Source: Terramyces sp. JEL0728
Taxonomy: Eukaryota; Chytridiomycota; Chytridiomycetes; Rhizophydiales; Terramycetaceae
Direction of reading: 5' to 3'
Assembly (NCBI GenBank): GCA_027603945.1
Contig: JADIIU010000013.1
Coordinates: forward strand, 62,001-126,000
Length of the DNA stretch: 64,000 nucleotides
Part shown: positions 1 through 64,000 of the stretch, piece after piece
Layout of the letters: each line of letters begins with the position of its first letter
How positions within the stretch are numbered: position 1 is the stretch's first letter
Position numbers and translations under genes: made by a program
Notes under the pieces: generated by a model
Databases searched by the model: none
Told to the model about the DNA's origin: nothing
Seen by the model: the letters and a program-made list of their open reading frames with translations, nothing else

Positions 1-599
1 GCACCGCACGACTGACATATTCTATTATTACTACTTGGCTTTGTAATTTCTCGTTTTGATTTAGGTTTAAGATAAGGTGTTTCAAGGGTTTGCTGGGAAC
101 AATCACCACACAGTATCTCGTTGGCAGATTTGACCCACCGAGATGAATTTGAAGTGTGGCATTTGGAGCATGTCTGCTTGGCTGGTTCAGGATAGCTGTC
201 GGAAACCAATTGCGAAATGTCAATTGGGCTGCCCGAGCTTTCGATTTTGTCTGACTGTACAGACTCTCTGCGTTCTAGTTTTTTCTCCAGACTGATTGCA
301 GGCAATTGGTTGTTCACCAGCACATCATTAATGACGGCATATAACTCGCTTTCCGGTATTAGCGAGATGTTCTTGTTTCCTATCATTAAGTAATACCAAC
401 CATAAGCACTTGAATTTGCCAGCAATATTCTAATAACATGGTGTAGCCCAGCTATGCGTGCGTATTGGTCTCTAACAATGTCCGAAAGGTTTGTGATTTC
501 TTGTTCCTGTTCTTTGATTGTTCGATATAATTTAACTTGCTCTTCCAATCCATCGAAATACTTCTGCTTAAACAGGTCACTGGGTTCTTCCGAATTCAT
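1..599 (-). CDS. GATA-type zinc-finger protein, C-terminus cut by window edge
   Basis: An uninterrupted frame of 199 codons runs from an ATG at 599 to the window edge. The N-terminal ~60 residues are charged and coiled-coil-like. Around residue 148 there is a GATA-type finger, with CSKC followed 17 residues later by CGDC and a tryptophan (SRW) where GATA fingers usually have the TPxWR motif. The last visible residues, CQSC, look like the start of a second finger, so a two-finger GATA factor is likely. The family binds DNA as transcription regulators; the specific role here is unknown. No intron is visible in this part. The upstream side (600-1368) is non-coding. Confidence 0.6.
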   Translation of the reverse strand, partial: MNSEEPSDLFKQKYFDGLEEQVKLYRTIKEQEQEITNLSDIVRDQYARIAGLHHVIRILLANSSAYGWYYLMIGNKNISLIPESELYAVINDVLVNNQLPAISLEKKLERRESVQSDKIESSGSPIDISQLVSDSYPEPAKQTCSKCHTSNSSRWVKSANEILCGDCSQQTLETPYLKPKSKREITKPSSNNRICQSCG

Positions 600-1368
600 T
601 CCTGGGCTACACAAAGAGCTGAGTATTTATACATTTCGTAATTGCAAGCCCGTCCCCTTGCATTTTTGGGTGTTAGGGTTAAATCCCGGATTGTATTTGG
701 GCATTTGAAGGGCTCATTCGCTGATCTCATTTTCGAAATTAAGCTTTCAGGATTGGACATCTTGCGAAACAAAGGTTTATGCTGGCAGTGGTAGTGGTGC
801 CTGTTTTTATTGTACATTTAGCAATGGCAATCCTGGCTTTTCGAGGCACCATTTGCCATCTGTGTGCTGACAAGCAAAGTGTCCAACTGGCAGCCATCAC
901 TGAACTGGAACTAGCTGGGATAGTACCATGAATTGATAAAATCTCACTAGAACAACTAAAAGGAAAAGCAATTTCCAGGGACGTGAGACCCGAATTTGCA
1001 CTGTCATATCGAAATGTTTCAAGTATCTATGCATGATACAATGAGAAAATGCTGCTGCGAATATTCAGTGGTGCTGGTAATTACTCCAATCCACATTGAA
1101 TAGTAAGAATCAATTGGTTCTCAGTCGATATTTATGGTTTTGGGTTTTTAATATAATGGATTGGGGATAATCCCAAGTGTGACGTAATCACGAGGGGCAG
1201 TGCCTACACACAAAAAAAATAGATTACAAAATAACCAGAAGGGCCTGTGCTCTCGCTTGCGATTGAAGTTGACTCTGCGGCTCTGCAGTTTAGCAAATCC
1301 CTGAATAAAACAAAGATAAATGTAATTTTTGTATGTAGTGAAACAAATGTTAAGCCCGGACAAAATAT
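600..1368. other. Intergenic region between GATA-type gene and M64 peptidase gene
   Basis: I see no convincing gene here. An ATG at 779 opens a 50-codon frame (stop at 929) whose first 20 residues are hydrophobic and membrane-like, but nothing supports expression. A TGACGT hexamer lies near 1181. The left half probably holds the promoter of the minus-strand gene starting at 599. Confidence 0.4.
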
Positions 1369-3178
1369 TTATTCAGCCAAAGCACAGAGATTAAACCTTT
1401 TTTTTGCAGTCAAAAACTTGTAATCGCCTCGGATTTGGCTGGACCAAAACTTTACTTTAACACTCCATTGGTCACCGTAATACTCGCCTGGCACTTTGAT
1501 GCTGAATTGATCCTGGTATTGTGTGAGTGGCTGGCGATCCCCATCAAACCATTCGATTGACAAAGTTTCATTGAATTTTTTGATTGAAGATCTGAATTGG
1601 GCTAGGGACAGTGGGATTACTTGTACTTTAATCAGACTTTGACACGATAGCACTATTTCGTCAATTAGAGACAGCTGGCTTAACAAATTTGCCCAAAGAC
1701 CTTCAATGCACACTAGATTAGGAGCTCTTACCATCGCAAAAAGTATCTCTGCTCATATCTCTCATTAGACAAGCATCGTTGGTCGGTCGATAAGACACCC
1801 GTCCATCAATATCCCAAGTGGGAAAGGCGCCGATAAACGATTTGCTTTTATGGAATAGTGGTTCTTTTGCAAATTCGTGTAATCTAACAGAACACAACTG
1901 TCGGATTGGAGATTCAGGAGTAGAAGGAGGCAGCCCTTGTTTGAATACCAGCGTATGCTGTCCTTTTGCCAAGGTTTCCCCTTCCCATGCTGAAAATGCT
2001 CGATCAAGGGTTCCAGTGCTTTCCCAAGGCAATCGCTCTCCATCAAAGTATACCTCCAAAGAGTCAGGGACTTCAACTCCGCTTGAACTAATTTCCATTT
2101 TCCAAGTGGCAAACTGCCCGTCGCTGTGGAATTTAATTTCATATTCTCCATCTGCTAGGTCATACCAGGCATAACTACATTAGTATGACTTACTCTTGCA
2201 CACGAATTGCAGAAGTTTCTTCTCTGACGTTATCTGGCTCGGACAACCATTCCTTCCATGGAATCTTTTTAAGGGAATGAGCAGCGTTACATCCGGAATA
2301 TACCTGGCCCCCATCATATTCTTCTCCGACATCAATCATACTATGACCAATTTCATGCCTTAACACAATTGTCCCACTTGTCTCTGAGCTTGTGGAAATT
2401 ACAAATTCGCCACCTAATCCTCCATAATACGGATCATTTCCAATCAGAGTTGGATAGTCGCACGCATACTTTCCAGTTGCTTTACATACCTGTCTTGCTC
2501 TTCGTTGTTTGGAACAGTATATCCCCCTGAGTTCAGTGCCGTCTCTGTACAAGCCAAACGCTGTATCCTTAGGTTTCCCACCAACACCGATCCCATGTTC
2601 CTTCGATGGGACAAACACCGCCCAGATATTATATAATGGCAAAACAGATCCAAAGGTATTTCCTGCCCACATATCGTCGACTAATCTTTTCATATCGGAA
2701 ATAAACTTTTCCCTCTCATCTTTGGTATATCCATCGCCCAGAAAGACAGCATCAATACGATTTTTTGGATCTCCACTCTTGATAATTTCAATCTTCATTA
2801 GTATGGACTTACTACTTCAATTTCATTGGCCAGAGCGTCTAGATCGTCAGGTATATATCTGTCAATAGTTTCACAATGATTTCCAATTTCTTGTTTGACT
2901 ATGTTCTCGTCCAGCCCAACGATTGAGAGTAGAACCGCAGAGCTTCCAGAAACTTGGTGATCTCTGATAGCTGGTGATTTGAGCGCAATAACAGGACGAT
3001 CCTGGTCAATTTTATTGTTCCTTTGGACTTGTTCGATAGGAGATATTTGGCTGCAATGGGTATTGTACTGAAGGATCTTTACACCAAAAAATTCCTCTTC
3101 CTTTACCAAAGTAGGCTGGACTAGGGGGTGCTGGATATTATAGGCATTTATGGTCCAAAGGAGAGTAGTCAGCAGCAT
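1369..3178 (-). CDS. Secreted M64-family (IgA peptidase-like) zinc metallopeptidase
   Basis: Exons: 2813-3178, 2194-2792, 1732-2174, 1369-1712 (583 aa; introns 20, 19, 19 nt). The first ATG giving a plausible signal peptide (MLLTTLLW...) is at 3178. The catalytic motif HEIGH is followed by GEEYDGG, the arrangement of M64 zincins; the upstream DAVFLGDGYT segment is also typical. The C-terminal part after the active site looks like a beta-rich accessory region. The protein is predicted to be exported and to cleave extracellular protein. M64 is mainly a bacterial family, so horizontal acquisition is possible, although the host-type introns show the gene is fully domesticated. The substrate is unknown. 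Confidence 0.75.
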
Positions 3179-3359
3179 TTGTAAATGGTAAAATTTTCGG
3201 ACATCACGGCATAAATAGGTCCAACTTTCTAATAGCAGCTGATCAGCCAGTAAAGTAACTGATATGCTCCATTGTATTCGAGTTGGAATCACTTGGCGAT
3301 ACATTAGTAGAATCCTCATGCTGGGCTTAATTGAAATGATTAGTTTGTATATTATTGAT

Positions 3360-6310
3360 TTAAAATGTTTCCAATTTCCAACCAAACGACACATTTACGT
3401 CTTTCGTCAGCTGAGACAGTCCAAAGTAGTGAGTGTTAGTCCGTAACGTCAATACATTTTCGAATCGTTGATAATTGATAGTCTTGATACGAACAAACGT
3501 ATCCTCAGGTATATCTGAGAGTACAGCTAGGAACGAATCCAGACCAGTTATTGTTGTATCATTGATTTGGACGATCCAATCCAAAGGGGATATACCGTAC
3601 AGTGCTGCTGGCGAACCACTAGAGACCAGGCTACAAAGCACGCCAGTCGGAACATTCTGCATCTGTTGATATACAGAAATTTGCGGCATTTGAAAGACTG
3701 CTCCTGCCCACGACACTATCCTCTCGGTGCCTGTAGTCTTCATTAAATTCAAGTCCACAACTACGTCTACTTCCTTTCCTTCTCTTAGAATTTTCTTTTT
3801 TAGCATACAGTTACCATGTCCACAGAATTAGAGCCAATTTTCGAAATTACATCGTTGAACGTGGAGCAAATACTGTCTTTGACGGTCAAGACAATATCAC
3901 CCGGTAGTAGTTTATCCGCAGTTGGTGTTTCTATCATTAGAACTATATACCAGAAGAAGTTCGGCGAATAAGAAGAATATTGCGTCTTCTCGAGTCGTGG
4001 TGCTCAAACTTTTCAACCCACTCTGAACTGAGTCCTAGAACCCTTGCTTGAGCAATTTGGATATACGTCAACTCTGCTTCAAGCCAATAAATTTGCGGCA
4101 TTCTACCTTCCTGTAGCTCTTTCAATATCGGTTTAACTATTCCAACATCTAAACCCATATAGAAATCTGTTGTTTTCTTTGGAGAATAATTGGTAAAGAT
4201 TGAATGAATACCCTGGATTTCTCCTTTTGCGTTTGCTAAAACTCCACCTCTTCCTATAGGATTTTCAAATTCCATCCCTTCAATATTCATTGGTCTGTAC
4301 GTTGGAGGCAGCGTTTCGTTAACAAAGCACGGCCTTATGTTTGTAACGATAGTTTTTCTAACCAAAACTTCATACGATTTTGTGAGGCAGACTAAATAGG
4401 TCGAATCTCCTTTCACAAGCGGTGTGTCGGATAACCTCGCGCTTTCGACCACCGTATTTCCCAAAAGTTTAGGGTTGTATTGAATGATTGCAAAGTTGGC
4501 GTATTGATGCAGATAGACAAATTTGGCGGGGATTATGATACTGTTGACAAATGTAACAAGAATGTCGCATACACTTGTAGGACATGTTTTTCTGTTGACA
4601 TATATGTATCCTTTCTCTGCATCGAGAACAAACCCAAAGCCCCCAGTATTTTGGTACGCAATGCCATCAATCTTGTAGGGCAATGTAGCTTGGACATACA
4701 CCAATGATTTGACAACAAATTTGGCTGGTCCAAGAGTATCGTCCACATCTAGCGACTTTGCAGTTTGTGGCAGTATTGTTGCTGGATCAAAGCATTTTTC
4801 AAGATCAGAGTAATTCCAATATCCAGTAACGTCTGGGTTAGTTGTGCAGTACCGTCTCGCTTTGCTGATCTGAATGAGTGCCACCTCCAGTCTATTTGCA
4901 AGATGGAAAAGCAAGTCTTGTTGATATCGTTCAGTTGGTAGAACCTAAGCTTAGCATTTAAATACTGGCAGGGCACTCGCTCCGACTCTTTTAATTTGGA
5001 CAATACTTTAATGAATTCTTCGAGTGTATTTGTTGGTAAATTGTTAACTTTGGTAATGATACTCTTCCTCGGAATCCCTCCTTCTCCAAACATATATCCT
5101 GACGAGGCAATGAAAACCCCAGCTACTGGAACCATAAAGCTTCTAGCCATCTGATACGATAAACTGTGGACAATTCCTCCACCAACCTCGACGTACGTAT
5201 CCGGTGTAATAGAGTGTAGATCTTGTACTTTAATCTCCTTTTCCAACTGATGATTTCCTCTCTGAACTGTGACTTTTAAGGTTTTGTCGATATTTGAATC
5301 GAAAAATTGTTCAATTGCGAAAAAGTCTGTTATAATCTCTCCATTAATTTTCAGCAAAATGTCTCCACTCTGATATTAATTTAAAATACTTGTAATAGCC
5401 CATCAGCTGGGCCTTTGGGAAGGATTAATTTCATCGCCATCATTCCAGTAATGTCAGGATATTCCTTGCGCAAGAAAGATTCCATTTCAAAGTCCAACCC
5501 GAGTCGTTTCAGTTCATCATACGGAGAATGCTGGAATATAGTTTGGATTGTCCCTCTCGGTACAGGCAAATTCATCTTGATAAAATCTAGCGCACGAACA
5601 ACCCTCTCCAAAGGTAAAAAGAAGCTCGATGCAGACTTTGTTGCCCCGCCGGCATTAAGAGCGACTGCGTTCCCGTCAATATCCAACACTGGCGACCCTG
5701 AACTTCCTCCAGATGTCATTGAGGCAGATTGGTAGTAAAATGTATTCCAGTCGGAATAGTTTGCGATACCGTAATTTGGCGCTTTCCTATCCAACCTTGC
5801 AATAGTCCCACTAAGAATACTTAGTTTTTCACCTGATATTAATTAAAAATACCGGAATCGTTCCCAACCACCCTTATATCCAATCCCACTCGAGCGTTTG
5901 CCGGACAGAGATTAATTTGAGACACCTGCATTAGCAGATATTACTTTCATATATTTGATGTCGTTAACATTGAACTTGTAAAATCCAAAGTCGTGCACTG
6001 GATCACGATATATTGGGATCAATTTAATTTCTTCCTTGTTGTGAGTAAAAATCGCATCCGCAATGATTGGACCAGGTTGAACTACATGCCTATTTGTAAG
6101 TATAATTCCCAATTCCGCATCAACTACGAATCCTGTTGCTTGAGACGTTCGCTGAGATTCTGTATCAAACGACCGAACTGACATTGATCGGATGCTCACA
6201 ATTGATGGGATTGCTTTTTTCAATGTATTCTCCCACTGCGGCGAATTAAATATTGGTGCAGCAATTTCTTCTACTTCCTCCATTTCTACATCTCTGTTTT
6301 CTTTTTCCAT
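3360..6310 (-). CDS. NMA111: Nma111-like double HtrA serine protease
   Basis: Exons: 5945-6310, 5853-5925, 5390-5832, 4853-5369, 3951-4832, 3815-3930, 3360-3794 (943 aa; the yeast protein is about 1000). The layout is protease domain, PDZ domains, second protease-like domain, PDZ domains. The first domain keeps the triad: His75 in TNRHVV, Asp in HDFGFY, Ser in GGSSGSPV. In the second domain the serine motif is NPIGRGGV, so it should be inactive, as in other Nma111 proteins. The family is nuclear in yeast and linked to apoptosis and heat tolerance. All six introns are 19-20 nt; joining them restores the conserved RVVGND...LSIL and RRWH-like segments. The gene is divergent from the GDE1-like gene across 249 bp. 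Confidence 0.93.
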
Positions 6311-6559
6311 TTTGTGGAAACAAAAATAATTGGGTACAGAGACGAAAAGGAACTGATAATTGCAGCGTAGTACCTGCTAGATATAGATCACCATTGAAAC
6401 TGTATGCAGATTTTATTATATCCTATTTAACATTGTTTAAAATTACTAAAGATATTCAAACTCCAGCTCTTGAGAGCATATCCAGCAGATATGACTAGTG
6501 ATATCTGATTTCGGCCTTGAAAAAGGTTTCCCTACGAGAGGAAAACGTGTTTCCTGAAA

Positions 6560-8206
6560 ATGGGCAATGATCAAGAGCAGTTGGAAGCAGCTGGTATTTT
6601 CTATTAACATAGTACGGGCTGGATTGAGAGAGAAAGTCACAGAAATAATGAGGACAGGTTCAAACTTTGATGTAGCAGCTGCCTATGAGCTCGCTGTTTA
6701 TTATGCACATCATGACCTAGCGGTTATACTAAGTGCAGATCCACGATTTAAACCGAATCAGGTTATTCAAAAACCAACTGAGATAATTTTATCAGGACGA
6801 AAAATACTGGAGACCGATATACTTGTAGCAGGTCATCTTGGATCGTTTGATTTACGCAGCGAGACAAAGCAAGTATCAGTAGAAGGATTGGAGGATTTCA
6901 ATATTCGAATTCATTCTAAACAAGCTCGCCCCGTTTGCGTTGATTTAGCCCCAACCGAGATTGTCCTGGACGATTTCAACAGCAAAGTATCTTTTTCCTT
7001 TTACCTCCTGACTAGCAACGTAGCACAATCGGTTATAGAATTTGATTTTGTCGTAGACAACAAAGTACGAGCAAAAGCAGTCCAAAAACTAAACACTACA
7101 CCAGAATCCCTGTGGCATGAAAACAAGCCGCTAGGAGGAAGATTGGAAATCCCTGTTTATTCCTTTGAAATGGGGATCATTGGAAATATCACTTTTGAAT
7201 ACACTATCGTTAAACCATTTTTGCATGCAGACGATGGAGGTGCAAAGTTTGGAGGAAACAAAACAGTTCTAGTTGGACACAGAGGCGCTGGAGCAAATAG
7301 AAAGATCAATGTGGATGGGAAATCTAGGTTGCAGTTAGGAGAAAACACTGTAGAATCGCTTATAAAAGGTGGGGAGTTTGGTGCTGATTTTGTTGAATTT
7401 GATGTTCAGTTAACTCAAGATCGTATCCCCGTCATCTATCATGATTGTAATTATCACTAATTTAGTCACCACCACCGAGTTTGGTGTGCATAGCCAAGTT
7501 TCAAACATTAGTTACAATGATTTTGTCTCGTACAGACCTAAAATATCCAGAAGAAACTCTGATTCTCACTTTAGCAAGCATGCACAAATGGATGTTATCA
7601 AACCGAATGGGCCAGGTATTTATGCCATAACAAGGTACCATTCAATCCGCGTTTTGTTCACTTTTGCAAGTCTTTCAAAAGGTGCCTCTAAAAACTGGAT
7701 TCAACATTGAAGTAAAGTACCCAAACCTCGAAGAAGCTCAAGAAGAAACATTATATCACGCGGAAATCAATACTTTCTGCGATGAAATACTTCAAGTTGT
7801 ATTCAAAAACGCAGGGAATAGAAAAGTATATTTTTCGAGTTTCCACCCCGAGATGTGCTTGCTTTTGAAGCTCAAACAAGTATGTATTTCCTGACACCAG
7901 AAAAAATATCCTGTTTTTTACTTGACGGTCGCAGGAGCAAAGATGTATTATGATGTTAGACTCAATAGCTTGGCTGAAGCAGTTAAGGTCGCGCAAGATT
8001 TTAAACTCGACGGGGTTGTAACATATTGCGGGCCTCTAATCGAATGCCCAGGGTTGATCAAGAAAATTCAAAATCTTGGACTGAACATACTTTCATATGG
8101 AGGGAAAAATAATAGCACTGAGGATGCCAAAGTTCAAGTGGACGCAGGTATTAACGGAATCATAGTTGACAATGTCCCAGATATTTATCGAGTTATAAAC
8201 CAATAG
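6560..8206 (+). CDS. GDE1-like glycerophosphodiester phosphodiesterase (no SPX domain)
   Basis: Exons: 6560-6593, 6613-7446, 7466-7615, 7635-7879, 7901-8206 (522 aa; introns 19, 19, 19, 21 nt). The C-terminal half is a GDPD domain with VGHRGAGAN, FVEFDVQLT, YHDF and IEVKYP, the usual metal and substrate positions. The middle region (residues ~75-230) resembles the segment between the ankyrin repeats and GDPD in fungal Gde1. The N-terminus is short, with at most a remnant of ankyrin helices, and the SPX domain of yeast Gde1 is missing. Predicted role: release of glycerol-3-phosphate from glycerophosphocholine in the cytosol. Missing SPX control of phosphate signalling is the main oddity. Confidence 0.88.
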
Positions 8207-8215
8207 AAATAATTG

Positions 8216-11200
8216 TTATATATTTTTTGAATATCCAAGACACAGCTTTGCAGCTTTCTTTTTCGCCATTACTTTTGTGTTTCCCGCAGCTTTGCTTATC
8301 TCCAACCCTTTCACAGTGATTATGCAATCATACGATCCTGAATTAGAATTGGTTGCATAGGAGAACTTGATATCCTTTGCATCAATTCCTTGTCCCTGAA
8401 AATATTCCATTAGCATTCTTACTGGGCTGGTGGTTGCAGATTCTGGAGTAATAAAAGTGTCCAAGAAGTGAGCCCACAGAGGGTAGATTATCCCCCAAAC
8501 CTTGTCCAAATCACAATCGCAGTCGATAAACAGTACTGCAATCAACGCTTCCATGACGTCACCCATTATTTTGGGTCCTACAATTAGAGATGCAAACCTT
8601 CAATCAGGGTTTCAAATGGATCAATAAATATTTCACTGCCGTTTAAATATTCCAAATATTCATCTGTATCCCTTTGAATTTGAAATGAACGAACTTGACA
8701 ATAATTGTGCAGTTGCATGGAAAATGCCAACCTTGCCAAACTTTCATTATTAACTGCCGCCTGCTTCAGTTTGGATAGCATCCCTGGTGCTGCTTGAGGG
8801 TATTTTTCAAAGCAGTACTTGATAATCAACAGGTCCAAAATGGAATCTCCAAGAAATTCCAATCTTTCGTAATTGGCTTTGGGATTAAAACTAGGATGCG
8901 TGAAGCATAGTCCCAGCAGTGCCGTGTCCTTGAATGTATACCCAATAGTTTGCTGTAGCTTGTGTATGCTCAATTGAGGATTCTGATTAGAATTCAATTT
9001 TAGTGTCTCCAAGTTGATACTAATGGTATCCCATTCCGGTAAGAGATTCAATTTTGACAAAATATACCAAGCGCCGTTGTCCTTCGTGTGCAAATAGTAC
9101 GCGCCAACCAATGCTTCCAAAAAGTCTGCAAGTGTTTTTCTTCCTGTAGTTTTAACAGGCGGCAACTCTTCCGGATCTGGGTTAATCATTCTCCATGGTT
9201 TTCTGCCAGATGGTGACCAAAAACTGCTAGCAAATGGTACAACTGTAAGATACTTTGCAAATTGGCGCGACATTGCTGTCCTATACAATGTGTTATTAGA
9301 TACAATAACCGACCGTTGTTTCGACAATTCTCCTTCAGACTTGTGTTCTTTTTTCGCATATAAATATAAAGAACTGGCATATTTGAGAAACGAATCTCCC
9401 AAAATTTCCAATCGATCGTAATTTTGAATCTCATCAGCATTGGGTGTAATAAATGCAGGATATATCAGGCATTTTGGAATATTTTTGAAATCAAAATGGC
9501 CAAAAAAGTCGTCAATGGTCGCTGCAATTGTCAATTTCCATAAAATGGTGGGGAATAGGTGCATTGCGACCAAAAACGACTTGGAAACAGGTATAGCAGT
9601 GCAAGCATCTGACAACAATATTGCTTCACGATGCTCTGCTTCCTCTGTTTTGATCAAGCAATTTCGTATCAAAGGGACTGCGTATCCACGAAGGAGATCT
9701 GTATTGCTGGTTATTTCATATCCCAAATCAGTAAAGTAATCCTTGTAGGAAGTCTTTGACTTTTTTGAGCTGCCAGTTTTAATGAATCCATCATTAATGC
9801 CAATGCCAGAAACCTTTTCAAGGTTGAAATATTTGCGGTTGTTGTGTTTGGTGCAAATGACCATTTTTGCAATGTCGACATTCACATTTGACACATTGGT
9901 TGGCTGGTAGTTGGTAAGCATGCTAATCGAGTCCCAATCAATCGTAGTTTCGAGTAAAGGTGCAATATAATACTTTCGTTGTTCTATTTCTCCAAAGTAG
10001 CCAGATTTATCGTTTTTGGCAATTTTTTGGTAGATATTAAGAGCGTGATCCCAAACTTTAGAGGTGTATTGTTCAAGTAAATCCGACTGATCAGTCGATA
10101 ATTCAATTTGGTGAGAATTCCCAAAGGCAACCCGAAACTCTTTTCCTTCAAAATAGAGGACAAATTCTGGGACTTTACTTGCATGGATTGACGCAAATGT
10201 AACAACACATATCTGAATATCAATTTCTGCTATTATAATAGGAGTAATATGATATTCACATAGAACACGCTTTTGAAATGCAGCCGGGCAATAATCTTCA
10301 AGAGCTTCAGCCTGGCTTACCTTTAAATTTTCGATTTGCAGTTTCGCTTTTTGTTTTGGTAACAGTCTGTCATCAATAATGCCATTCTTGAACAAAAAGC
10401 AACAGGTGTTGAACGCAGCGTGAAATTTTGCTAGTCGCTTATTCATTCGTGGGTAGCCAAATACTTTTACTCGTTTGTCGCCCATCACGAATGAACATGA
10501 ATAAACCAGCCCAAAATCGAGTTCTTCCTTCTGCAATATTTCCAATTCATACGAGTTTCCAATTCCATTTTGCAATTGCTCTTGAAATATGCCAATTATC
10601 TCGTCCCAACTTGCTTCTGCCGGCCATTCCTGATTATATTCTAAACTATCTGGCTGAATTACATCTTGAAGTACAGCACAGGTCCAATGTAATAATTGAA
10701 TAGCTCCAGAAGGAAACATTTTTGCCCCAGAGTCTGTTTCTAAAGGTAGATCAAGCTCCCCAGAAATTAATGATATTATTTCATCATCGCTGATATTTTT
10801 ATCAATTTGCAAGGCGGAACCCGACCCCATCAATTGCAATGCGACAGTTCTGGTCAATTCTTCAGTCTTTTTTGCATCTACCACATGTTTCCAATGCCCT
10901 AAATTGTTCCGCTCCACCATTATTATATACTTGGATCCGTTCAGGCTCCGAGCTCTTCCCCTGGATTGAATATATCCAATACTACTTCTAAACAAGTCAA
11001 AAATAACAATCAGATTGCATGTAGGGCTAAACTTAATCAATAAATACATATCAAGCCCCTCTTCGGCAACACGAGTAACGACCAAAGTATTGTAACGCCC
11101 AGATCTAAAATAATTCAGTGTTGCTTTATGCCCTATAAGATTAGATTCGCGTTCTTTGACACCTCCACTGGAACCAGTCAAATAACCACATTTGATAAAA

Positions 11201-12241
11201 GGGAAATCTGCCACTGCGAGTTGATTGATCAAATCACATAGAACAATTGCTGTTGCTTTCCTATCAACGAATATCATGGATCTACCCTGGCTTGTAAAAT
11301 TGGTTCTAATGATCCGCATTAATGTTTGCAGTTTTGGAGGTAATTTCTGAAGAATTTGGAATCCTGGAGCATCGCTTTCCGGATGCTTGCGTTTGTTATT
11401 GAATTTGCCGTACTGCAATTCTGCATACCTCTTTGCAATTGGCAAACCAAATTGCTCCTTTAGATACTTTATCGCATTCAACTGTTTCTTGGTGTCTGAT
11501 TCTCCCTGTTGCTCCATGGCCTGCTGAATGGATACACACATATCATTGAAATCCGGAATGTCAGCCAGATCTGCCCATTTATCGAACTGAACTATAATTT
11601 CTATAATGAATCTGTAAAATACCAGTGATAGGGATAACATAATCCCCAATGTTAGCCCTGTCGATAATGGTAATTATTTTGGAATCAAACAAATCCTGAA
11701 GGTTAGTCATTCGATCCTGCAGCTCTTTTGCTGTTACTATTCCGTGTCCAATTGGAGAGGCAGTCAATCCTAGTATCCTAGGTTTTTTACCCTCTAATGT
11801 ATGGTAATATTCATTCATGATCAAAGAGTAGGGATGCCCTTTGTTTCCATGATGGCACTCGTCGAAAATAACTAGTTCTACGTTTTGCAAATCCACATAT
11901 CCATGTCGTAATAAATTCAAACAAAGCTGTGGAGTCATCACCAAGACCTGATGCACTGCAAATTGTTTCCTCCAGTCGTCATGACTCCAGTTTAATAGCG
12001 ATGCATTTTGCGACGAGTAGTCTCCAACTGAAAGTTCTGACAAGTTCCTAATTGAATTGGCCTGCTGTTGAACGAGGGCATTTGTCGGCGCAAGAAATAT
12101 AGCAAGTGATCCACTGCCAAGTAGTTTTTGTAACAGCAATATTGAAACCAGGGTTTTCCCACATCCGGTATCCAAATAAGTAATAATATTTTCATCAAGT
12201 GCTTTTTCATATAGTTCGATTTGATATGGACGCACTTTCAT
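8216..12241 (-). CDS. DCL: Dicer-like ribonuclease III
   Basis: Exons: 11623-12241, 8598-11600, 8216-8577 (1327 aa; introns 22 and 20 nt). In order: DExD/H helicase with TGCGKT (residues 25-30), DECHH and the QSRGRARS motif of the C-terminal helicase lobe; a Dicer dimerisation region; a probable weak PAZ region; RNase IIIa near residue 934 (LEILGDS and DFLEALVGAYY); RNase IIIb near 1118 (LEFLGDS and DVMEALI); and a C-terminal dsRNA-binding domain. All acidic catalytic residues of both RNase III domains are present, so it should be active. The last intron splits the IIIb domain; removing exactly 20 nt restores EGPKIMGD. The gene shows that small-RNA processing is likely available in this organism. 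Confidence 0.95.
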
Positions 12242-12784
12242 GATCTAATTGTCAATCTCTGGAAAAAAGTAGGAATAGCTTCAACAGACACTATCTTTCA
12301 AAATCTGGAATGATGCGGGTAGCTTGTACCAATCCGACTGGATGTCAGTTACAGCATGGAAGTAGTGATTCGGAATGGGATTTACATGGAATCTGTAACG
12401 AGACAGTTATATAGCAGCTATCTTTTAGCTAGTTCGTTACTCTAGCACTAGATTTATTTCAAACATCTCCAACAACAACTGGAACAACATTTACTGATTG
12501 GAAACTGCTCAGTATCGTCCAGATTCAGTGATCTAGCTCATTCATTGACGAATCGTATGCAGCAAGAGCAGTAATACTTGCAGAAACTTAGTTTTTACGC
12601 GATTTGGCGATTTCCATGAATCTGCTTTGATAGTATTTGCCATGGATTGGTTATTTCGTTTCATTCGAAACTATATGGCTTTCGTTAATTTTTGGATTAA
12701 ATCTGAATAGATAAGTGATAATGCTTATGTCATTCATATACGTCATCTAATATATAAAAGAAAAAGAAATTATTTAGAATCAGA
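12242..12784. other. Divergent intergenic region, Dicer / EEP protein
   Basis: No open frame of note. It holds the promoters of both flanking genes. On the plus-strand side there is a CRE-like ACGTCA at 12740-12745 and a TATA box at 12751-12760. A short imperfect palindrome (GTTTC...GAAAC) sits near 12657. Confidence 0.5.
12740..12760 (+). promoter_or_regulatory. CRE-like site plus TATA box upstream of EEP protein gene
   Basis: ACGTCA at 12740-12745 is followed by TATATAAAAG at 12751-12760, which lies 25 nt before the ATG at 12785. The TATA element matches the canonical sequence; the hexamer matches the CREB/ATF half-site class also found upstream of the seven-TM genes. Confidence 0.5.
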
Positions 12785-14005
12785 ATGGCAGTCTGTGGAT
12801 GCTGTGGAGCAGAAGGCAAAACCCAAAAAGGGTGTAGTTGCCAAGGTGGACAATCTCATACTTGCCAAAGACAGAGAACAGTACACGAATGTAGTTGTTG
12901 TGGGGCTCAAGGTTTCCACCGTAATGGTTGTAGCTGTAGTGGCGGGCACTCTCATACTTGTCAGAGGACTCCTGTGTATAAACCTCCGTATGTTGTTCAA
13001 TCAACGAGTGCTCAAACATCACCTGAATTGGAAAAAGTAAAGCAAGAAAATTCTGCTCTGAAACAAAGAATTGATAAGGAAAAGGAGGAACGAGCAGAAC
13101 TACAAGCCAATTTTAGTGGAGAATTGGACAAACTAAAGAAAGAAAACCTAGCTTTAAGACAAAGAAATGATAAAGAAAAGGAGGAACGAGCTGAACTACA
13201 AGTCAAGTTGGATAACAGCGAAAAAAAAATTATAGAACAGAAAAAACCTTCTGGTAGTAAGGACAAAGTCATTCAAAGTGAAGAAACCACGGGAATGAGA
13301 AAAGACTTGTTAAAAGCACTCGTTATCAATTTGGATGCCTCTGAAATAAATACTGAAAAAGCGATATCCTTATTGTCTCAACTCAATGAAAAATGTAAAC
13401 CCGACTTGTGGATTATTACAGATACAAACGAAGAAAAAGTCCTGTGGACTAAATATTTTCCAAAGTTGAATTTGGAAGCTAAATCCGGTAAATTTGAAGT
13501 TATTCAGAGCACTGGCATAGGCGGTTGTTGCCTGAGAGCTACCAAAACTGCTAGCAAAAGAACTGAATTCTTTCAAATTGTTTGGAACAAGGATATTTTT
13601 GAATATGGAAATTTGTATTTCTCACATGATGACAGCAGAAGTTTAACAGTGAAGCTCGTACACAAACCAACGAAGAAAACTATTTCTATTGTTGCTGTTC
13701 ATTTTGCAATCGGTGGGAAACTTCAACTGAAAAACTGTGATGCTTTGGTTGCTAATTTGGAATCCCATGTTAAAACCCCAGTTTTGATTGCGGGTGATTT
13801 CAACTTGAATGAAAAGAATTTAGAAAGAAATCTTATCAGTAAAGTTAAAGACAAATACAAAGTAAACCTTCAAAGGTGTATTCAGATTCCTCAAATTGTC
13901 CAAAATGTTTTATCATCTGGATTTACAACTGGGGATTGTACAATTCCTTATAACGAGTACGGTTTGTCACACGAAATTATTGTTCTTTCTTTAGAGCTCA
14001 ATTGA
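12785..14005 (+). CDS. Cys/His-rich tandem-repeat, coiled-coil, EEP-fold protein
   Basis: One exon, 406 aa. Residues ~4-28 and ~36-60 form two tandem copies of a Cys/His motif, spaced CxCCGAxG...GCSCxGGxSHTC. A charged coiled coil follows (residues ~77-155) with an internal duplication around EKEERAELQ. The C-terminal ~240 residues look like an endonuclease/exonuclease/phosphatase fold: VINLDASEIN and PDLWIIT at the start, VAVHFAIG, then LIAGDFNLN (the GDFN signature) and a terminal SHEI. The canonical QE metal-binding segment is not clear, so activity is uncertain. I do not know this domain combination. The Cys/His repeats could bind metal and nucleic acid. The gene has no intron, unlike most neighbours, and a TATA box close to the ATG. 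Confidence 0.7.
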   Translation: MAVCGCCGAEGKTQKGCSCQGGQSHTCQRQRTVHECSCCGAQGFHRNGCSCSGGHSHTCQRTPVYKPPYVVQSTSAQTSPELEKVKQENSALKQRIDKEKEERAELQANFSGELDKLKKENLALRQRNDKEKEERAELQVKLDNSEKKIIEQKKPSGSKDKVIQSEETTGMRKDLLKALVINLDASEINTEKAISLLSQLNEKCKPDLWIITDTNEEKVLWTKYFPKLNLEAKSGKFEVIQSTGIGGCCLRATKTASKRTEFFQIVWNKDIFEYGNLYFSHDDSRSLTVKLVHKPTKKTISIVAVHFAIGGKLQLKNCDALVANLESHVKTPVLIAGDFNLNEKNLERNLISKVKDKYKVNLQRCIQIPQIVQNVLSSGFTTGDCTIPYNEYGLSHEIIVLSLELN

Positions 14006-14162
14006 TGTTCCTTTGAAATAAAGGATTTGTTTTCTGACTTTTTGCTGTCAAGTTTATTGCAAGTAGAACTGAAAGGTAAGGGAGAGATCTTACGTTGAGT
14101 ATTACTGCTACAGTCACAATCCCAAAGATAAAGTTAGAATCGACGAAATAAATTTATTAAAC

Positions 14163-17100
14163 TTAGGCATTCTTGACTACTTTGGCAAAGTAAGGGCTCA
14201 TGTATTCAAAGAATGCAAACTGACTAGGGGAAGTGCCATATTTGTAAACAAATCTGCTAGCCAAGTAAGACCCAAAGATTGCCTTGGTGTAGTTTTCCGG
14301 AACTCTTTCCAAGAGAGTGTCTAAACCAACTTTATCAACCAAGAGTTTTGGGAAAGCTTCGTTCATTACAACTTTGCGCAATGGGATATTGTCCCATAGA
14401 GTAGTTTGTTGTAATTCTTCGTTGAGTTTGACGATTGCAAAGGACAAGTCATCTGAAATGTTTGAAATGGGGCGTTTGGTTTCTTTCCATTCTTTCCATA
14501 ATGCTTCAAATTCCAAATCAGCATTGCTTTCAATAATCTTTTGGACAGCTTGGACATATTCCTTGTAGAATTTTGGAACATGGTCTGGTTTAACTTGCAT
14601 GTGTTCATGGAATTCAACATCGTTGAAAGCTAGAGCAGCCAGTACTTCCAGGGATGATGAAGTGACACCGCCTTTGTTTGATGACGCATCCTTGAAAATG
14701 ATTACTCCCTTCTTTTCCAACAGCAAACGAGCATCCTGTGTCAAGAACAAGTTGGCCCCTTCAACAATATACTTGAATCTTGGGGTGCCGTCATCGTAGA
14801 ACATGTGTTGGAAATTGTCAAGCCCGATTGATTCAGGTCTGCCACCACACGGAACAAAGATATCGGCAGAAGAAAGAGGGTTCAAATGGAAATCATTTCT
14901 GAATTTAAGGCCAGAAGGAACAAAAGTGCCATCTACAGTTAAATATTACTTACCAGGCAGAGTAATGTCATTTTCCTCTGTTGAAATCAAGAACCCTTTT
15001 TCAGAGAGTTTAGATTTGTCAAAGTTTATAATCATTAGTCTAGATTCTGCCAATCTGAGTAGCTCGGCACGATCAATTCCTTTTGGATCATACAAGACAC
15101 CAGATCCGTCGACGATACCAATAGTTCTATCATTGGAGATCTTGATTTCGTTAGATCCCAAATCCCCATCGGGACCGCCAGTAACAAATTTAGTGACATG
15201 CTCTTCTTTTAATCCGAGCTTTCTGTAAATGCCCAATACATATTGGTGGACTGAACGAGTAGTCATTCCAAAGGTGTCGTGTGGAATACCACCAATGGCC
15301 TGGCTCTTTCCGGTGGTAAAGGCATTCCAGTAAGAATAATTTCTAAATCAACATTGGAATACCTGGTTCTGGAGTGCTGAGAAGCCCAGTCCATCATGTC
15401 TGCGGTACCTTCATCAGGGCCAAAGAATAAAATTTCTGGTTTCTTGTAGTAGTCGACAACATTAGAGTTTTCGTCCAAAATAAGCAAATCCAAGATAGAG
15501 TCACAGTATTTTTCAAATGCAACTCTAGGTTTGTCTTGGTGGTCGGGATCCAATAAAATAGTTCCTTTTGAGCCGCCTTCTGGGATATCCTTGTTTTTGC
15601 GCTGTTGGGTAGCAGCCAAGCCATAGTTTTCATCCAACAAACTACGCAGGTTAATCGAGTAGTTTTCTGAATTTCTAGATCGGACAATACGAATACCACC
15701 GCGAGCGATATCTCTGAATCTAAGATGGAATCCACGGAATCCAGCACCGACAACCAGGAACATGCCATAAACTGGTCTTGGATATTCGATATCAGACATG
15801 AACGAAGGATCAACTCTGAAAGAAAGGGCAACTTTGGAGGATTTATAAAAGTTGGTCTTCAAAATTGACTTGTTAAACGTGATGTATGACTCAAAGATCT
15901 ACGGTTAAGCAAGTTTACCTTCATTTCGTTAGGATTTTGCACGGTTTTGGCAATCATATCCAAAAGGTCCTGTTCATGCATCGCCTCGCTAGGATCACTG
16001 GCTGTGTGGTGGAGTGAGCTGAAATGTTGGTAACAAGCTTGAACCAGAGAAGGATATCTTTGAATGATATCGAGAATGTATTCTCTGGTAAATGTGTCAG
16101 AACGCAACTTTTTCTTGATGTTGGTCAATACTTCAACATGGGAAACATTGGACAAATCCACAATCTTGGACAATCCTTGATATTCGGATCCCAATCTCTT
16201 TAAAAAGTGTTGAGCAAAGATCCAGCCAACATTTCCATAAATAGATTCTTGAACAGACAACTCCTTTGTTTGAACGAATTGCTGCAAAGAATTGACTGGC
16301 AGGCAATACAGCAAACTGGCTTCTTCAACGACATTTTGAATTACAGCTTCGATTTTTTTGCCATTTCCAGGAATATCTTTTAAATAGAAACTGCAAATTG
16401 TAACACCATTTGAAAACTGATCCACATATTTGCGAGTAGAGGTGATTCCGTAATAATGGAATACGTGTGAAATGGCAGAAAAGAATGAACGGGTGGAACG
16501 ACGCCTGAACCCAATAACAAGTCTCTTTTCGCCAGTGGATGTGTGTTCAAACACTTCAAGGATTGGGCCATTTGCGGACAATACTCTTTCCATTACATCT
16601 TTGAATAATCCGTGGGTTTTTGGAGTAGTTCGTAATAAAAAGTTTTTGTCTGCTACTCTTTGAATATCAGTCATTTCGGCATTGGATGGGAATGGATTAA
16701 CAAAATCACATTTGCGAATCAAATAGCAACGTAATGCTGCAGAAACAGAAGAAACCTTTTCAGTAGAAAGATAGCTTTCAATTCTGTATGGTGTTTCATC
16801 TGAGCCAACATCCAAGTAGGTAGCGTCAATCTGTTTTTCATATCCTTTTGGATGGGATACGCCTAATTCAAATGGCAATTACCTGGTGAGGAAGTATGGA
16901 TATATACAGCCCCAGAATCGGTTTGACGCTTCAAATTAATTTCTGGCTGAGTATCGTCCCTGATAATCGCCTGCACTTTGGCACCATATAATGCAATAAT
17001 ATGCTCTCCAACCCCTTCAGCTGATTCTTCCTGAAAGTAAAAGTCGTCGATTCCTAGATTTCTACGTTAGATTGGACATACTCGTAGAATGACAATACTT

Positions 17101-17305
17101 CGCTATCTACCAATTCTTTTGGAATCAAAGCCTTTTCGTAAATGTAATCCTTGACTTGATTAATTTGATCGGATTTGCTGGTGAATGTAAAGGAAGAGAA
17201 CGCCCTGTTGGTAGTGGAGTAGCATTTGAATGCTTGGATTCTCGACCTGTTTACAGCAGCTAGCCGTACTGAGGACTTTGGAAGTTTGGAGAGGATTCGA
17301 ATCAT
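14163..17305 (-). CDS. GDH2: Mitochondrial NAD-specific glutamate dehydrogenase, large type
   Basis: Exons: 17082-17305, 16883-17061, 15919-16862, 15363-15898, 14954-15342, 14163-14932 (1013 aa; introns 20, 20, 20, 20, 21 nt). The family is the ~115 kDa NAD-GDH that deaminates glutamate to 2-oxoglutarate. Visible hallmarks are FYENLGIDDFYFQ near the N-terminus, LKTNFYKSSKVALSFR, the catalytic region with GGIRIV and QQRKNKDIPEGG, GGIPHDTFGMTT, and DIFVPCGGRPESI. The start at 17305 gives an Arg/Ser-rich N-terminus without acidic residues, as expected for mitochondrial import; an upstream in-frame ATG at 17398 would mask it. Each intron join restores a conserved family segment. Confidence 0.95.
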
Positions 17306-17770
17306 CTTTTTTTCAAAATTTAATTTTAAACGCAAAAGGAAAGAGGAATGTGCCCGTGACCGTTTTGGCATCCATCGTGTGATTTGGGTTGCTTTCAATG
17401 AAAATTGCAGAGAATATTATCCACTGAGCAAAATACGGCGATATATCCCTTCAAACGTGCTACTATCCAATTCGAATCCAACGCAGTTTCCGCACGAGTA
17501 TACTTCAAGTGTGTTGCGAGTTGCGGCAAGCAAAGCCAAAACAAACTGGGCTACAAGAAAAGAGTCCCTCCAAGCATCTCTAACTGCCCTTTCGGTGGAT
17601 TTGCTTCAGCAAGGAGTTTTTCACTCTACTTTGATAATCCGTAATAAACCATTATATGGTTAGTAGCAGAGCCTGAATTTGAAAAAACACGCTGACAATA
17701 GTAGTCAACCAATCGACACAGTCTGTATGACGTCAATACGAGTTGCGAGTTCTCTTTTCTATTGCTGCAA
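17306..17770. other. Divergent intergenic region, GDH2 / seven-TM protein A
   Basis: Holds the promoters of both genes. A plus-strand frame at 17405-17644 (79 codons) has protein-like composition but no ATG and no convincing upstream exon, so I do not call it. A perfect CRE palindrome lies at 17728-17735. Confidence 0.4.
17728..17735 (+). promoter_or_regulatory. CRE palindrome upstream of seven-TM gene A
   Basis: TGACGTCA, the consensus CREB/ATF site, lies 35 nt before the ATG at 17771. The core hexamer is also found close to the start codons of the three paralogues. Confidence 0.5.
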
Positions 17771-18792
17771 ATGCCAGCCCCGTTTACTATCGGATTCGAC
17801 CTGGAAGGGAATCCCAATACCGGAATGGATTTTACTTATCCCGGTCATATAATTGCTATCATCATTATGGTAATATATGGGATACTGGTTTCCGTGATGC
17901 TCACGTTGATCTACAGAGGATATCTGAATTTAAAGAGATCCAAAGTGTACTATTTGATATGGGGATTGAATGTGCTGCTACTCGTATGGCAGATCCTGCA
18001 GTTTGTTGTTCACACTGCCTACACATTTCCTTTCGCCTCTTGGTTGTATATATTATTAATATAGATATAACGTCCTTGGCGAATTGGGAATGTTCTTTAC
18101 AGTAATTGGGTACGAAAGGACTAACCCAGACAAATGGATATTTTGAAAGCCTTTGTCGCGGGATCAAGGTTCTTGACAGTTCAAAGAATTACCTACGCTC
18201 AAATAGGATTCACCGTCTGGAACATATTGACAATGGGAGGACTGTACCTTACTGTTGGCACTCTTGGTTACAAAAGAGCGCCTTGGCACAGTCTGGTAGT
18301 TAGGATTAACATAGTGGAGTAACTACGGCTACATGGCGTTTGCACTATCTAGTATTTTTTACGAGACCTTCCATGCCTACTATGTTGCAAAGGCAGTCTC
18401 GGGCCAGTATCGAAAAAGGCAAGGATTAATCTCTACAGGAACCAAAAATGGAGGACAGATCGCAGTCTTGAACAAACTATTTTATCTTGTACTTGGCGGA
18501 GTGGTTATTGACTGGTCTGCTGCCATCATTTGGCTGGCTTCCTGGTTCACCACTGGAGAACTTGGATTGACTTTTGGGTAATTGTTGCTAATTCAGAATT
18601 ATTGGAGGAAATATTGGCATGGGCCATACATTTTTCTTGACTCTGATGTTCAAATTCATCAAGGAAGTGAACTTGATGAGCACTGGGAAAAGTGGAGGTG
18701 TTTCCGGAGGTGTATCTGGTGCAAGTGGAACTGATCTTAGCTCGTCGGTCCATACTGCTACCCATCGTGACCCCTCCCAAAAGAAATTGTAA
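17771..18792 (+). CDS. Seven-transmembrane protein A (paralogue family)
   Basis: Exons: 17771-18045, 18065-18109, 18130-18295, 18315-18577, 18597-18792 (314 aa; introns 19, 20, 19, 19 nt). Seven hydrophobic segments are visible, with NLKRSKVYY after TM1, GQMDILKAFVAGS at the end of TM3, NYGYM opening TM5 and VIDW in TM6. The Gly/Ser-rich tail is hydrophilic. No lysine placed like the retinal lysine of rhodopsins is evident, and I cannot assign a known receptor family. It is clearly paralogous to the protein at 20776-21783 (nearly the same length, many identical blocks) and more distantly to 39098-39974 and 40011-40894. Its stop lies only 44 nt before the ING start. Predicted role: membrane receptor or sensor. 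Confidence 0.85.
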
Positions 18793-18836
18793 ATAAAACT
18801 TTAGAATTTTGCGAGGATTTTTCACAAAATCACAGA

Positions 18837-19605
18837 ATGACTAGCACCACCATGGCATATCTGGAGGATTATTTAGACAGTAATATTTGCTAATGTAGCA
18901 TTTGAATCGCTACCGATCGAGTTGACGAAACAACTAACTCAAGTAAACCTGTCTAACGCCAGATGCGAGAATTGGACTCTCAGGCACATGAGCTGATGCA
19001 ACAAGCAGCAACAAGCACCCCAGAATTCATTTCTTCCATCCATGATCTTACACATCAAGACCGTCACGAAGAAATCAAAAAATTAATCACACTCTACAAG
19101 ACGTTAATTAAACATGGACAGGATAAGGTATTACTGGCAACCCAGACTTACGATATGGTCGAACGCCATGTAAAGCGATTGGACGAGGATCTGAGCAAAT
19201 TCGAGGATGAACAAATGACTGGACCAAGGGTTATGCCAAAGGAAGAAAAGGTCACTCCCAAGAGTACTGTTGTTTAATATCAGAGCGAAAGAATGAAGAG
19301 TTTAGGGAAAGAGTCAAACCCAGACAACCGCAGCCAAGAAAAGAAAGAAGACTGGTTTCCCTCAGAAGGTAATTGAACCTAAAACCAGCGAATCAAAGGA
19401 TAGTCAAACTGAAGACTTGGTTGAAGACGAAGTGGATCCCAACGAACCTATTTATTGCATTTGCAACCAAGTGAGTTTTGGTGAAATGATTGCCTGTGAT
19501 AACGATGACTGCGCGAAAGAGTGGTTCCACTACAACTGCGTTGGCTTGACTGGTCCCGTCAAAGGCAAATGGTACTGCCCTGCCTGTACAGAATTAATGA
19601 AATAA
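18837..19605 (+). CDS. ING: ING-family PHD-finger chromatin protein
   Basis: Exons: 18837-18879, 18899-18942, 18963-19263, 19284-19368, 19389-19605 (229 aa; introns 19, 20, 20, 20 nt). The N-terminal ING domain reads YLEDYLDTFESLP then MRELD; the linker is basic; the C-terminal PHD finger has [16 protein letters not shown]...[13 protein letters not shown]...KGKWYCPAC, with all eight zinc ligands. ING PHD fingers bind H3K4me3 and ING proteins are subunits of histone acetyltransferase or deacetylase complexes (Yng1, Yng2, Pho23 in yeast). A second ATG at 18852 is an alternative start. The gene lies between two unrelated short genes on the same strand. Confidence 0.93.
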
Positions 19606-19666
19606 TTCAATATATTAATTTGCTTTGTAATCCCGTCCGTCAAAAGTCTATTTTCCAAAAAAATCA

Positions 19667-20442
19667 ATGACAAATCAATTTGAAGCAACAGTTGAATCAC
19701 TAACGATAAACGCAATCTACGATGCATACGGAGAAATAGAAGCCGATATCGACCCATTCGCCAAACCTCTCACTCCAACTCAACCAGTTAAACTTCCAGT
19801 ATCCCAAGAAATAGACGACGATTTGGACCCATTTGAGGAAATATTATCTTCGGAAAGTATTCCACCAGAATTGCGTCCAAGAAAGAGAGCTGCATACTCT
19901 TACGTTTACAAGGCCGGGAAACCAGAAACTGTAGCAAGCGAAACAAAGCAAGCTCAAGAGAAGGAAAAGGAAAAAACAGAGGAAGAAATACTGTTTGAAT
20001 GCAATATATGCCTCGACACTGCGTCAAATCCAGTAGTAACAATGTGCGGCCATTTATACTGCTGGCCATGGTAAATGTGTTGATAATATAGTATTTCCAA
20101 ATGGATGAATTCCGGACAGTCATCATCAAACACATGTCCAATTTGTAAATCAGGAATCCAAAAGGATACCATCATACCAATATATGTCAGAGGAAGGGAG
20201 CAGAACGATCCCAGGGTAGATGAAAAACGGCCAAGTGGACAGCGCACTCAGCCATCGTTGTTTGATGGGATTACATTCAATATCGGAGTATTTCCTTTCT
20301 TTCCTTTTGGCTTGCAAATGGTAATTTGAGGTAACAGTAGGGAATAAATGGAGGAGGAAATAATGATGAAAATGCAGCATTTATGAGCCGAGTGTTCTTG
20401 ATGATTGCGACCCTCGTCCTTGTTTCCATAATATTATATTAA
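19667..20442 (+). CDS. RNF5-like membrane-anchored RING E3 ubiquitin ligase
   Basis: Exons: 19667-20070, 20092-20320, 20341-20442 (244 aa; introns 21 and 20 nt). The acidic N-terminus (~100 residues) is followed by a C3HC4 [30 protein letters not shown], then CPICKSGI and the IPIYVRG motif typical of RNF5/RNF185. The last 20 residues are a hydrophobic tail anchor. The first intron splits the RING; only removal of 21 nt gives CWPCIS. RNF5-type ligases sit in the ER membrane and ubiquitinate proteins for ER-associated degradation. The long acidic N-terminal extension is unusual compared with the ~180 aa animal protein. Confidence 0.92.
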
Positions 20443-20775
20443 ATATGTACGATTATTTTTGATTCTTGTTTGGCAACCGAGAAATACCTGTGCAGTTTAT
20501 CACACCCATCGTGTCTTTAAATCAGCTACTCGATACCGTAAAGTGCGCAATAATACCTTCGTATGAGAAAGAGTCGTTTCCTCGGCGGTATCCGCAAGTC
20601 CATCTGGGTTTGGTATACAGATCATTTATTGTCAATTCTACGATATCCAATCTGCATTAAAATTGCAATCAATTAAAGAGCTTGTTGAACCTGTCTGATT
20701 CAACGTCAGAGTAGCTGTCATACCTAAATTTGAGAAAAACGTCATCCGTCATAAAATAAAATTTCCATCACCTCA
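20443..20775. other. Intergenic region upstream of seven-TM gene B
   Basis: A 64-codon open frame at 20466-20660 has no ATG and no clear exon partner; I do not call a gene. Two ACGTCA hexamers lie at 20703-20708 and 20739-20744. Confidence 0.35.
20739..20744 (+). promoter_or_regulatory. CRE-like half-site upstream of seven-TM gene B
   Basis: ACGTCA lies 31 nt before the ATG at 20776, with a second copy at 20703-20708 and a near copy (CCGTCA) just downstream. Confidence 0.4.
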
Positions 20776-21783
20776 ATGACTGTCGGAGTTTTCTCAATAG
20801 GCTACGATGTAGACGGTTTGCCATTTTCTGGTATTGACTTTACCACACCGGCTGGAGTCTTGGCAGCAATTGTACTTTCAATATACTTTGTGTTGACAAT
20901 AATCTTGCTGGTTCTCGTAGCACGAGGATTTTTAAACATTAAAAGGTCCAAAGTATACTACTTCATATGGGTTCAGGAGATTGTCTTTTTGGTGTGGCAG
21001 ATATTACAGGTAAGCGATTGTTCATAATGATTGTAAGGCTGACCAGTATTTGCTTTCCGCTGGCAAACTTTTTCTATGGGCTAATGTCATGCTGGGGGAT
21101 ATGCTTTGTGATAATAGGGTAAGGATATGCTAACATGACAAATGGATATCTTAAGAGCGTTTGTAGCTGGGAGCAAATATATCACACTTGAGAGGATTAC
21201 AATCGCCCAAATTTGTTTCCTAGTCTTTCACTTTCTAGCAATTGGAGGACAGTACATCAGCATTGGATTTATCGGAGCACCAAAATCGGCATTCGTGGTT
21301 AATTATTGCAAATACGGATATATTCTGTTCAGTTTGGGTTCCTTAATTTATGGTAAGAGTATATTAATTTGAAACGTGGCATAGCTTTTATGTGTCTAGA
21401 AAAGTGATCAAGCAGCTGCATCTAAGGAATGAACTGGTAAACATGACTCGGAATAGTATTGAGACGCGCGCATTCAACTCTATTTATTACTTGATTGGGT
21501 TTGGACTTGGGTTGGACTGGATAGCGATTGTCGTGTTTTCATCTGCTTGGTTTGCCAGTCCAGAGCTTCAGGGAAGTTTGGGGTCTATTGGAGCAACAAT
21601 GGGTACACCGAAACTAATGTAGGAATGGGGCATATGCTATTTCTAGCACTGATCTTCAAATATTTAAAAGAAGTCAACATTTCAAACGGAAAGAACAAGA
21701 AGAGCAATTCGGCGATGAACCTTAGCACATCTGTCACACACGATGCAAATACTACCTCGAAAGTTGCGAATGCCACTAAATAA
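20776..21783 (+). CDS. Seven-transmembrane protein B, with three GT-TG introns
   Basis: Exons: 20776-21009, 21030-21118, 21138-21352, 21372-21602, 21623-21783 (309 aa). Paralogue of protein A: both share FTxP before TM1, LNIKRSKVYYFIW, GQMDILRAFVAGS, a YGY block, YETWHSFYV (YETFHAYYV in A) and GMGH...FKYLKEVN. Seven membrane segments are visible and the tail is Ser/Thr/Asn-rich. The frame is kept only if introns 21010-21029, 21119-21137 and 21353-21371 end in TG instead of AG; the fourth (21603-21622) ends in AG. The exon sequence has no frameshift or stop, so it is either a functional gene with TG acceptors or a very young pseudogene. The BK channel gene starts 43 nt after the stop. Confidence 0.8.
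21010..21029 (+). other. 20-nt intron ending in TG
   Basis: GTAAGCGATTGTTCATAATG. Its removal gives LQIVRLTSICFP, which aligns residue for residue with LQFVVHTAYTFP of paralogue A. The next AG acceptor downstream would put the reader out of frame. Confidence 0.65.
21119..21137 (+). other. 19-nt intron ending in TG
   Basis: GTAAGGATATGCTAACATG. It sits at exactly the position of intron 18110-18129 in paralogue A, which ends in CAG; both leave the codons GG|A CAA ATG GAT. No AG lies within reach without losing GQMDIL. Confidence 0.75.
21353..21371 (+). other. 19-nt intron ending in TG
   Basis: GTAAGAGTATATTAATTTG. Removal gives LIYETWHSFYV, matching IFYETFHAYYV of paralogue A, which has no intron here. 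Using the next AG (21392) would delete the conserved ETWHS segment. Confidence 0.75.
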
Positions 21784-21825
21784 TAATAAATCCTTCTGTC
21801 CGTTCGCGTTTTTAACACGAAAAAT

Positions 21826-24800
21826 ATGGATAATACCACAATCACGAATGGAACAGTGGATGGAGATCCGCCAATGACTGATACATCATTTTTTGACGCT
21901 ACAGTGCTACTGATAGCTCCGTTTCTGATAATACCGTTTGGGATTATCGCTGCTCGGCTATACAAATATCTGTGGAAAATCTATGAAGCAAAGAAATACG
22001 GGTTTGGTAGACATTTCTTTATGTAGGCGAGGACTTGTTTCAGGACCCGTTGGCAGAACTTGGACTTAAAGTAAAACGAGGATATGACAACACTCAAGAT
22101 ATTAGAAAGATTCGCAAAGAGCAACAACGACAGGAAAAAATCGCAGCGAAACGAAGAGAATCAGAGGCTGCAAGAAATAAGGAAAATGAACGAATATTAT
22201 CCACGGGAGGAGAACAGAGAGCCAGGATAAACTTTATTGAATTGGCACCGCTACACGCTGCGGAAAACTACATTGCAAATATTAGACAGAAAACCAAAAA
22301 GACTTGGTATGAAAAGTTTTCTCCGCAAGCAGTACGAAGGTGGGTTCAAGTATCTCGCGTGGCAAGCTTTTGGATGGCAATTCAGGTACTAACAACTGCG
22401 CTGGCAATTGCCAATTACGTGGCTCTAACATACTTGGCGTCAAAAGATGATAGAGATGAACGAAACCTGATCAAAAATTTGGATATATTATATGCAACGC
22501 TGTTTCTCATGGACTACTGTCTCTCGTTCTACATCGCAGAAGATAGGCTTCGGTTCTACTTCAACTCAATGTCGCTCATTGACCTGGCATCTATCGTGTC
22601 ACCTTTTGTATATCTGTTTATTGCCAGCCCAACCAAATACGTCTGGTTCATTGGGTTTATTCGTATTTTCAGGGCTACCAGAATATTGAGGACGTACAGA
22701 CTGCTATCGTTTGCGCAGTCAGAGGAAACAAGAGAATTGACACTATTTACACTGAATTTCCTGAATTTCATTTTCTTTTCTGGTACACCTTTTTAATATA
22801 GCATCAATTATCAATGCAACAGAAGCGCTTGAATTTGAGGTAGCACCTCCGTCATTGAAAAATTGGCACGATAGTTTATACTATATCATGGTACTTGGAA
22901 ATTAAGCTTAGGTTACTTTTAGCACAATTGGATTTGGAGATTTAACACCATCCTCTACAATCTCCCGTATTGTGGTGATGTTTTTGATTATTTTGGTGAT
23001 TGTGTATGTTCCTTGGCAAACAGGCAAAATTATTGAGGTTTTCAACAGCTACAACAAGTACCAAAGATCACAACACACTCCCGATGTAGAAATCCCACAC
23101 GTTATCCTAGGAGGAACAATTACTTACTCTTCAGTAATTGATTTTTGCAGAGAATTCTTTGTAGCTGACGAAATCGCTATGGTTGTTATTCTTCACGATG
23201 AAGAACCATCGTTGGAGTTTGTCAGGTTTATGAATCATCCATTTTACCGATCAAGAGTTGTTTATTTACAAGGAAGCTTGATGTCGATCCAGGATCTTAG
23301 GAGAGCACAGGCGCCATATGCTTCAGCCCTGTACTTGCTGAACAACAGTCCAGCATCCAAATCGGATGATGAAGATACAAGCAAGGTTTCAGAATTTGAT
23401 ACAAAGACATTAATGAACGCTTTGTATGCCAAAAGTTCATTCCCCGGACTACCGATATTTGCACAGATCAATGATTTTAAATCGCTAGACATTTCTACAC
23501 ATTGCGGAATAGACCGATCGCTTCCAATTGATGAAATTAAAGCCTCTTTATTTGCCAGTACCTGTATTTGCCCCGGAATTCAGACACTGGTGCTAAATTT
23601 AGTCCATTCCTACAAAGATATTGTCCCTGAAAATATGAATGAGTTTTGGACCCACGAATACCAATGTGGAGTAGCGAACCAAATACAATCCTTTAGAATC
23701 CCATCTGGGCTAGTTGGTATCAAATTTATAGAAGCAGTTGAAGAGCTTTTCACTTCATTCAACTGCATGATATTCGCATTGGTTTCAGTAAATTCAGGAT
23801 TCAACCAAAACCAAATTAGATTCAAAATTCCAAAAGATTATCGATTAAAAGTGGATGATATTGCGTTTTGTATAGCAGATGGTGGAGATGAAATGATGCT
23901 TAGAATCGCACTGCAGTACAAGGAGTATAGCAAAAGGGAGGATCTGGCGCAGAAGGATTTGGAAATTGAAATGGCAAAAGTGGTAAAAGTTGGCATTCTC
24001 GAAGAAAAGGTGGAATCGCCATTCATTTCGACTCCTAATGTATTTGAATCCCCTACGAGGAGTATATTTGGGGAAGCTGAATTGGGGAAAATTCCGCAGG
24101 AATTGACAGGTCATATAATAATAACCGGGTACATACCTGCAAGGATCATTCTACTGTTTGTGCAGTTTTTACGGTCGGGAAATCAGATTTCCAAAGACAC
24201 GCTTACCAAGAGCTCTGTAAGTTCGAATTCCCCAATTGTATGTTTATTGGAAGAATTGCCAGAGTTGAATGAAATTTGGACAGACATACTCGCATTCCAT
24301 TCAGTGTATGTGATCAAAGGACGTGGCATAGAAAAATTAAGCTTGACTAGAGCAAAAATCGATCAGTGCAAAAAACTAGTGATTTTTGGCAAGAAGAGCG
24401 AACAGGGAGAACATAATTCAGCAGTTACGGATGCACAGTCCGTGTTTTTGGTAAAACTGCTTCAAAAAGTATATCTTATTAACCACAGGAATGGCCGCAA
24501 GTCAAGTTTTTGGTAGAGTTAATTGACGGCTCAAATGTGAAATATCTATCATCTAGAAAGATGGAGTGGGATACAAACAATCTCAGAATCCAATCAGTAC
24601 TAAACAACTACGCGATGAGTGTTGGAGATCGTCAAACAATCTACAGAAATTTGAGATCCGAAGGGCTGGAAAAAACAATGATTGCATTTCAACTGTTCCA
24701 ATTTTTTACAGCATTCATCACAGAAAAGGAAACAAAAACAACAAACATCCGACCAGCCGCACAAAAAAGGGAAATGAAAAAAGATGGAGAGTATGAAGCT

Positions 24801-25286
24801 GTAGACAATTTAGTTGAATCGCACGACAGCGACTCTGATGGTAAGGGCGGGAAAGAAATTACTCTGACCGAAGCATATTTGAACAAGGCACTGGAAGAGG
24901 CTGAACTACAAGATTCTGGATTCTCTCCATACCCAGTATATCACTTTGACCGTCACTTTGCGGCTGGAATGGTTACTTCGTCCTCGTTCATCCAAGCGAT
25001 CCTATGCCAATGTTATTTCAGACCTTATATTATCGACATTTTCCGCGGATTAATCAAGAACGTTTGTGTGCTGCCTGTAAAAGAAAGCCTAGTGGGGCAA
25101 AAATACTTGACACTGGTGCAGAAATGTCTGGCATCCGACTACATCCCTCTTGGTATCTATAGGAACGGCGCAATTCCTTTCAAAGGAGCTTTTGATACCG
25201 AGTCGCTTCCATATGTCTACACTAATTGTAGACCTGGTGAAATAGTAACAGAAAATGATTTGATATTCATCTTAAAGATGGGCTAA
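21826..25286 (+). CDS. BK/Slo-type potassium channel with two RCK domains
   Basis: Exons: 21826-22006, 22027-22782, 22802-22890, 22912-24468, 24489-25286 (1126 aa; introns 20, 19, 21, 20 nt). An N-terminal transmembrane segment (S0-like) precedes a basic linker, then S1-S4 with a voltage-sensor-like RIFRATRILRTYRLL, the pore with TIGFGDLTP, S6, and a long cytosolic part with two RCK-type domains (residues ~370-650 and ~750-1120). The selectivity filter GFG is K+-type. The architecture matches large-conductance K+ channels gated by voltage and intracellular ligand; no obvious Asp-rich calcium bowl is seen, so the ligand is open. It lies directly downstream of seven-TM gene B on the same strand. 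Confidence 0.9.
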
Positions 25287-25299
25287 CCAAATATATGCT

Positions 25300-26753
25300 T
25301 CAGATAATTACTTTATTTTCATCCAATGATTTAAACAAATTCTCCAACTCTTGATTTGAATCTGCATCCTCCAATGGCGCTTCAAACCTTTCCTTTCGCG
25401 GGTTGGGCTTTGCAGTGGTAGCAACTTTTCCCTTTGCTATTTTCCTTTGGAGAACTGGATCCAAAAGTGGGTCATATCTTACTGCCCGATTTCTCGGATC
25501 AGAAAAGAAAAATGTGGGATACTGATTCGATTGATTACTTGCAGTGTCACTATTTACCATTGCAGGAAAAAGCCCTTTTGGTGTACCATATGTTTGTTTG
25601 GCTGGCTCGATAACTGGCGAGAGGGCATGGGTGCTGACAGGGCTTGATACCATCACTGGACCTTCGTTGGACATAGTAGGCGACAAAACATATGTGGCAG
25701 GGGAAACAGCATTTTGGTCAGGAGATAATGGAATGCTACGACTGCTCACTTGACCAGGAGACAATATAAGAGAGGATAGCGAGTTTCCAAAATTGGTGTA
25801 CTGAGGAGATAATGGGTAACTTGTAGCTATCTCTGGCGATAATGGATTAGCAAAACTTTGTGGAGATAAGGTATTTACAATTACTTGTTGGGTATTAAAA
25901 TTGCAGATGTTTGAAATAGTAGTACTGAATTCCTGTTGGCGGTTTGGTGATAGCGGCTGGTTGAAACTATTGTGCTGCGGATCTGAAAAAAAAGATTGGT
26001 TTCCCGTGGGTGATATAGGGTTATTGAAGTTGCTTATTGAAAATTCATGATGCTGCACTGGCAGTGGTCTAGAAACATTGGTCAACGGGGGCAGTGTTGG
26101 GGAAAGAGTATCGGCAGACATTCTCAGAAGGTTTGAAACTGCCGATTGTGGATTACCAAGGTTCAATACTTGGTACGTATTGGTATATGCCGGGGATAGA
26201 GTTTCGTGGTATGAAGCTGGAGAAATCGCAGTTGAAAGAGGGGCTACATTACTTCTCTTGGCTGATTTTAGTTTAACCCTCCTGTCTAAGCTATGTTCTT
26301 CAGCAGTCTGCCTTTTTCTTTTGCTCTGCCCAGTTGACTTGCCCATTTGATTACATGCCCCATCCAAAATAAATTGCAGGTATTTAGCACTTGTGCCTGG
26401 TTTAACTTGGCTTTTAGTATTTTCGTCCAAGTACAGGATGGGTTTGAGGGAATCAGCGACACCGAATCTTTCTGAAAGCTCTCTGCCGATTTCCAAAGGC
26501 ACCCTGCTATCAGCGAATATTACCATGTGCCTTGAAACTTGCTGTATCCTCCTCTTACTTTAAAGTGCTCTCCGGCTGTTACTTCGTTTTCCAAAATCCT
26601 GATCCTCTGCGATTTAGGCAATCCGGCAATCTTTAACAGCTGCGTTGCATTGATATATCCATCTTGAATTCTGCGCATAAACAATGTACCTTCTACATTT
26701 ATTTCATAAACCGGCGTTTGAGAGTATATCGCAGAGAATATTTGAGCAGCCAT
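25300..26753 (-). CDS. APSES/KilA-N transcription factor with SP-rich region
   Basis: Exons: 26524-26753, 25300-26503 (477 aa; intron 20 nt). The N-terminal APSES domain (residues ~5-95) shows VYEINVEGTLFMRRIQDGYINATQLLK-type sequence and ends KFQGTWVPLE after the intron is removed. A basic segment follows, then residues ~135-390 carry about fifteen Ser-Pro sites, most as LSP, spaced 10-20 apart, which look like CDK or MAPK targets. There are no ankyrin repeats, so it differs from Swi4/Mbp1 and resembles StuA/Phd1-type or Bqt4-like proteins. APSES factors are fungal regulators of cell cycle and development. An in-frame ATG at 26774 is an alternative start. Confidence 0.85.
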
Positions 26754-26963
26754 GTTATTTTTGCTGAATTGCACTCTTTTTTATTCACTCGGCAAAAAGT
26801 TTCGCTTCTATTTTAGGACAAATGCTGTGCCACACAAAGTGGTTAATTGAAATATCTCTTACCAAACGCATTCGATTTTCGCATTCGATATTAGTTTGAT
26901 TGTCAATCTGGCCAGCTACCTCCAAATATTGGTGTTCATTCTAATTTTTCAATTTCTGGACAA

Positions 26964-28741
26964 ATGATCAGAGGAAAACGATCTTTCAAACAGCATATTC
27001 CAGAGCCTTCTCAGATTTTGGATAAGATCATTGCACAGAGTAAATCTACCGGGAAAATAAATTTATCAAATCAAAACTTGACTGTCCTTCCAGAGAAACT
27101 ATTCAATTTTCAAGTAACTGACGACCACAGCTTTGATAATCAGTCTCAAACCTGGTGGGAGGTAGAATAGAGCTAAAACAGATAGTGGATTTGACTCGTT
27201 TGATTGCAGCTGATAACTCTATCAGGGAAATTGATGAGAAAATTGGCGAGCTTGGAGCATTATTGGTAGTCGATGTAAGTAATGATTAAATTAGCTGCGC
27301 AACAATGCAATTTCCTCTCTGCCTGTTTCAATGGCCAACCTCGGAAACCTTTCTATTTTGAACCTGAAATCAAACGAATTGACCGAATTCCTTCCAGAAT
27401 TATGTAATTTGCCCCTCGTTGAACTAAATCTCGGCTCCAACAACCTGACTGCACTACCTTCCAACTTTAGTAACCTTGACAAACTTCAAACACTGGATTT
27501 ATCCAATAATCAGCTCTCTGGATCAATTAATTTGGAAAACAAGACTTTGCAAAACCTGGATTTGTCATCTAACAGCATTTGGGAGATTTCAGGATTGAAT
27601 GAGATGGTAATATTGAATAGTTTGAATCTTTCGAGGAACAAACTTCAAAACATCCCTTCATTGGCTTTATCAAAGCTTACTCTTTTAGATTTAAAGTATA
27701 ATGATTTGAAAAGTTGGAAAACCACTCTGGACTGCCCAGAATTAAAAGATTTATGTCTTGCTTTCAACAGCATTTCTTCATTCCAAGAAAATACGATCAA
27801 AGAGTGTTTCAACTTGGAGATATTTGATATTCGAGATAACAATATCGGAACAGTTCCTGAAGACGTTTTATTCCTGAAAAATTTAAAGCGGCTGGATATC
27901 ACTAACAACAGCGTATCGCTTTTGCCGCCAAAGCTGTCATTCCTCAAGCATTTGAGCGTAATCCATTACTCTGGGAATCCTTTACGCGGATTGCCTACTT
28001 CTGGAGGAACCACAAAACTACTGGATCACTTGTCAAAGAAAATACCACGCGACGAGCAAACGGATAATTCACGAACTTCATCGCCCGAAGCCATCGAAAA
28101 GGCTTACACTGGAGATCTGAAAAATATCGATTGGGCCAGAACTGGGTTGAATGAATTGGATTTTTCTAGTTTTGGATCAAACTCTCCATCAACTATAGAT
28201 TGCTCAAATAACCAAATAGCCGTAATCCCCGACTCTATTAATGCCATCGCATGCCAACTAACGTCTCTTGTACTGTCTAAAAACAAAATCAAAACAATAC
28301 CTGTGCTAGATTGTCCAAAGTTAAAGGTGTGTCTTCTTTAATCAAGTATCTGGATCTGTCCAATAATAGCATTACGTCGTTTGATATGGATACTCTCTCT
28401 TTACCAAATCTAGACGAGTTGAACTTGAACAACAATAGAATATCAAAGCTGCCAGATCTAGACTTGCCGCAACTATCTGTATTATTGGTGTCCGATAATG
28501 TTCTTGCAGAAATCAATGTACCAATGCTACAAAAGCTGCAAAAGCTCAAAAATCTGGATCTAGGCAACAACAACATTGGTATGGTCCCTCCAGAACTTGG
28601 ATTACTTAATTTAACCTCTTTGCAATTGATGGGAAACAGTTTTAGAGTCCCAAGAATGTAAGTGGGTTTTAATTTAGCGCTATTTTGCAGAAAGGAACTG
28701 GAGCCATTTTGGAATACCTTGCTAGTCGAATTCCCCAATAA
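26964..28741 (+). CDS. LRRC40-like leucine-rich repeat protein
   Basis: Exons: 26964-27161, 27182-27274, 27295-28326, 28347-28657, 28678-28741 (565 aa; all four introns 20 nt, one with a GTGTGT donor). The start, with LNLSNQNLTVLP-like sequence and a WWE motif followed by VDLTRLIAADN, and the end (AILQKGTGAILEYLASRIP) match LRRC40. About 17 leucine-rich repeats of the LxxLxLxxN type lie between. LRRC40 is conserved in many eukaryotes and its function is poorly known. The C-terminal exon would be lost without the last 20-nt intron. Confidence 0.9.
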
Positions 28742-28830
28742 ATGTTGTGTAACTGTTGTAGAAGTGTTTTAACAGGTGGTTGGCAAAAGAGTGTAGTCAA
28801 ACATGCAGATGAATGATTTATTGCAGATAT

Positions 28831-31800
28831 TTAGAAAGGCTGTCTACATAGCGGACAGGTATTCTGGCTGGAGGACTTGAACCATTTGAACAGACAAGAC
28901 CCGTGGAAAATGTGCTTGCAAACTCTGCACTTCTTTTGGGGGGTAGATCTATCAATCGCACTGATAACAGAGTAGCAAATCGCGCAATCTTCTATTCCTT
29001 CAAAGTGTAACTTGACATTCTTTTTAAACAAGTAAATAGCATCGGAAACGGTTCCATTCTGTCCTGTTATAACTGAAGTGATGCTCAACAGCCAACCCCT
29101 CCATCTTGCCTCAGAAATGCCTGCCTGTCTTCCTCCTGCAGTCCCTGCGGATATGTCTATAAGCTTAAGAGGGTAACAAGGCGGAAGTTTGATTACGATA
29201 TCCAATTCCGCTTCTTCAAACTTGTAAGCGGCAGTAATTTCATGAGAATTCGAGTTGAACTTTACAGAAAAATCGTCATCAGAGTGAGTTTGCAAGGAGG
29301 CACACTCATTTGCAATCAAAATCTTTGAAAAACACTTTTCAGTAAAACTAATTCAAATTCATGTTACCTTTCGACACCGAGAACCAATTGCCTGTTTTTA
29401 CATTCGGTGAACCATATTCTAATCAATGTTGGGACAGATTTCAAAGCACGGAGGTACAAATGCGAACACATCAAGGAAATCGCGGTTGATGAGGACTTGT
29501 CAAAGTATTCAATCATAAATTCCTCAATGTCCCAGTTTGACAAATCAAATATTGGTAAAAGAGTCCCAACGTTCAGCAAATCGAAAATCATTTCAAGGAA
29601 CTCGTTGAAAATATCTAAACTTCTAATATGATTGATATACTGCTGGCGCAATTCAAATGTCTGTGGTTAGATTATTCTTACTGTATCCTTGAAATGATCA
29701 AACAGGACCATCCACGTCAGTAGTTTGCCAAAGAACTGAGAAGAATAATTCTGTTTTAGCGAAATAATTACCAAATTAGGGTCTACGGCTTTCAACAAAT
29801 TTGACCTCAGGTAATTGTTCAATTCAATAACCACTGCCTCATCGCTCGTATTCATTTCCATCTGCAGTGATTTCCTTTCCACCTCTTTTGCAACAATCAG
29901 CTGAAGGATCTTGTATGCATTGACTTGGACTTGATCATTGTTAGTAAAGAGTAGTTTGTAAATCTATCATTAGGAACAGTTTGCCATTTGTTCTTGCGAT
30001 TCAAGCTCGTCGAAATGATCTGCCAAATCCAATTGAGAGACAAAAGAAGACAGTTTGGTCTGCAAAACAGGGAAACCAGCAAGATCAGCCTTGTCTGGAT
30101 GACATGTATCAATGAAAATGTTCAGGATAGAGAGCCCAATTTCATTCCGCACATCTCCAACCTTAATCCAAGCTTCTTCGTCTTCATTAGATGCAAACTC
30201 TAGCGCATCCCAAAACTGCAAAGAGTAGTACAAGTGAACACCAACTGCGGGGGTTATGTCAGATTCTGCAAATTCCCTGAAGAGATGTACTGCCAAGTCA
30301 ACTACAAACCTATTCATATTGATTCCAAGGTCGAACGCTTCCTTTGTGATTTCGTTGATGAAAAAGGATAGAATAGCAATGATATGCGCATCGAGCAGGA
30401 TGCTATCTGACTGTCGTTCACGGCGAGGTTTAACTGGTTGAGAGATATGTGCGTCATACATTGTCCTAACCCAGCGAATAAAGGATTTCTGATCTTGCTC
30501 GTCAAATAATGGTTCTTCCAGCGGCTCCATGTTTGGATATAGGAAATGGAACAGCAAAGTAATTGCTTTTCTGCTGGAAAAAGCGTTGGAGACAATATCG
30601 TTCTTTTTAATGTCCAAAACCGGTTTTAAGAGTTTCTTGAAGATCAAAGTTAATTCCATCCTTGATTTTATGAAAGGTACAATAGAAGTTATTGCAGCAG
30701 AACCCAAAACTGTAGCATCAGTCGCAATTATTGAATTTAACAGGGCAACCAGAGCAATTGATGGTTGCGGATTAATATTTAAATATTTAGTCAACAAGCT
30801 TGAAAATACTTCGCAGTTGCTAATCTTCAAATCTTGTGAATCCGGAGCAATATCCGAAAACTTTAAATCTGAATTGGCATTGCTAAAAGAGTCTAAAAGT
30901 AAATTGTCTGTCCCCACTGTGGATTTGGATTCTATATCTGCGAAAAGTAATTCGATTGAATTCTCTGGTACTTTTCTTAATACAAATTCCATCAATTCAT
31001 CAATATCTTTAATGAGATGGTCAGATTGGATGGGAGAATCGACACTAAACAGGGAATGTGGTGTATACTTGGTGTAAATGCAAGTTTGTTTAATTCTTTC
31101 GAGTTCAATCAATATCCATGGCTTTTTGAAAAACGCTCCGATGGATGCGTCTTTTAACAGTGTACAATATATAACTCCTCGTTTTGCGTAGTGAGACAAT
31201 CCGTCAAAATCATAGTATATTTGCTGATCTTGCTTTTCCCTTATTGTTCTCCAGCTATGTATGCTGTTTTGCAATTCAACAGAGTCATCATAGAAATTGT
31301 TGAACTGAGAAAAAAGTTTGATCCAGGTCTCCTTAGAATCCAGAATTATTTCAACTAGCATAGACTGTTCATCGTCGTTTGCAAATCCAATTAAAGTCTT
31401 GACTATCGATATACAATCTGAAGCACTGCAGCAGTATTGGTCTTTAAAAGATTCTTTAACCCAGCGTTCCAAGTTTTTTGGAACTATTGCATTTAAATCC
31501 GCACTGTCTTGCGCCGCCAGATTTGCAATCAGTGCATTTGCCTCTGAAAAAATGCTTTCAAAAATCGCAAACTCTGATGTTCCAGGAGGCAAGCTGGCTG
31601 TCCAACTAAACTTTACAACAGAAAGTGGTTTACAGTGAGCCAATTCAGTAACTTCAAATAAACTATCCAGTAATCTGGGATCGGCTAGTTTTGAAATCCC
31701 ATTAAATACATTTAGAGCAAATAGTAACTTCAAAACAACATTTGGGTCTAAAGTTACTGTTTCTGATTCCAAAGTCATCAATTTGGCTCTTCCGTTTACT

Positions 31801-33945
31801 ATAAATTCTGTCAACTTTGCAAATGCATTCTTCGACATCTCGTCGGTAGTTATTGATTTAGCTTGTTTAAAAAAAAGTACCATTCCAAATGAAATCGACA
31901 ACAAACGTCACTGAAGGTTCCTCAATCGGTCCATTCTCGTCGAGGATATCCAATAACACTCTATCTAATATTTTGGACTGGAGTGGCGGGAGACTGACTT
32001 CATCTTTTAACTATAATCAAAAAATATCTACTCTAGAGAGAATTACGTTGAACAGGTTAATATCGTTTTTTTCAGAGACATTTCGCAATAGCTCTCCCCA
32101 TACTTGGGTCATTTTTTCCTTGAACTGGCTTCCACATTTCAAAATAGTCTCCACTACTGTTTGAATTCCCACGATGTAGAACTTTTCAATGTCGAGATAT
32201 TGAGACTTATTGGCAAAGTCGAGTAATAGTTCAATGTTATCATCTGTTACTTTTCCGATTGGAATGAGCATCAAAAGGAAGCGCAGCATTGTTTCTACTT
32301 TTTCTTCATCTTCGCAAGAGCAAAGCAAGAATACCAAGATGTTAATCAGCGAATTGTTTATATAGTGTGAAAACTCCTATGGTTATCGTGAATTACTAAT
32401 AGGGAATCTGTATCGGAACTTGCAACCAAGCGGTTCAGGAAATCACCTAAAGACACATTGGCTGGCTGTAAATCATTATTTTCGACTTTAGGGTTGACAA
32501 CATTCTCCAGCAATGCAATGGTGTAAATTTTAATCAGATCCTTTTCATCATCACTTGCCAATGACCAAACCGACTTGAAAGTGCAAATGAATGACGTAAT
32601 TAAATCCTCATGAAGAATTTTCCCCTATTTTAATTAACAATTACGCTTTTGCCGTGGAATAGTGCTTCCAGCGGACCAAACAAATGCTTGGTTAATAATT
32701 CTTTGCGTTTATCCACATCCTTTTTGAGCATGTATAATAGACATTCATAGTAAGCTTCCATATATGATTCCGATGAGTTTCGATCAATAAGCCCATGCCC
32801 TTGCCAGAAAGAACCGAAAAACTCAACAAAGAAATCTGGAATCTCACTGGTCAATTGAGTTGGAAAAAGTCCGAGCAAAGGTAAGAGGCACGGATAAGAT
32901 TGTTTTCCAGATCCGTGTGCCCCGCTTTTCAAAAATTGCAGTACTTTTGGCAGCACAGACTTTTTTTCTGAAGCTTTAATCCAGAGCTGAGGGTTGTTTT
33001 TCGATAACAGTAAAATTGCTTCCCACATGTAAGAATAAGCAACACTTTCCTTGTCATTGAATACTTTAGCAAGAAACTGGGTCGCAATCAAATCCTCGTA
33101 ATTTGCAATTATATCTTTGTTAAAGTGTCCATACCTTGCCCGTTTTTGGTTAAAGTAGATATAAATCTGTACATTGCGCCTCTTATATGACTAGAGATAT
33201 TGGTGGAAAATGCCCAGAATGCTTTGGAGGAAAGGATAGTTTCCAGTGATTGACCTCTTTTGTCAGCATTTAATTTTTCAACTAAAAAGCCTAGTCCATC
33301 AATTGATCCTGAAATAACCCTGCGATATTTTGCCTCCATCTCATCTTTTGTCGCAAATCGAGAATCGCCAAGTGTTTCTGCAGATTGATAAAGTAAATTG
33401 CTGGTGAGGTATTCCTGAATTTCGTTCAAACAGTAAACTAGAACCTGCTCACCTTTGTTGGTATTTGGTGGAAATACAGTCTATCGTTAATGTATACAAA
33501 CTTGAAAGGATTCTATTGCTAATTTCGAGACTTCTTTTGAACTATCAAACTGGCAAATGATCCATGTCCCAATTATCTGTTTGATTATTAATCCGAATTG
33601 CTTTTTGGCCGTATTAACGAGCTTCAAGTGAACTGCAAAACACAGTTCCCTCACTTTACGATCAATATCTGTTGCAAGTTTTGGAAACAAGCCAGCCCAA
33701 GCAGCAGCTGCATCATCTTGAACTGCATTCTGATTAAAATATGCAAGTAATTCTTCCAGTGCCTTTGATTTTGTAATGCTGTCCTTTTTAGATAATTTTC
33801 GAAGAATAACTCTCAAGTCTGGTTCCAAATTGGAGTAGTCGTCAACTGAGCCAAGTCCGAATGAATAAGTCTGGCCTAGAAATACTTGCGCTCTTGCACT
33901 ATTTGCAGCAGTTGGGTTACCCTTTACTCTCGGTTTTTTTGACAT
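28831..33945 (-). CDS. LTN1: Listerin E3 ubiquitin ligase of ribosome quality control
   Basis: Exons: 33502-33945, 33135-33480, 32645-33114, 32397-32624, 32032-32376, 31881-32010, 29985-31861, 29682-29963, 29368-29660, 28831-29347 (1643 aa; nine introns of 19-21 nt). The N-terminus matches Listerin (LGQTYSFGLGS...DYSNLEPDLRVILRKLSKKD type), the middle is HEAT-like helices, and the end has the RWD-like segment, FEGIEDCAICYSVI and a C4HC3 RING finishing CPLCRQPF. Listerin ubiquitinates nascent chains on stalled 60S subunits. The intron at 29964-29984 starts with GC. Positions of internal joins were checked by reading frame and by similarity to the animal protein. Confidence 0.93.
29964..29984 (-). 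other. 21-nt GC-AG intron in LTN1
   Basis: On the minus strand the intron begins GCAAAC and ends CCTAATGATAG. No GT donor nearby restores the frame; a GC donor gives EQMIYKLLFTNNDQ in frame. The branch-like CCTAAT and the length match the other introns. Confidence 0.6.
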
Positions 33946-34109
33946 TGGAATTTAGATTTTCCAACTTGCCATTTCTTTCCCAACACAAAATGACTCACCT
34001 TGAGGACAGCAACCAATTAGAATGCAGAAATATCCAGTATCATCGCTGCTGGATTTATTGGTATATTGCACAAGTAATAATTTTGGGGATTCATATATTA
34101 TATGACTTG

Positions 34110-34728
34110 TTAGTGGTGGTGGAAATGGTATCTACATACAGGAAGATATTCATCAATACCGCCAATCAATTCAACAGAGGTATCAGTTGTCCTGCGAAGG
34201 GAAAATAATGCCTCTGTCCCGTCCTTGCAGACAGCACACAATGCGCGCAATTTATCAACAGTATCAGCGATTGGGATCAGTTGGAGCCTGGATTAACTAT
34301 CAATTACACTTGTCCAATCGGTCTTCTTTGGTAGTCGCCATCCAAACCACATACAATGACATGTTTAAAATCAATATCTACAGCCCGAGACACAAATTGC
34401 AATAAATCTGGGAAAAATTGCGCTTCTTCAATGAAAAATACGTGGTGATCTTCATATGGTTTAGTCTCTAGGAACGGTAGCAAGTGCGTGGTAGAGTAGC
34501 AGCCTTCCTTGTCCAGGTTGTGCGAGACAATTTGGTTTTCATCATATCTGGTATCCTACTGTTAGGGATCGCTACTTTGCAGTGGTTGATGACAATAAAG
34601 CTGCTTTCGATAATTTTATGCTTCCTGATTCTGCTAATGAGCTCTGTTGATTTTCCAGAAAACATGCATCCAATGATTAGCTCCAACTTTCCAGACTCTA
34701 CGAGATTTTTGTTAATAGCAGTCAGCAT
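34110..34728 (-). CDS. Thymidine kinase, TK1 type
   Basis: Exons: 34576-34728, 34308-34555, 34110-34287 (192 aa; two introns of 20 nt). It has the P-loop GCMFSGKST, the catalytic FFIEEAQFFPD, GLDGDYQRRPIGQ and the lid/zinc region: CAVC followed by IGGIDEYLPVCRYH. The family's second zinc pair is usually CRxC; here the last ligand position is His, so metal binding may use C3H. It phosphorylates thymidine in the salvage pathway. TK1 is absent from yeasts and most Dikarya. The ATG at 34728 is preceded by a separate short candidate gene on the same strand. Confidence 0.92.
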
Positions 34729-34809
34729 ACTTTTAGATTCAATGTCCGAAAGTTGGAAAATATGGAGATTGGAACCGTGAATTCGCTGGCCAAAGAATGA
34801 GCAAATTTA

Positions 34810-35000
34810 TTAAATGGCACTAGCATCTTGAATATTGCGAGGAAGGGTTCTGATCTGCGACGGTTCGCCAATCGGTTCACATTCTCGGGAATACTTGACG
34901 ACAACCCGATCAGGCTCTAGCAAGATCGCATAGCCATTTGTCACTTACTGCTATTGTCATTAAGATGGAAAAACATGAATCCCAAAGGACTTCGCCCCAT
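34810..35000 (-). CDS. Possible small two-exon gene, unknown product
   Basis: The frame at 34810-34928 encodes a protein-like, charged segment (LLEPDRVVVKYS...EPIGEPSQIRTLP) ending at a stop at 34810. Joining it to an ATG exon (34949-35000) by removing 34929-34948 gives 56 aa, but that 20-nt intron would end in TG; an AG-ending alternative of 32 nt gives 52 aa. I recognise no family. It may also be part of a longer gene model I could not resolve. The rest of the 34729-35046 interval is non-coding. Confidence 0.3.
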
Positions 35001-35046
35001 TGAATTCCATGAATAAAAAGAAAAAAGTTTCCAACAAGTTATTGCA

Positions 35047-36672
35047 ATGACAAATTTCTTTGGATTTTTACATAGCAAACCAGAGAGCAACACACCTGCT
35101 CACCCTACCAAAAGCAATTATGAAGAAACCACTGATTTCCTGCACAAATTGGATTTAAACAAACAGCCTGAACCAGAAAAAGAGGAAGCGTCTCCTGTAA
35201 CGATACCTGGCGGATTTCCTGAAAATCACCATGAATATACTTTACATTATACTTCTAGCCCTCCTCAAAGTGACACCTTACCTTGGAAAAAAGCCGACGA
35301 TCACCTCACCACGCCATTTCAAAGCAAAATACCTACTCCAGCGCATAGCAAGCCTGCTAGTCCAGTTGCTTATGAGTCTCCATCGTGGAAACCCCCTTTA
35401 GCTACGGTGGACGTATCTCATGTTCCAGTGCTGAAGCCTGTAGCTCCAACCAAGGTAAACCCACAAAGTTCAACTGCTCAAAGCAATCTTCCATGGCTTC
35501 AGTCAGCACAAGATCGGCCAGTATCTCCAGGAATAGCTCAAGACAAACCACCGTTACCAAATAGACCAGTTACTCCAAAAGGTGATAAAAGTCCTCGTCC
35601 ATATTACGCATCGTTGGACAAAAGTGCAGAGTTGAAACCACCATCGCCAACTACGAACCGGCCACCCAGCCCCCACTATAGTATCGGGAGTAATTCGCCC
35701 AGACCTGCAAGTCCAAATTACGCTAGCTTAAATTACAATCAAAGACCTCCTAGTCCTCATTACAGCACAAGTTACAATGACTCTCGGTTAAACACTCCAC
35801 CAGCCAGTACAAGACCGTATTCGCCAACCAACATCAAGTATCATCAGACACTGCCAACCCCACCCCCAAAGGACGATATCACTACTAGAGTTGAAAGCAT
35901 CATCAGCAGAAATCAATTGCAAGCGTTCTACCCGCCAGGATCCTATGATAATTTGATCAAAAGAATTAAATCAATTAATGTTCAGGAGTTGTCGAAAGCC
36001 TTTGGAGTCCCAGAAGAAATATGCAAAGATCTATTTGCTCTTGCACTGTACGATATAGTCATTTATGCCGATGACTCTGGCTCTATGAAATTCGAAGATG
36101 ATGGCCAAAGGATTGAAACCCTAAAGACAATACTGTCCAGAGTAGCGCAAATCGGGACCTTATTTGATGACGATGGGATTTCAGTTAGATTCTTTAATGG
36201 GGATCAGTCTGCAGACAACATTACCAATGCCAGAGCGGTAGACGACTTGATTCAAAGGACTGATTTTGTTGGTATCACACCAATTGGAACTAATTTGGAA
36301 GCTAAAATATTGACTCCTATGGTTTATGAAACAGTTGCCAGGCAAGCTTTCAAAAAACCGCTGTTGGTATTTATCATTACTGATGGGGAGCCTAGCGGAG
36401 AAGATGAAGATACACTGATCAAAGTAGTTGATAACTGCCAGCAATTTTTGCAAAAGTTTGGATTGGGCCATGGAGTCGGTATCCAAGTTTCGCAAGTTGG
36501 AAATGACCATGAAGCTCAAAAGTACCTGACTATGCTGGAGGGAAACGCCAAAGATATTGTTGCTACTACCCCAAACTATGAATTATTACAAGAGAGATAT
36601 CGTGTGCAGCATATTCACCTTACTTTTGATCATTGGCTATTGCAACTTATGCTTGGTCCAATTAAATTTTAA
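35047..36672 (+). CDS. Von Willebrand factor A domain protein with Pro-rich N-terminus
   Basis: One exon, 541 aa. Residues 1-280 are low-complexity and rich in Pro, Ser and Thr with many SP sites, including repeated PPSPHY and PASPNYASL blocks. Residues ~335-520 form a VWA domain with an intact MIDAS start (ADDSGSM), the TPIGTNL segment and FIITDGEPSGE. The tail (HLTFDHWLLQLMLGPI) resembles that of fungal cytosolic VWA proteins. No signal peptide or TM segment is seen, so it is probably intracellular; partners are unknown. The promoter lies in the short interval after the small candidate gene. Confidence 0.85.
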   Translation: MTNFFGFLHSKPESNTPAHPTKSNYEETTDFLHKLDLNKQPEPEKEEASPVTIPGGFPENHHEYTLHYTSSPPQSDTLPWKKADDHLTTPFQSKIPTPAHSKPASPVAYESPSWKPPLATVDVSHVPVLKPVAPTKVNPQSSTAQSNLPWLQSAQDRPVSPGIAQDKPPLPNRPVTPKGDKSPRPYYASLDKSAELKPPSPTTNRPPSPHYSIGSNSPRPASPNYASLNYNQRPPSPHYSTSYNDSRLNTPPASTRPYSPTNIKYHQTLPTPPPKDDITTRVESIISRNQLQAFYPPGSYDNLIKRIKSINVQELSKAFGVPEEICKDLFALALYDIVIYADDSGSMKFEDDGQRIETLKTILSRVAQIGTLFDDDGISVRFFNGDQSADNITNARAVDDLIQRTDFVGITPIGTNLEAKILTPMVYETVARQAFKKPLLVFIITDGEPSGEDEDTLIKVVDNCQQFLQKFGLGHGVGIQVSQVGNDHEAQKYLTMLEGNAKDIVATTPNYELLQERYRVQHIHLTFDHWLLQLMLGPIKF

Positions 36673-37001
36673 ATAACTGTCGTGATAAAAAGATTGCATT
36701 TTTATGATATTTTATGGGCATCGGCCGGCGAATAGCTACCAAATATTTACTTGTAAATAAACACTGCACAGCGGTTTTCGTTCCTGCCACATCCAATGCC
36801 ATCTTTGAACAGCAAGAACCCAATCTTTCTGCAGTCACTGTGTGGATTCATAAATCCCTTTTGCATAGGGAGAGCGGAATTGCGAGTTAATTTTATCATG
36901 AGATCCAGTAATTTGCTGTCGTGGAGTTGAAGCAAAAATATTTACCAAACAGATAAACATTCACTGGTATTTAAATAGATGAAATCCCTAGCCAGCGCAA
37001 A
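36673..37001. other. Intergenic region with a doubtful minus-strand small ORF
   Basis: A minus-strand frame stops at 36747 and has its first ATG at 36899 (50 codons, with SDCRKIGFLLFKDGIGC-like sequence and four Cys). The composition is protein-like but I recognise no family and find no start exon upstream. Otherwise I see only the promoter of the secreted-protein gene. Confidence 0.3.
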
Positions 37002-37920
37002 ATGCAATTCATTACTGTAACTCTAGCACTTCTCCAGGCTGTAACTGCACTTCCAGGATATGCTCCACCTGCCTATAATCCACCTGCTCCAAAGCAACCA
37101 GCCTATAATCCACCTGCTCCAAAGCAACCAGCCTATAATCCACCTGCTCCAAAGCAACCAGCTTATAATCCACCTGCTCCAAAGCAACCAACCTACAACC
37201 CAGCTCACAAAACCCATTACTCATCAAACAAGCAACACAAAAAGAACCAACTCACAGTGGTCCTGACTGTCGACAACATTTGGAATATGACAATCTTTGA
37301 TGGTAAAAAGTATCACCATGAAGTTGGACCAAGAGATAACGATGGAAAAGCCAATTCTCTCGGTGCCAAAGACGGATACGCATGGGCCAACGTAGAAAGC
37401 TTTACTTACAACTTACATGGCCACGGACCATACCTGGTTGCTGTTGATGGCCAAGATTACGGTGTTATCGCTGGTTTCTTTGGCCAAGTATATATCAATG
37501 ATAAGTTGGTTACTCAGACCGGTGTAGCTGATACTAAATTCATTGCTTATGATCCTCACAAGAACGGTGCTCCAGTTGCTAATAACTGGGATCACATCCA
37601 TTACAAACCAGACAGCAAATGGGTTACCCCAGCTGCATGTAACATTGCTGCCACTTCTGACCTCAGTGGTTGGAACGGAGGTAACGTTGAAGGCCAATTC
37701 CAGAAATTGTTAAACAACCCATCACTTATCGTAAACCCTTCATGGTAATTCATTTCTTAAATGTAGGTTGCCAAACTGTGATTCCGCAGATGCACTGAAC
37801 AAGCACGTCTACTTTAGATTGGATATTCCAAAGAAACACAAGAAGGAATACAAAAAGCACGAGTACAAGGGACACAAGAGTTACGGCGGGGATGATGACA
37901 GCTGTGAAAACTACCACTAA
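37002..37920 (+). CDS. Secreted protein with proline-rich decapeptide repeats
   Basis: Exons: 37002-37744, 37767-37920 (298 aa; intron 22 nt). A signal peptide (MQFITVTLALLQAVTA) is followed by four copies of a PAYNPPAPKQ-type decapeptide and a His/Lys linker. The ~190-residue body has TVDNIWNMTIFDGK, HGPYLVAVDGQDYGVIAGFFGQVYI and conserved Trp/Cys positions, resembling beta-sandwich extracellular domains in which a bound-sugar or adhesive role is common. The C-terminus (last ~35 residues) is Lys/His-rich. Removing the intron extends the protein by 50 residues and adds two Cys. Predicted location: cell surface or exterior. The family is not identified. Confidence 0.8.
37071..37190 (+). repeat. 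Four 30-bp tandem repeats in secreted-protein gene
   Basis: Units at 37071-37100, 37101-37130, 37131-37160 and 37161-37190 are identical except for one base in the last; a diverged partial fifth unit follows. Each codes for one proline-rich decapeptide. Near-identity at synonymous sites indicates recent expansion. Confidence 0.9.
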
Positions 37921-38005
37921 TTGTGAATAAATTCCTTTGCCAAATTACTAGTCTTCTATGTGATGGATTTATCCATTTGAAATTTACTACTTGTTTGCTG
38001 AATAG

Positions 38006-39062
<1,057 letters not shown>

Positions 39063-39097
39063 ATATATTTGCTTATACTAATTATATTGTCCTCTTG

Positions 39098-39974
39098 TCA
39101 TGAGCTTATTGCTGTTTTGTCCACGGTTTTGTTTATTGCTGTTTTGTCCGCGGTTTTGTCTACAGTGTCTAGCGGCACAGGATGGGGAGGATTTTTAAAA
39201 GGTTTCTTGATCTGCGATATAACAAAACTTGTAAATTGATAGAATACAAAGGACGCCAAAGCCGAATGCACTGCCGTAATAGCAACGCATATTATTGCCA
39301 AGTAGTACTTTTGCATGGCTACATGAAAAACAATTACCATCGCTTTGTGTGCATAGGTAAGCGTAAATCCCAAAATTCAGCCAATCCAAAACCCCCATAA
39401 AGACAATCGCCACGATAGTCTTGATCAAAACTATTCTTGTCTTCCTCGAATGGTTTTTCAAGTTAGAGTATATTAGCCTCGACAGGTAGACTGCCTGGAC
39501 ATTAATATAGATAATCAGGAGCGCGCCATACAGCATGTAAGCATAATTGCATATCTACCAGTAAGGATAGCTTACATTATAGAAAATCTGAATTCCACTG
39601 AAAATATAAACGTAGTATGTCGACTCTATAAATAATGCACTTAGGCCATTCGCGTATAATCCTCTTCTGATCCACTTGGGGCTTAATCTGCTGTCCAGTC
39701 CGGGAAATAGCAATAATATATTCAAATCTACGTATCCTATTCCATAAACAATCGCATCCGCTGCACTAGCTAGAACGGCTAGTATGTATTTATTGATTGG
39801 TTCTGTAGTGAATATGAACCTTGCAACTAGCAGTGCCACGCTTAGTGTCTGTAGCGTAATGGCGAGTCTGTAAATTAACTTTTTCCTATATGGCAATCTA
39901 ATAAAATATCCGATACAAAATAGCGATATCGCTATTGATATTATTGCACAGCTGTAGGAAGTTATCTCCAACAT
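39098..39974 (-). CDS. Seven-transmembrane protein C (paralogue family)
   Basis: Exons: 39576-39974, 39338-39554, 39098-39318 (278 aa; introns 21 and 19 nt). Seven hydrophobic segments; TM3 ends YVDLNILLLFPGLDSRL, TM5 begins NYAYM and runs into YLSRLIYSNLK, and TM6 holds GVLDWLNFG. These match the same places in protein D (strongly) and in A and B (NYGYM, VIDW), so all four form one family. The tail carries a short DKTA-type repeat. It is tandem with gene D on the same strand, 36 nt downstream of that gene's stop. A CRE-like hexamer lies 20 nt upstream of the start. Confidence 0.82.
39106..39159 (-). repeat. Two 27-bp tandem repeats in tail of seven-TM gene C
   Basis: Units 39106-39132 and 39133-39159 differ by one base. 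They encode the repeated Asp-Lys-Thr-Ala block at the C-terminus of protein C. Confidence 0.8.
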
Positions 39975-39993
39975 GCTAAAGTCGTTAAAAAAA

Positions 39994-39999
39994 TGACGT
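39994..39999 (-). promoter_or_regulatory. CRE-like half-site upstream of seven-TM gene C
   Basis: TGACGT on the plus strand (ACGTCA on the coding strand) begins 20 nt before the ATG at 39974, in the 36-nt gap between genes C and D. Confidence 0.4.
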
Positions 40000-40010
40000 A
40001 TGGATTTTGT

Positions 40011-40894
40011 TTATTTTGGAGCAACGAACGTTATTACATCAGCCCCGTGTATGACATTAAGTGATATTTGGCCTTCATTCTCGTTCGTCTTGCTTTTCTT
40101 GTTCTTTGGCCGATTTTGTTTTTTGACTTGTGAAAGCGCCAAAGTCTTGAATTGAAAGAACAGAAACGAGGCGAAAACTGAATGAGTGGTTGTAATAGAT
40201 ATGCAGATATTCACATAGTAATAAATTAGCACCACTTTGGTTAGATAATCATACCGTCATCTGAGTGGTTCACGTAAAAGTAAAAGAGGAAATCCACCAA
40301 ATCCAATAAGCTCATTGCGCAGATCGCCAGTATAGTTCTTTTCAAGATCAGTGAAGTTTTCTTTGAATACCGTTTCAGATTGGTGTATATCAAGTGTGAA
40401 AGGTACAATGCCTGGAGGTTGGAATACAGCACCAAAGCAACTCCGTAAAAGTAATAAACATAATTGGAAAACTGGCGGTTAGTTTGAATTACATTGTAAA
40501 ATAAATAGATATCTGTAAATATATACGCAAAATATGTCCCCTCGATCCAGACAGCAAATAGGACTGACACGTACATTGCCCGTACAATCAATTGGGGTTT
40601 CAATCGACTGTCCAGAGAAGAAAACAATAGGAGAATGTTGAGATCGATATTGACGATGGAATAAATCACCGCATCTTCCATAAATGATAGCACTGACAAT
40701 AGATACCTTGGCCATGGCAAATTATTCATCAATGCCAATCGAGTAGCTGAAAGCACCAAATTTACGAATTGTGCCGCGATTACCAACTGGTAAATTAACC
40801 TATGTCTGTATTGCGATTGTATAAAAAACCCGATGCATATGACAGAGAGGCAGATGCTGAGGGAGATTGAAATGTTGGAAATATATTCAATCAT
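40011..40894 (-). CDS. Seven-transmembrane protein D (paralogue family)
   Basis: Exons: 40255-40894, 40011-40234 (287 aa; intron 20 nt). Start chosen at 40894 (MIEYISNIS) because it aligns with MLEITSYS of protein C; an upstream in-frame ATG at 40963 would add 23 residues. Seven membrane segments, with NIDLNILLLFSSLDSRL after TM3, YLSHLIYTNLKRYSKKT after TM5 and LLDLVDF in TM6. The single intron falls at the same place as the second intron of C (after the Ser-Asp before TM7). The cytosolic tail is Lys/Asn-rich. Function unknown; the fold suggests a receptor or sensor. Confidence 0.82.
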
Positions 40895-40908
40895 ATTTCT
40901 CGAAAAGA

Positions 40909-40914
40909 TGACGT
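40909..40914 (-). promoter_or_regulatory. CRE-like half-site upstream of seven-TM gene D
   Basis: TGACGT on the plus strand begins 15 nt upstream of the ATG at 40894. With the upstream ATG at 40963 it would be inside the reading frame, which favours the downstream start only weakly. Confidence 0.35.
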
Positions 40915-40979
40915 TTGCACTGCCTAAATGTATAAAAATTTTCATAGGAACATGGTAATGCAATTTTCATAAACTTAAT

Positions 40980-42661
40980 TTATTTTGGCGGTAGGTAAGT
41001 AGCGCAAAGTGCCACTAAAGGCTGCCCCGTCACCGTTGGTAGTGAAAGCCCGCTGTTGGATAGCTCTGCACTTCCAGCCATGTCAATATGCGTGTAAGAA
41101 ATTGGGTTTTGAGAGTCAAGCCCGTGTTTATCGATGCCAGATGCAACGGAAATAAACGCTGCAGGGAATTGATGGCCACGAGGGGTTTCGGTTGATGGTT
41201 TAGAATTGGCTTGGCATACGTCTTCACTTGAAGAGCCTGGTGCGACAAAAGAAAAGTCCTCTCTTCTTAAAGTTGATTCTTCCCATGGGTCTCCAAATTG
41301 CTCTCCAGCAATAGTGAATCGCTTGGTGACTCTACCCAACCTCGCCGGGCCATTATCTAACGACAATGTATATCCCTCCCCAACCGCAAAGTATGCATGG
41401 CCAGTGAGAGTAGCAATGGTCATGATTCTGGAGGGGGTTTTGTTGTACTCTTCAGTCAACGCACGTTCTTTGGCCAAACATACCAAATCTGCATTAGCAT
41501 TTATATTACCTGCCATAACCATCCTGCCTTCAGCATCTGTATTTCCAATAAGACAGCGAACGCCAGCTCTGCTCTTGATAACCTCGTCACTAACATAGTT
41601 GCCAGCGCCAGATGAGTTTCTAACAAATCCAAGGTCTGCAGTGACATTTATATCTGTTGGTGCGACCAAGCCAATGGTTTTCATGAATCCAGCAGCAACA
41701 GCAGCCCCACACTTGTCTCTTGACATTCCTCTCATATGCCCATCTGCTTTGATGTCTGCACCGCCAGTATCATAAGTCACACCCTTTCCTACCAAGAATA
41801 CACTATTGTTAACGAAGCTTACTTTTCTTTGACTTTGGATTGGTCTGGAGATTTATATTCCAATCTAACGATAACTGGGTAATGATCTGGAATTGCCAGT
41901 GAACATCGTGCTACTGAATGCAATAATGGAAATTCCTTCTTTAATATTTCGTGCTCTCTGATGAGAGTGATTTTAACATTTGGTACGTCTTTGAATGATT
42001 CTTGAATATATTCTGCACATTTCAACGGAGCCATTCTCTCAGGATCGCCGCCGCCAATATCTATGTTATTTCTGCGAGTACCTCTTGCAACAATCCTCCC
42101 TGCATCGACTGAATGAACCCATGACAATGCATTATCAGTCAATTGATCATTTCCATAAACCGTCAAGTTTTCAAAATGCATTTGCTTATTGATTGAAAAG
42201 TAGTGTTCTCTAACTTGAATTGGCTCATAAACCGCATACAGCAATCCCAACAGAGCGACTGCTACATAGTTCTTGTACTGTAAAGAGATATGTTCAGCGG
42301 CATATATTCCATTGAATTCCGGCTTTTGAATAATGATCAACGGTTTCTTGATTCCAGCAGCCTTGCACTTTTCCAACGCACTTGCTGCTGCATCACCGAA
42401 ACGTCTAACATCATCTGTATCTCTGTTTAACGGCCCAGTTGGTGCAATTACAATTCTTTGTCCTGGAGCGCTCTTAGAAATAACAATTGCAGTTTCTGAA
42501 CTTGCCGATTCTATCAATTTGTAATGCAGAGAGATGTCGGATACAAGATCAGATGCAAAGCCGCCGAGTGCATTCAAAGATTCCAGCGGCTTACTGCCAA
42601 TGATGACTAACGCATCGTATTGAGTGAAATCGGCCTTGTTTGTAGACTGAATTTTCATTTG
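40980..42661 (-). CDS. M17 leucyl aminopeptidase
   Basis: Exons: 41823-42661, 40980-41802 (553 aa; intron 20 nt). The catalytic domain has LVGKGVTYDTGGADIK (metal-binding Lys/Asp), MRGMSRDKCGAA, the family signature NTDAEGR (GNTDAEGRMVMA) and ATLTGHA. The N-terminal ~280 residues form the usual regulatory alpha/beta domain. Start at 42661 (MKIQSTNK) preferred over 42679, as the extra residues look like leader. The closest style is the eukaryotic cytosolic group (nematode lap-1-like) rather than the bacterial PepA type. It removes N-terminal residues from peptides in the cytosol, needing two divalent metals. Confidence 0.92.
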
Positions 42662-42801
42662 GGTGAAAAAATTGCACATGACTCAGGTGGCAAAATATTT
42701 CTCGGGCACCGAAAGCAGCAGTAGGTTAATATCTTGCAATTAAAGAGGGAATACAACAGATAATTAATTCATTCAAACGATATATTCAATGCTTTATCTA
42801 T

Positions 42802-44262
42802 CTATACTTTTCCTTTTACTTCCTTGACTGGAGCGTTTGGGTCAGAAGGAGATCCGAATAATGGATCCATTTCTTCCAACGGAACGTTTCTAGTTTCAGG
42901 AACGTAGGCAATAACAAACAATGCACCGCAAAGGGCAAAAGTACCAAAGATAAAGTAGATCTTTTCGTTGATAGCATCTCTGACATAAGGAGTCAAGAAG
43001 GAGATGATGGCGCCAGACATCCAGTTGGAGAAGGTTGCGACAGAAGTACCCTTTTCTCTTACTCTCAATGGGAAGATTTCAGATTGGTAGACCCAGACTA
43101 CTGGCCCCCAGGTGGATCCAAAGAACAAGACAAACAATTCAACACAAACGACAGCAAGAGTTCTACCAGTGTCGCTATCAACTTGGGACTTGAACAACCA
43201 GATACCAATTTGAGAAATAGCCATACCGAAGCCACCAAGAATCAAAAGGTTTCTGCGACCAAACTTTTCTACTGCATACATACCAGGGAAGGTGGAAACC
43301 ATATTGACAAAGTTGTGGATGATAGGGAAGGTAGTATTGGCAAAGTCGGCAGAAGTACCAAGAGCAGTGAGCAGGGAAGAAACATAGTAGAAGAAAACAT
43401 TGATACCAGAAGCTTGTTGGAAGAATTGCAATACAACACCAATAACAACACGGATAAAGATGCCCTTAGTGAGCAATTCACCCCATGAAGCGCTACCCAA
43501 ACCCTTTTCGAATTTGACGTTTTCAAAGATTTCTTCGTATTCAGCTTTCAAAGCAGAATCGCCAGCTGGAACACCGCGAAGCTTAACAAGAATATCGATT
43601 GTTTCGTTGTTTCTTTCTTGAGAAGCTAACCAACGTGGGGATTCAGGCATGTAGGTCATGATAATAATCAAAAGCACAGCTGGGATCATTTGCATACCAA
43701 TGGCCATTCTCCATTCAATGTTGTCCAGGTTGGCATCACCGTAGGATTTAATAATAATAGTGTTGATGATTGAAGCAACCAAAATACCGATGGTAATCAT
43801 AAGTTGTTGAATAGCAATCATGGTGCCTCTGACATTAGTAGCTGCGGTTTCTGCAATGTACAATGGAACAACAGCGGAAGATACACCAATACCCATACCA
43901 CCGATGAATCTGGCAGCTACAAAGAACCAGAAAGCGAAAGAGAACGTTTGAGCGGTAGCACCAAACAAGAAGAAACATCCAGACAAAATAATAGTCTTTT
44001 TACGACCCCAAACAGAAGCAAAGTAAGATACAAACAATGCGCCAATAGCACAACCAAACGTAAAGGAGAAAGTAGTGAAAGATTCGTTGGAGCTGTGGGA
44101 AGCATAGTCGACATAAGTACCAGTGCCGTCGACATAGCCAAATCCAAAGTAAGATTTGAAGGATTGCATGCCTAATACTTGTCCGATAACACCAATTTCA
44201 TACCCAAAGAGCAGACCACCAATGGCTGCGGCGAAAGCTACAATAATACCGTAGTTTGTCAT
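42802..44262 (-). CDS. MFS hexose transporter
   Basis: One exon, 486 aa, twelve TM segments. Sugar-porter signatures are all present: GGLLFGYEIGVIG in TM1, GRKK in the loop after TM2, RFIGGMGIGVSSAVVPLYIAE, PESPRWL before the central loop, QQASGINVFFYY in TM7, GRR in the 8-9 loop and PETRNVPLEEMD at the end. Predicted plasma-membrane glucose/hexose-proton symporter or facilitator. The nucleotide composition at third positions (many AAG, GTT, ACC-type codons) looks more biased than in neighbours, as expected for high expression. The long upstream region (44263-45064) holds regulatory sites. Confidence 0.95.
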   Translation of the reverse strand: MTNYGIIVAFAAAIGGLLFGYEIGVIGQVLGMQSFKSYFGFGYVDGTGTYVDYASHSSNESFTTFSFTFGCAIGALFVSYFASVWGRKKTIILSGCFFLFGATAQTFSFAFWFFVAARFIGGMGIGVSSAVVPLYIAETAATNVRGTMIAIQQLMITIGILVASIINTIIIKSYGDANLDNIEWRMAIGMQMIPAVLLIIIMTYMPESPRWLASQERNNETIDILVKLRGVPAGDSALKAEYEEIFENVKFEKGLGSASWGELLTKGIFIRVVIGVVLQFFQQASGINVFFYYVSSLLTALGTSADFANTTFPIIHNFVNMVSTFPGMYAVEKFGRRNLLILGGFGMAISQIGIWLFKSQVDSDTGRTLAVVCVELFVLFFGSTWGPVVWVYQSEIFPLRVREKGTSVATFSNWMSGAIISFLTPYVRDAINEKIYFIFGTFALCGALFVIAYVPETRNVPLEEMDPLFGSPSDPNAPVKEVKGKV

Positions 44263-45064
44263 TTTGTTGTAGATGAATTTTGATTTGATATTTATATGGA
44301 AACTTGAGTGGTCTCATGATCCTTAAAAATTTGTGTGACGACAATTCGTTATTAATGATCTGGTCGTCGCCTGACCCTGAACCAACTTGAAAAATCCATT
44401 TTCATTCTATTTGGCTTGCAGAAAATTAGTAAAACGTCACACGGATATAGGGTTTATAATCCTCTCTAATTCCAGTCTTTTCCCAATCCTTCTGGCTATT
44501 TTTAACGGTTTTTTTTCTATTTTTAGTCTGTGACGTCCAAAAGTGGGAATTGGGTGGCACAGTTGTTCTGCCTAAATAGAAAAAAGCCCATATCCCCAAA
44601 TGGAAAGTAGTTGAGGTAAACGAATAGAGCTTGAGCTGAAGACAGAAGAAACAAAGAAGAAACTCTTTCTAAACAGTTTTTGTCTCATCAGCATTCAAAA
44701 AGCTCTTCCTTGCAATTAACAGCGAAATGAAAAACAGGTGGCGCCCACTAATCAATGCCCTGAAAAAGCACACTAAAGAAATCCGAAAAAGTCGAGCCTC
44801 TTTCAGCTGCTTTTTTTCTCGGAGTTCTTTAGTGTGCTTTTTAACAGCCTTTGCAGTTCCCTATTGATCATCCCCTCAAGAAATACACTCCGAATTGAAA
44901 ATTGTGATCGTTACAAAATCCCCTTTAGATGCCGTAATAGTGTGCGTTTGATACCAATCATATGCTCTCAGGCTTAATCTTATTGGCAGAACGCTGCCAT
45001 TTACTGCGGAATCTGTCCATGCGTCAATTAAGATATATTTGGAAATATTATGTACAAACTGCAG
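44263..45064. other. Long upstream region of hexose transporter
   Basis: No gene seen; an apparent plus-strand frame at 44962-45186 overlaps the next gene and is not convincing. It contains ACGTCA at 44434-44439, TGACGT at 44531-44536 and a strong inverted repeat at 44763-44842. Confidence 0.45.
44763..44842. repeat. 80-nt inverted repeat (hairpin)
   Basis: An 18-bp perfect arm (44763-44780, AAAAAGCACACTAAAGAA) pairs with 44825-44842. After one mismatch the stem continues for 5 more bp (44782-44786 with 44819-44823), then a mismatch and 3 A-T pairs, leaving a loop of about 24 nt. It lies outside all coding regions, between the hexose transporter and the gene ending at 45065. It could be a cruciform, an RNA hairpin (possible Dicer substrate) or a small palindromic element remnant. 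Confidence 0.75.
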
Positions 45065-46294
45065 CTAGTATTTTATTTTTCGCAGAATTTCCGTTTCTTT
45101 TTTTTCATAGTCAACAAAAACCCTGGAATCACCAAAATGCATTTCAGCGTAGTGTAAATCCAATCCCCGTACTAGATCCAGAGTAGTTTTTTCAAATTTG
45201 TTCAGTTCAACGCGGATTTCATTTTGATCATCTTTTTGGCTTTGGATCATATTGACAATTCTCTTTTTTGTAGGCAGTGAAAATGGATAAGCATTCAAAA
45301 ACAGCACCAACTGAACTGCTACTGGGTCATGGGATGAAAAATCCTTGGTAATGTGTTCGTACTCCCTTGACAAGACAGCCTCCCCTACATCCCTAATGAT
45401 TTGCAATGGTTGCTGTAAATATACTTCAAATACACTTGCATCTTTGTTTTCCAAGTAGTCGCCAATCAATCTAGCGAAATCGACATTCTCATTTACCTAT
45501 ATCAATTGTCAATTACATTAACCTTCATTCCTTGTTCTAGCTGGATGAATATCGCATTAATTGCATCAACTAGTTGCATTTCACTCCGCAACCCAAGCAG
45601 AAACAACCAGAAATAATCCACAAAATCCAGATTAGTGTGCTCCAACTTCTTTTTTGATTTATAAACACCAGCAGTCTTGATTTCTAGTCACATAAAACTT
45701 ACCGGTAATAAAATCATCGATAGTTTTACCATCCGTAGTCATAAATTCATCTTCATATTCCTCGAAATAATACGGGAATGTTAGGGAAGTACAGTAATCG
45801 ATTTGTTCCTGCAAGTCCTCGTTAGACGGTATACCGTATAGCACCAGTATTATGGATTCAAGAATTTCCTTTTCTACTGTCTGAATAAATATGTTGTCCT
45901 GCAGTTGATACTGTCTGATCACAGTTGGATCAAAGTCTGCCTTGATCATTGTTTTTATTTTATCCATGTCGTCAACTAAATCTTGCCTCTTGACAGTAAT
46001 AATTTCATTTTGTAATCCAAGTCGAAATCCAATTTTCGTTTCTCCGGCAAATAGAAAAGTGTAGTTTGATTCCAACTCAAAGCAGCTTTGATAAAGCAAT
46101 CTCATTAATTACTGCTAATACCTTGCTTCATGGTCTGAAATCAAATCGAATGAATCCTGATCTCTGATATTCCTGGCAAACAGCACCACCTCTTTCAAAT
46201 TGTATTTCTTGTATTCGCTGATGTACAACAAATCCACTCCGTTGTATGAGCTCTTGTTTATTGAATCTGCAATTGCTCGCTCCAGGATACTCAT
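45065..46294 (-). CDS. Conserved-looking protein of unknown function
   Basis: Exons: 46122-46294, 45703-46100, 45517-45683, 45065-45496 (389 aa; introns 21, 19, 20 nt). All four exons join in phase to one long frame, so the gene is real, but I cannot assign a family. Predicted mostly helical and cytosolic, without signal peptide or TM segment. Notable parts are an acidic stretch (FEEYEDEFMTTDG), a hydrophobic-aromatic FVDYFWLFLLGLRSE segment and a charged C-terminus. It is divergent from the JmjC gene with 103 bp between start codons, so the two may share a promoter. Confidence 0.75.
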
Positions 46295-46397
46295 TCAGAT
46301 TGCTCCAATACAAAAAAAGTGTCCGAGTGAACTTGCCGCATTAAATAAGTACCAACTGGCTATTCCCACCCCAGAATTTACTGTTGGGCAGTTTTGG

Positions 46398-48220
46398 ATG
46401 ACCCAATTTGTTGCCAGTGATGATATTAGCAAGAGTATTTCGAGCAGCTCCAAGGAAAAAGCTGTATTTATCTCATTTGCTTGGCGTCACTTTGAGTATG
46501 TTCATCTCGACTCGGCATTATTCTGCAAATCAATCATGCATCATATTTTCTTTCAGAATTTTGTGGTGAAAAAAAGCTGGATGGATGTTGAAGATATCTC
46601 GACAGAAATAAATTTAACGGAAGGATATTCCCCGCCAGTTAATCAAGATGGGATTACCGCAGGGGATAATATCGATCAACAGCCGCTGATTGGCACACCA
46701 ACAGATCAGCCAGGAACGGTGAAGCAAAAGAAAGATCCTAAACCAAAGAAACCGATTGATCCCAATTCCATAAGGAAATCAGAAAGAGAAAAGAGTAAAT
46801 TAACGTATCAAGAAAGCGGTGTTGTTGACGAATATAAATGGACAAAGATATTAAACAACCGGATATTCCAAGACGACAATATTGAGCGAGTGAACGGGAA
46901 TGACGCAAATATGGAGTGGATTTATCGAACGATGCTAAAAAATCCAGTTATATTTGAAAACCCCGATGGTATTTTATGGTTTAATATAGGTCTGGACATG
47001 GCTATGCCTCCATCGGATTTAACAGTGGATAAAGTCGCAGAGATTTGCGGTCCTGATAGAATTGTGGATGTTGTTCAAGTAGCAACTCAGACGGGATTGA
47101 AAATGAAACTAAAGGAATGGGCAGAATATGTAAATTTGCCGCCTGAGCAAAGAACAAGAATCCTAAATGTTATTAGGTATGCTAGTTTTAATCCAGTTTG
47201 GAGATTGGATCTGGTGAATTTGGTAAATCCATCAAACGGCCAAAATATGTCCGCCAAGTTGATTGGATAGACAATATCTGGCCAGATAAAACGACTGTAC
47301 CCGAATACCCCAAAGTTCAGTTGTACTGTCTGATGGGGGTGCAAGATAGTTATACCGATTTCCATATAGATTTTGGCGGTTCATCAGTTTTCTACCATGT
47401 TCTCAGCGGGGAAAAGGTGTTTTACTTTATAGAGCCTACCAAAGCTAATCTAGAGATCTACAAAAAGTGGTCTATGGATCCAGACCAATCGAATATTTTC
47501 CTCGGCGATCTGGTAAAAACTGTTACAAAGGTGCGGCTGCTTGCACCAAATACGATGCATATTCCTTCTGGATGGGTAATTAGCATTTAATTTAGATTCA
47601 TGCTGTCTATACCCCAATAGATACGATGGTGGTAGGTGGAAATTATCTACATTTGTTTGCAGCTCAAATGCAGATTGATATTGCCAAAATGGAGAAGGAA
47701 ACCAATGTGCCACTTCGATTCAGGTTGCTGATATTAACATAGATTTCCATATTTCGACAGTATGCATTGGTACGCAGCAAAAAAGTTTCTTAAACTATTG
47801 AAGAACACGCCAGTCAAAATTCCAATAATCGACCTGCAACAAATCCAAGTGCTGATAAAGTACCTGGTTCCGTTATCTAACTCAATTGACGATTTCCACT
47901 CTAGATCAAAGAACGATCGCAAGCTACTCAAAGGAACTATACCAAAAGGAATCAAAAATATAAAACTCTTACTGGACAACTTGAACACGGCGTTCAAAGC
48001 CAGACTATTGGATATACCATTTGCACCAGAGCTTGAATGGGAGTCAGACGATAGCGAAATGGAATTTCTGGATTCGAATGACGAAGCGGTTGTAGAAGTA
48101 GATAGCGATTATAGCGATGGTGAACAAGAAGAAAAGAAGAAACGAAAGAAAAGACGGAAAATCCAAAAGCCAGATATAGTTCTACCAGCTATACCAAATC
48201 ACAGTATACCGATAATATAA
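46398..48220 (+). CDS. JmjC histone demethylase, KDM2/JHD1 group
   Basis: Exons: 46398-47176, 47197-47575, 47596-47723, 47743-48220 (587 aa; introns 20, 20, 19 nt). After an unmatched N-terminal ~190 residues comes a KDM2/PHF8-type core: FENPDGILWFNIG, RIVDVV, LNVIS, YVRQVDWIDNIWP, KVQLYCLMGVQDSYTDFHIDFGG with the HxD iron ligands, FLGD, IPSGWIHAVYTP with the distal His, and VGGNYLH. The helical C-terminal part ends in a Lys/Arg stretch. The N-terminal PHD finger of yeast Jhd1 and the CXXC of animal KDM2 are not visible. Predicted nuclear Fe(II)/2-oxoglutarate demethylase of H3K36 or a related mark. The true start could be 46581 (MDVEDIS). Confidence 0.9.
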
Positions 48221-48263
48221 TTTTTCCTAGTGTAAACGGCATTCAAGATATTTGCAGAGTAAT

Positions 48264-50880
48264 TTATTCTTGATATGCGTAATAGTCGTCCAAGAATGCA
48301 TTTAGATTCTTTATACACCCGTCGCGATCTTTGTCAACCATCAGATGACTGTTCAGCACCGTACACTGTTCGTAACTTGCATTCAATTTTTGTATAATCT
48401 GCGGTACAACCTACGTTAAGCCTTTTTACTTGGGTTTTGAACAGATCTAAATCTGACTGGACTATATCTACTGCCAGTTCAATAAAATCCTCTCTTAGCG
48501 GTGTGTTTTTAAGCAGAATATCAAAAATATACAGTAAAAGCGGTGCGTATACACTGGATTTAAAATAGTCTGTATCGTAAAACCTGTATTGCGAATGGAT
48601 TTGTTGAATTGTAGTTATATTTGTCCTGCTAATGTCAAGCTCGGGGCTATCGAATGAGCCAACAAGGAACTGCAGCATACAGAGGAAATCTCCAGTATTG
48701 GCTTTGAAGTAGCTCCAGTGATTAAGTATTAGTTTCCCTATCAGCTCAAAGAACAGTATCTGAGTATCAATATCATGGATTTGTCCTAGTTGTGGGTAGA
48801 AAACTTGAACGAAATTTATGAACGATGGGATGAGGTGATCAAATAACTTTGAAGTTTCTTTTGCCAAGGCTTCTAATAGCAGCAGTTTGTTGTATAGCAA
48901 GTTCTGGTCTTGTATAACAAACGATTGTATCAACGATGTTATTTCTGTGACTGTCTGTTTAGGTATTTTGGTTTTGAAAATTTCAATTATACCAGTGGAC
49001 AAGTTTAGCAGCTTTACCAAACCATCTGTTTTAAATCGAAATTACCTGTATCATTCTGAAAGGCGAAAATCAGTTTGGGAATATACACAAATATAGGCTG
49101 TATAGCACAAAGAGCTACTTCCCTTGACGATAAAGAAGATTCTTTTGTACTAGATAGTATCGAGTCAATGATATTGAAACTGGCTAACAAGTTCTTTCTT
49201 AGTAGTTCGGGGCTTTCAACGCTCTCCAAGCCGCAGAAATACTCAATATTGTTGGTGCATGGCTGCACAAATTCGCTGAATTGTTTTGCTCTCGTTTTCC
49301 AATCGACTGGAGTCGGTTTTATATCATTTGGAAAGTAGATGAATAGATTTGTGGCAAAGTTCCATAGCAACCCATACAACCGCTCGTTCAAATTTGAATT
49401 GTATATCCCCATCAATGTGCTTGTTGATTGTTCCATATGCAGCAAATTTGGTTTTAATGTTTTGGTCAGATTTATCATAAAATTCAAGCAGGATTCGATA
49501 GTTTTTGGCTGATTCGTATCCAAGGTTTTCAAAGCAAACGAGACCAAATGGCATACCAGTTTGTTTGTATTTTCAGCATCATCAGTGTTAAACCGCTGCA
49601 TCCATGGAATAAATAATGTAAATGTTTCAAAAACCAAACTCGTGGTATTACTTTCTACTGGAGATCCATAATTTGCAGATGTCGAAGTAGCACTTGAGGC
49701 GCAATATTCATTTTCAAGTATATCTAGCAATTTTGTAAATATCCCCAACACATACTGCTTCCGTTCTTGAAACTCTTCACAAAACAGATTAGCTAATCTG
49801 CCAATGACAATAATTCCTTTTTCGTCGACATTAAACATTTCAATAATATGCTTGTTTTTGAGCACGATCAGTTCAATCAAATCTAGACAATTGTCTTGGC
49901 TGGGCAAAATGAAAATCAAATCTACAAACACTTGCGAGTTAGTAATTGAAACAAAAGTCTCCCATATTTTCAATATCGAGAGCAATTCCTGATCGAGATA
50001 CTTGCTGGTGAAATTATAAAAAAGCACAAGTATTTCCTGCAAATCTGCTTGTACTTTTTTCAAATGCATTGTAAATATATCTGTGAAATCTATAAATAGC
50101 AGCATAAACTCGTCATCGTCAATTTGATGTATAACTGATTTGAAGAAATCAATCAATAAATACACTTGCTGGCTATTTGGTTGTCTTTTTAAGAGCAATT
50201 CGTTGAGGCAATTGATTGCTTTAATCTTGTACTCTGTGAAACAGTATTTGAACAGTGTTGATAGTAGATCGTCATTTACCGGCACTGTTTGCGAGATTAT
50301 CAATTGCAACAAGCAATCAAACATTTTTTCTTGGTTTCCAGAGTTAATGTCATTCGGTAATGTTGGCAACTCGGCATCTTGTAAGCATGTCAATAACAAA
50401 CTCAATAAACTTGGTGATATTTGCTTTAGCTGCTCCTTGTAGTATTGTTTCTCTGCTTTTGTACCTTTATGATTCTGGTACTCTTCAATAGATATTGTCA
50501 GTAGAACCAGGAAATTACTGAAATTTGCTGCTTTGAGGTCGTACAAGTCATTGAAATAATTTGGCCAGTCGTATTTGCTTGCCAGTGAAATGATTTTCCC
50601 CAACTTGTTCAAAACAAAATTCGGTAACGGATTAAAGCTTAGTTTAAACAATTTTCCTCTATAGCTTTTGTCCTTGTAAATCTGGTGATACTAAATTAAT
50701 TATAATTACATCAAAGCAAGAAATAAAGTAAAATGATACCGGAGGTGAGTAAAAGAAATTGTCGAATCCAAAATCTATTATTTCTCTTTTAGTTTTCAAT
50801 TCCTGTATAATTGCCTCTAATTGCTTTTTCCTAGGGTTGTTTTGAGTCTCGAAATATTCCTGAATTAATTCTATTTGCAT
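48264..50880 (-). CDS. XPO6: Exportin-6-like nuclear export receptor
   Basis: Exons: 50710-50880, 49046-50690, 48430-49025, 48264-48410 (852 aa; introns 19, 20, 19 nt). The N-terminus has RKKQLEAIIQEL (importin-beta/exportin N-terminal repeat) and LPNFVLNKLGKIISLASKYDWPNYFNDL, close to exportin-6. The last two exons give FKTQVVPQIIQKLN and MVDKDRDGCIKNLNAFLDDYY, again like the exportin-6 C-terminus. The rest is helical HEAT-like repeats. It is shorter than the animal protein (about 1100 aa). Exportin-6 removes actin-profilin from the nucleus in animals and amoebae; that role here is inferred. A different exportin is the main alternative. Confidence 0.75.
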
Positions 50881-50956
50881 GGCAAAAGTCTTTTGTTTAC
50901 CTTTGTATATTTATTTGTTTTTTTTTCAATCCATATTCTCAAATCAGCACCAGAAA

Positions 50957-51355
50957 ATGAAACCAGGAATGATTCACTTGAGGAACAAGAAACCTCGTCC
51001 TTCAACCATGAGAAAGTCACAAATCAAGAAACCGCAACCACAGATAAGAAAGGAGCCTAAAGAAAGGAAACCGCGAGAGAAAAGGGAAAAGAAATTGATA
51101 GATACTAATGAAATGTTTGAATTGATCAACGAAATCAACAACAAAGAAGATGACAAAATTAATAGCAAGGTGAAGAGGAGTAAAGAAAAACAAGAAACTG
51201 AAAAAATACAGTTGGAGAATAGGAAAAAGCAAAAACAAGAAAAAGTTGATAAATTAAGGAATGCAAAAGAGCAGGTACAAGTAATGAAAAAAGAAAAGAA
51301 GGTCATACCCAAGGAAGATTCGAAACCAGCAAAAAAACGTGTTACATTTGCCTAA
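50957..51355 (+). CDS. Small highly basic coiled-coil protein
   Basis: One exon, 132 aa from the ATG at 50957. About 40 percent Lys/Arg plus Glu, with a long central helix, and ending KKRVTFA. This composition and ending are common in small nucleolar ribosome-assembly factors, but I do not recognise the family. An in-frame ATG at 50879 overlaps the first codon of the divergent exportin gene and would add a hydrophobic stretch that does not fit the rest, so I prefer the later start. The distance to the exportin start is then 76 bp. Confidence 0.55.
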   Translation: MKPGMIHLRNKKPRPSTMRKSQIKKPQPQIRKEPKERKPREKREKKLIDTNEMFELINEINNKEDDKINSKVKRSKEKQETEKIQLENRKKQKQEKVDKLRNAKEQVQVMKKEKKVIPKEDSKPAKKRVTFA

Positions 51356-51411
51356 TATATTTCCATCTAATTTTATGGAATCTTTTTTATTTTTCCCAAA
51401 AAAAAGATTAC

Positions 51412-53487
51412 ATGAATCGATTATATTTATTCAAGAAATGCAATTCAAGCGCATTTAATAGAGTCATGCATTTGCGCAGTCTTACTATACCATCCAGCAG
51501 ATTTGTTACAAGAAGCACCACACAAGCAGCTTATTCCACATTCGATTACAGCACGGATTTATTTGAAAAATTTCAAGTCTCTTTAAAACAAAAAGCTCAA
51601 AGTTTTGCTCTATTCAAAAGAATTCTAGAAGATTTGGAATTGGTGAAATTGTTAAAAACGGAGCATTTCTACACTCTGTGTGTTTTGGCAAAGCAGGAAC
51701 AAAATCTGGATCAATTCAATTTCATTATGAAATCAATGCAGGAATTAAATATCCAGCCGAATCCGAAATTCTACATTTTGAAAATATCGCTATTAGGACT
51801 ATGTCCAGAATCGCTAGAGATTCTTAAAACTATCGAACCAAACCACAGCGTCTATAATGTATTTCTTAAATTATACTTTAAAAAGGGAGAAACAGAGGTA
51901 TTGGGATTTATTGAAATGATGAAAAAAGAAATTGGTTTTAATATCGTAATCTATGATACTTTGATTAATGGGTTTATGGAATTGGGAAGAAGAGACTTGG
52001 CATTGGAGTATTTTAATGGCCTTGGATTGGATTTCAAACCGAAAACAGCGGATGGAGTCGAGGAACATTCAGAACAAGAGGATTTAGTAGAGTTACTGAC
52101 CAGCGATAAGGATAAAAGTGCGTCTCTGTTGGCAAAAGGCTCTACAGTAGAGGCAAGCATCGCTAAAGAAGATACTACCGAAAACGAAGCAATACCAAAG
52201 CTAAAACCAAGTAGATATACTATCGTTACATTTTTGAAACTGTTCTCTCAAGACTATGAAAAACAGTTGGAAATTTACAATTATGCAAAGGATAACAAAT
52301 TAGTAGACCAATTTGTTTGCTCGATATTAATAAGCAATTTTACAAGGCTAAACAAAAATATTGATATTGTATTGGATTATTTAAAAGACAAGGATATTGA
52401 TCCAATCTTGAATCAATCAATCATCAACTACCATGTAAAAAGAAATGAATTTGCTCAAGTACAAGAATATCTAGCAAAAACAAACAATTCAATCTCTACT
52501 TTTACTTTATTGGAAGGATTAGGAAAAAATAATTCTCTGGATGCGTATGAATTTCTATTGGAATTGAGCAAGAATGAAAAGAGCAATTTGGTGATGTTTA
52601 GGACAGTATTGGAGCAGTTAAAGAATGACCAGCATTTCGATGAATTTCACTTTTTATTCTCACAATTAAAACAGGAACCGATTCTGCCAATAATGAATAT
52701 TATGTTGGATGGCTGCGTAAAAGAATTCAACAAGGAAATGTTTGACAAGTACTGGGAAGTGCTAAACAAAAAAATGAAGCCAAACCAAATCAGTTTTACC
52801 AAAAAGATTGAAATGGGGATAAAATCAGGGGATTTTGATTCTTCAGTGAAAACTCTATTGCAAATGGAAAAAACACAGCTGAAAACAGCTACTATTTTGT
52901 CAGTTTTAAAACTCGGTTTGATTACCAGAAAATTAAAAGACATTTTGAGGTTGATCCCAATGATTAGACAGAAGGGCGATTTAAAACTATTACAAGACTA
53001 CAGCAAGCAATTTGAGCAAGTCCTCTTAAATTTGTTTAAACAAAACCAAGATACAAAACTGCTATTGTCTATTTACAAAGACCTTGTTCCAGACCCTTCT
53101 CAAGAATTACTGCTGTCCGTGATGGACGCATACCGGAAAGAAAAGAACTTAGTGCAAGTAATTAAAATATGGAGTTTGCTAAAATCGCCGACAAACCAAG
53201 CAGTACAAATACTACTACGATCAATAGATGAACTTGGTAAGCAACAAACAAGTAAAACAGTTACGAGGATGATTAAGGAAAACCAATATACTTTGGACAA
53301 GGATAGCCAGCATTACTACATTAAATTGATTCTTAAATATGGTAGTTTTGAGGAAAAGAAGGATTTGGTTTTGGAAATTAAGGAAAAGGAATGGGACTTT
53401 AGTTTGCAAGCGTATCAAATACACGATAGGCGGCTGGAAGAGTTTGTTGAAGAGTTTTTCCCCGAATTGCACAGCAGGGATGAATAA
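51412..53487 (+). CDS. Mitochondrial pentatricopeptide-repeat protein
   Basis: One exon, 691 aa. The N-terminal ~45 residues are basic and hydroxylated (RLYLFKKCNSS, SSRFVTRSTT), a likely mitochondrial import signal. Helical repeats of ~35 residues follow, recognisable as PPR-like at YDTLINGFMELGRRDLALEYFNGL and several others. A charged insert (residues ~220-260) splits the repeats. Fungal PPR proteins of this size bind mitochondrial RNA for processing, stability or translation; the specific target is unknown. The base composition is more A-rich than in neighbouring genes. Confidence 0.75.
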   Translation: MNRLYLFKKCNSSAFNRVMHLRSLTIPSSRFVTRSTTQAAYSTFDYSTDLFEKFQVSLKQKAQSFALFKRILEDLELVKLLKTEHFYTLCVLAKQEQNLDQFNFIMKSMQELNIQPNPKFYILKISLLGLCPESLEILKTIEPNHSVYNVFLKLYFKKGETEVLGFIEMMKKEIGFNIVIYDTLINGFMELGRRDLALEYFNGLGLDFKPKTADGVEEHSEQEDLVELLTSDKDKSASLLAKGSTVEASIAKEDTTENEAIPKLKPSRYTIVTFLKLFSQDYEKQLEIYNYAKDNKLVDQFVCSILISNFTRLNKNIDIVLDYLKDKDIDPILNQSIINYHVKRNEFAQVQEYLAKTNNSISTFTLLEGLGKNNSLDAYEFLLELSKNEKSNLVMFRTVLEQLKNDQHFDEFHFLFSQLKQEPILPIMNIMLDGCVKEFNKEMFDKYWEVLNKKMKPNQISFTKKIEMGIKSGDFDSSVKTLLQMEKTQLKTATILSVLKLGLITRKLKDILRLIPMIRQKGDLKLLQDYSKQFEQVLLNLFKQNQDTKLLLSIYKDLVPDPSQELLLSVMDAYRKEKNLVQVIKIWSLLKSPTNQAVQILLRSIDELGKQQTSKTVTRMIKENQYTLDKDSQHYYIKLILKYGSFEEKKDLVLEIKEKEWDFSLQAYQIHDRRLEEFVEEFFPELHSRDE

Positions 53488-53581
53488 AGATTCAAGGTAT
53501 CTGATACCAATTACTTAATTTCGGCTTAATCTTCCTGTTAACTCCCAACACTAATTTAAGATGGCAACCCACAAGATTTAT

Positions 53582-55090
53582 TCAGTAAATAAATGGAATC
53601 AACTTGTAAGGTACTTTTTGGCAATATTGGTCCCAGTACTTTCCATACTTGCCGCACAATCTCAAATGGTCACGCTCAATACGTTGACAGAGTAAAATAG
53701 TCATGTAGACAATATAAAAGTATGGCAAAATGTACCCATACCCACAAGTCATACAGAATGCAAGCGACATTAATAAATCACCAACATAATTGAAATGTCT
53801 ACTAATACCCCAGTAGCCAGAGGTTAATAACAATGATCCGTGGACTTTACCGTCAGAAGTAACAAAGTTGGTGCGGATGTATTCAGCAGGCTTACCCCAA
53901 ATCAAACATTTTCCGTTAGTTGATCTTACTATATCCTTTTGGTTGTTGACTGTGCGGAAAATGTAATATCCGACCATTCCAATTGTAAATACGAGTGAAA
54001 AGTATTCAAATGATAAATCTAACGGATGGCGAAGCAAAAAGTGTGATTGGAGCGTATACTATCATTAGCAAAATGTACCATGTATGGCAACCATACAGAG
54101 TCACCCCAAGCCAAGTAAAACCCGAAATGATCGTGGGCAATATCAATGGTTCGCAAATACCAATCCTAAATTAGCAATAATTACTTCGTGGTAAAAAAAG
54201 TCCAACACATAAACAGCATGTAAAAAGTTTAGCAAGACCATTGAATTAGTAACGTATCCAATTTCATTGTATTGGGCAGCAGCAAATGACAGATTAATCA
54301 ATGTCCATGCAACAATACCAGGACGTCCATTATGGAACAGCTTGAAATCAAAGTATTTGCCAAATCTTGGGTTGAATTCAATCCCCATAAACAAATCATA
54401 CATTACTGAGTTGGAGAATTTACGATCTGCTGGATGGGATGGGAAAACATGAGCTTTGAAGTAGGCAAACCCGGTTAAAAAGTATCCGTAAGCAGTAGCT
54501 GCAATCATCAACGATCCCCAGTTGTCTGCAATAATGGAGGCATTGAATAATCCGTATCTTAAAGATCCAATAAGGAATAATGCGTGAGTAACAATCCAAG
54601 CCAATAGCCCATTGACTACATATGGCAGCTTGTGTCCTGCAGGAGTCATTTGGCCACTACAATTAAAAATATTTACTATCCAATCTTGCCAGGCAATAGC
54701 GTATATAGCGCCGCTTGGAAGAACAACCATCCAAAGAACAGCTGGAAACCATAGACTGTGGGTTTAGGAAAGTAATTCATAACGAATTGGTCCCATCCGT
54801 TGCCGAAAACGAATTCGACAGGACTGACAACTGAGCATTGGAACGAATCGCATGCTAGCCAAAAGAACAACACAATTGTTGGGCAGAAGGCCATCATAAA
54901 GAAACACCCTGCTACGGTCCAATTGCTGATTTCTAGATTAAGATTGATTACCCCAAGATCTACCCCAATTGGTAGCCTTTTCTTCTTTGGATTCAACTTC
55001 ATGTTCTGCCTTGCTTTTTTTTACTTCCTTGGCGGCCTTTCTAGAGCGCAGATTTATTCCCTCTGCCTGATCTTGTTTTCCGCTCAACAT
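53582..55090 (-). CDS. DHCR7: 7-dehydrocholesterol reductase (sterol delta-7 reductase)
   Basis: Exons: 54952-55090, 54677-54932, 54185-54656, 54079-54165, 53582-54058 (476 aa; introns 19, 20, 19, 20 nt). A basic N-terminus with NWGRSWE precedes ~9 TM segments. Diagnostic blocks: [32 protein letters not shown] sequence, [67 protein letters not shown] and [13 protein letters not shown]. The [15 protein letters not shown] block fits DHCR7 rather than the C-14 reductase ERG24. It reduces the sterol delta-7 double bond with NADPH in the ER. Ergosterol-making fungi lack it, so a cholesterol-type end product is suggested. Confidence 0.92.
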
Positions 55091-55290
55091 TTTGGGAAAC
55101 CTTGGTTCATAAGCCACTGGAATTTAACTGTAATTTTCATCTGGACCGCACATGCTGAACAAGGAATATTTGAGGTTACAAATTAATCCGCGCTAATTTG
55201 GTAGCAGCCGCCAACAGAGATGCTATTGTCAGATTTGCTCTCAGGATTACTTGCGCATGTCAGGAAAATATCATTGTTTAATGTTTACTC

Positions 55291-55720
55291 ATGCAGCTCA
55301 ACACAGAATCAAGAGCGAGCAAGACTAGGCCAAAAACGACAAAGCTTGCAGCAAAAGCACCGTCGTCTCCTAAAATTACATCGCAGTCAATTCCGAATCT
55401 AAAATCAGACTATTGGACTGTCAGCTACGGGAAAAGTTGCCGAATAGGATTTTCTTGCCGGGAATGTAGAAAGCTGATCCCTTTAAATGCAGATATTGCT
55501 GTGAGAGATGGAAGAAAAATGAGATTGTTTTACCATAGAGAATGTTTCTCTGAAGATTCAGATCCTAGGAGCCAAGGCAACTCGTCTTTTCATAAAGAGC
55601 AAGATAGGTACGCTACATTAACTCAGGTATGGTTCCGGTTTTCAAATACAGGCTCCCGCAACAAAAGGTAGAGGTAAATGGTCGACATCTAGCTATGGAT
55701 ACACACCAAATAAATACTAG
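55291..55720 (+). CDS. Small zinc-finger protein of unknown function
   Basis: Exons: 55291-55626, 55652-55720 (134 aa). The central part has YGKSCRIGFSCRECRKLIPLNADIAVRDG, then RLFYHRECF and DPRSQG, a Cys/His pattern like PARP-type or LIM-like single fingers found in several protists and chytrids. The end GRGKWSTSSYGY after the intron reads naturally. The intron is 25 nt, the longest I accepted; a 20-nt alternative (55632-55651, GTTCCG donor) also keeps a frame but gives a less natural C-terminus that would overlap the next gene. With the chosen model the stop codon touches the stop codon of dynactin p25 with no base between. Confidence 0.6.
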
Positions 55721-56315
55721 TTATATTTCTACAAATTTTTCGTGATAAAATTCCTTCATCTTGTATTCCATTAACTCTGCTGCACCTTCAGTCCAGTCTT
55801 CCTGTGATTTTCCATAAACAGTGAATGGCGGTATTACTGTCCCAGGCGGTATTATCGTACCATCCAATATTTTGCAGCAATCTTTAATAATGACAGATCC
55901 TCCCTTGCATTAGACTTTCTTACAATCACACAATCCTTTCCAATATGCACATATGATCCAATTGAAGCAGCTTCTACCAAAGTATTATCACCAATAAAAA
56001 CATAATCTCCTTGCATTAAATTCAGATACCAACTTTGCACGGAAAGTGACTGAAAACCTGCTTGTACACTTTGAATGGTGGCTTGATAACTACATTTCTT
56101 CCAGCATAGCAGTAAGAACCCATTTGAATTGCAGCCACTTGTCCGGTTACTGCTCTTCGTAAATCTCCTCGTAGGATTGCTTGTCTATCAACAATGCAGT
56201 GATCCTTTAGTCCAATATTGTCGCCCCCATAAATCAATGCATCTTTAGCAATTTTGTTTCCCATCCCGGTAAAAATGAACCCTGCTTTTTGAAATTGAAT
56301 TTTGGGCTGCTCCAT
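55721..56315 (-). CDS. DCTN5: Dynactin subunit 5 (p25)
   Basis: Exons: 56030-56315, 55924-56009, 55721-55903 (184 aa; two introns of 20 nt). A left-handed beta-helix protein: [61 protein letters not shown] and IIPPGTVIPPFTVYG match p25. Length is as in animals (about 182). p25 is part of the dynactin pointed-end complex, which links dynein to membrane cargo. Start at 56315 (MEQPKIQFQ) preferred over the ATG at 56402, which would overlap the divergent SH3 gene. Only 35 bp separate the two start codons. Confidence 0.93.
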
Positions 56316-56350
56316 GTTGAGGATTGAAAAAAAGTCAAAAAATCGCGTTG

Positions 56351-57588
56351 ATGTCCAAAGATGAACTCTACAGCTACTGTCTAAACAGGATAGATAATTC
56401 ACTTGATGGTTAATACGTATTAATTGTAGAATTGCAGAAACGGGACTGGATACAACCAGATGTGCTTGTCAAGCTGAAGCAAATATTCCCACCAACAACT
56501 ATTGGAAAGAAAGCCATAAATTCGGAATCAAATCAAAAATATTCAGCATCTGCTTCGACTTTAAATGGGACGGATGCTTCATTAAAACCTTCGCCTTCCA
56601 TTGAGGGAAAGTTAAATATTTACCATACTCGAAATGTCAGGCATACAGGAGATCCATCTGAAATTATCCAGCCTGTGAAAACCCTCGATATTCCAGTGAA
56701 AATAGAACAGAAGGCACCAGTACGCGACAAATCCCTCAATGAGCATAGAGAGTCTCTCAACCCAAATCTCCCATCGAGAGAAAAGTCTGAAACAAAATCT
56801 CAACCACCAGTAACTTCTAAACCAAACCAAGCACCTAATTTACCGTCAAAATCCTCCAAACCAAGCCCTTCGATCCCTGTACAAACCAAGGTAGGCAATG
56901 TGCCGGTAGAAATATCCGTAGACTCTGCCGTTGCAATGTCTGTTGCTCAGAAAGCAGTTACAAGCGGTGCAGCTCTCCAGCTTGCCAAAGGGTTGAAACC
57001 TAAAGTTGGTGCTGACGGAAATATTGGATTCTCTGTTGATCCAAAATCAGCAGCTCAAGCTGCTAAAACTATGCACGGCACTGGAGCAACAAAGGAATTG
57101 ATTGGTGGAATGTCGATGAAAGCTGATGTTGCTGGCAACCAAATCCCGATATCTGGCAAATCTGTTGTAAATGAGACGCAACAGAAGGGCCCCGCTGTAG
57201 CGCCTAAAGCCAATCCAGCGCCAGAAGGTAGATCTATTTTAGAAGGATTGCCTCCTCCTCCACCTTGGACTTTTACGAAGCCAAAGGTACCACCAGGTAT
57301 GCCTCCACCACTCCACCAGACTAAATTATTATCTACTCACCATACCAATGCAGCACCGCCTTCTTACACAGAGAGTCTTCCGCCAGAACTTCCCAAAAGA
57401 CAAGTAGTTAGGGCAATAAAGGATTTTAGCAGCTCGGAAGATGGTGATCTTACGATCCGAACTGGCGAAGATATCACAGTTATTTCTTCTGGTAATACCC
57501 TGTTAATATAGTCGATGCAAATTGGTATGAGGGTGAAATTAATGGTCGAAAAGGTATCTTTCCCAAGTCATTTGTCGTTTCAAAATAA
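56351..57588 (+). CDS. SH3-domain protein with proline-rich linker
   Basis: Exons: 56351-56408, 56430-57491, 57512-57588 (398 aa; introns 21 and 20 nt). The first exon supplies the only ATG (MSKDELYSYCLNRIDNSLDE). A short helical N-terminus is followed by a low-complexity Pro/Ser/Lys region, a ~90-residue Gly/Ala-rich part with repeated KADVAGN/KVGADGN-like units, a polyproline motif (PPPPPW) and a C-terminal SH3 domain (VVRAIKDFSSSEDGDLTIRTGEDITV ... NWYEGEINGRKGIFPKSFV). The last intron lies inside the SH3. Such fungal proteins (Lsb/Pin3-like) act in actin patch assembly; that is an inference from layout. Confidence 0.85.
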
Positions 57589-57710
57589 ATCTTACACAGG
57601 TCGAATAACTTGACTGCTTGCGGTAAGTTTAAGATGTTTTAAGAGTCATTATTTTGAGGGGTTCTACAAAATCAGTGTATGCATTTTTTTGTTTTCACCT
57701 TCAGACATCC

Positions 57711-58838
57711 ATGACTGGAGAAACAACATTTGGCCATGTTCCATACACACATGAGGAGATTCTCGCTTTATCCACTTCGCTAGAGCTTCAGCTTGGACGT
57801 AAGCCCGGTTCTAATCTCAGCTGAATACGTTTCCGAAAGGAAAGGTCCGAATAATGTTAAACTACATTATTTGGAGGGATGGAAGCTTGTTAGCCTCGCA
57901 AATGAGCAGTTTGGATTTAACGGATGGTCAAGCTCAATTATCAACCAAACTGTTGATTTTATTGATTCTGTGGAAGGAAAGTACAATGTTGGAATTTCTA
58001 CAATTGTTCGCGTTACACTCAAGGACGGGACTTTTCACGAAGTAGCTGTACGCTCATAATAGGACGTTGGATTTGGAAGTATTGAGAACTGTAAATCGAA
58101 AGCAGGTGCAATCGAAAAAGCGAAAAAAGAGTCTGTTACTGATGCGCTGAAGAGAGCATGCAAGCATTTTGGAAATAGTTTGGGCAATTGCTTGTATAAT
58201 AAAGAGTACCTGAAAAGGATCAGTCGTATTGGAGCGCCTCAGGTTCTTTTCATTGATGTAGGCAAGAGCTCTGGATCCAAACCTGCTGTACAGACAGAAA
58301 GAACACCGCGTAAACAATCCAGGTGCTCCTCAGAAACAGAGCTCTGTGCCTTTGCAGAAGCAGTCCCATGCAAACCAAACAGAGCCTTCCAAACCAACCA
58401 AGCCTGTAGCTGTTCCCATTCCTACTCCACAGCCAACTGTCCATCAAGCAAACGCTGCAGCACAACCAGTACCGCAGCCAGAAAAAGATGAATTCATGGA
58501 TTCCGGTACTCGACGTTTAATTTAGACGATGAATTGTATATGAATGCCGATTTAGAATGCATCAATGTATCGATTTTGGACAAAGTTCACAATCAAAAGT
58601 ATCGCTCACCTAATCTAGATCTGCAAACTCATTTGAAAATACACCCTCAAATGATCCAGAGGAATTCCGACCTCCAAATAGTTTGGAATTTACCCCTGCA
58701 TCCAAAGTAATTGCACAAACAAAAGCCCAGCCATATAAACTATCCAATAGAACCAATTATCCTAAAAGAAATTCAGACAGTTATCAAAACCAGCAATTAA
58801 AGAAATCAAAGGTAGACGAAATTCCAGGGTTTACTTGA
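57711..58838 (+). CDS. RAD52: Rad52 recombination mediator
   Basis: Exons: 57711-57798, 57821-58041, 58063-58242, 58262-58505, 58526-58598, 58619-58838 (341 aa; introns 22, 21, 19, 20, 20 nt). The N-terminal annealing domain is complete: FGHVPYTHEEI, LGPEYVSERKGP, LEGWKLVSLANEQFGFNGWSSSI, VRVTLKDGTFHEDVGFGSIEN, KAKKESVTDALKRACKHFGNSLGNCLY and YLKRI. The C-terminal half is Pro/Gln-rich and less conserved, as usual. It binds and anneals single-stranded DNA and loads Rad51 in double-strand-break repair. Every one of the five introns must be removed to keep the frame. Confidence 0.95.
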
Positions 58839-58867
58839 TGTAGTAATGTTGTACTTAAAGTAATATA

Positions 58868-61800
58868 TTAAACAGCCATTCCATTATTGGTATAGTTATC
58901 AGTATTTTCTGTCTCTGGAAACCCAATTGAATCTTCGTTCGTTTCATTAATATCCGGTAGAAGCTCTGGTTTTGCAATTGGAACTTGAGCGTGTGTTGGA
59001 TGTTTAGTATACCGCTTTGAATTTGGCTTTCTAATCAAATTTTCAATTTCTTCCTTTACAGCCTCAATTTGCTGTGCTTGAGTTTGCACCAGTCTGATCA
59101 GCCTCTCTCGCTCTTCAATGTCCTTCTTTTGCTGGCAAGACAAGTCCGTGTTTACCACCGTTTGGCTGACATTCAAAACATTTTCCAAATCTACTTTTTG
59201 CCGTTGCAGGTCCACCATGCTTTCCAACTTTAAAGTGTTTTCCCTAATTACATCAATCAGCTTTTCCTTCTCCTCCCTGATTTTGTGATCAAACTCTGCA
59301 GACTCCTTTAGTCTTTTCAGGTCTTCTTTTTGCAACTTTTCTTTAAGTTCATCAGCTGTTTTATTTACACTTAGTCTTTCCAATTTCTCCAAATCAACAA
59401 TTTGACCGAATTTGAGCATTTGAACATCTCTCGCTCTATCAGACAGATCGGCAACCTTTTGTTGCTTTTCCTTTCTGCTTTTGTTGAAACTTACATGCTG
59501 CTTCCTCAGCTCCCTGTGTTGTTTCTTGATGTCTGCCTTTTCTTGATGCAACTCTTTTATTCTTCGTTTCAGTTGAATTAATCCTTCATTGTAAAATACC
59601 AAGCAAGCGCTCATGTCTTTAGGGAAGTGATCATTTTCTAGATATTGGACTTGGCTGAATCTCAGAGGTACAACAACGTCTAATTCGTTCAATTTTCGTT
59701 GTTTTTGCGTTTGGAATTCTTGAATTTCCGTTTCAGCATTCTTCAAACCAACATCAATAATCTTTTCTTTTTTTATCAAAGAGTCATTCTCTTTTTTCAA
59801 CGTCTATTTTAACTATGCAATTACTTCAACTGCTTTTTGGACTTCTGACAAAATTTCCTCCTGGTCTAATCTGTGTTCTCTAATTTCCAACACTTTAGTC
59901 CAAAGACCAGGATCACATTCTTGCGGACAAACTTCCTCAAACTCTTCATCCTGCATATCTTCACTATTGTATGAGGAGGCGTCAGACTCACTTTCCTCGT
60001 CTTCTTCTTCCAAATCTTTGTCATCTTGATTTCCTTCCTTTGCTTTTTTCTGCATTAGCTGGGGATACCTTTGCTCGCTTCACCTTTCTTTTGAATACTT
60101 TGGTCAGGAACTCTTCATTCTTGTTATTCTCCCCAATCATCTTTTTGTATTCGTCATGGATTTCCCTTTCCTTTTGTATGACTGCTTCAATTTCGGCCTT
60201 CTTTGCGTTTAGCTTTTCTCTATATTCAGCAATCTTGATTAGTTACAAAGACCTTTGCATCAATCTCATTCTTTTCAGCTTGCTTGGCATTCAATTTGTC
60301 AGCTAGCAGGTTATCTGTTTGTTCAAATTCCTTAAGCAACATCCATTCTTTGTATAAAAGTTGAATTTTAATATCTGCAAATTTCAGATCTGAATTAGAA
60401 TAAATAACCTGAAGCAAGCATTAATCTCTCTTTTGCCAACAATGCAATCATCTTGTCAAACTTTTTGATTCCATTTTCAATACCCTAAGTTTAAATACAA
60501 TTACATTAAGCAGATTGGATTTTTCGTATTTCAGCTGAATTATTTTAATCTTGGTGTCTGACATTCCTGCTTCTCGTGTAGGTGGTTTCTTTGAAACTTC
60601 AACAGATTCCTTTGCAACCACTGGCTCTGCAGCAAGATCTGCAGGTTTTGGGGCGGGAGGTTTCTGGACTGGTTTTACTTCTTTTGAACTATTTGCGAAT
60701 CCCATAGGATCATCTCCCTTAGATTTGTTTGACGTTGCGTTTTCCAACTCTTCTTTCTGTAACTGGGCAATATCTTCGTCTGTGATAATATTTCGGTTTT
60801 CTGGGAAACTGCCAACCTCAATTTCTGGCTGATACTCGGTGTAAGAAACACTTTCCCCCAGGGCAGTCAACTTTTGATTCAAATCTTTAAGCTTTACATT
60901 GCTTTTAACGATTAAATCGGCCAATTGTACTTTTTTCCCTCGCAAGTTTATCACTTTTTCGTTAAATTGCTAAGGTTACTACTAAGCACCTCTCTAAGAT
61001 TCTTGACACTCTCGTTTAAAAGCATTATTTGACGCTTCTTTTTGTCTGCGTCCACACGCTCGCTTTCCGGGACAATGTAGTTCGCAGCAGTCTTTAATTT
61101 ATAATCTCCCATATGGTTGACCGCGTGTCGTATTGCTGCGACATCTTTTGGATCCTGGTATTTGTCATCGGGTTTCGAATCCATCAGTTGTTTCCAGATA
61201 GCAGTTCTTTCTGCCCTTAACTGTTTTCTGGCTTCAAGTTTCTTCATTTTCTGGGTTATTTATTAATTACTTTGTTATTTTGCTTTGCATTTGAGGCGGT
61301 AACTGCTTGCTCTTGTTTGGTTTCACTTGCCTGTATCCTGTCAGGACTTTCACTGGACATTTCGGCTTTTGCTTGCCCTTTTTCATTTTGGTTGTTGGAA
61401 GGTTGCAAAATATTTTCCAATTGCTGCTCCAACTTTAAAGTTCTGAAAGTGGCAACTGAAGCCAATGTCTGGAATGCCTTAATTGCAATCCTTTCAGTTT
61501 GCAACGGCTCCAAGAATTTCCTGTACAGCTTTTTTGGGCCAATCGACTCTTTCTCTGAAGACCATGCCATTTCTTTGTACAGAGTATCTTCTTTCTCTTT
61601 TGCCAACTTTTCAATATCTTGTCTTAAGAACAAGTCGACACAGATTTCTGCTCTATCCAGCTTTTTGTTTGCTGGAGCACTGTCATTCTCCACAATTATT
61701 TGGTTGAATTCGGTTCTTAACTCCTGGATTTGGTTTCTTATAATTTGCTTGCGAAGTTCAGCTTGTTCAATTTCCTTGTCCCGCTCCGACTTTAATTTCG

Positions 61801-64000
61801 CTTCTTGGATTGAGTAGCTGTTTGGATCTGAAATGTCCTCAGGCTGTACAAATTGGTTTAGATGGTCAGCAAAGTTGTCCAGCTCTGACTCCTTTTCTAT
61901 TTCCACAGTGCTGTTTCTCCACAGAAATATCCCCCCATCTGCGCCAGCGCTAATCAAGAATGATTGATCATAAGACATTGTCATACCATTCACTGATCCG
62001 CCTATGTCATGCAAGTGTCCCACCCAAATCTGTCCATTAATAACTATACCCCATGGTGGATTTTTGATGTTAAGTTCAGGCATATCCGGTTTCAGGGTGA
62101 TCAGTGTTTGCTGGATTAAATTTTCCATGTTCCTGGCGTATTCGGCGTAACTTTCATGAAAATCAGCCAGATGATTCGCTTTGAGGCTGTATTTATTAAA
62201 ATCGAATCTGATTACAATACTAGCCCCGTGGTTGGATCCCAAAAATAGAAATTGATTTGTGATGTCAGGCCGCATATTAACAATAGTTCCTGGTAAAATC
62301 GCAACCAATTTACTCCAACTTGGATTTGAAAAATTACTAATCCTGACCTCTGATTCACCTTCTTCGTTAATTACCGAACACAAAAAGAACCCTTCGTCAA
62401 GACCGCAGAATGCTGTATACCACAAATGTTCGCCATTTAGGAGCAAGCCCTTTTGTTTTTTCAAAGATTCTACTGAAAGAGATAGATTGTTTTTAGACAA
62501 CAGTAAAGCTTTGGAACTAGATTTTTTCTCCAGGGTGTTTTCCGCATTGTCTTCTGGTTTTACTTCCACTTTTGCTTCTTTGACTTTTTCTGGGATTTTG
62601 TATTTCCAAGATTCGACCTTCAACAATGCATGACTAATCTCATAAGAAGTTGTGGAATCAAACACAAATTCTGCCGGGACAAACAAGCTGTGGATGATTC
62701 CATTGGAGAGATTAACCACCAGTCTCCTTCCAGTGACTGCCGTCCCTTTCTTACCTCCACTAACAGTTTGGTCCTGTGAATTTATTTGCGTAACGCTCTT
62801 CACTGGATTCTCAAAATTCACGAAACCTACAGGCGTGATTGTTACCGAACTTTTCGTAAACGGAAGGCTTATTTTTCCATCCGCATCTTTTTTAAAGTCT
62901 AGATTGAAGAGGAAGATTGTTCCATCATCTGAAGCCGTTATCATTAACTTTCCGTCACTGGTAAAATAAATCAGAGTAATCGCCTTTTTGTGGGGTTTGA
63001 GCACAAATTGGACAATGAATCCGCTGGCTACTGTTGATACAATTCTTATTACACCGTCAACAAATCCAAGCGCAACAGTTGAACCCATCGCATCCAGGTT
63101 CTAATTTAAAAACATTTTACAGCTGGGATATACGATATATAACTTCCGCCTTGTGGGTAATGTGCTTTGTTTATCAATGTTCTTGCAATATAGTCATACA
63201 CATGAAGGTTGCCGTCTTTTCCAAAGGTGGACATCTGGTGTTTTAGTGGGCTGGTCCCAACTCCAGCTACTGGTCCAGAATGGAAAGACAGCACTTTTTC
63301 GCTGCTCCTCTTATGCAAATCCAATTTCATCAAATGGCCTTGCTGGTCCTGAATTAAATAATCGTGTGATGAATTCGGGAATCTTATAATAGATTTAATC
63401 TAGATGAACAACCAAATACCTTGACTTCCTTTGCAATAAGTATTTCATCAATAGGCTCCATTTCAAATACTCTGGGTGTAGAAACTGAGCTTCCACCTTC
63501 TCCAGAGCCTGTGGTAACATCTGCGTTATCAATTGTTTCTAAATCCCAAACACGGACAAATCCATCCTCTCCACCCGTGATTACTTCGCCCTCTCCAAGC
63601 AATATGACTTCAATGTGTCCTTGATGGCACGGCTTTTTCCCTTTAATGCCAATTTCACATTTAATCATGCCGCCATCCCAAAGCAACAAGTTTCCAGTCT
63701 CGGTGCTGGACAAGACCTTCCCGTCGGGCAATTGCATAAAAGAAGCAATATCCGATAATTCAGACGCTCCAAATTTACCCAAGTAGCCTTGTAGCTTCAA
63801 ACCTGTAAACGTTGAAGACATTCTCCAGAATTTAATATGGCCCATTCCAGAGGTGGTTAATATTCCATCGTTTTCTTGAGAGAAACTGACTCTGAATACA
63901 TCCTACTTATTAAATTGACAAACCTGAGAGAATGCTTTACTTCTCAGTATGATAGCTTCCTCCTTCCAATTCCAAATCGTGAGCATGTAGTCTGGGTCTG
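58868..64000 (-). CDS. CFAP44: Cilia- and flagella-associated protein 44, 5' end outside window
   Basis: Exons visible: 63924-64000 (partial), 63420-63902, 63121-63399, 61271-63100, 60990-61250, 60505-60969, 60409-60484, 60253-60389, 60069-60233, 59825-60049, 58868-59803 (about 1644 C-terminal residues; ten introns of 19-21 nt). N-terminal WD repeats ([55 protein letters not shown]) are followed by long coiled coils with [11 protein letters not shown] and [29 protein letters not shown] blocks that identify CFAP44. It belongs to the axonemal tether/tether-head complex that links inner-arm dynein f to the doublet. Its presence implies a motile flagellum at some life stage. Confidence 0.93.

What the first reader, a model, noticed from the sequence alone, without database searches (positions are those of the whole stretch)
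1369..64000. Near-uniform 20-nt spliceosomal introns across the whole window
Seen in the sequence: 94 introns in 28 genes, about 25 of 19 nt, 51 of 20 nt, 14 of 21 nt, 3 of 22 nt and one doubtful 25 nt. Most run GTANN...(C/T)TAA(T/C)...AG with only ~4-6 nt between the branch-like adenosine and the 3' end. Removing them restores conserved motifs in Dicer, GDH2, Nma111, RAD52, DHCR7, CFAP44 and others. Known cases of similar length are nucleomorphs (18-21 nt), Paramecium and Stentor. For a fungus-like genome this is remarkable and raises the question of how U2 and U1 fit on one 20-nt RNA.
Basis: partly seen in the sequence, partly recalled or inferred. Interest (0 to 1): 0.92.

Follow-up and report, generated by a model that had tools for sequence, protein, structure and literature searches.

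The report
Twenty-nucleotide introns in a chytrid fungus
A chytrid fungus appears to interrupt most of its genes with introns that are almost all 19 to 22 letters long, close to the shortest known, and one of its splicing proteins has lost key contact residues in a way that fits introns with no room for the usual landing site.

Summary
Confirmed and extended. The window matches a 197,215-base contig of Terramyces sp. JEL0728, a chytrid. My gene model gives 89 GT-AG introns in 30 gene models (22/48/16/3 of 19/20/21/22 nt), plus one 21-nt GC-AG intron. Twenty 10-kb pieces of other contigs show the same peak; candidates above 23 nt equal a scrambled-motif control (28 v 28). The public GDH2 equals my five-intron model at 1013 of 1013 residues. 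New: length is the sum of two nearly fixed distances, 5' site to branch A (14-15) and branch A to intron end (5-6), also in introns chosen without the motif. A canonical U2 RNA gene and U2AF65, SF1, SF3B1 and U1C genes are present. U2AF65 of Terramyces and Boothiomyces has H-C-H in RRM1 where nearly all of 120 listed homologues have F/Y-A-F, as expected if no pyrimidine tract is read. Open or against: no RNA evidence; U1 and U6 RNAs not found; one 68-nt intron in SF3B1; no length-specific avoidance of decoys. Uniform ultra-short introns are a known kind; my searches found no report in a fungus.

The parts
1369..3178 (-). M64-like peptidase gene; introns 2793-2812, 2175-2193, 1713-1731
3360..6310 (-).
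6560..8206 (+). gene model g3; introns 6594-6612, 7447-7465, 7616-7634, 7880-7900
8216..12241 (-). Dicer; introns 11601-11622, 11027-11047, 8578-8597
14163..17305 (-). NAD-dependent glutamate dehydrogenase GDH2; introns 17062-17081, 16863-16882, 15899-15918, 15343-15362, 14933-14953
   Evidence: 1013 of 1013 residues identical to public P0121; junctions gap-free in 55-59 of 58-59 relatives each
17771..18792 (+). gene model g7 (no Pfam match); introns 18046-18064, 18110-18129, 18296-18314, 18578-18596
18837..19605 (+). ING-family PHD protein; introns 18880-18898, 18943-18962, 19264-19283, 19369-19388
19667..20442 (+). RING-finger protein; introns 20071-20091, 20321-20340
21826..25286 (+). gene model g10 (channel-like by eye, not searched); introns 22007-22026, 22783-22801, 22891-22911, 24469-24488
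25300..26753 (-). gene model g11; intron 26504-26523
26964..28741 (+). gene model g12 (leucine-rich repeats by eye, not searched); introns 27162-27181, 27275-27294, 28327-28346, 28658-28677
28831..33945 (-). LTN1 (listerin): my models g14 and g13, one open frame across a GC-AG intron; introns 33481-33501, 33115-33134, 32625-32644, 32377-32396, 32011-32031, 31862-31880, 29751-29771, 29661-29681, 29348-29367
   Evidence: the name rests on g13, g14 was not searched
29964..29984 (-). 21-nt GC-AG intron, branch-like A at position 15 and 6 nt after it
   Evidence: found by eye and frame
34110..34728 (-). thymidine kinase; introns 34556-34575, 34288-34307
37002..37920 (+). gene model g17; intron 37745-37766
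38027..39062 (+). enolase-phosphatase E1; introns 38462-38481, 38614-38633
40980..42679 (-). M17 aminopeptidase; introns 41803-41822, 41489-41509
45065..46105 (-). gene model g21; introns 45684-45702, 45497-45516
46221..48220 (+). gene model g22; introns 46969-46989, 47177-47196, 47576-47595, 47724-47742
48264..50880 (-). gene model g23; introns 50691-50709, 49026-49045, 48411-48429
53582..55090 (-). 7-dehydrocholesterol reductase; introns 54933-54951, 54657-54676, 54166-54184, 54059-54078
   Evidence: differs from the public Terramyces protein only by residues conserved in relatives that the public model lacks at the first two introns
55721..56315 (-). dynactin subunit 5; introns 56010-56029, 55904-55923
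56351..57588 (+). gene model g28; introns 56409-56429, 57492-57511
57711..58838 (+). RAD52; introns 57799-57820, 58042-58062, 58243-58261, 58506-58525, 58599-58618
   Evidence: the first two fall in the gap-free part of the alignment to human RAD52

Best explanation
These are U2-type spliceosomal introns in the nuclear genome of the chytrid Terramyces sp. JEL0728, shortened to a near-fixed 19-22 nt. SHOWN from sequence: 5' site (A)AG|GTAATT, branch motif YTAAY, YAG end; length is the sum of two almost fixed distances, 5' splice site to branch A (14 or 15) and branch A to intron end (5 or 6). The U2 snRNA gene keeps its GUAGUA branch box; U2AF65, SF1, SF3B1 and U1C genes are present. In U2AF65, RRM1 has lost the two RNP1 aromatics while RRM2, the UHM and (by eye) the partner motifs in U2AF65, SF1 and SF3B1 remain. 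INFERRED: the segments are removed from RNA; the intron is recognised as one unit; U1 and U2 cannot sit on a 14-15 nt spacer in the usual side-by-side way, so U1 probably hands over the 5' site before or while U2 engages; there is no room for a pyrimidine tract between branch A and AG, so U2AF65 acts mainly as a protein bridge (SF1/SF3B1 to U2AF35 on the AG) rather than as a tract reader.
For: Length peak: with GT-AG only, no motif and a flat 14-80 length prior, 182 of 323 introns are 19-22 nt; with the motif and a flat prior 256 of 340; with the full model 358 introns in window plus 20 pieces, 82/177/67/24 of 19/20/21/22 nt, 1.79 per kb CDS. Two distances over 421 introns: (14,5) 89, (14,6) 93, (15,5) 91, (15,6) 57; shuffled interiors are flat. 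That set was chosen by a model that includes the motif; in the 182 chosen without it, 140 have a YTRA, of which 129 have 5-6 nt after the A and 125 have the A at 14-15. Public GDH2 identical at 1013 of 1013. Nine junctions of GDH2 and DHCR7 gap-free in 52-59 of 53-59 relatives each. U2 snRNA 140.2 bits. U2AF65 (251.7 bits, split by introns and below that family's cut-off of 310.3), U1C (43, 51), SF1 (44), SF3B1 (45, 66, 81). RRM1 RNP1: H-C-H in Terramyces and Boothiomyces; in the 120 best-listed of 1519 homologues the first aromatic is F in 74 and Y in 44, the second F in 117.
Against: No RNA data. Synonymous-codon shuffles show no depletion of decoy 19-21 nt matches beyond other lengths. U1 and U6 snRNA genes were not found. 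A 68-nt intron in SF3B1 shows that longer introns persist. 27 of 421 introns have a weak branch motif and 42 of 182 motif-free ones have no YTRA. The U2AF65 change could be a neutral lineage change; an environmental homologue (P0243) has S and I at these positions and its intron lengths are unknown.
Confidence: 0.85

Rival explanations
1. The 19-22 nt introns are real, but a second class of longer, perhaps regulated, introns exists and was missed because the gene model expects short ones.
For: The SF3B1 gene has a 68-nt intron (L040:1670-1737) whose removal gives a gap-free match to human SF3B1 across the junction; it has GTAAGT, CTAAC and 6 nt after the branch A, and a CCCC/GGGG hairpin, -15.1 kcal/mol, z -1.35.
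Against: Allowing 24-200 nt gives 28 candidates (the SF3B1 one among them), the same number as a scrambled-motif control; motif counts at 23-149 nt are near background.
Confidence: 0.15
2. The segments are not spliced RNA but removed as DNA or read through by frameshifting, or they are assembly indels.
For: No RNA evidence was available; frame breaks alone would look alike.
Against: A strict 5' motif, branch motif and AG, with a branch motif that can pair with the U2 box found in the same genome; U2, SF1, SF3B1, U2AF65 and U1C genes are retained, and the four protein genes read here hold such segments themselves; indels would not share a motif or a length.
Confidence: 0.03
3. They are U12-type (minor spliceosome) introns.
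For: Short fixed branch-to-3' distance and strong branch motif.
Against: The 5' site is GTAATT and the branch YTAAY with 5-6 nt after A; neither matches the U12 signals (recalled). U2 snRNA is present; minor snRNAs were not searched genome-wide.
Confidence: 0.02

Closest known systems
Chlorarachniophyte nucleomorph introns (Bigelowiella natans, 18-21 nt; PMC6461891, passages read)
   Same: Nearly the same length range, many introns (865; about 3 per kb of coding sequence), U2 branch box kept.
   Different: There no evident 5' motif beyond GU and no evident branch motif, in a relic nucleus, with shrunken U1 and U5. Here strong 5' and branch motifs in a 15-Mb assembly of a fungus.
Heterotrich ciliate introns (Stentor coeruleus, 15-16 nt; PMC9505925, abstract and first of three parts of the results read)
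   Same: Fixed branch A position and a 5-nt tail after it; major spliceosome.
   Different: Branch A at position 10 or 11 and no strong branch consensus; all five snRNAs were found there. Here branch A at 14-15 with a strong consensus, and U1 and U6 not found.
Mikrocytid introns (16-17 nt; PMC10245619, passages read)
   Same: Uniform tiny introns with conserved sequence.
   Different: 224 introns in the genome of a parasite with 17-19 spliceosomal proteins identified; here 89 introns in 64 kb, and the four spliceosomal protein families searched for were found.
SPF45-dependent short human introns (PMC8363638, passages read)
   Same: Truncated pyrimidine tract; U2AF65 is replaced there.
   Different: The model intron is 56 nt; SPF45 was not looked for here.
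Paramecium and Nyctotherus introns of about 25 bp (PMC5014332, search listing with start of abstract only)
   Same: Genomes with only ultra-short introns.
   Different: Longer, and an unrelated lineage.

Membership tests
U2-type spliceosomal introns | GT-AG ends with extended 5' motif | tested here: met
   one GC-AG exception; +5 is T in 53% and G in 18%
U2-type spliceosomal introns | Branch motif able to pair with the U2 GUAGUA box | tested here: met
   YTAAY motif (also in introns chosen without it), U2 snRNA with GUAGUA
U2-type spliceosomal introns | U1, U4, U5, U6 snRNAs present | tested here: inconclusive
   U1 and U6 not found by Rfam or patterns (41 of 233 and 48 of 1328 first-look candidates were scored); U4 and U5 not searched genome-wide
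U2-type spliceosomal introns | Removed from the RNA | not testable with these tools
   no RNA reads; only protein-junction evidence
Uniform ultra-short introns (nucleomorph, Stentor, mikrocytid kind) | Narrow length range near 15-21 nt across the genome | tested here: met
   on the window plus 200-247 kb (1.3-1.6%) of the 15-Mb assembly; 24 of 358 are 22 nt and 6 are 23 nt
Uniform ultra-short introns (nucleomorph, Stentor, mikrocytid kind) | Fixed branch A position | tested here: met
   344 of 421 at position 14-15; 373 of 421 with 5-6 nt after it; 125 and 129 of 140 in motif-free introns with a YTRA
SPF45-type, U2AF-independent short-intron splicing | SPF45/RBM17 replaces U2AF65 | not tested
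   no search made for SPF45
U12-type introns | RTATCCTT 5' site and TCCTTAAC branch site (recalled) | tested here: not met
   consensus tables

The most novel reading that the evidence does not exclude
Terramycetaceae have converted early 3'-splice-site recognition: the intron is read as a single ~20-nt unit by two molecular rulers (5' site to branch A 14-15 nt; branch A to end 5-6 nt), U2AF65 has given up reading a pyrimidine tract with RRM1 and serves as a protein bridge, and U1 and/or U6 have changed along with the 5' site, whose consensus is GTAATT instead of the usual GTAAGT (recalled).
Probability: 0.3. Interest if true: 0.87.

Novelty: new variant of a known kind. Interest (0 to 1): 0.78.

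Why it matters
The papers seen here put uniform ultra-short introns in a relic nucleus, ciliates and a reduced parasite. A chytrid fungus with strong splice signals that keeps the early splicing factors tested would be a good place to ask how U1, U2 and U2AF share 20 nt of RNA. The U2AF65 change gives a specific, testable link between intron geometry and a splicing factor. It also warns about public gene models in this family: the Terramyces DHCR7 model lacks conserved residues at 2 of 4 introns, and a Boothiomyces model skips an exon exactly between two of these intron positions.

Tried and rejected
Decoy avoidance: synonymous-codon shuffles gave sense counts 0.86 of expectation at 19-21 nt (z -1.85), no lower than at other lengths (0.72 at 26-28 nt, z -4.34); rejected as evidence.

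Longer introns: 28 candidates of 24-200 nt against 28 in the control, so no general claim; the SF3B1 one rests on homology. Its hairpin does not shorten it to 20 nt and is not significant against shuffles (19 of 200 fold as well).

Junction test, first version: on a multiple alignment two of the four DHCR7 junctions scored 0 of 60 gap-free, because insertions in some relatives opened columns there; pairwise alignments gave 57 of 59 for both.

U6: two weak Rfam hits (27.4 and 26.9 bits, cut-off 44) on near-identical loci lack the AGC triad; a 26-base U6 core pattern with up to 3 mismatches had no hit; the one hit of a second pattern lies where Rfam finds nothing and looks like coding sequence. 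U1: none by Rfam; the single pattern hit looks like chance and was not followed. No Rfam match in the window; in 29 further loci one tRNA.

Papers: the searches listed none whose title or abstract start described such introns in a fungus; the library lacks most subscription papers, and one search showed 25 of 787.
Full report
WHAT AND WHERE. The window is bases 62001-126000 of contig C13 of a 15.0-Mb, 231-contig assembly. C13 is 197,215 bases long, the length printed for the contig of two public proteins of Terramyces sp. JEL0728 that match spliced window genes. Terramyces belongs to Terramycetaceae, Rhizophydiales, Chytridiomycota. I infer that the window is from that strain.

IS IT THERE. 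A mechanical scan, blind to motif, finds an excess of GT..AG segments of 19-21 nt whose removal joins two open frames (18, 36, 14). It is not clean: longer lengths reach 19, and seven other dinucleotide pairs reach 8-22 at 20 nt without a peak of their own. With a branch-like motif required, 20 pieces of 10 kb from other contigs give 43, 61, 20 and 8 at 19-22 nt, and 0-7 at every other length of 12-149 nt except 13 at 125 and 8 at 138. A small gene-finding model found 30 gene models and 89 introns in the window, 22/48/16/3 of 19/20/21/22 nt, and 358 introns in 141 gene models over window and pieces (82/177/67/24 of 19-22 nt, 6 of 23, one each of 18 and 25; 1.79 per kb of coding sequence). That model expects short introns; with a flat length prior of 14-80 nt 256 of 340 are 19-22 nt, and with the motif also removed 182 of 323. 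With the length prior shifted by +5 to +20 nt the window yields 12-20 introns with a gain of 116-199, against 90 and 1302, which bounds false calls at about a fifth.

PROTEIN EVIDENCE. The public GDH2 is identical to my five-intron model at all 1013 residues, so the depositors' gene model must yield the same spliced product. Nine junctions in GDH2 and DHCR7 are crossed without gaps in 52-59 of 53-59 relatives each, by pairwise alignment. In DHCR7 the public Terramyces protein differs from mine in only two places: it lacks WGRS at the first intron and has C for [18 protein letters not shown] at the second; both stretches are conserved in most of the seven other relatives aligned. I infer that longer introns were chosen there. 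The Boothiomyces macroporosus model lacks exactly the exon between my third and fourth introns, which suggests, from protein alone, that it shares these positions. Thymidine kinase, enolase-phosphatase, aminopeptidase and RAD52 match solved structures once spliced; in RAD52 the first two introns fall in a gap-free stretch. Dicer and a trypsin-like PDZ protease show their domains; CFAP44 was not tested. U1C is telling: its zinc finger scores 52.4 bits over profile positions 7-38 unspliced and 69 bits over 1-38 spliced.

ANATOMY. Consensus AG|GTAATT: +5 is T in 53% and G in 18%, +6 T in 62%. An EM-fitted branch motif is YTAAY, weak in 27 of 421 introns from 35 sources. The branch A lies at position 14 (182) or 15 (162), and is followed by 5 (199) or 6 (174) nt; the four combinations hold 330 of 421, and introns with shuffled interiors show flat distributions. 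The 421 were chosen by a model that includes the motif, so I repeated the count on the 182 introns of 19-22 nt chosen by frame and GT-AG alone: 140 have a YTRA, with 5-6 nt after it in 129 and position 14-15 in 125. So 19, 20 and 21 are sums of two nearly fixed distances. Phases 0/1/2 are 171/115/87, and 55 of 70 introns of length divisible by three hold an in-frame stop. The LTN1 gene also has a 21-nt GC-AG intron with branch A at 15 and 6 nt after it.

MACHINERY. A U2 snRNA gene with intact GUAGUA box scores 140.2 bits. U1C, SF1 (44), SF3B1 (45) and a U2AF65 with both RRMs and a UHM (38, 51, 67) are present, and SF3A3 was recognised by eye; these genes carry the same small introns. The last 600 residues of SF3B1 align to human SF3B1 with one single-residue gap. 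By eye, RW-type partner motifs remain in SF3B1 and SF1 and a YW motif in U2AF65 (their meaning is recalled). U1 and U6 snRNAs were not found, but only 41 of 233 and 48 of 1328 first-look candidates were scored, and the assembly may be incomplete.

U2AF65. In the 120 best-listed of 1519 homologues, RRM1's RNP1 core is F or Y in 118 and F in 117 at the two aromatic positions; Terramyces has H and H, and among the 120 only Boothiomyces shares this; one environmental homologue, P0243, has S and I. RRM2 is unchanged. That these aromatics contact pyrimidine tracts is recalled from published structures. With 5-6 nt after the branch A there is no room for a tract, so relaxed selection on RRM1 is the simple reading.

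MECHANISM. Shown: sequence architecture, presence of the listed factors, the U2AF65 change. Inferred: removal from RNA, one-unit intron recognition, sequential use of U1 and U2 on a 14-15 nt spacer, and U2AF65 as a bridge to U2AF35 (not searched). A human precedent for U2AF65 losing its role on truncated tracts is SPF45 (PMC8363638, passages read); SPF45 was not looked for here.

AGAINST. No RNA. No length-specific avoidance of decoys. A 68-nt intron in SF3B1, gap-free against human SF3B1 once removed, although longer introns are not in general above control. The sample outside the window is 1.3-1.6% of the assembly.

KNOWN CASES. Nucleomorph 18-21 nt without evident 5' or branch motifs (PMC6461891), Stentor 15-16 nt with branch A at 10-11 and a 5-nt tail (PMC9505925), mikrocytids 16-17 nt (PMC10245619). 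[quoted passage not shown] The tail of about 5 nt is shared with Stentor; the longer first distance and the kept motifs are not. My searches found no report of such introns in a fungus (list in Tried and rejected). I file this as a new variant of a known kind.

Noticed in passing
L040:1670-1737 (G000:C17): A 68-nt intron in the SF3B1 gene, in a genome of 20-nt introns, with a CCCC/GGGG hairpin; possibly regulatory.
   Followed up: partly
window 29964-29984 (-): A 21-nt GC-AG intron in LTN1 that obeys the same branch distances.
   Followed up: yes
window and L004-L023, introns: The 5' site has T at +5 (53%) rather than G (18%), which would weaken the usual pairing to U1 and U6 (recalled); neither RNA was found.
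   Followed up: partly
L034: In the U1C gene two introns of 21 and 22 nt are separated by an exon of only 10 nt; with it the zinc finger is complete.
   Followed up: partly
P0241 (Boothiomyces macroporosus): The public U2AF65 model also carries PF17136 (a ribosomal-protein domain, recalled), apparently a merged gene model; L026 has a ribosomal-protein-like gene (by eye) just upstream of U2AF65.
   Followed up: no
P0243 (environmental protein): A U2AF65 homologue at 54% identity that also lacks the RRM1 aromatics; its intron lengths are unknown.
   Followed up: no
G000 contigs C18, C3, C26, C42: Near-identical kinase hits recur within one contig at spacings of about 62, 29, 46 and 30 kb: segmental duplications or assembly duplicates.
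   Followed up: no
L002 and L003: Two near-identical loci with a U6-like stretch (27 bits) that keeps ACAGAGA but not the AGC triad.
   Followed up: partly
window 12785-14005 (+): Intronless ORF with two cysteine-rich repeats followed by a nuclease-like region (by eye, not searched).
   Followed up: no
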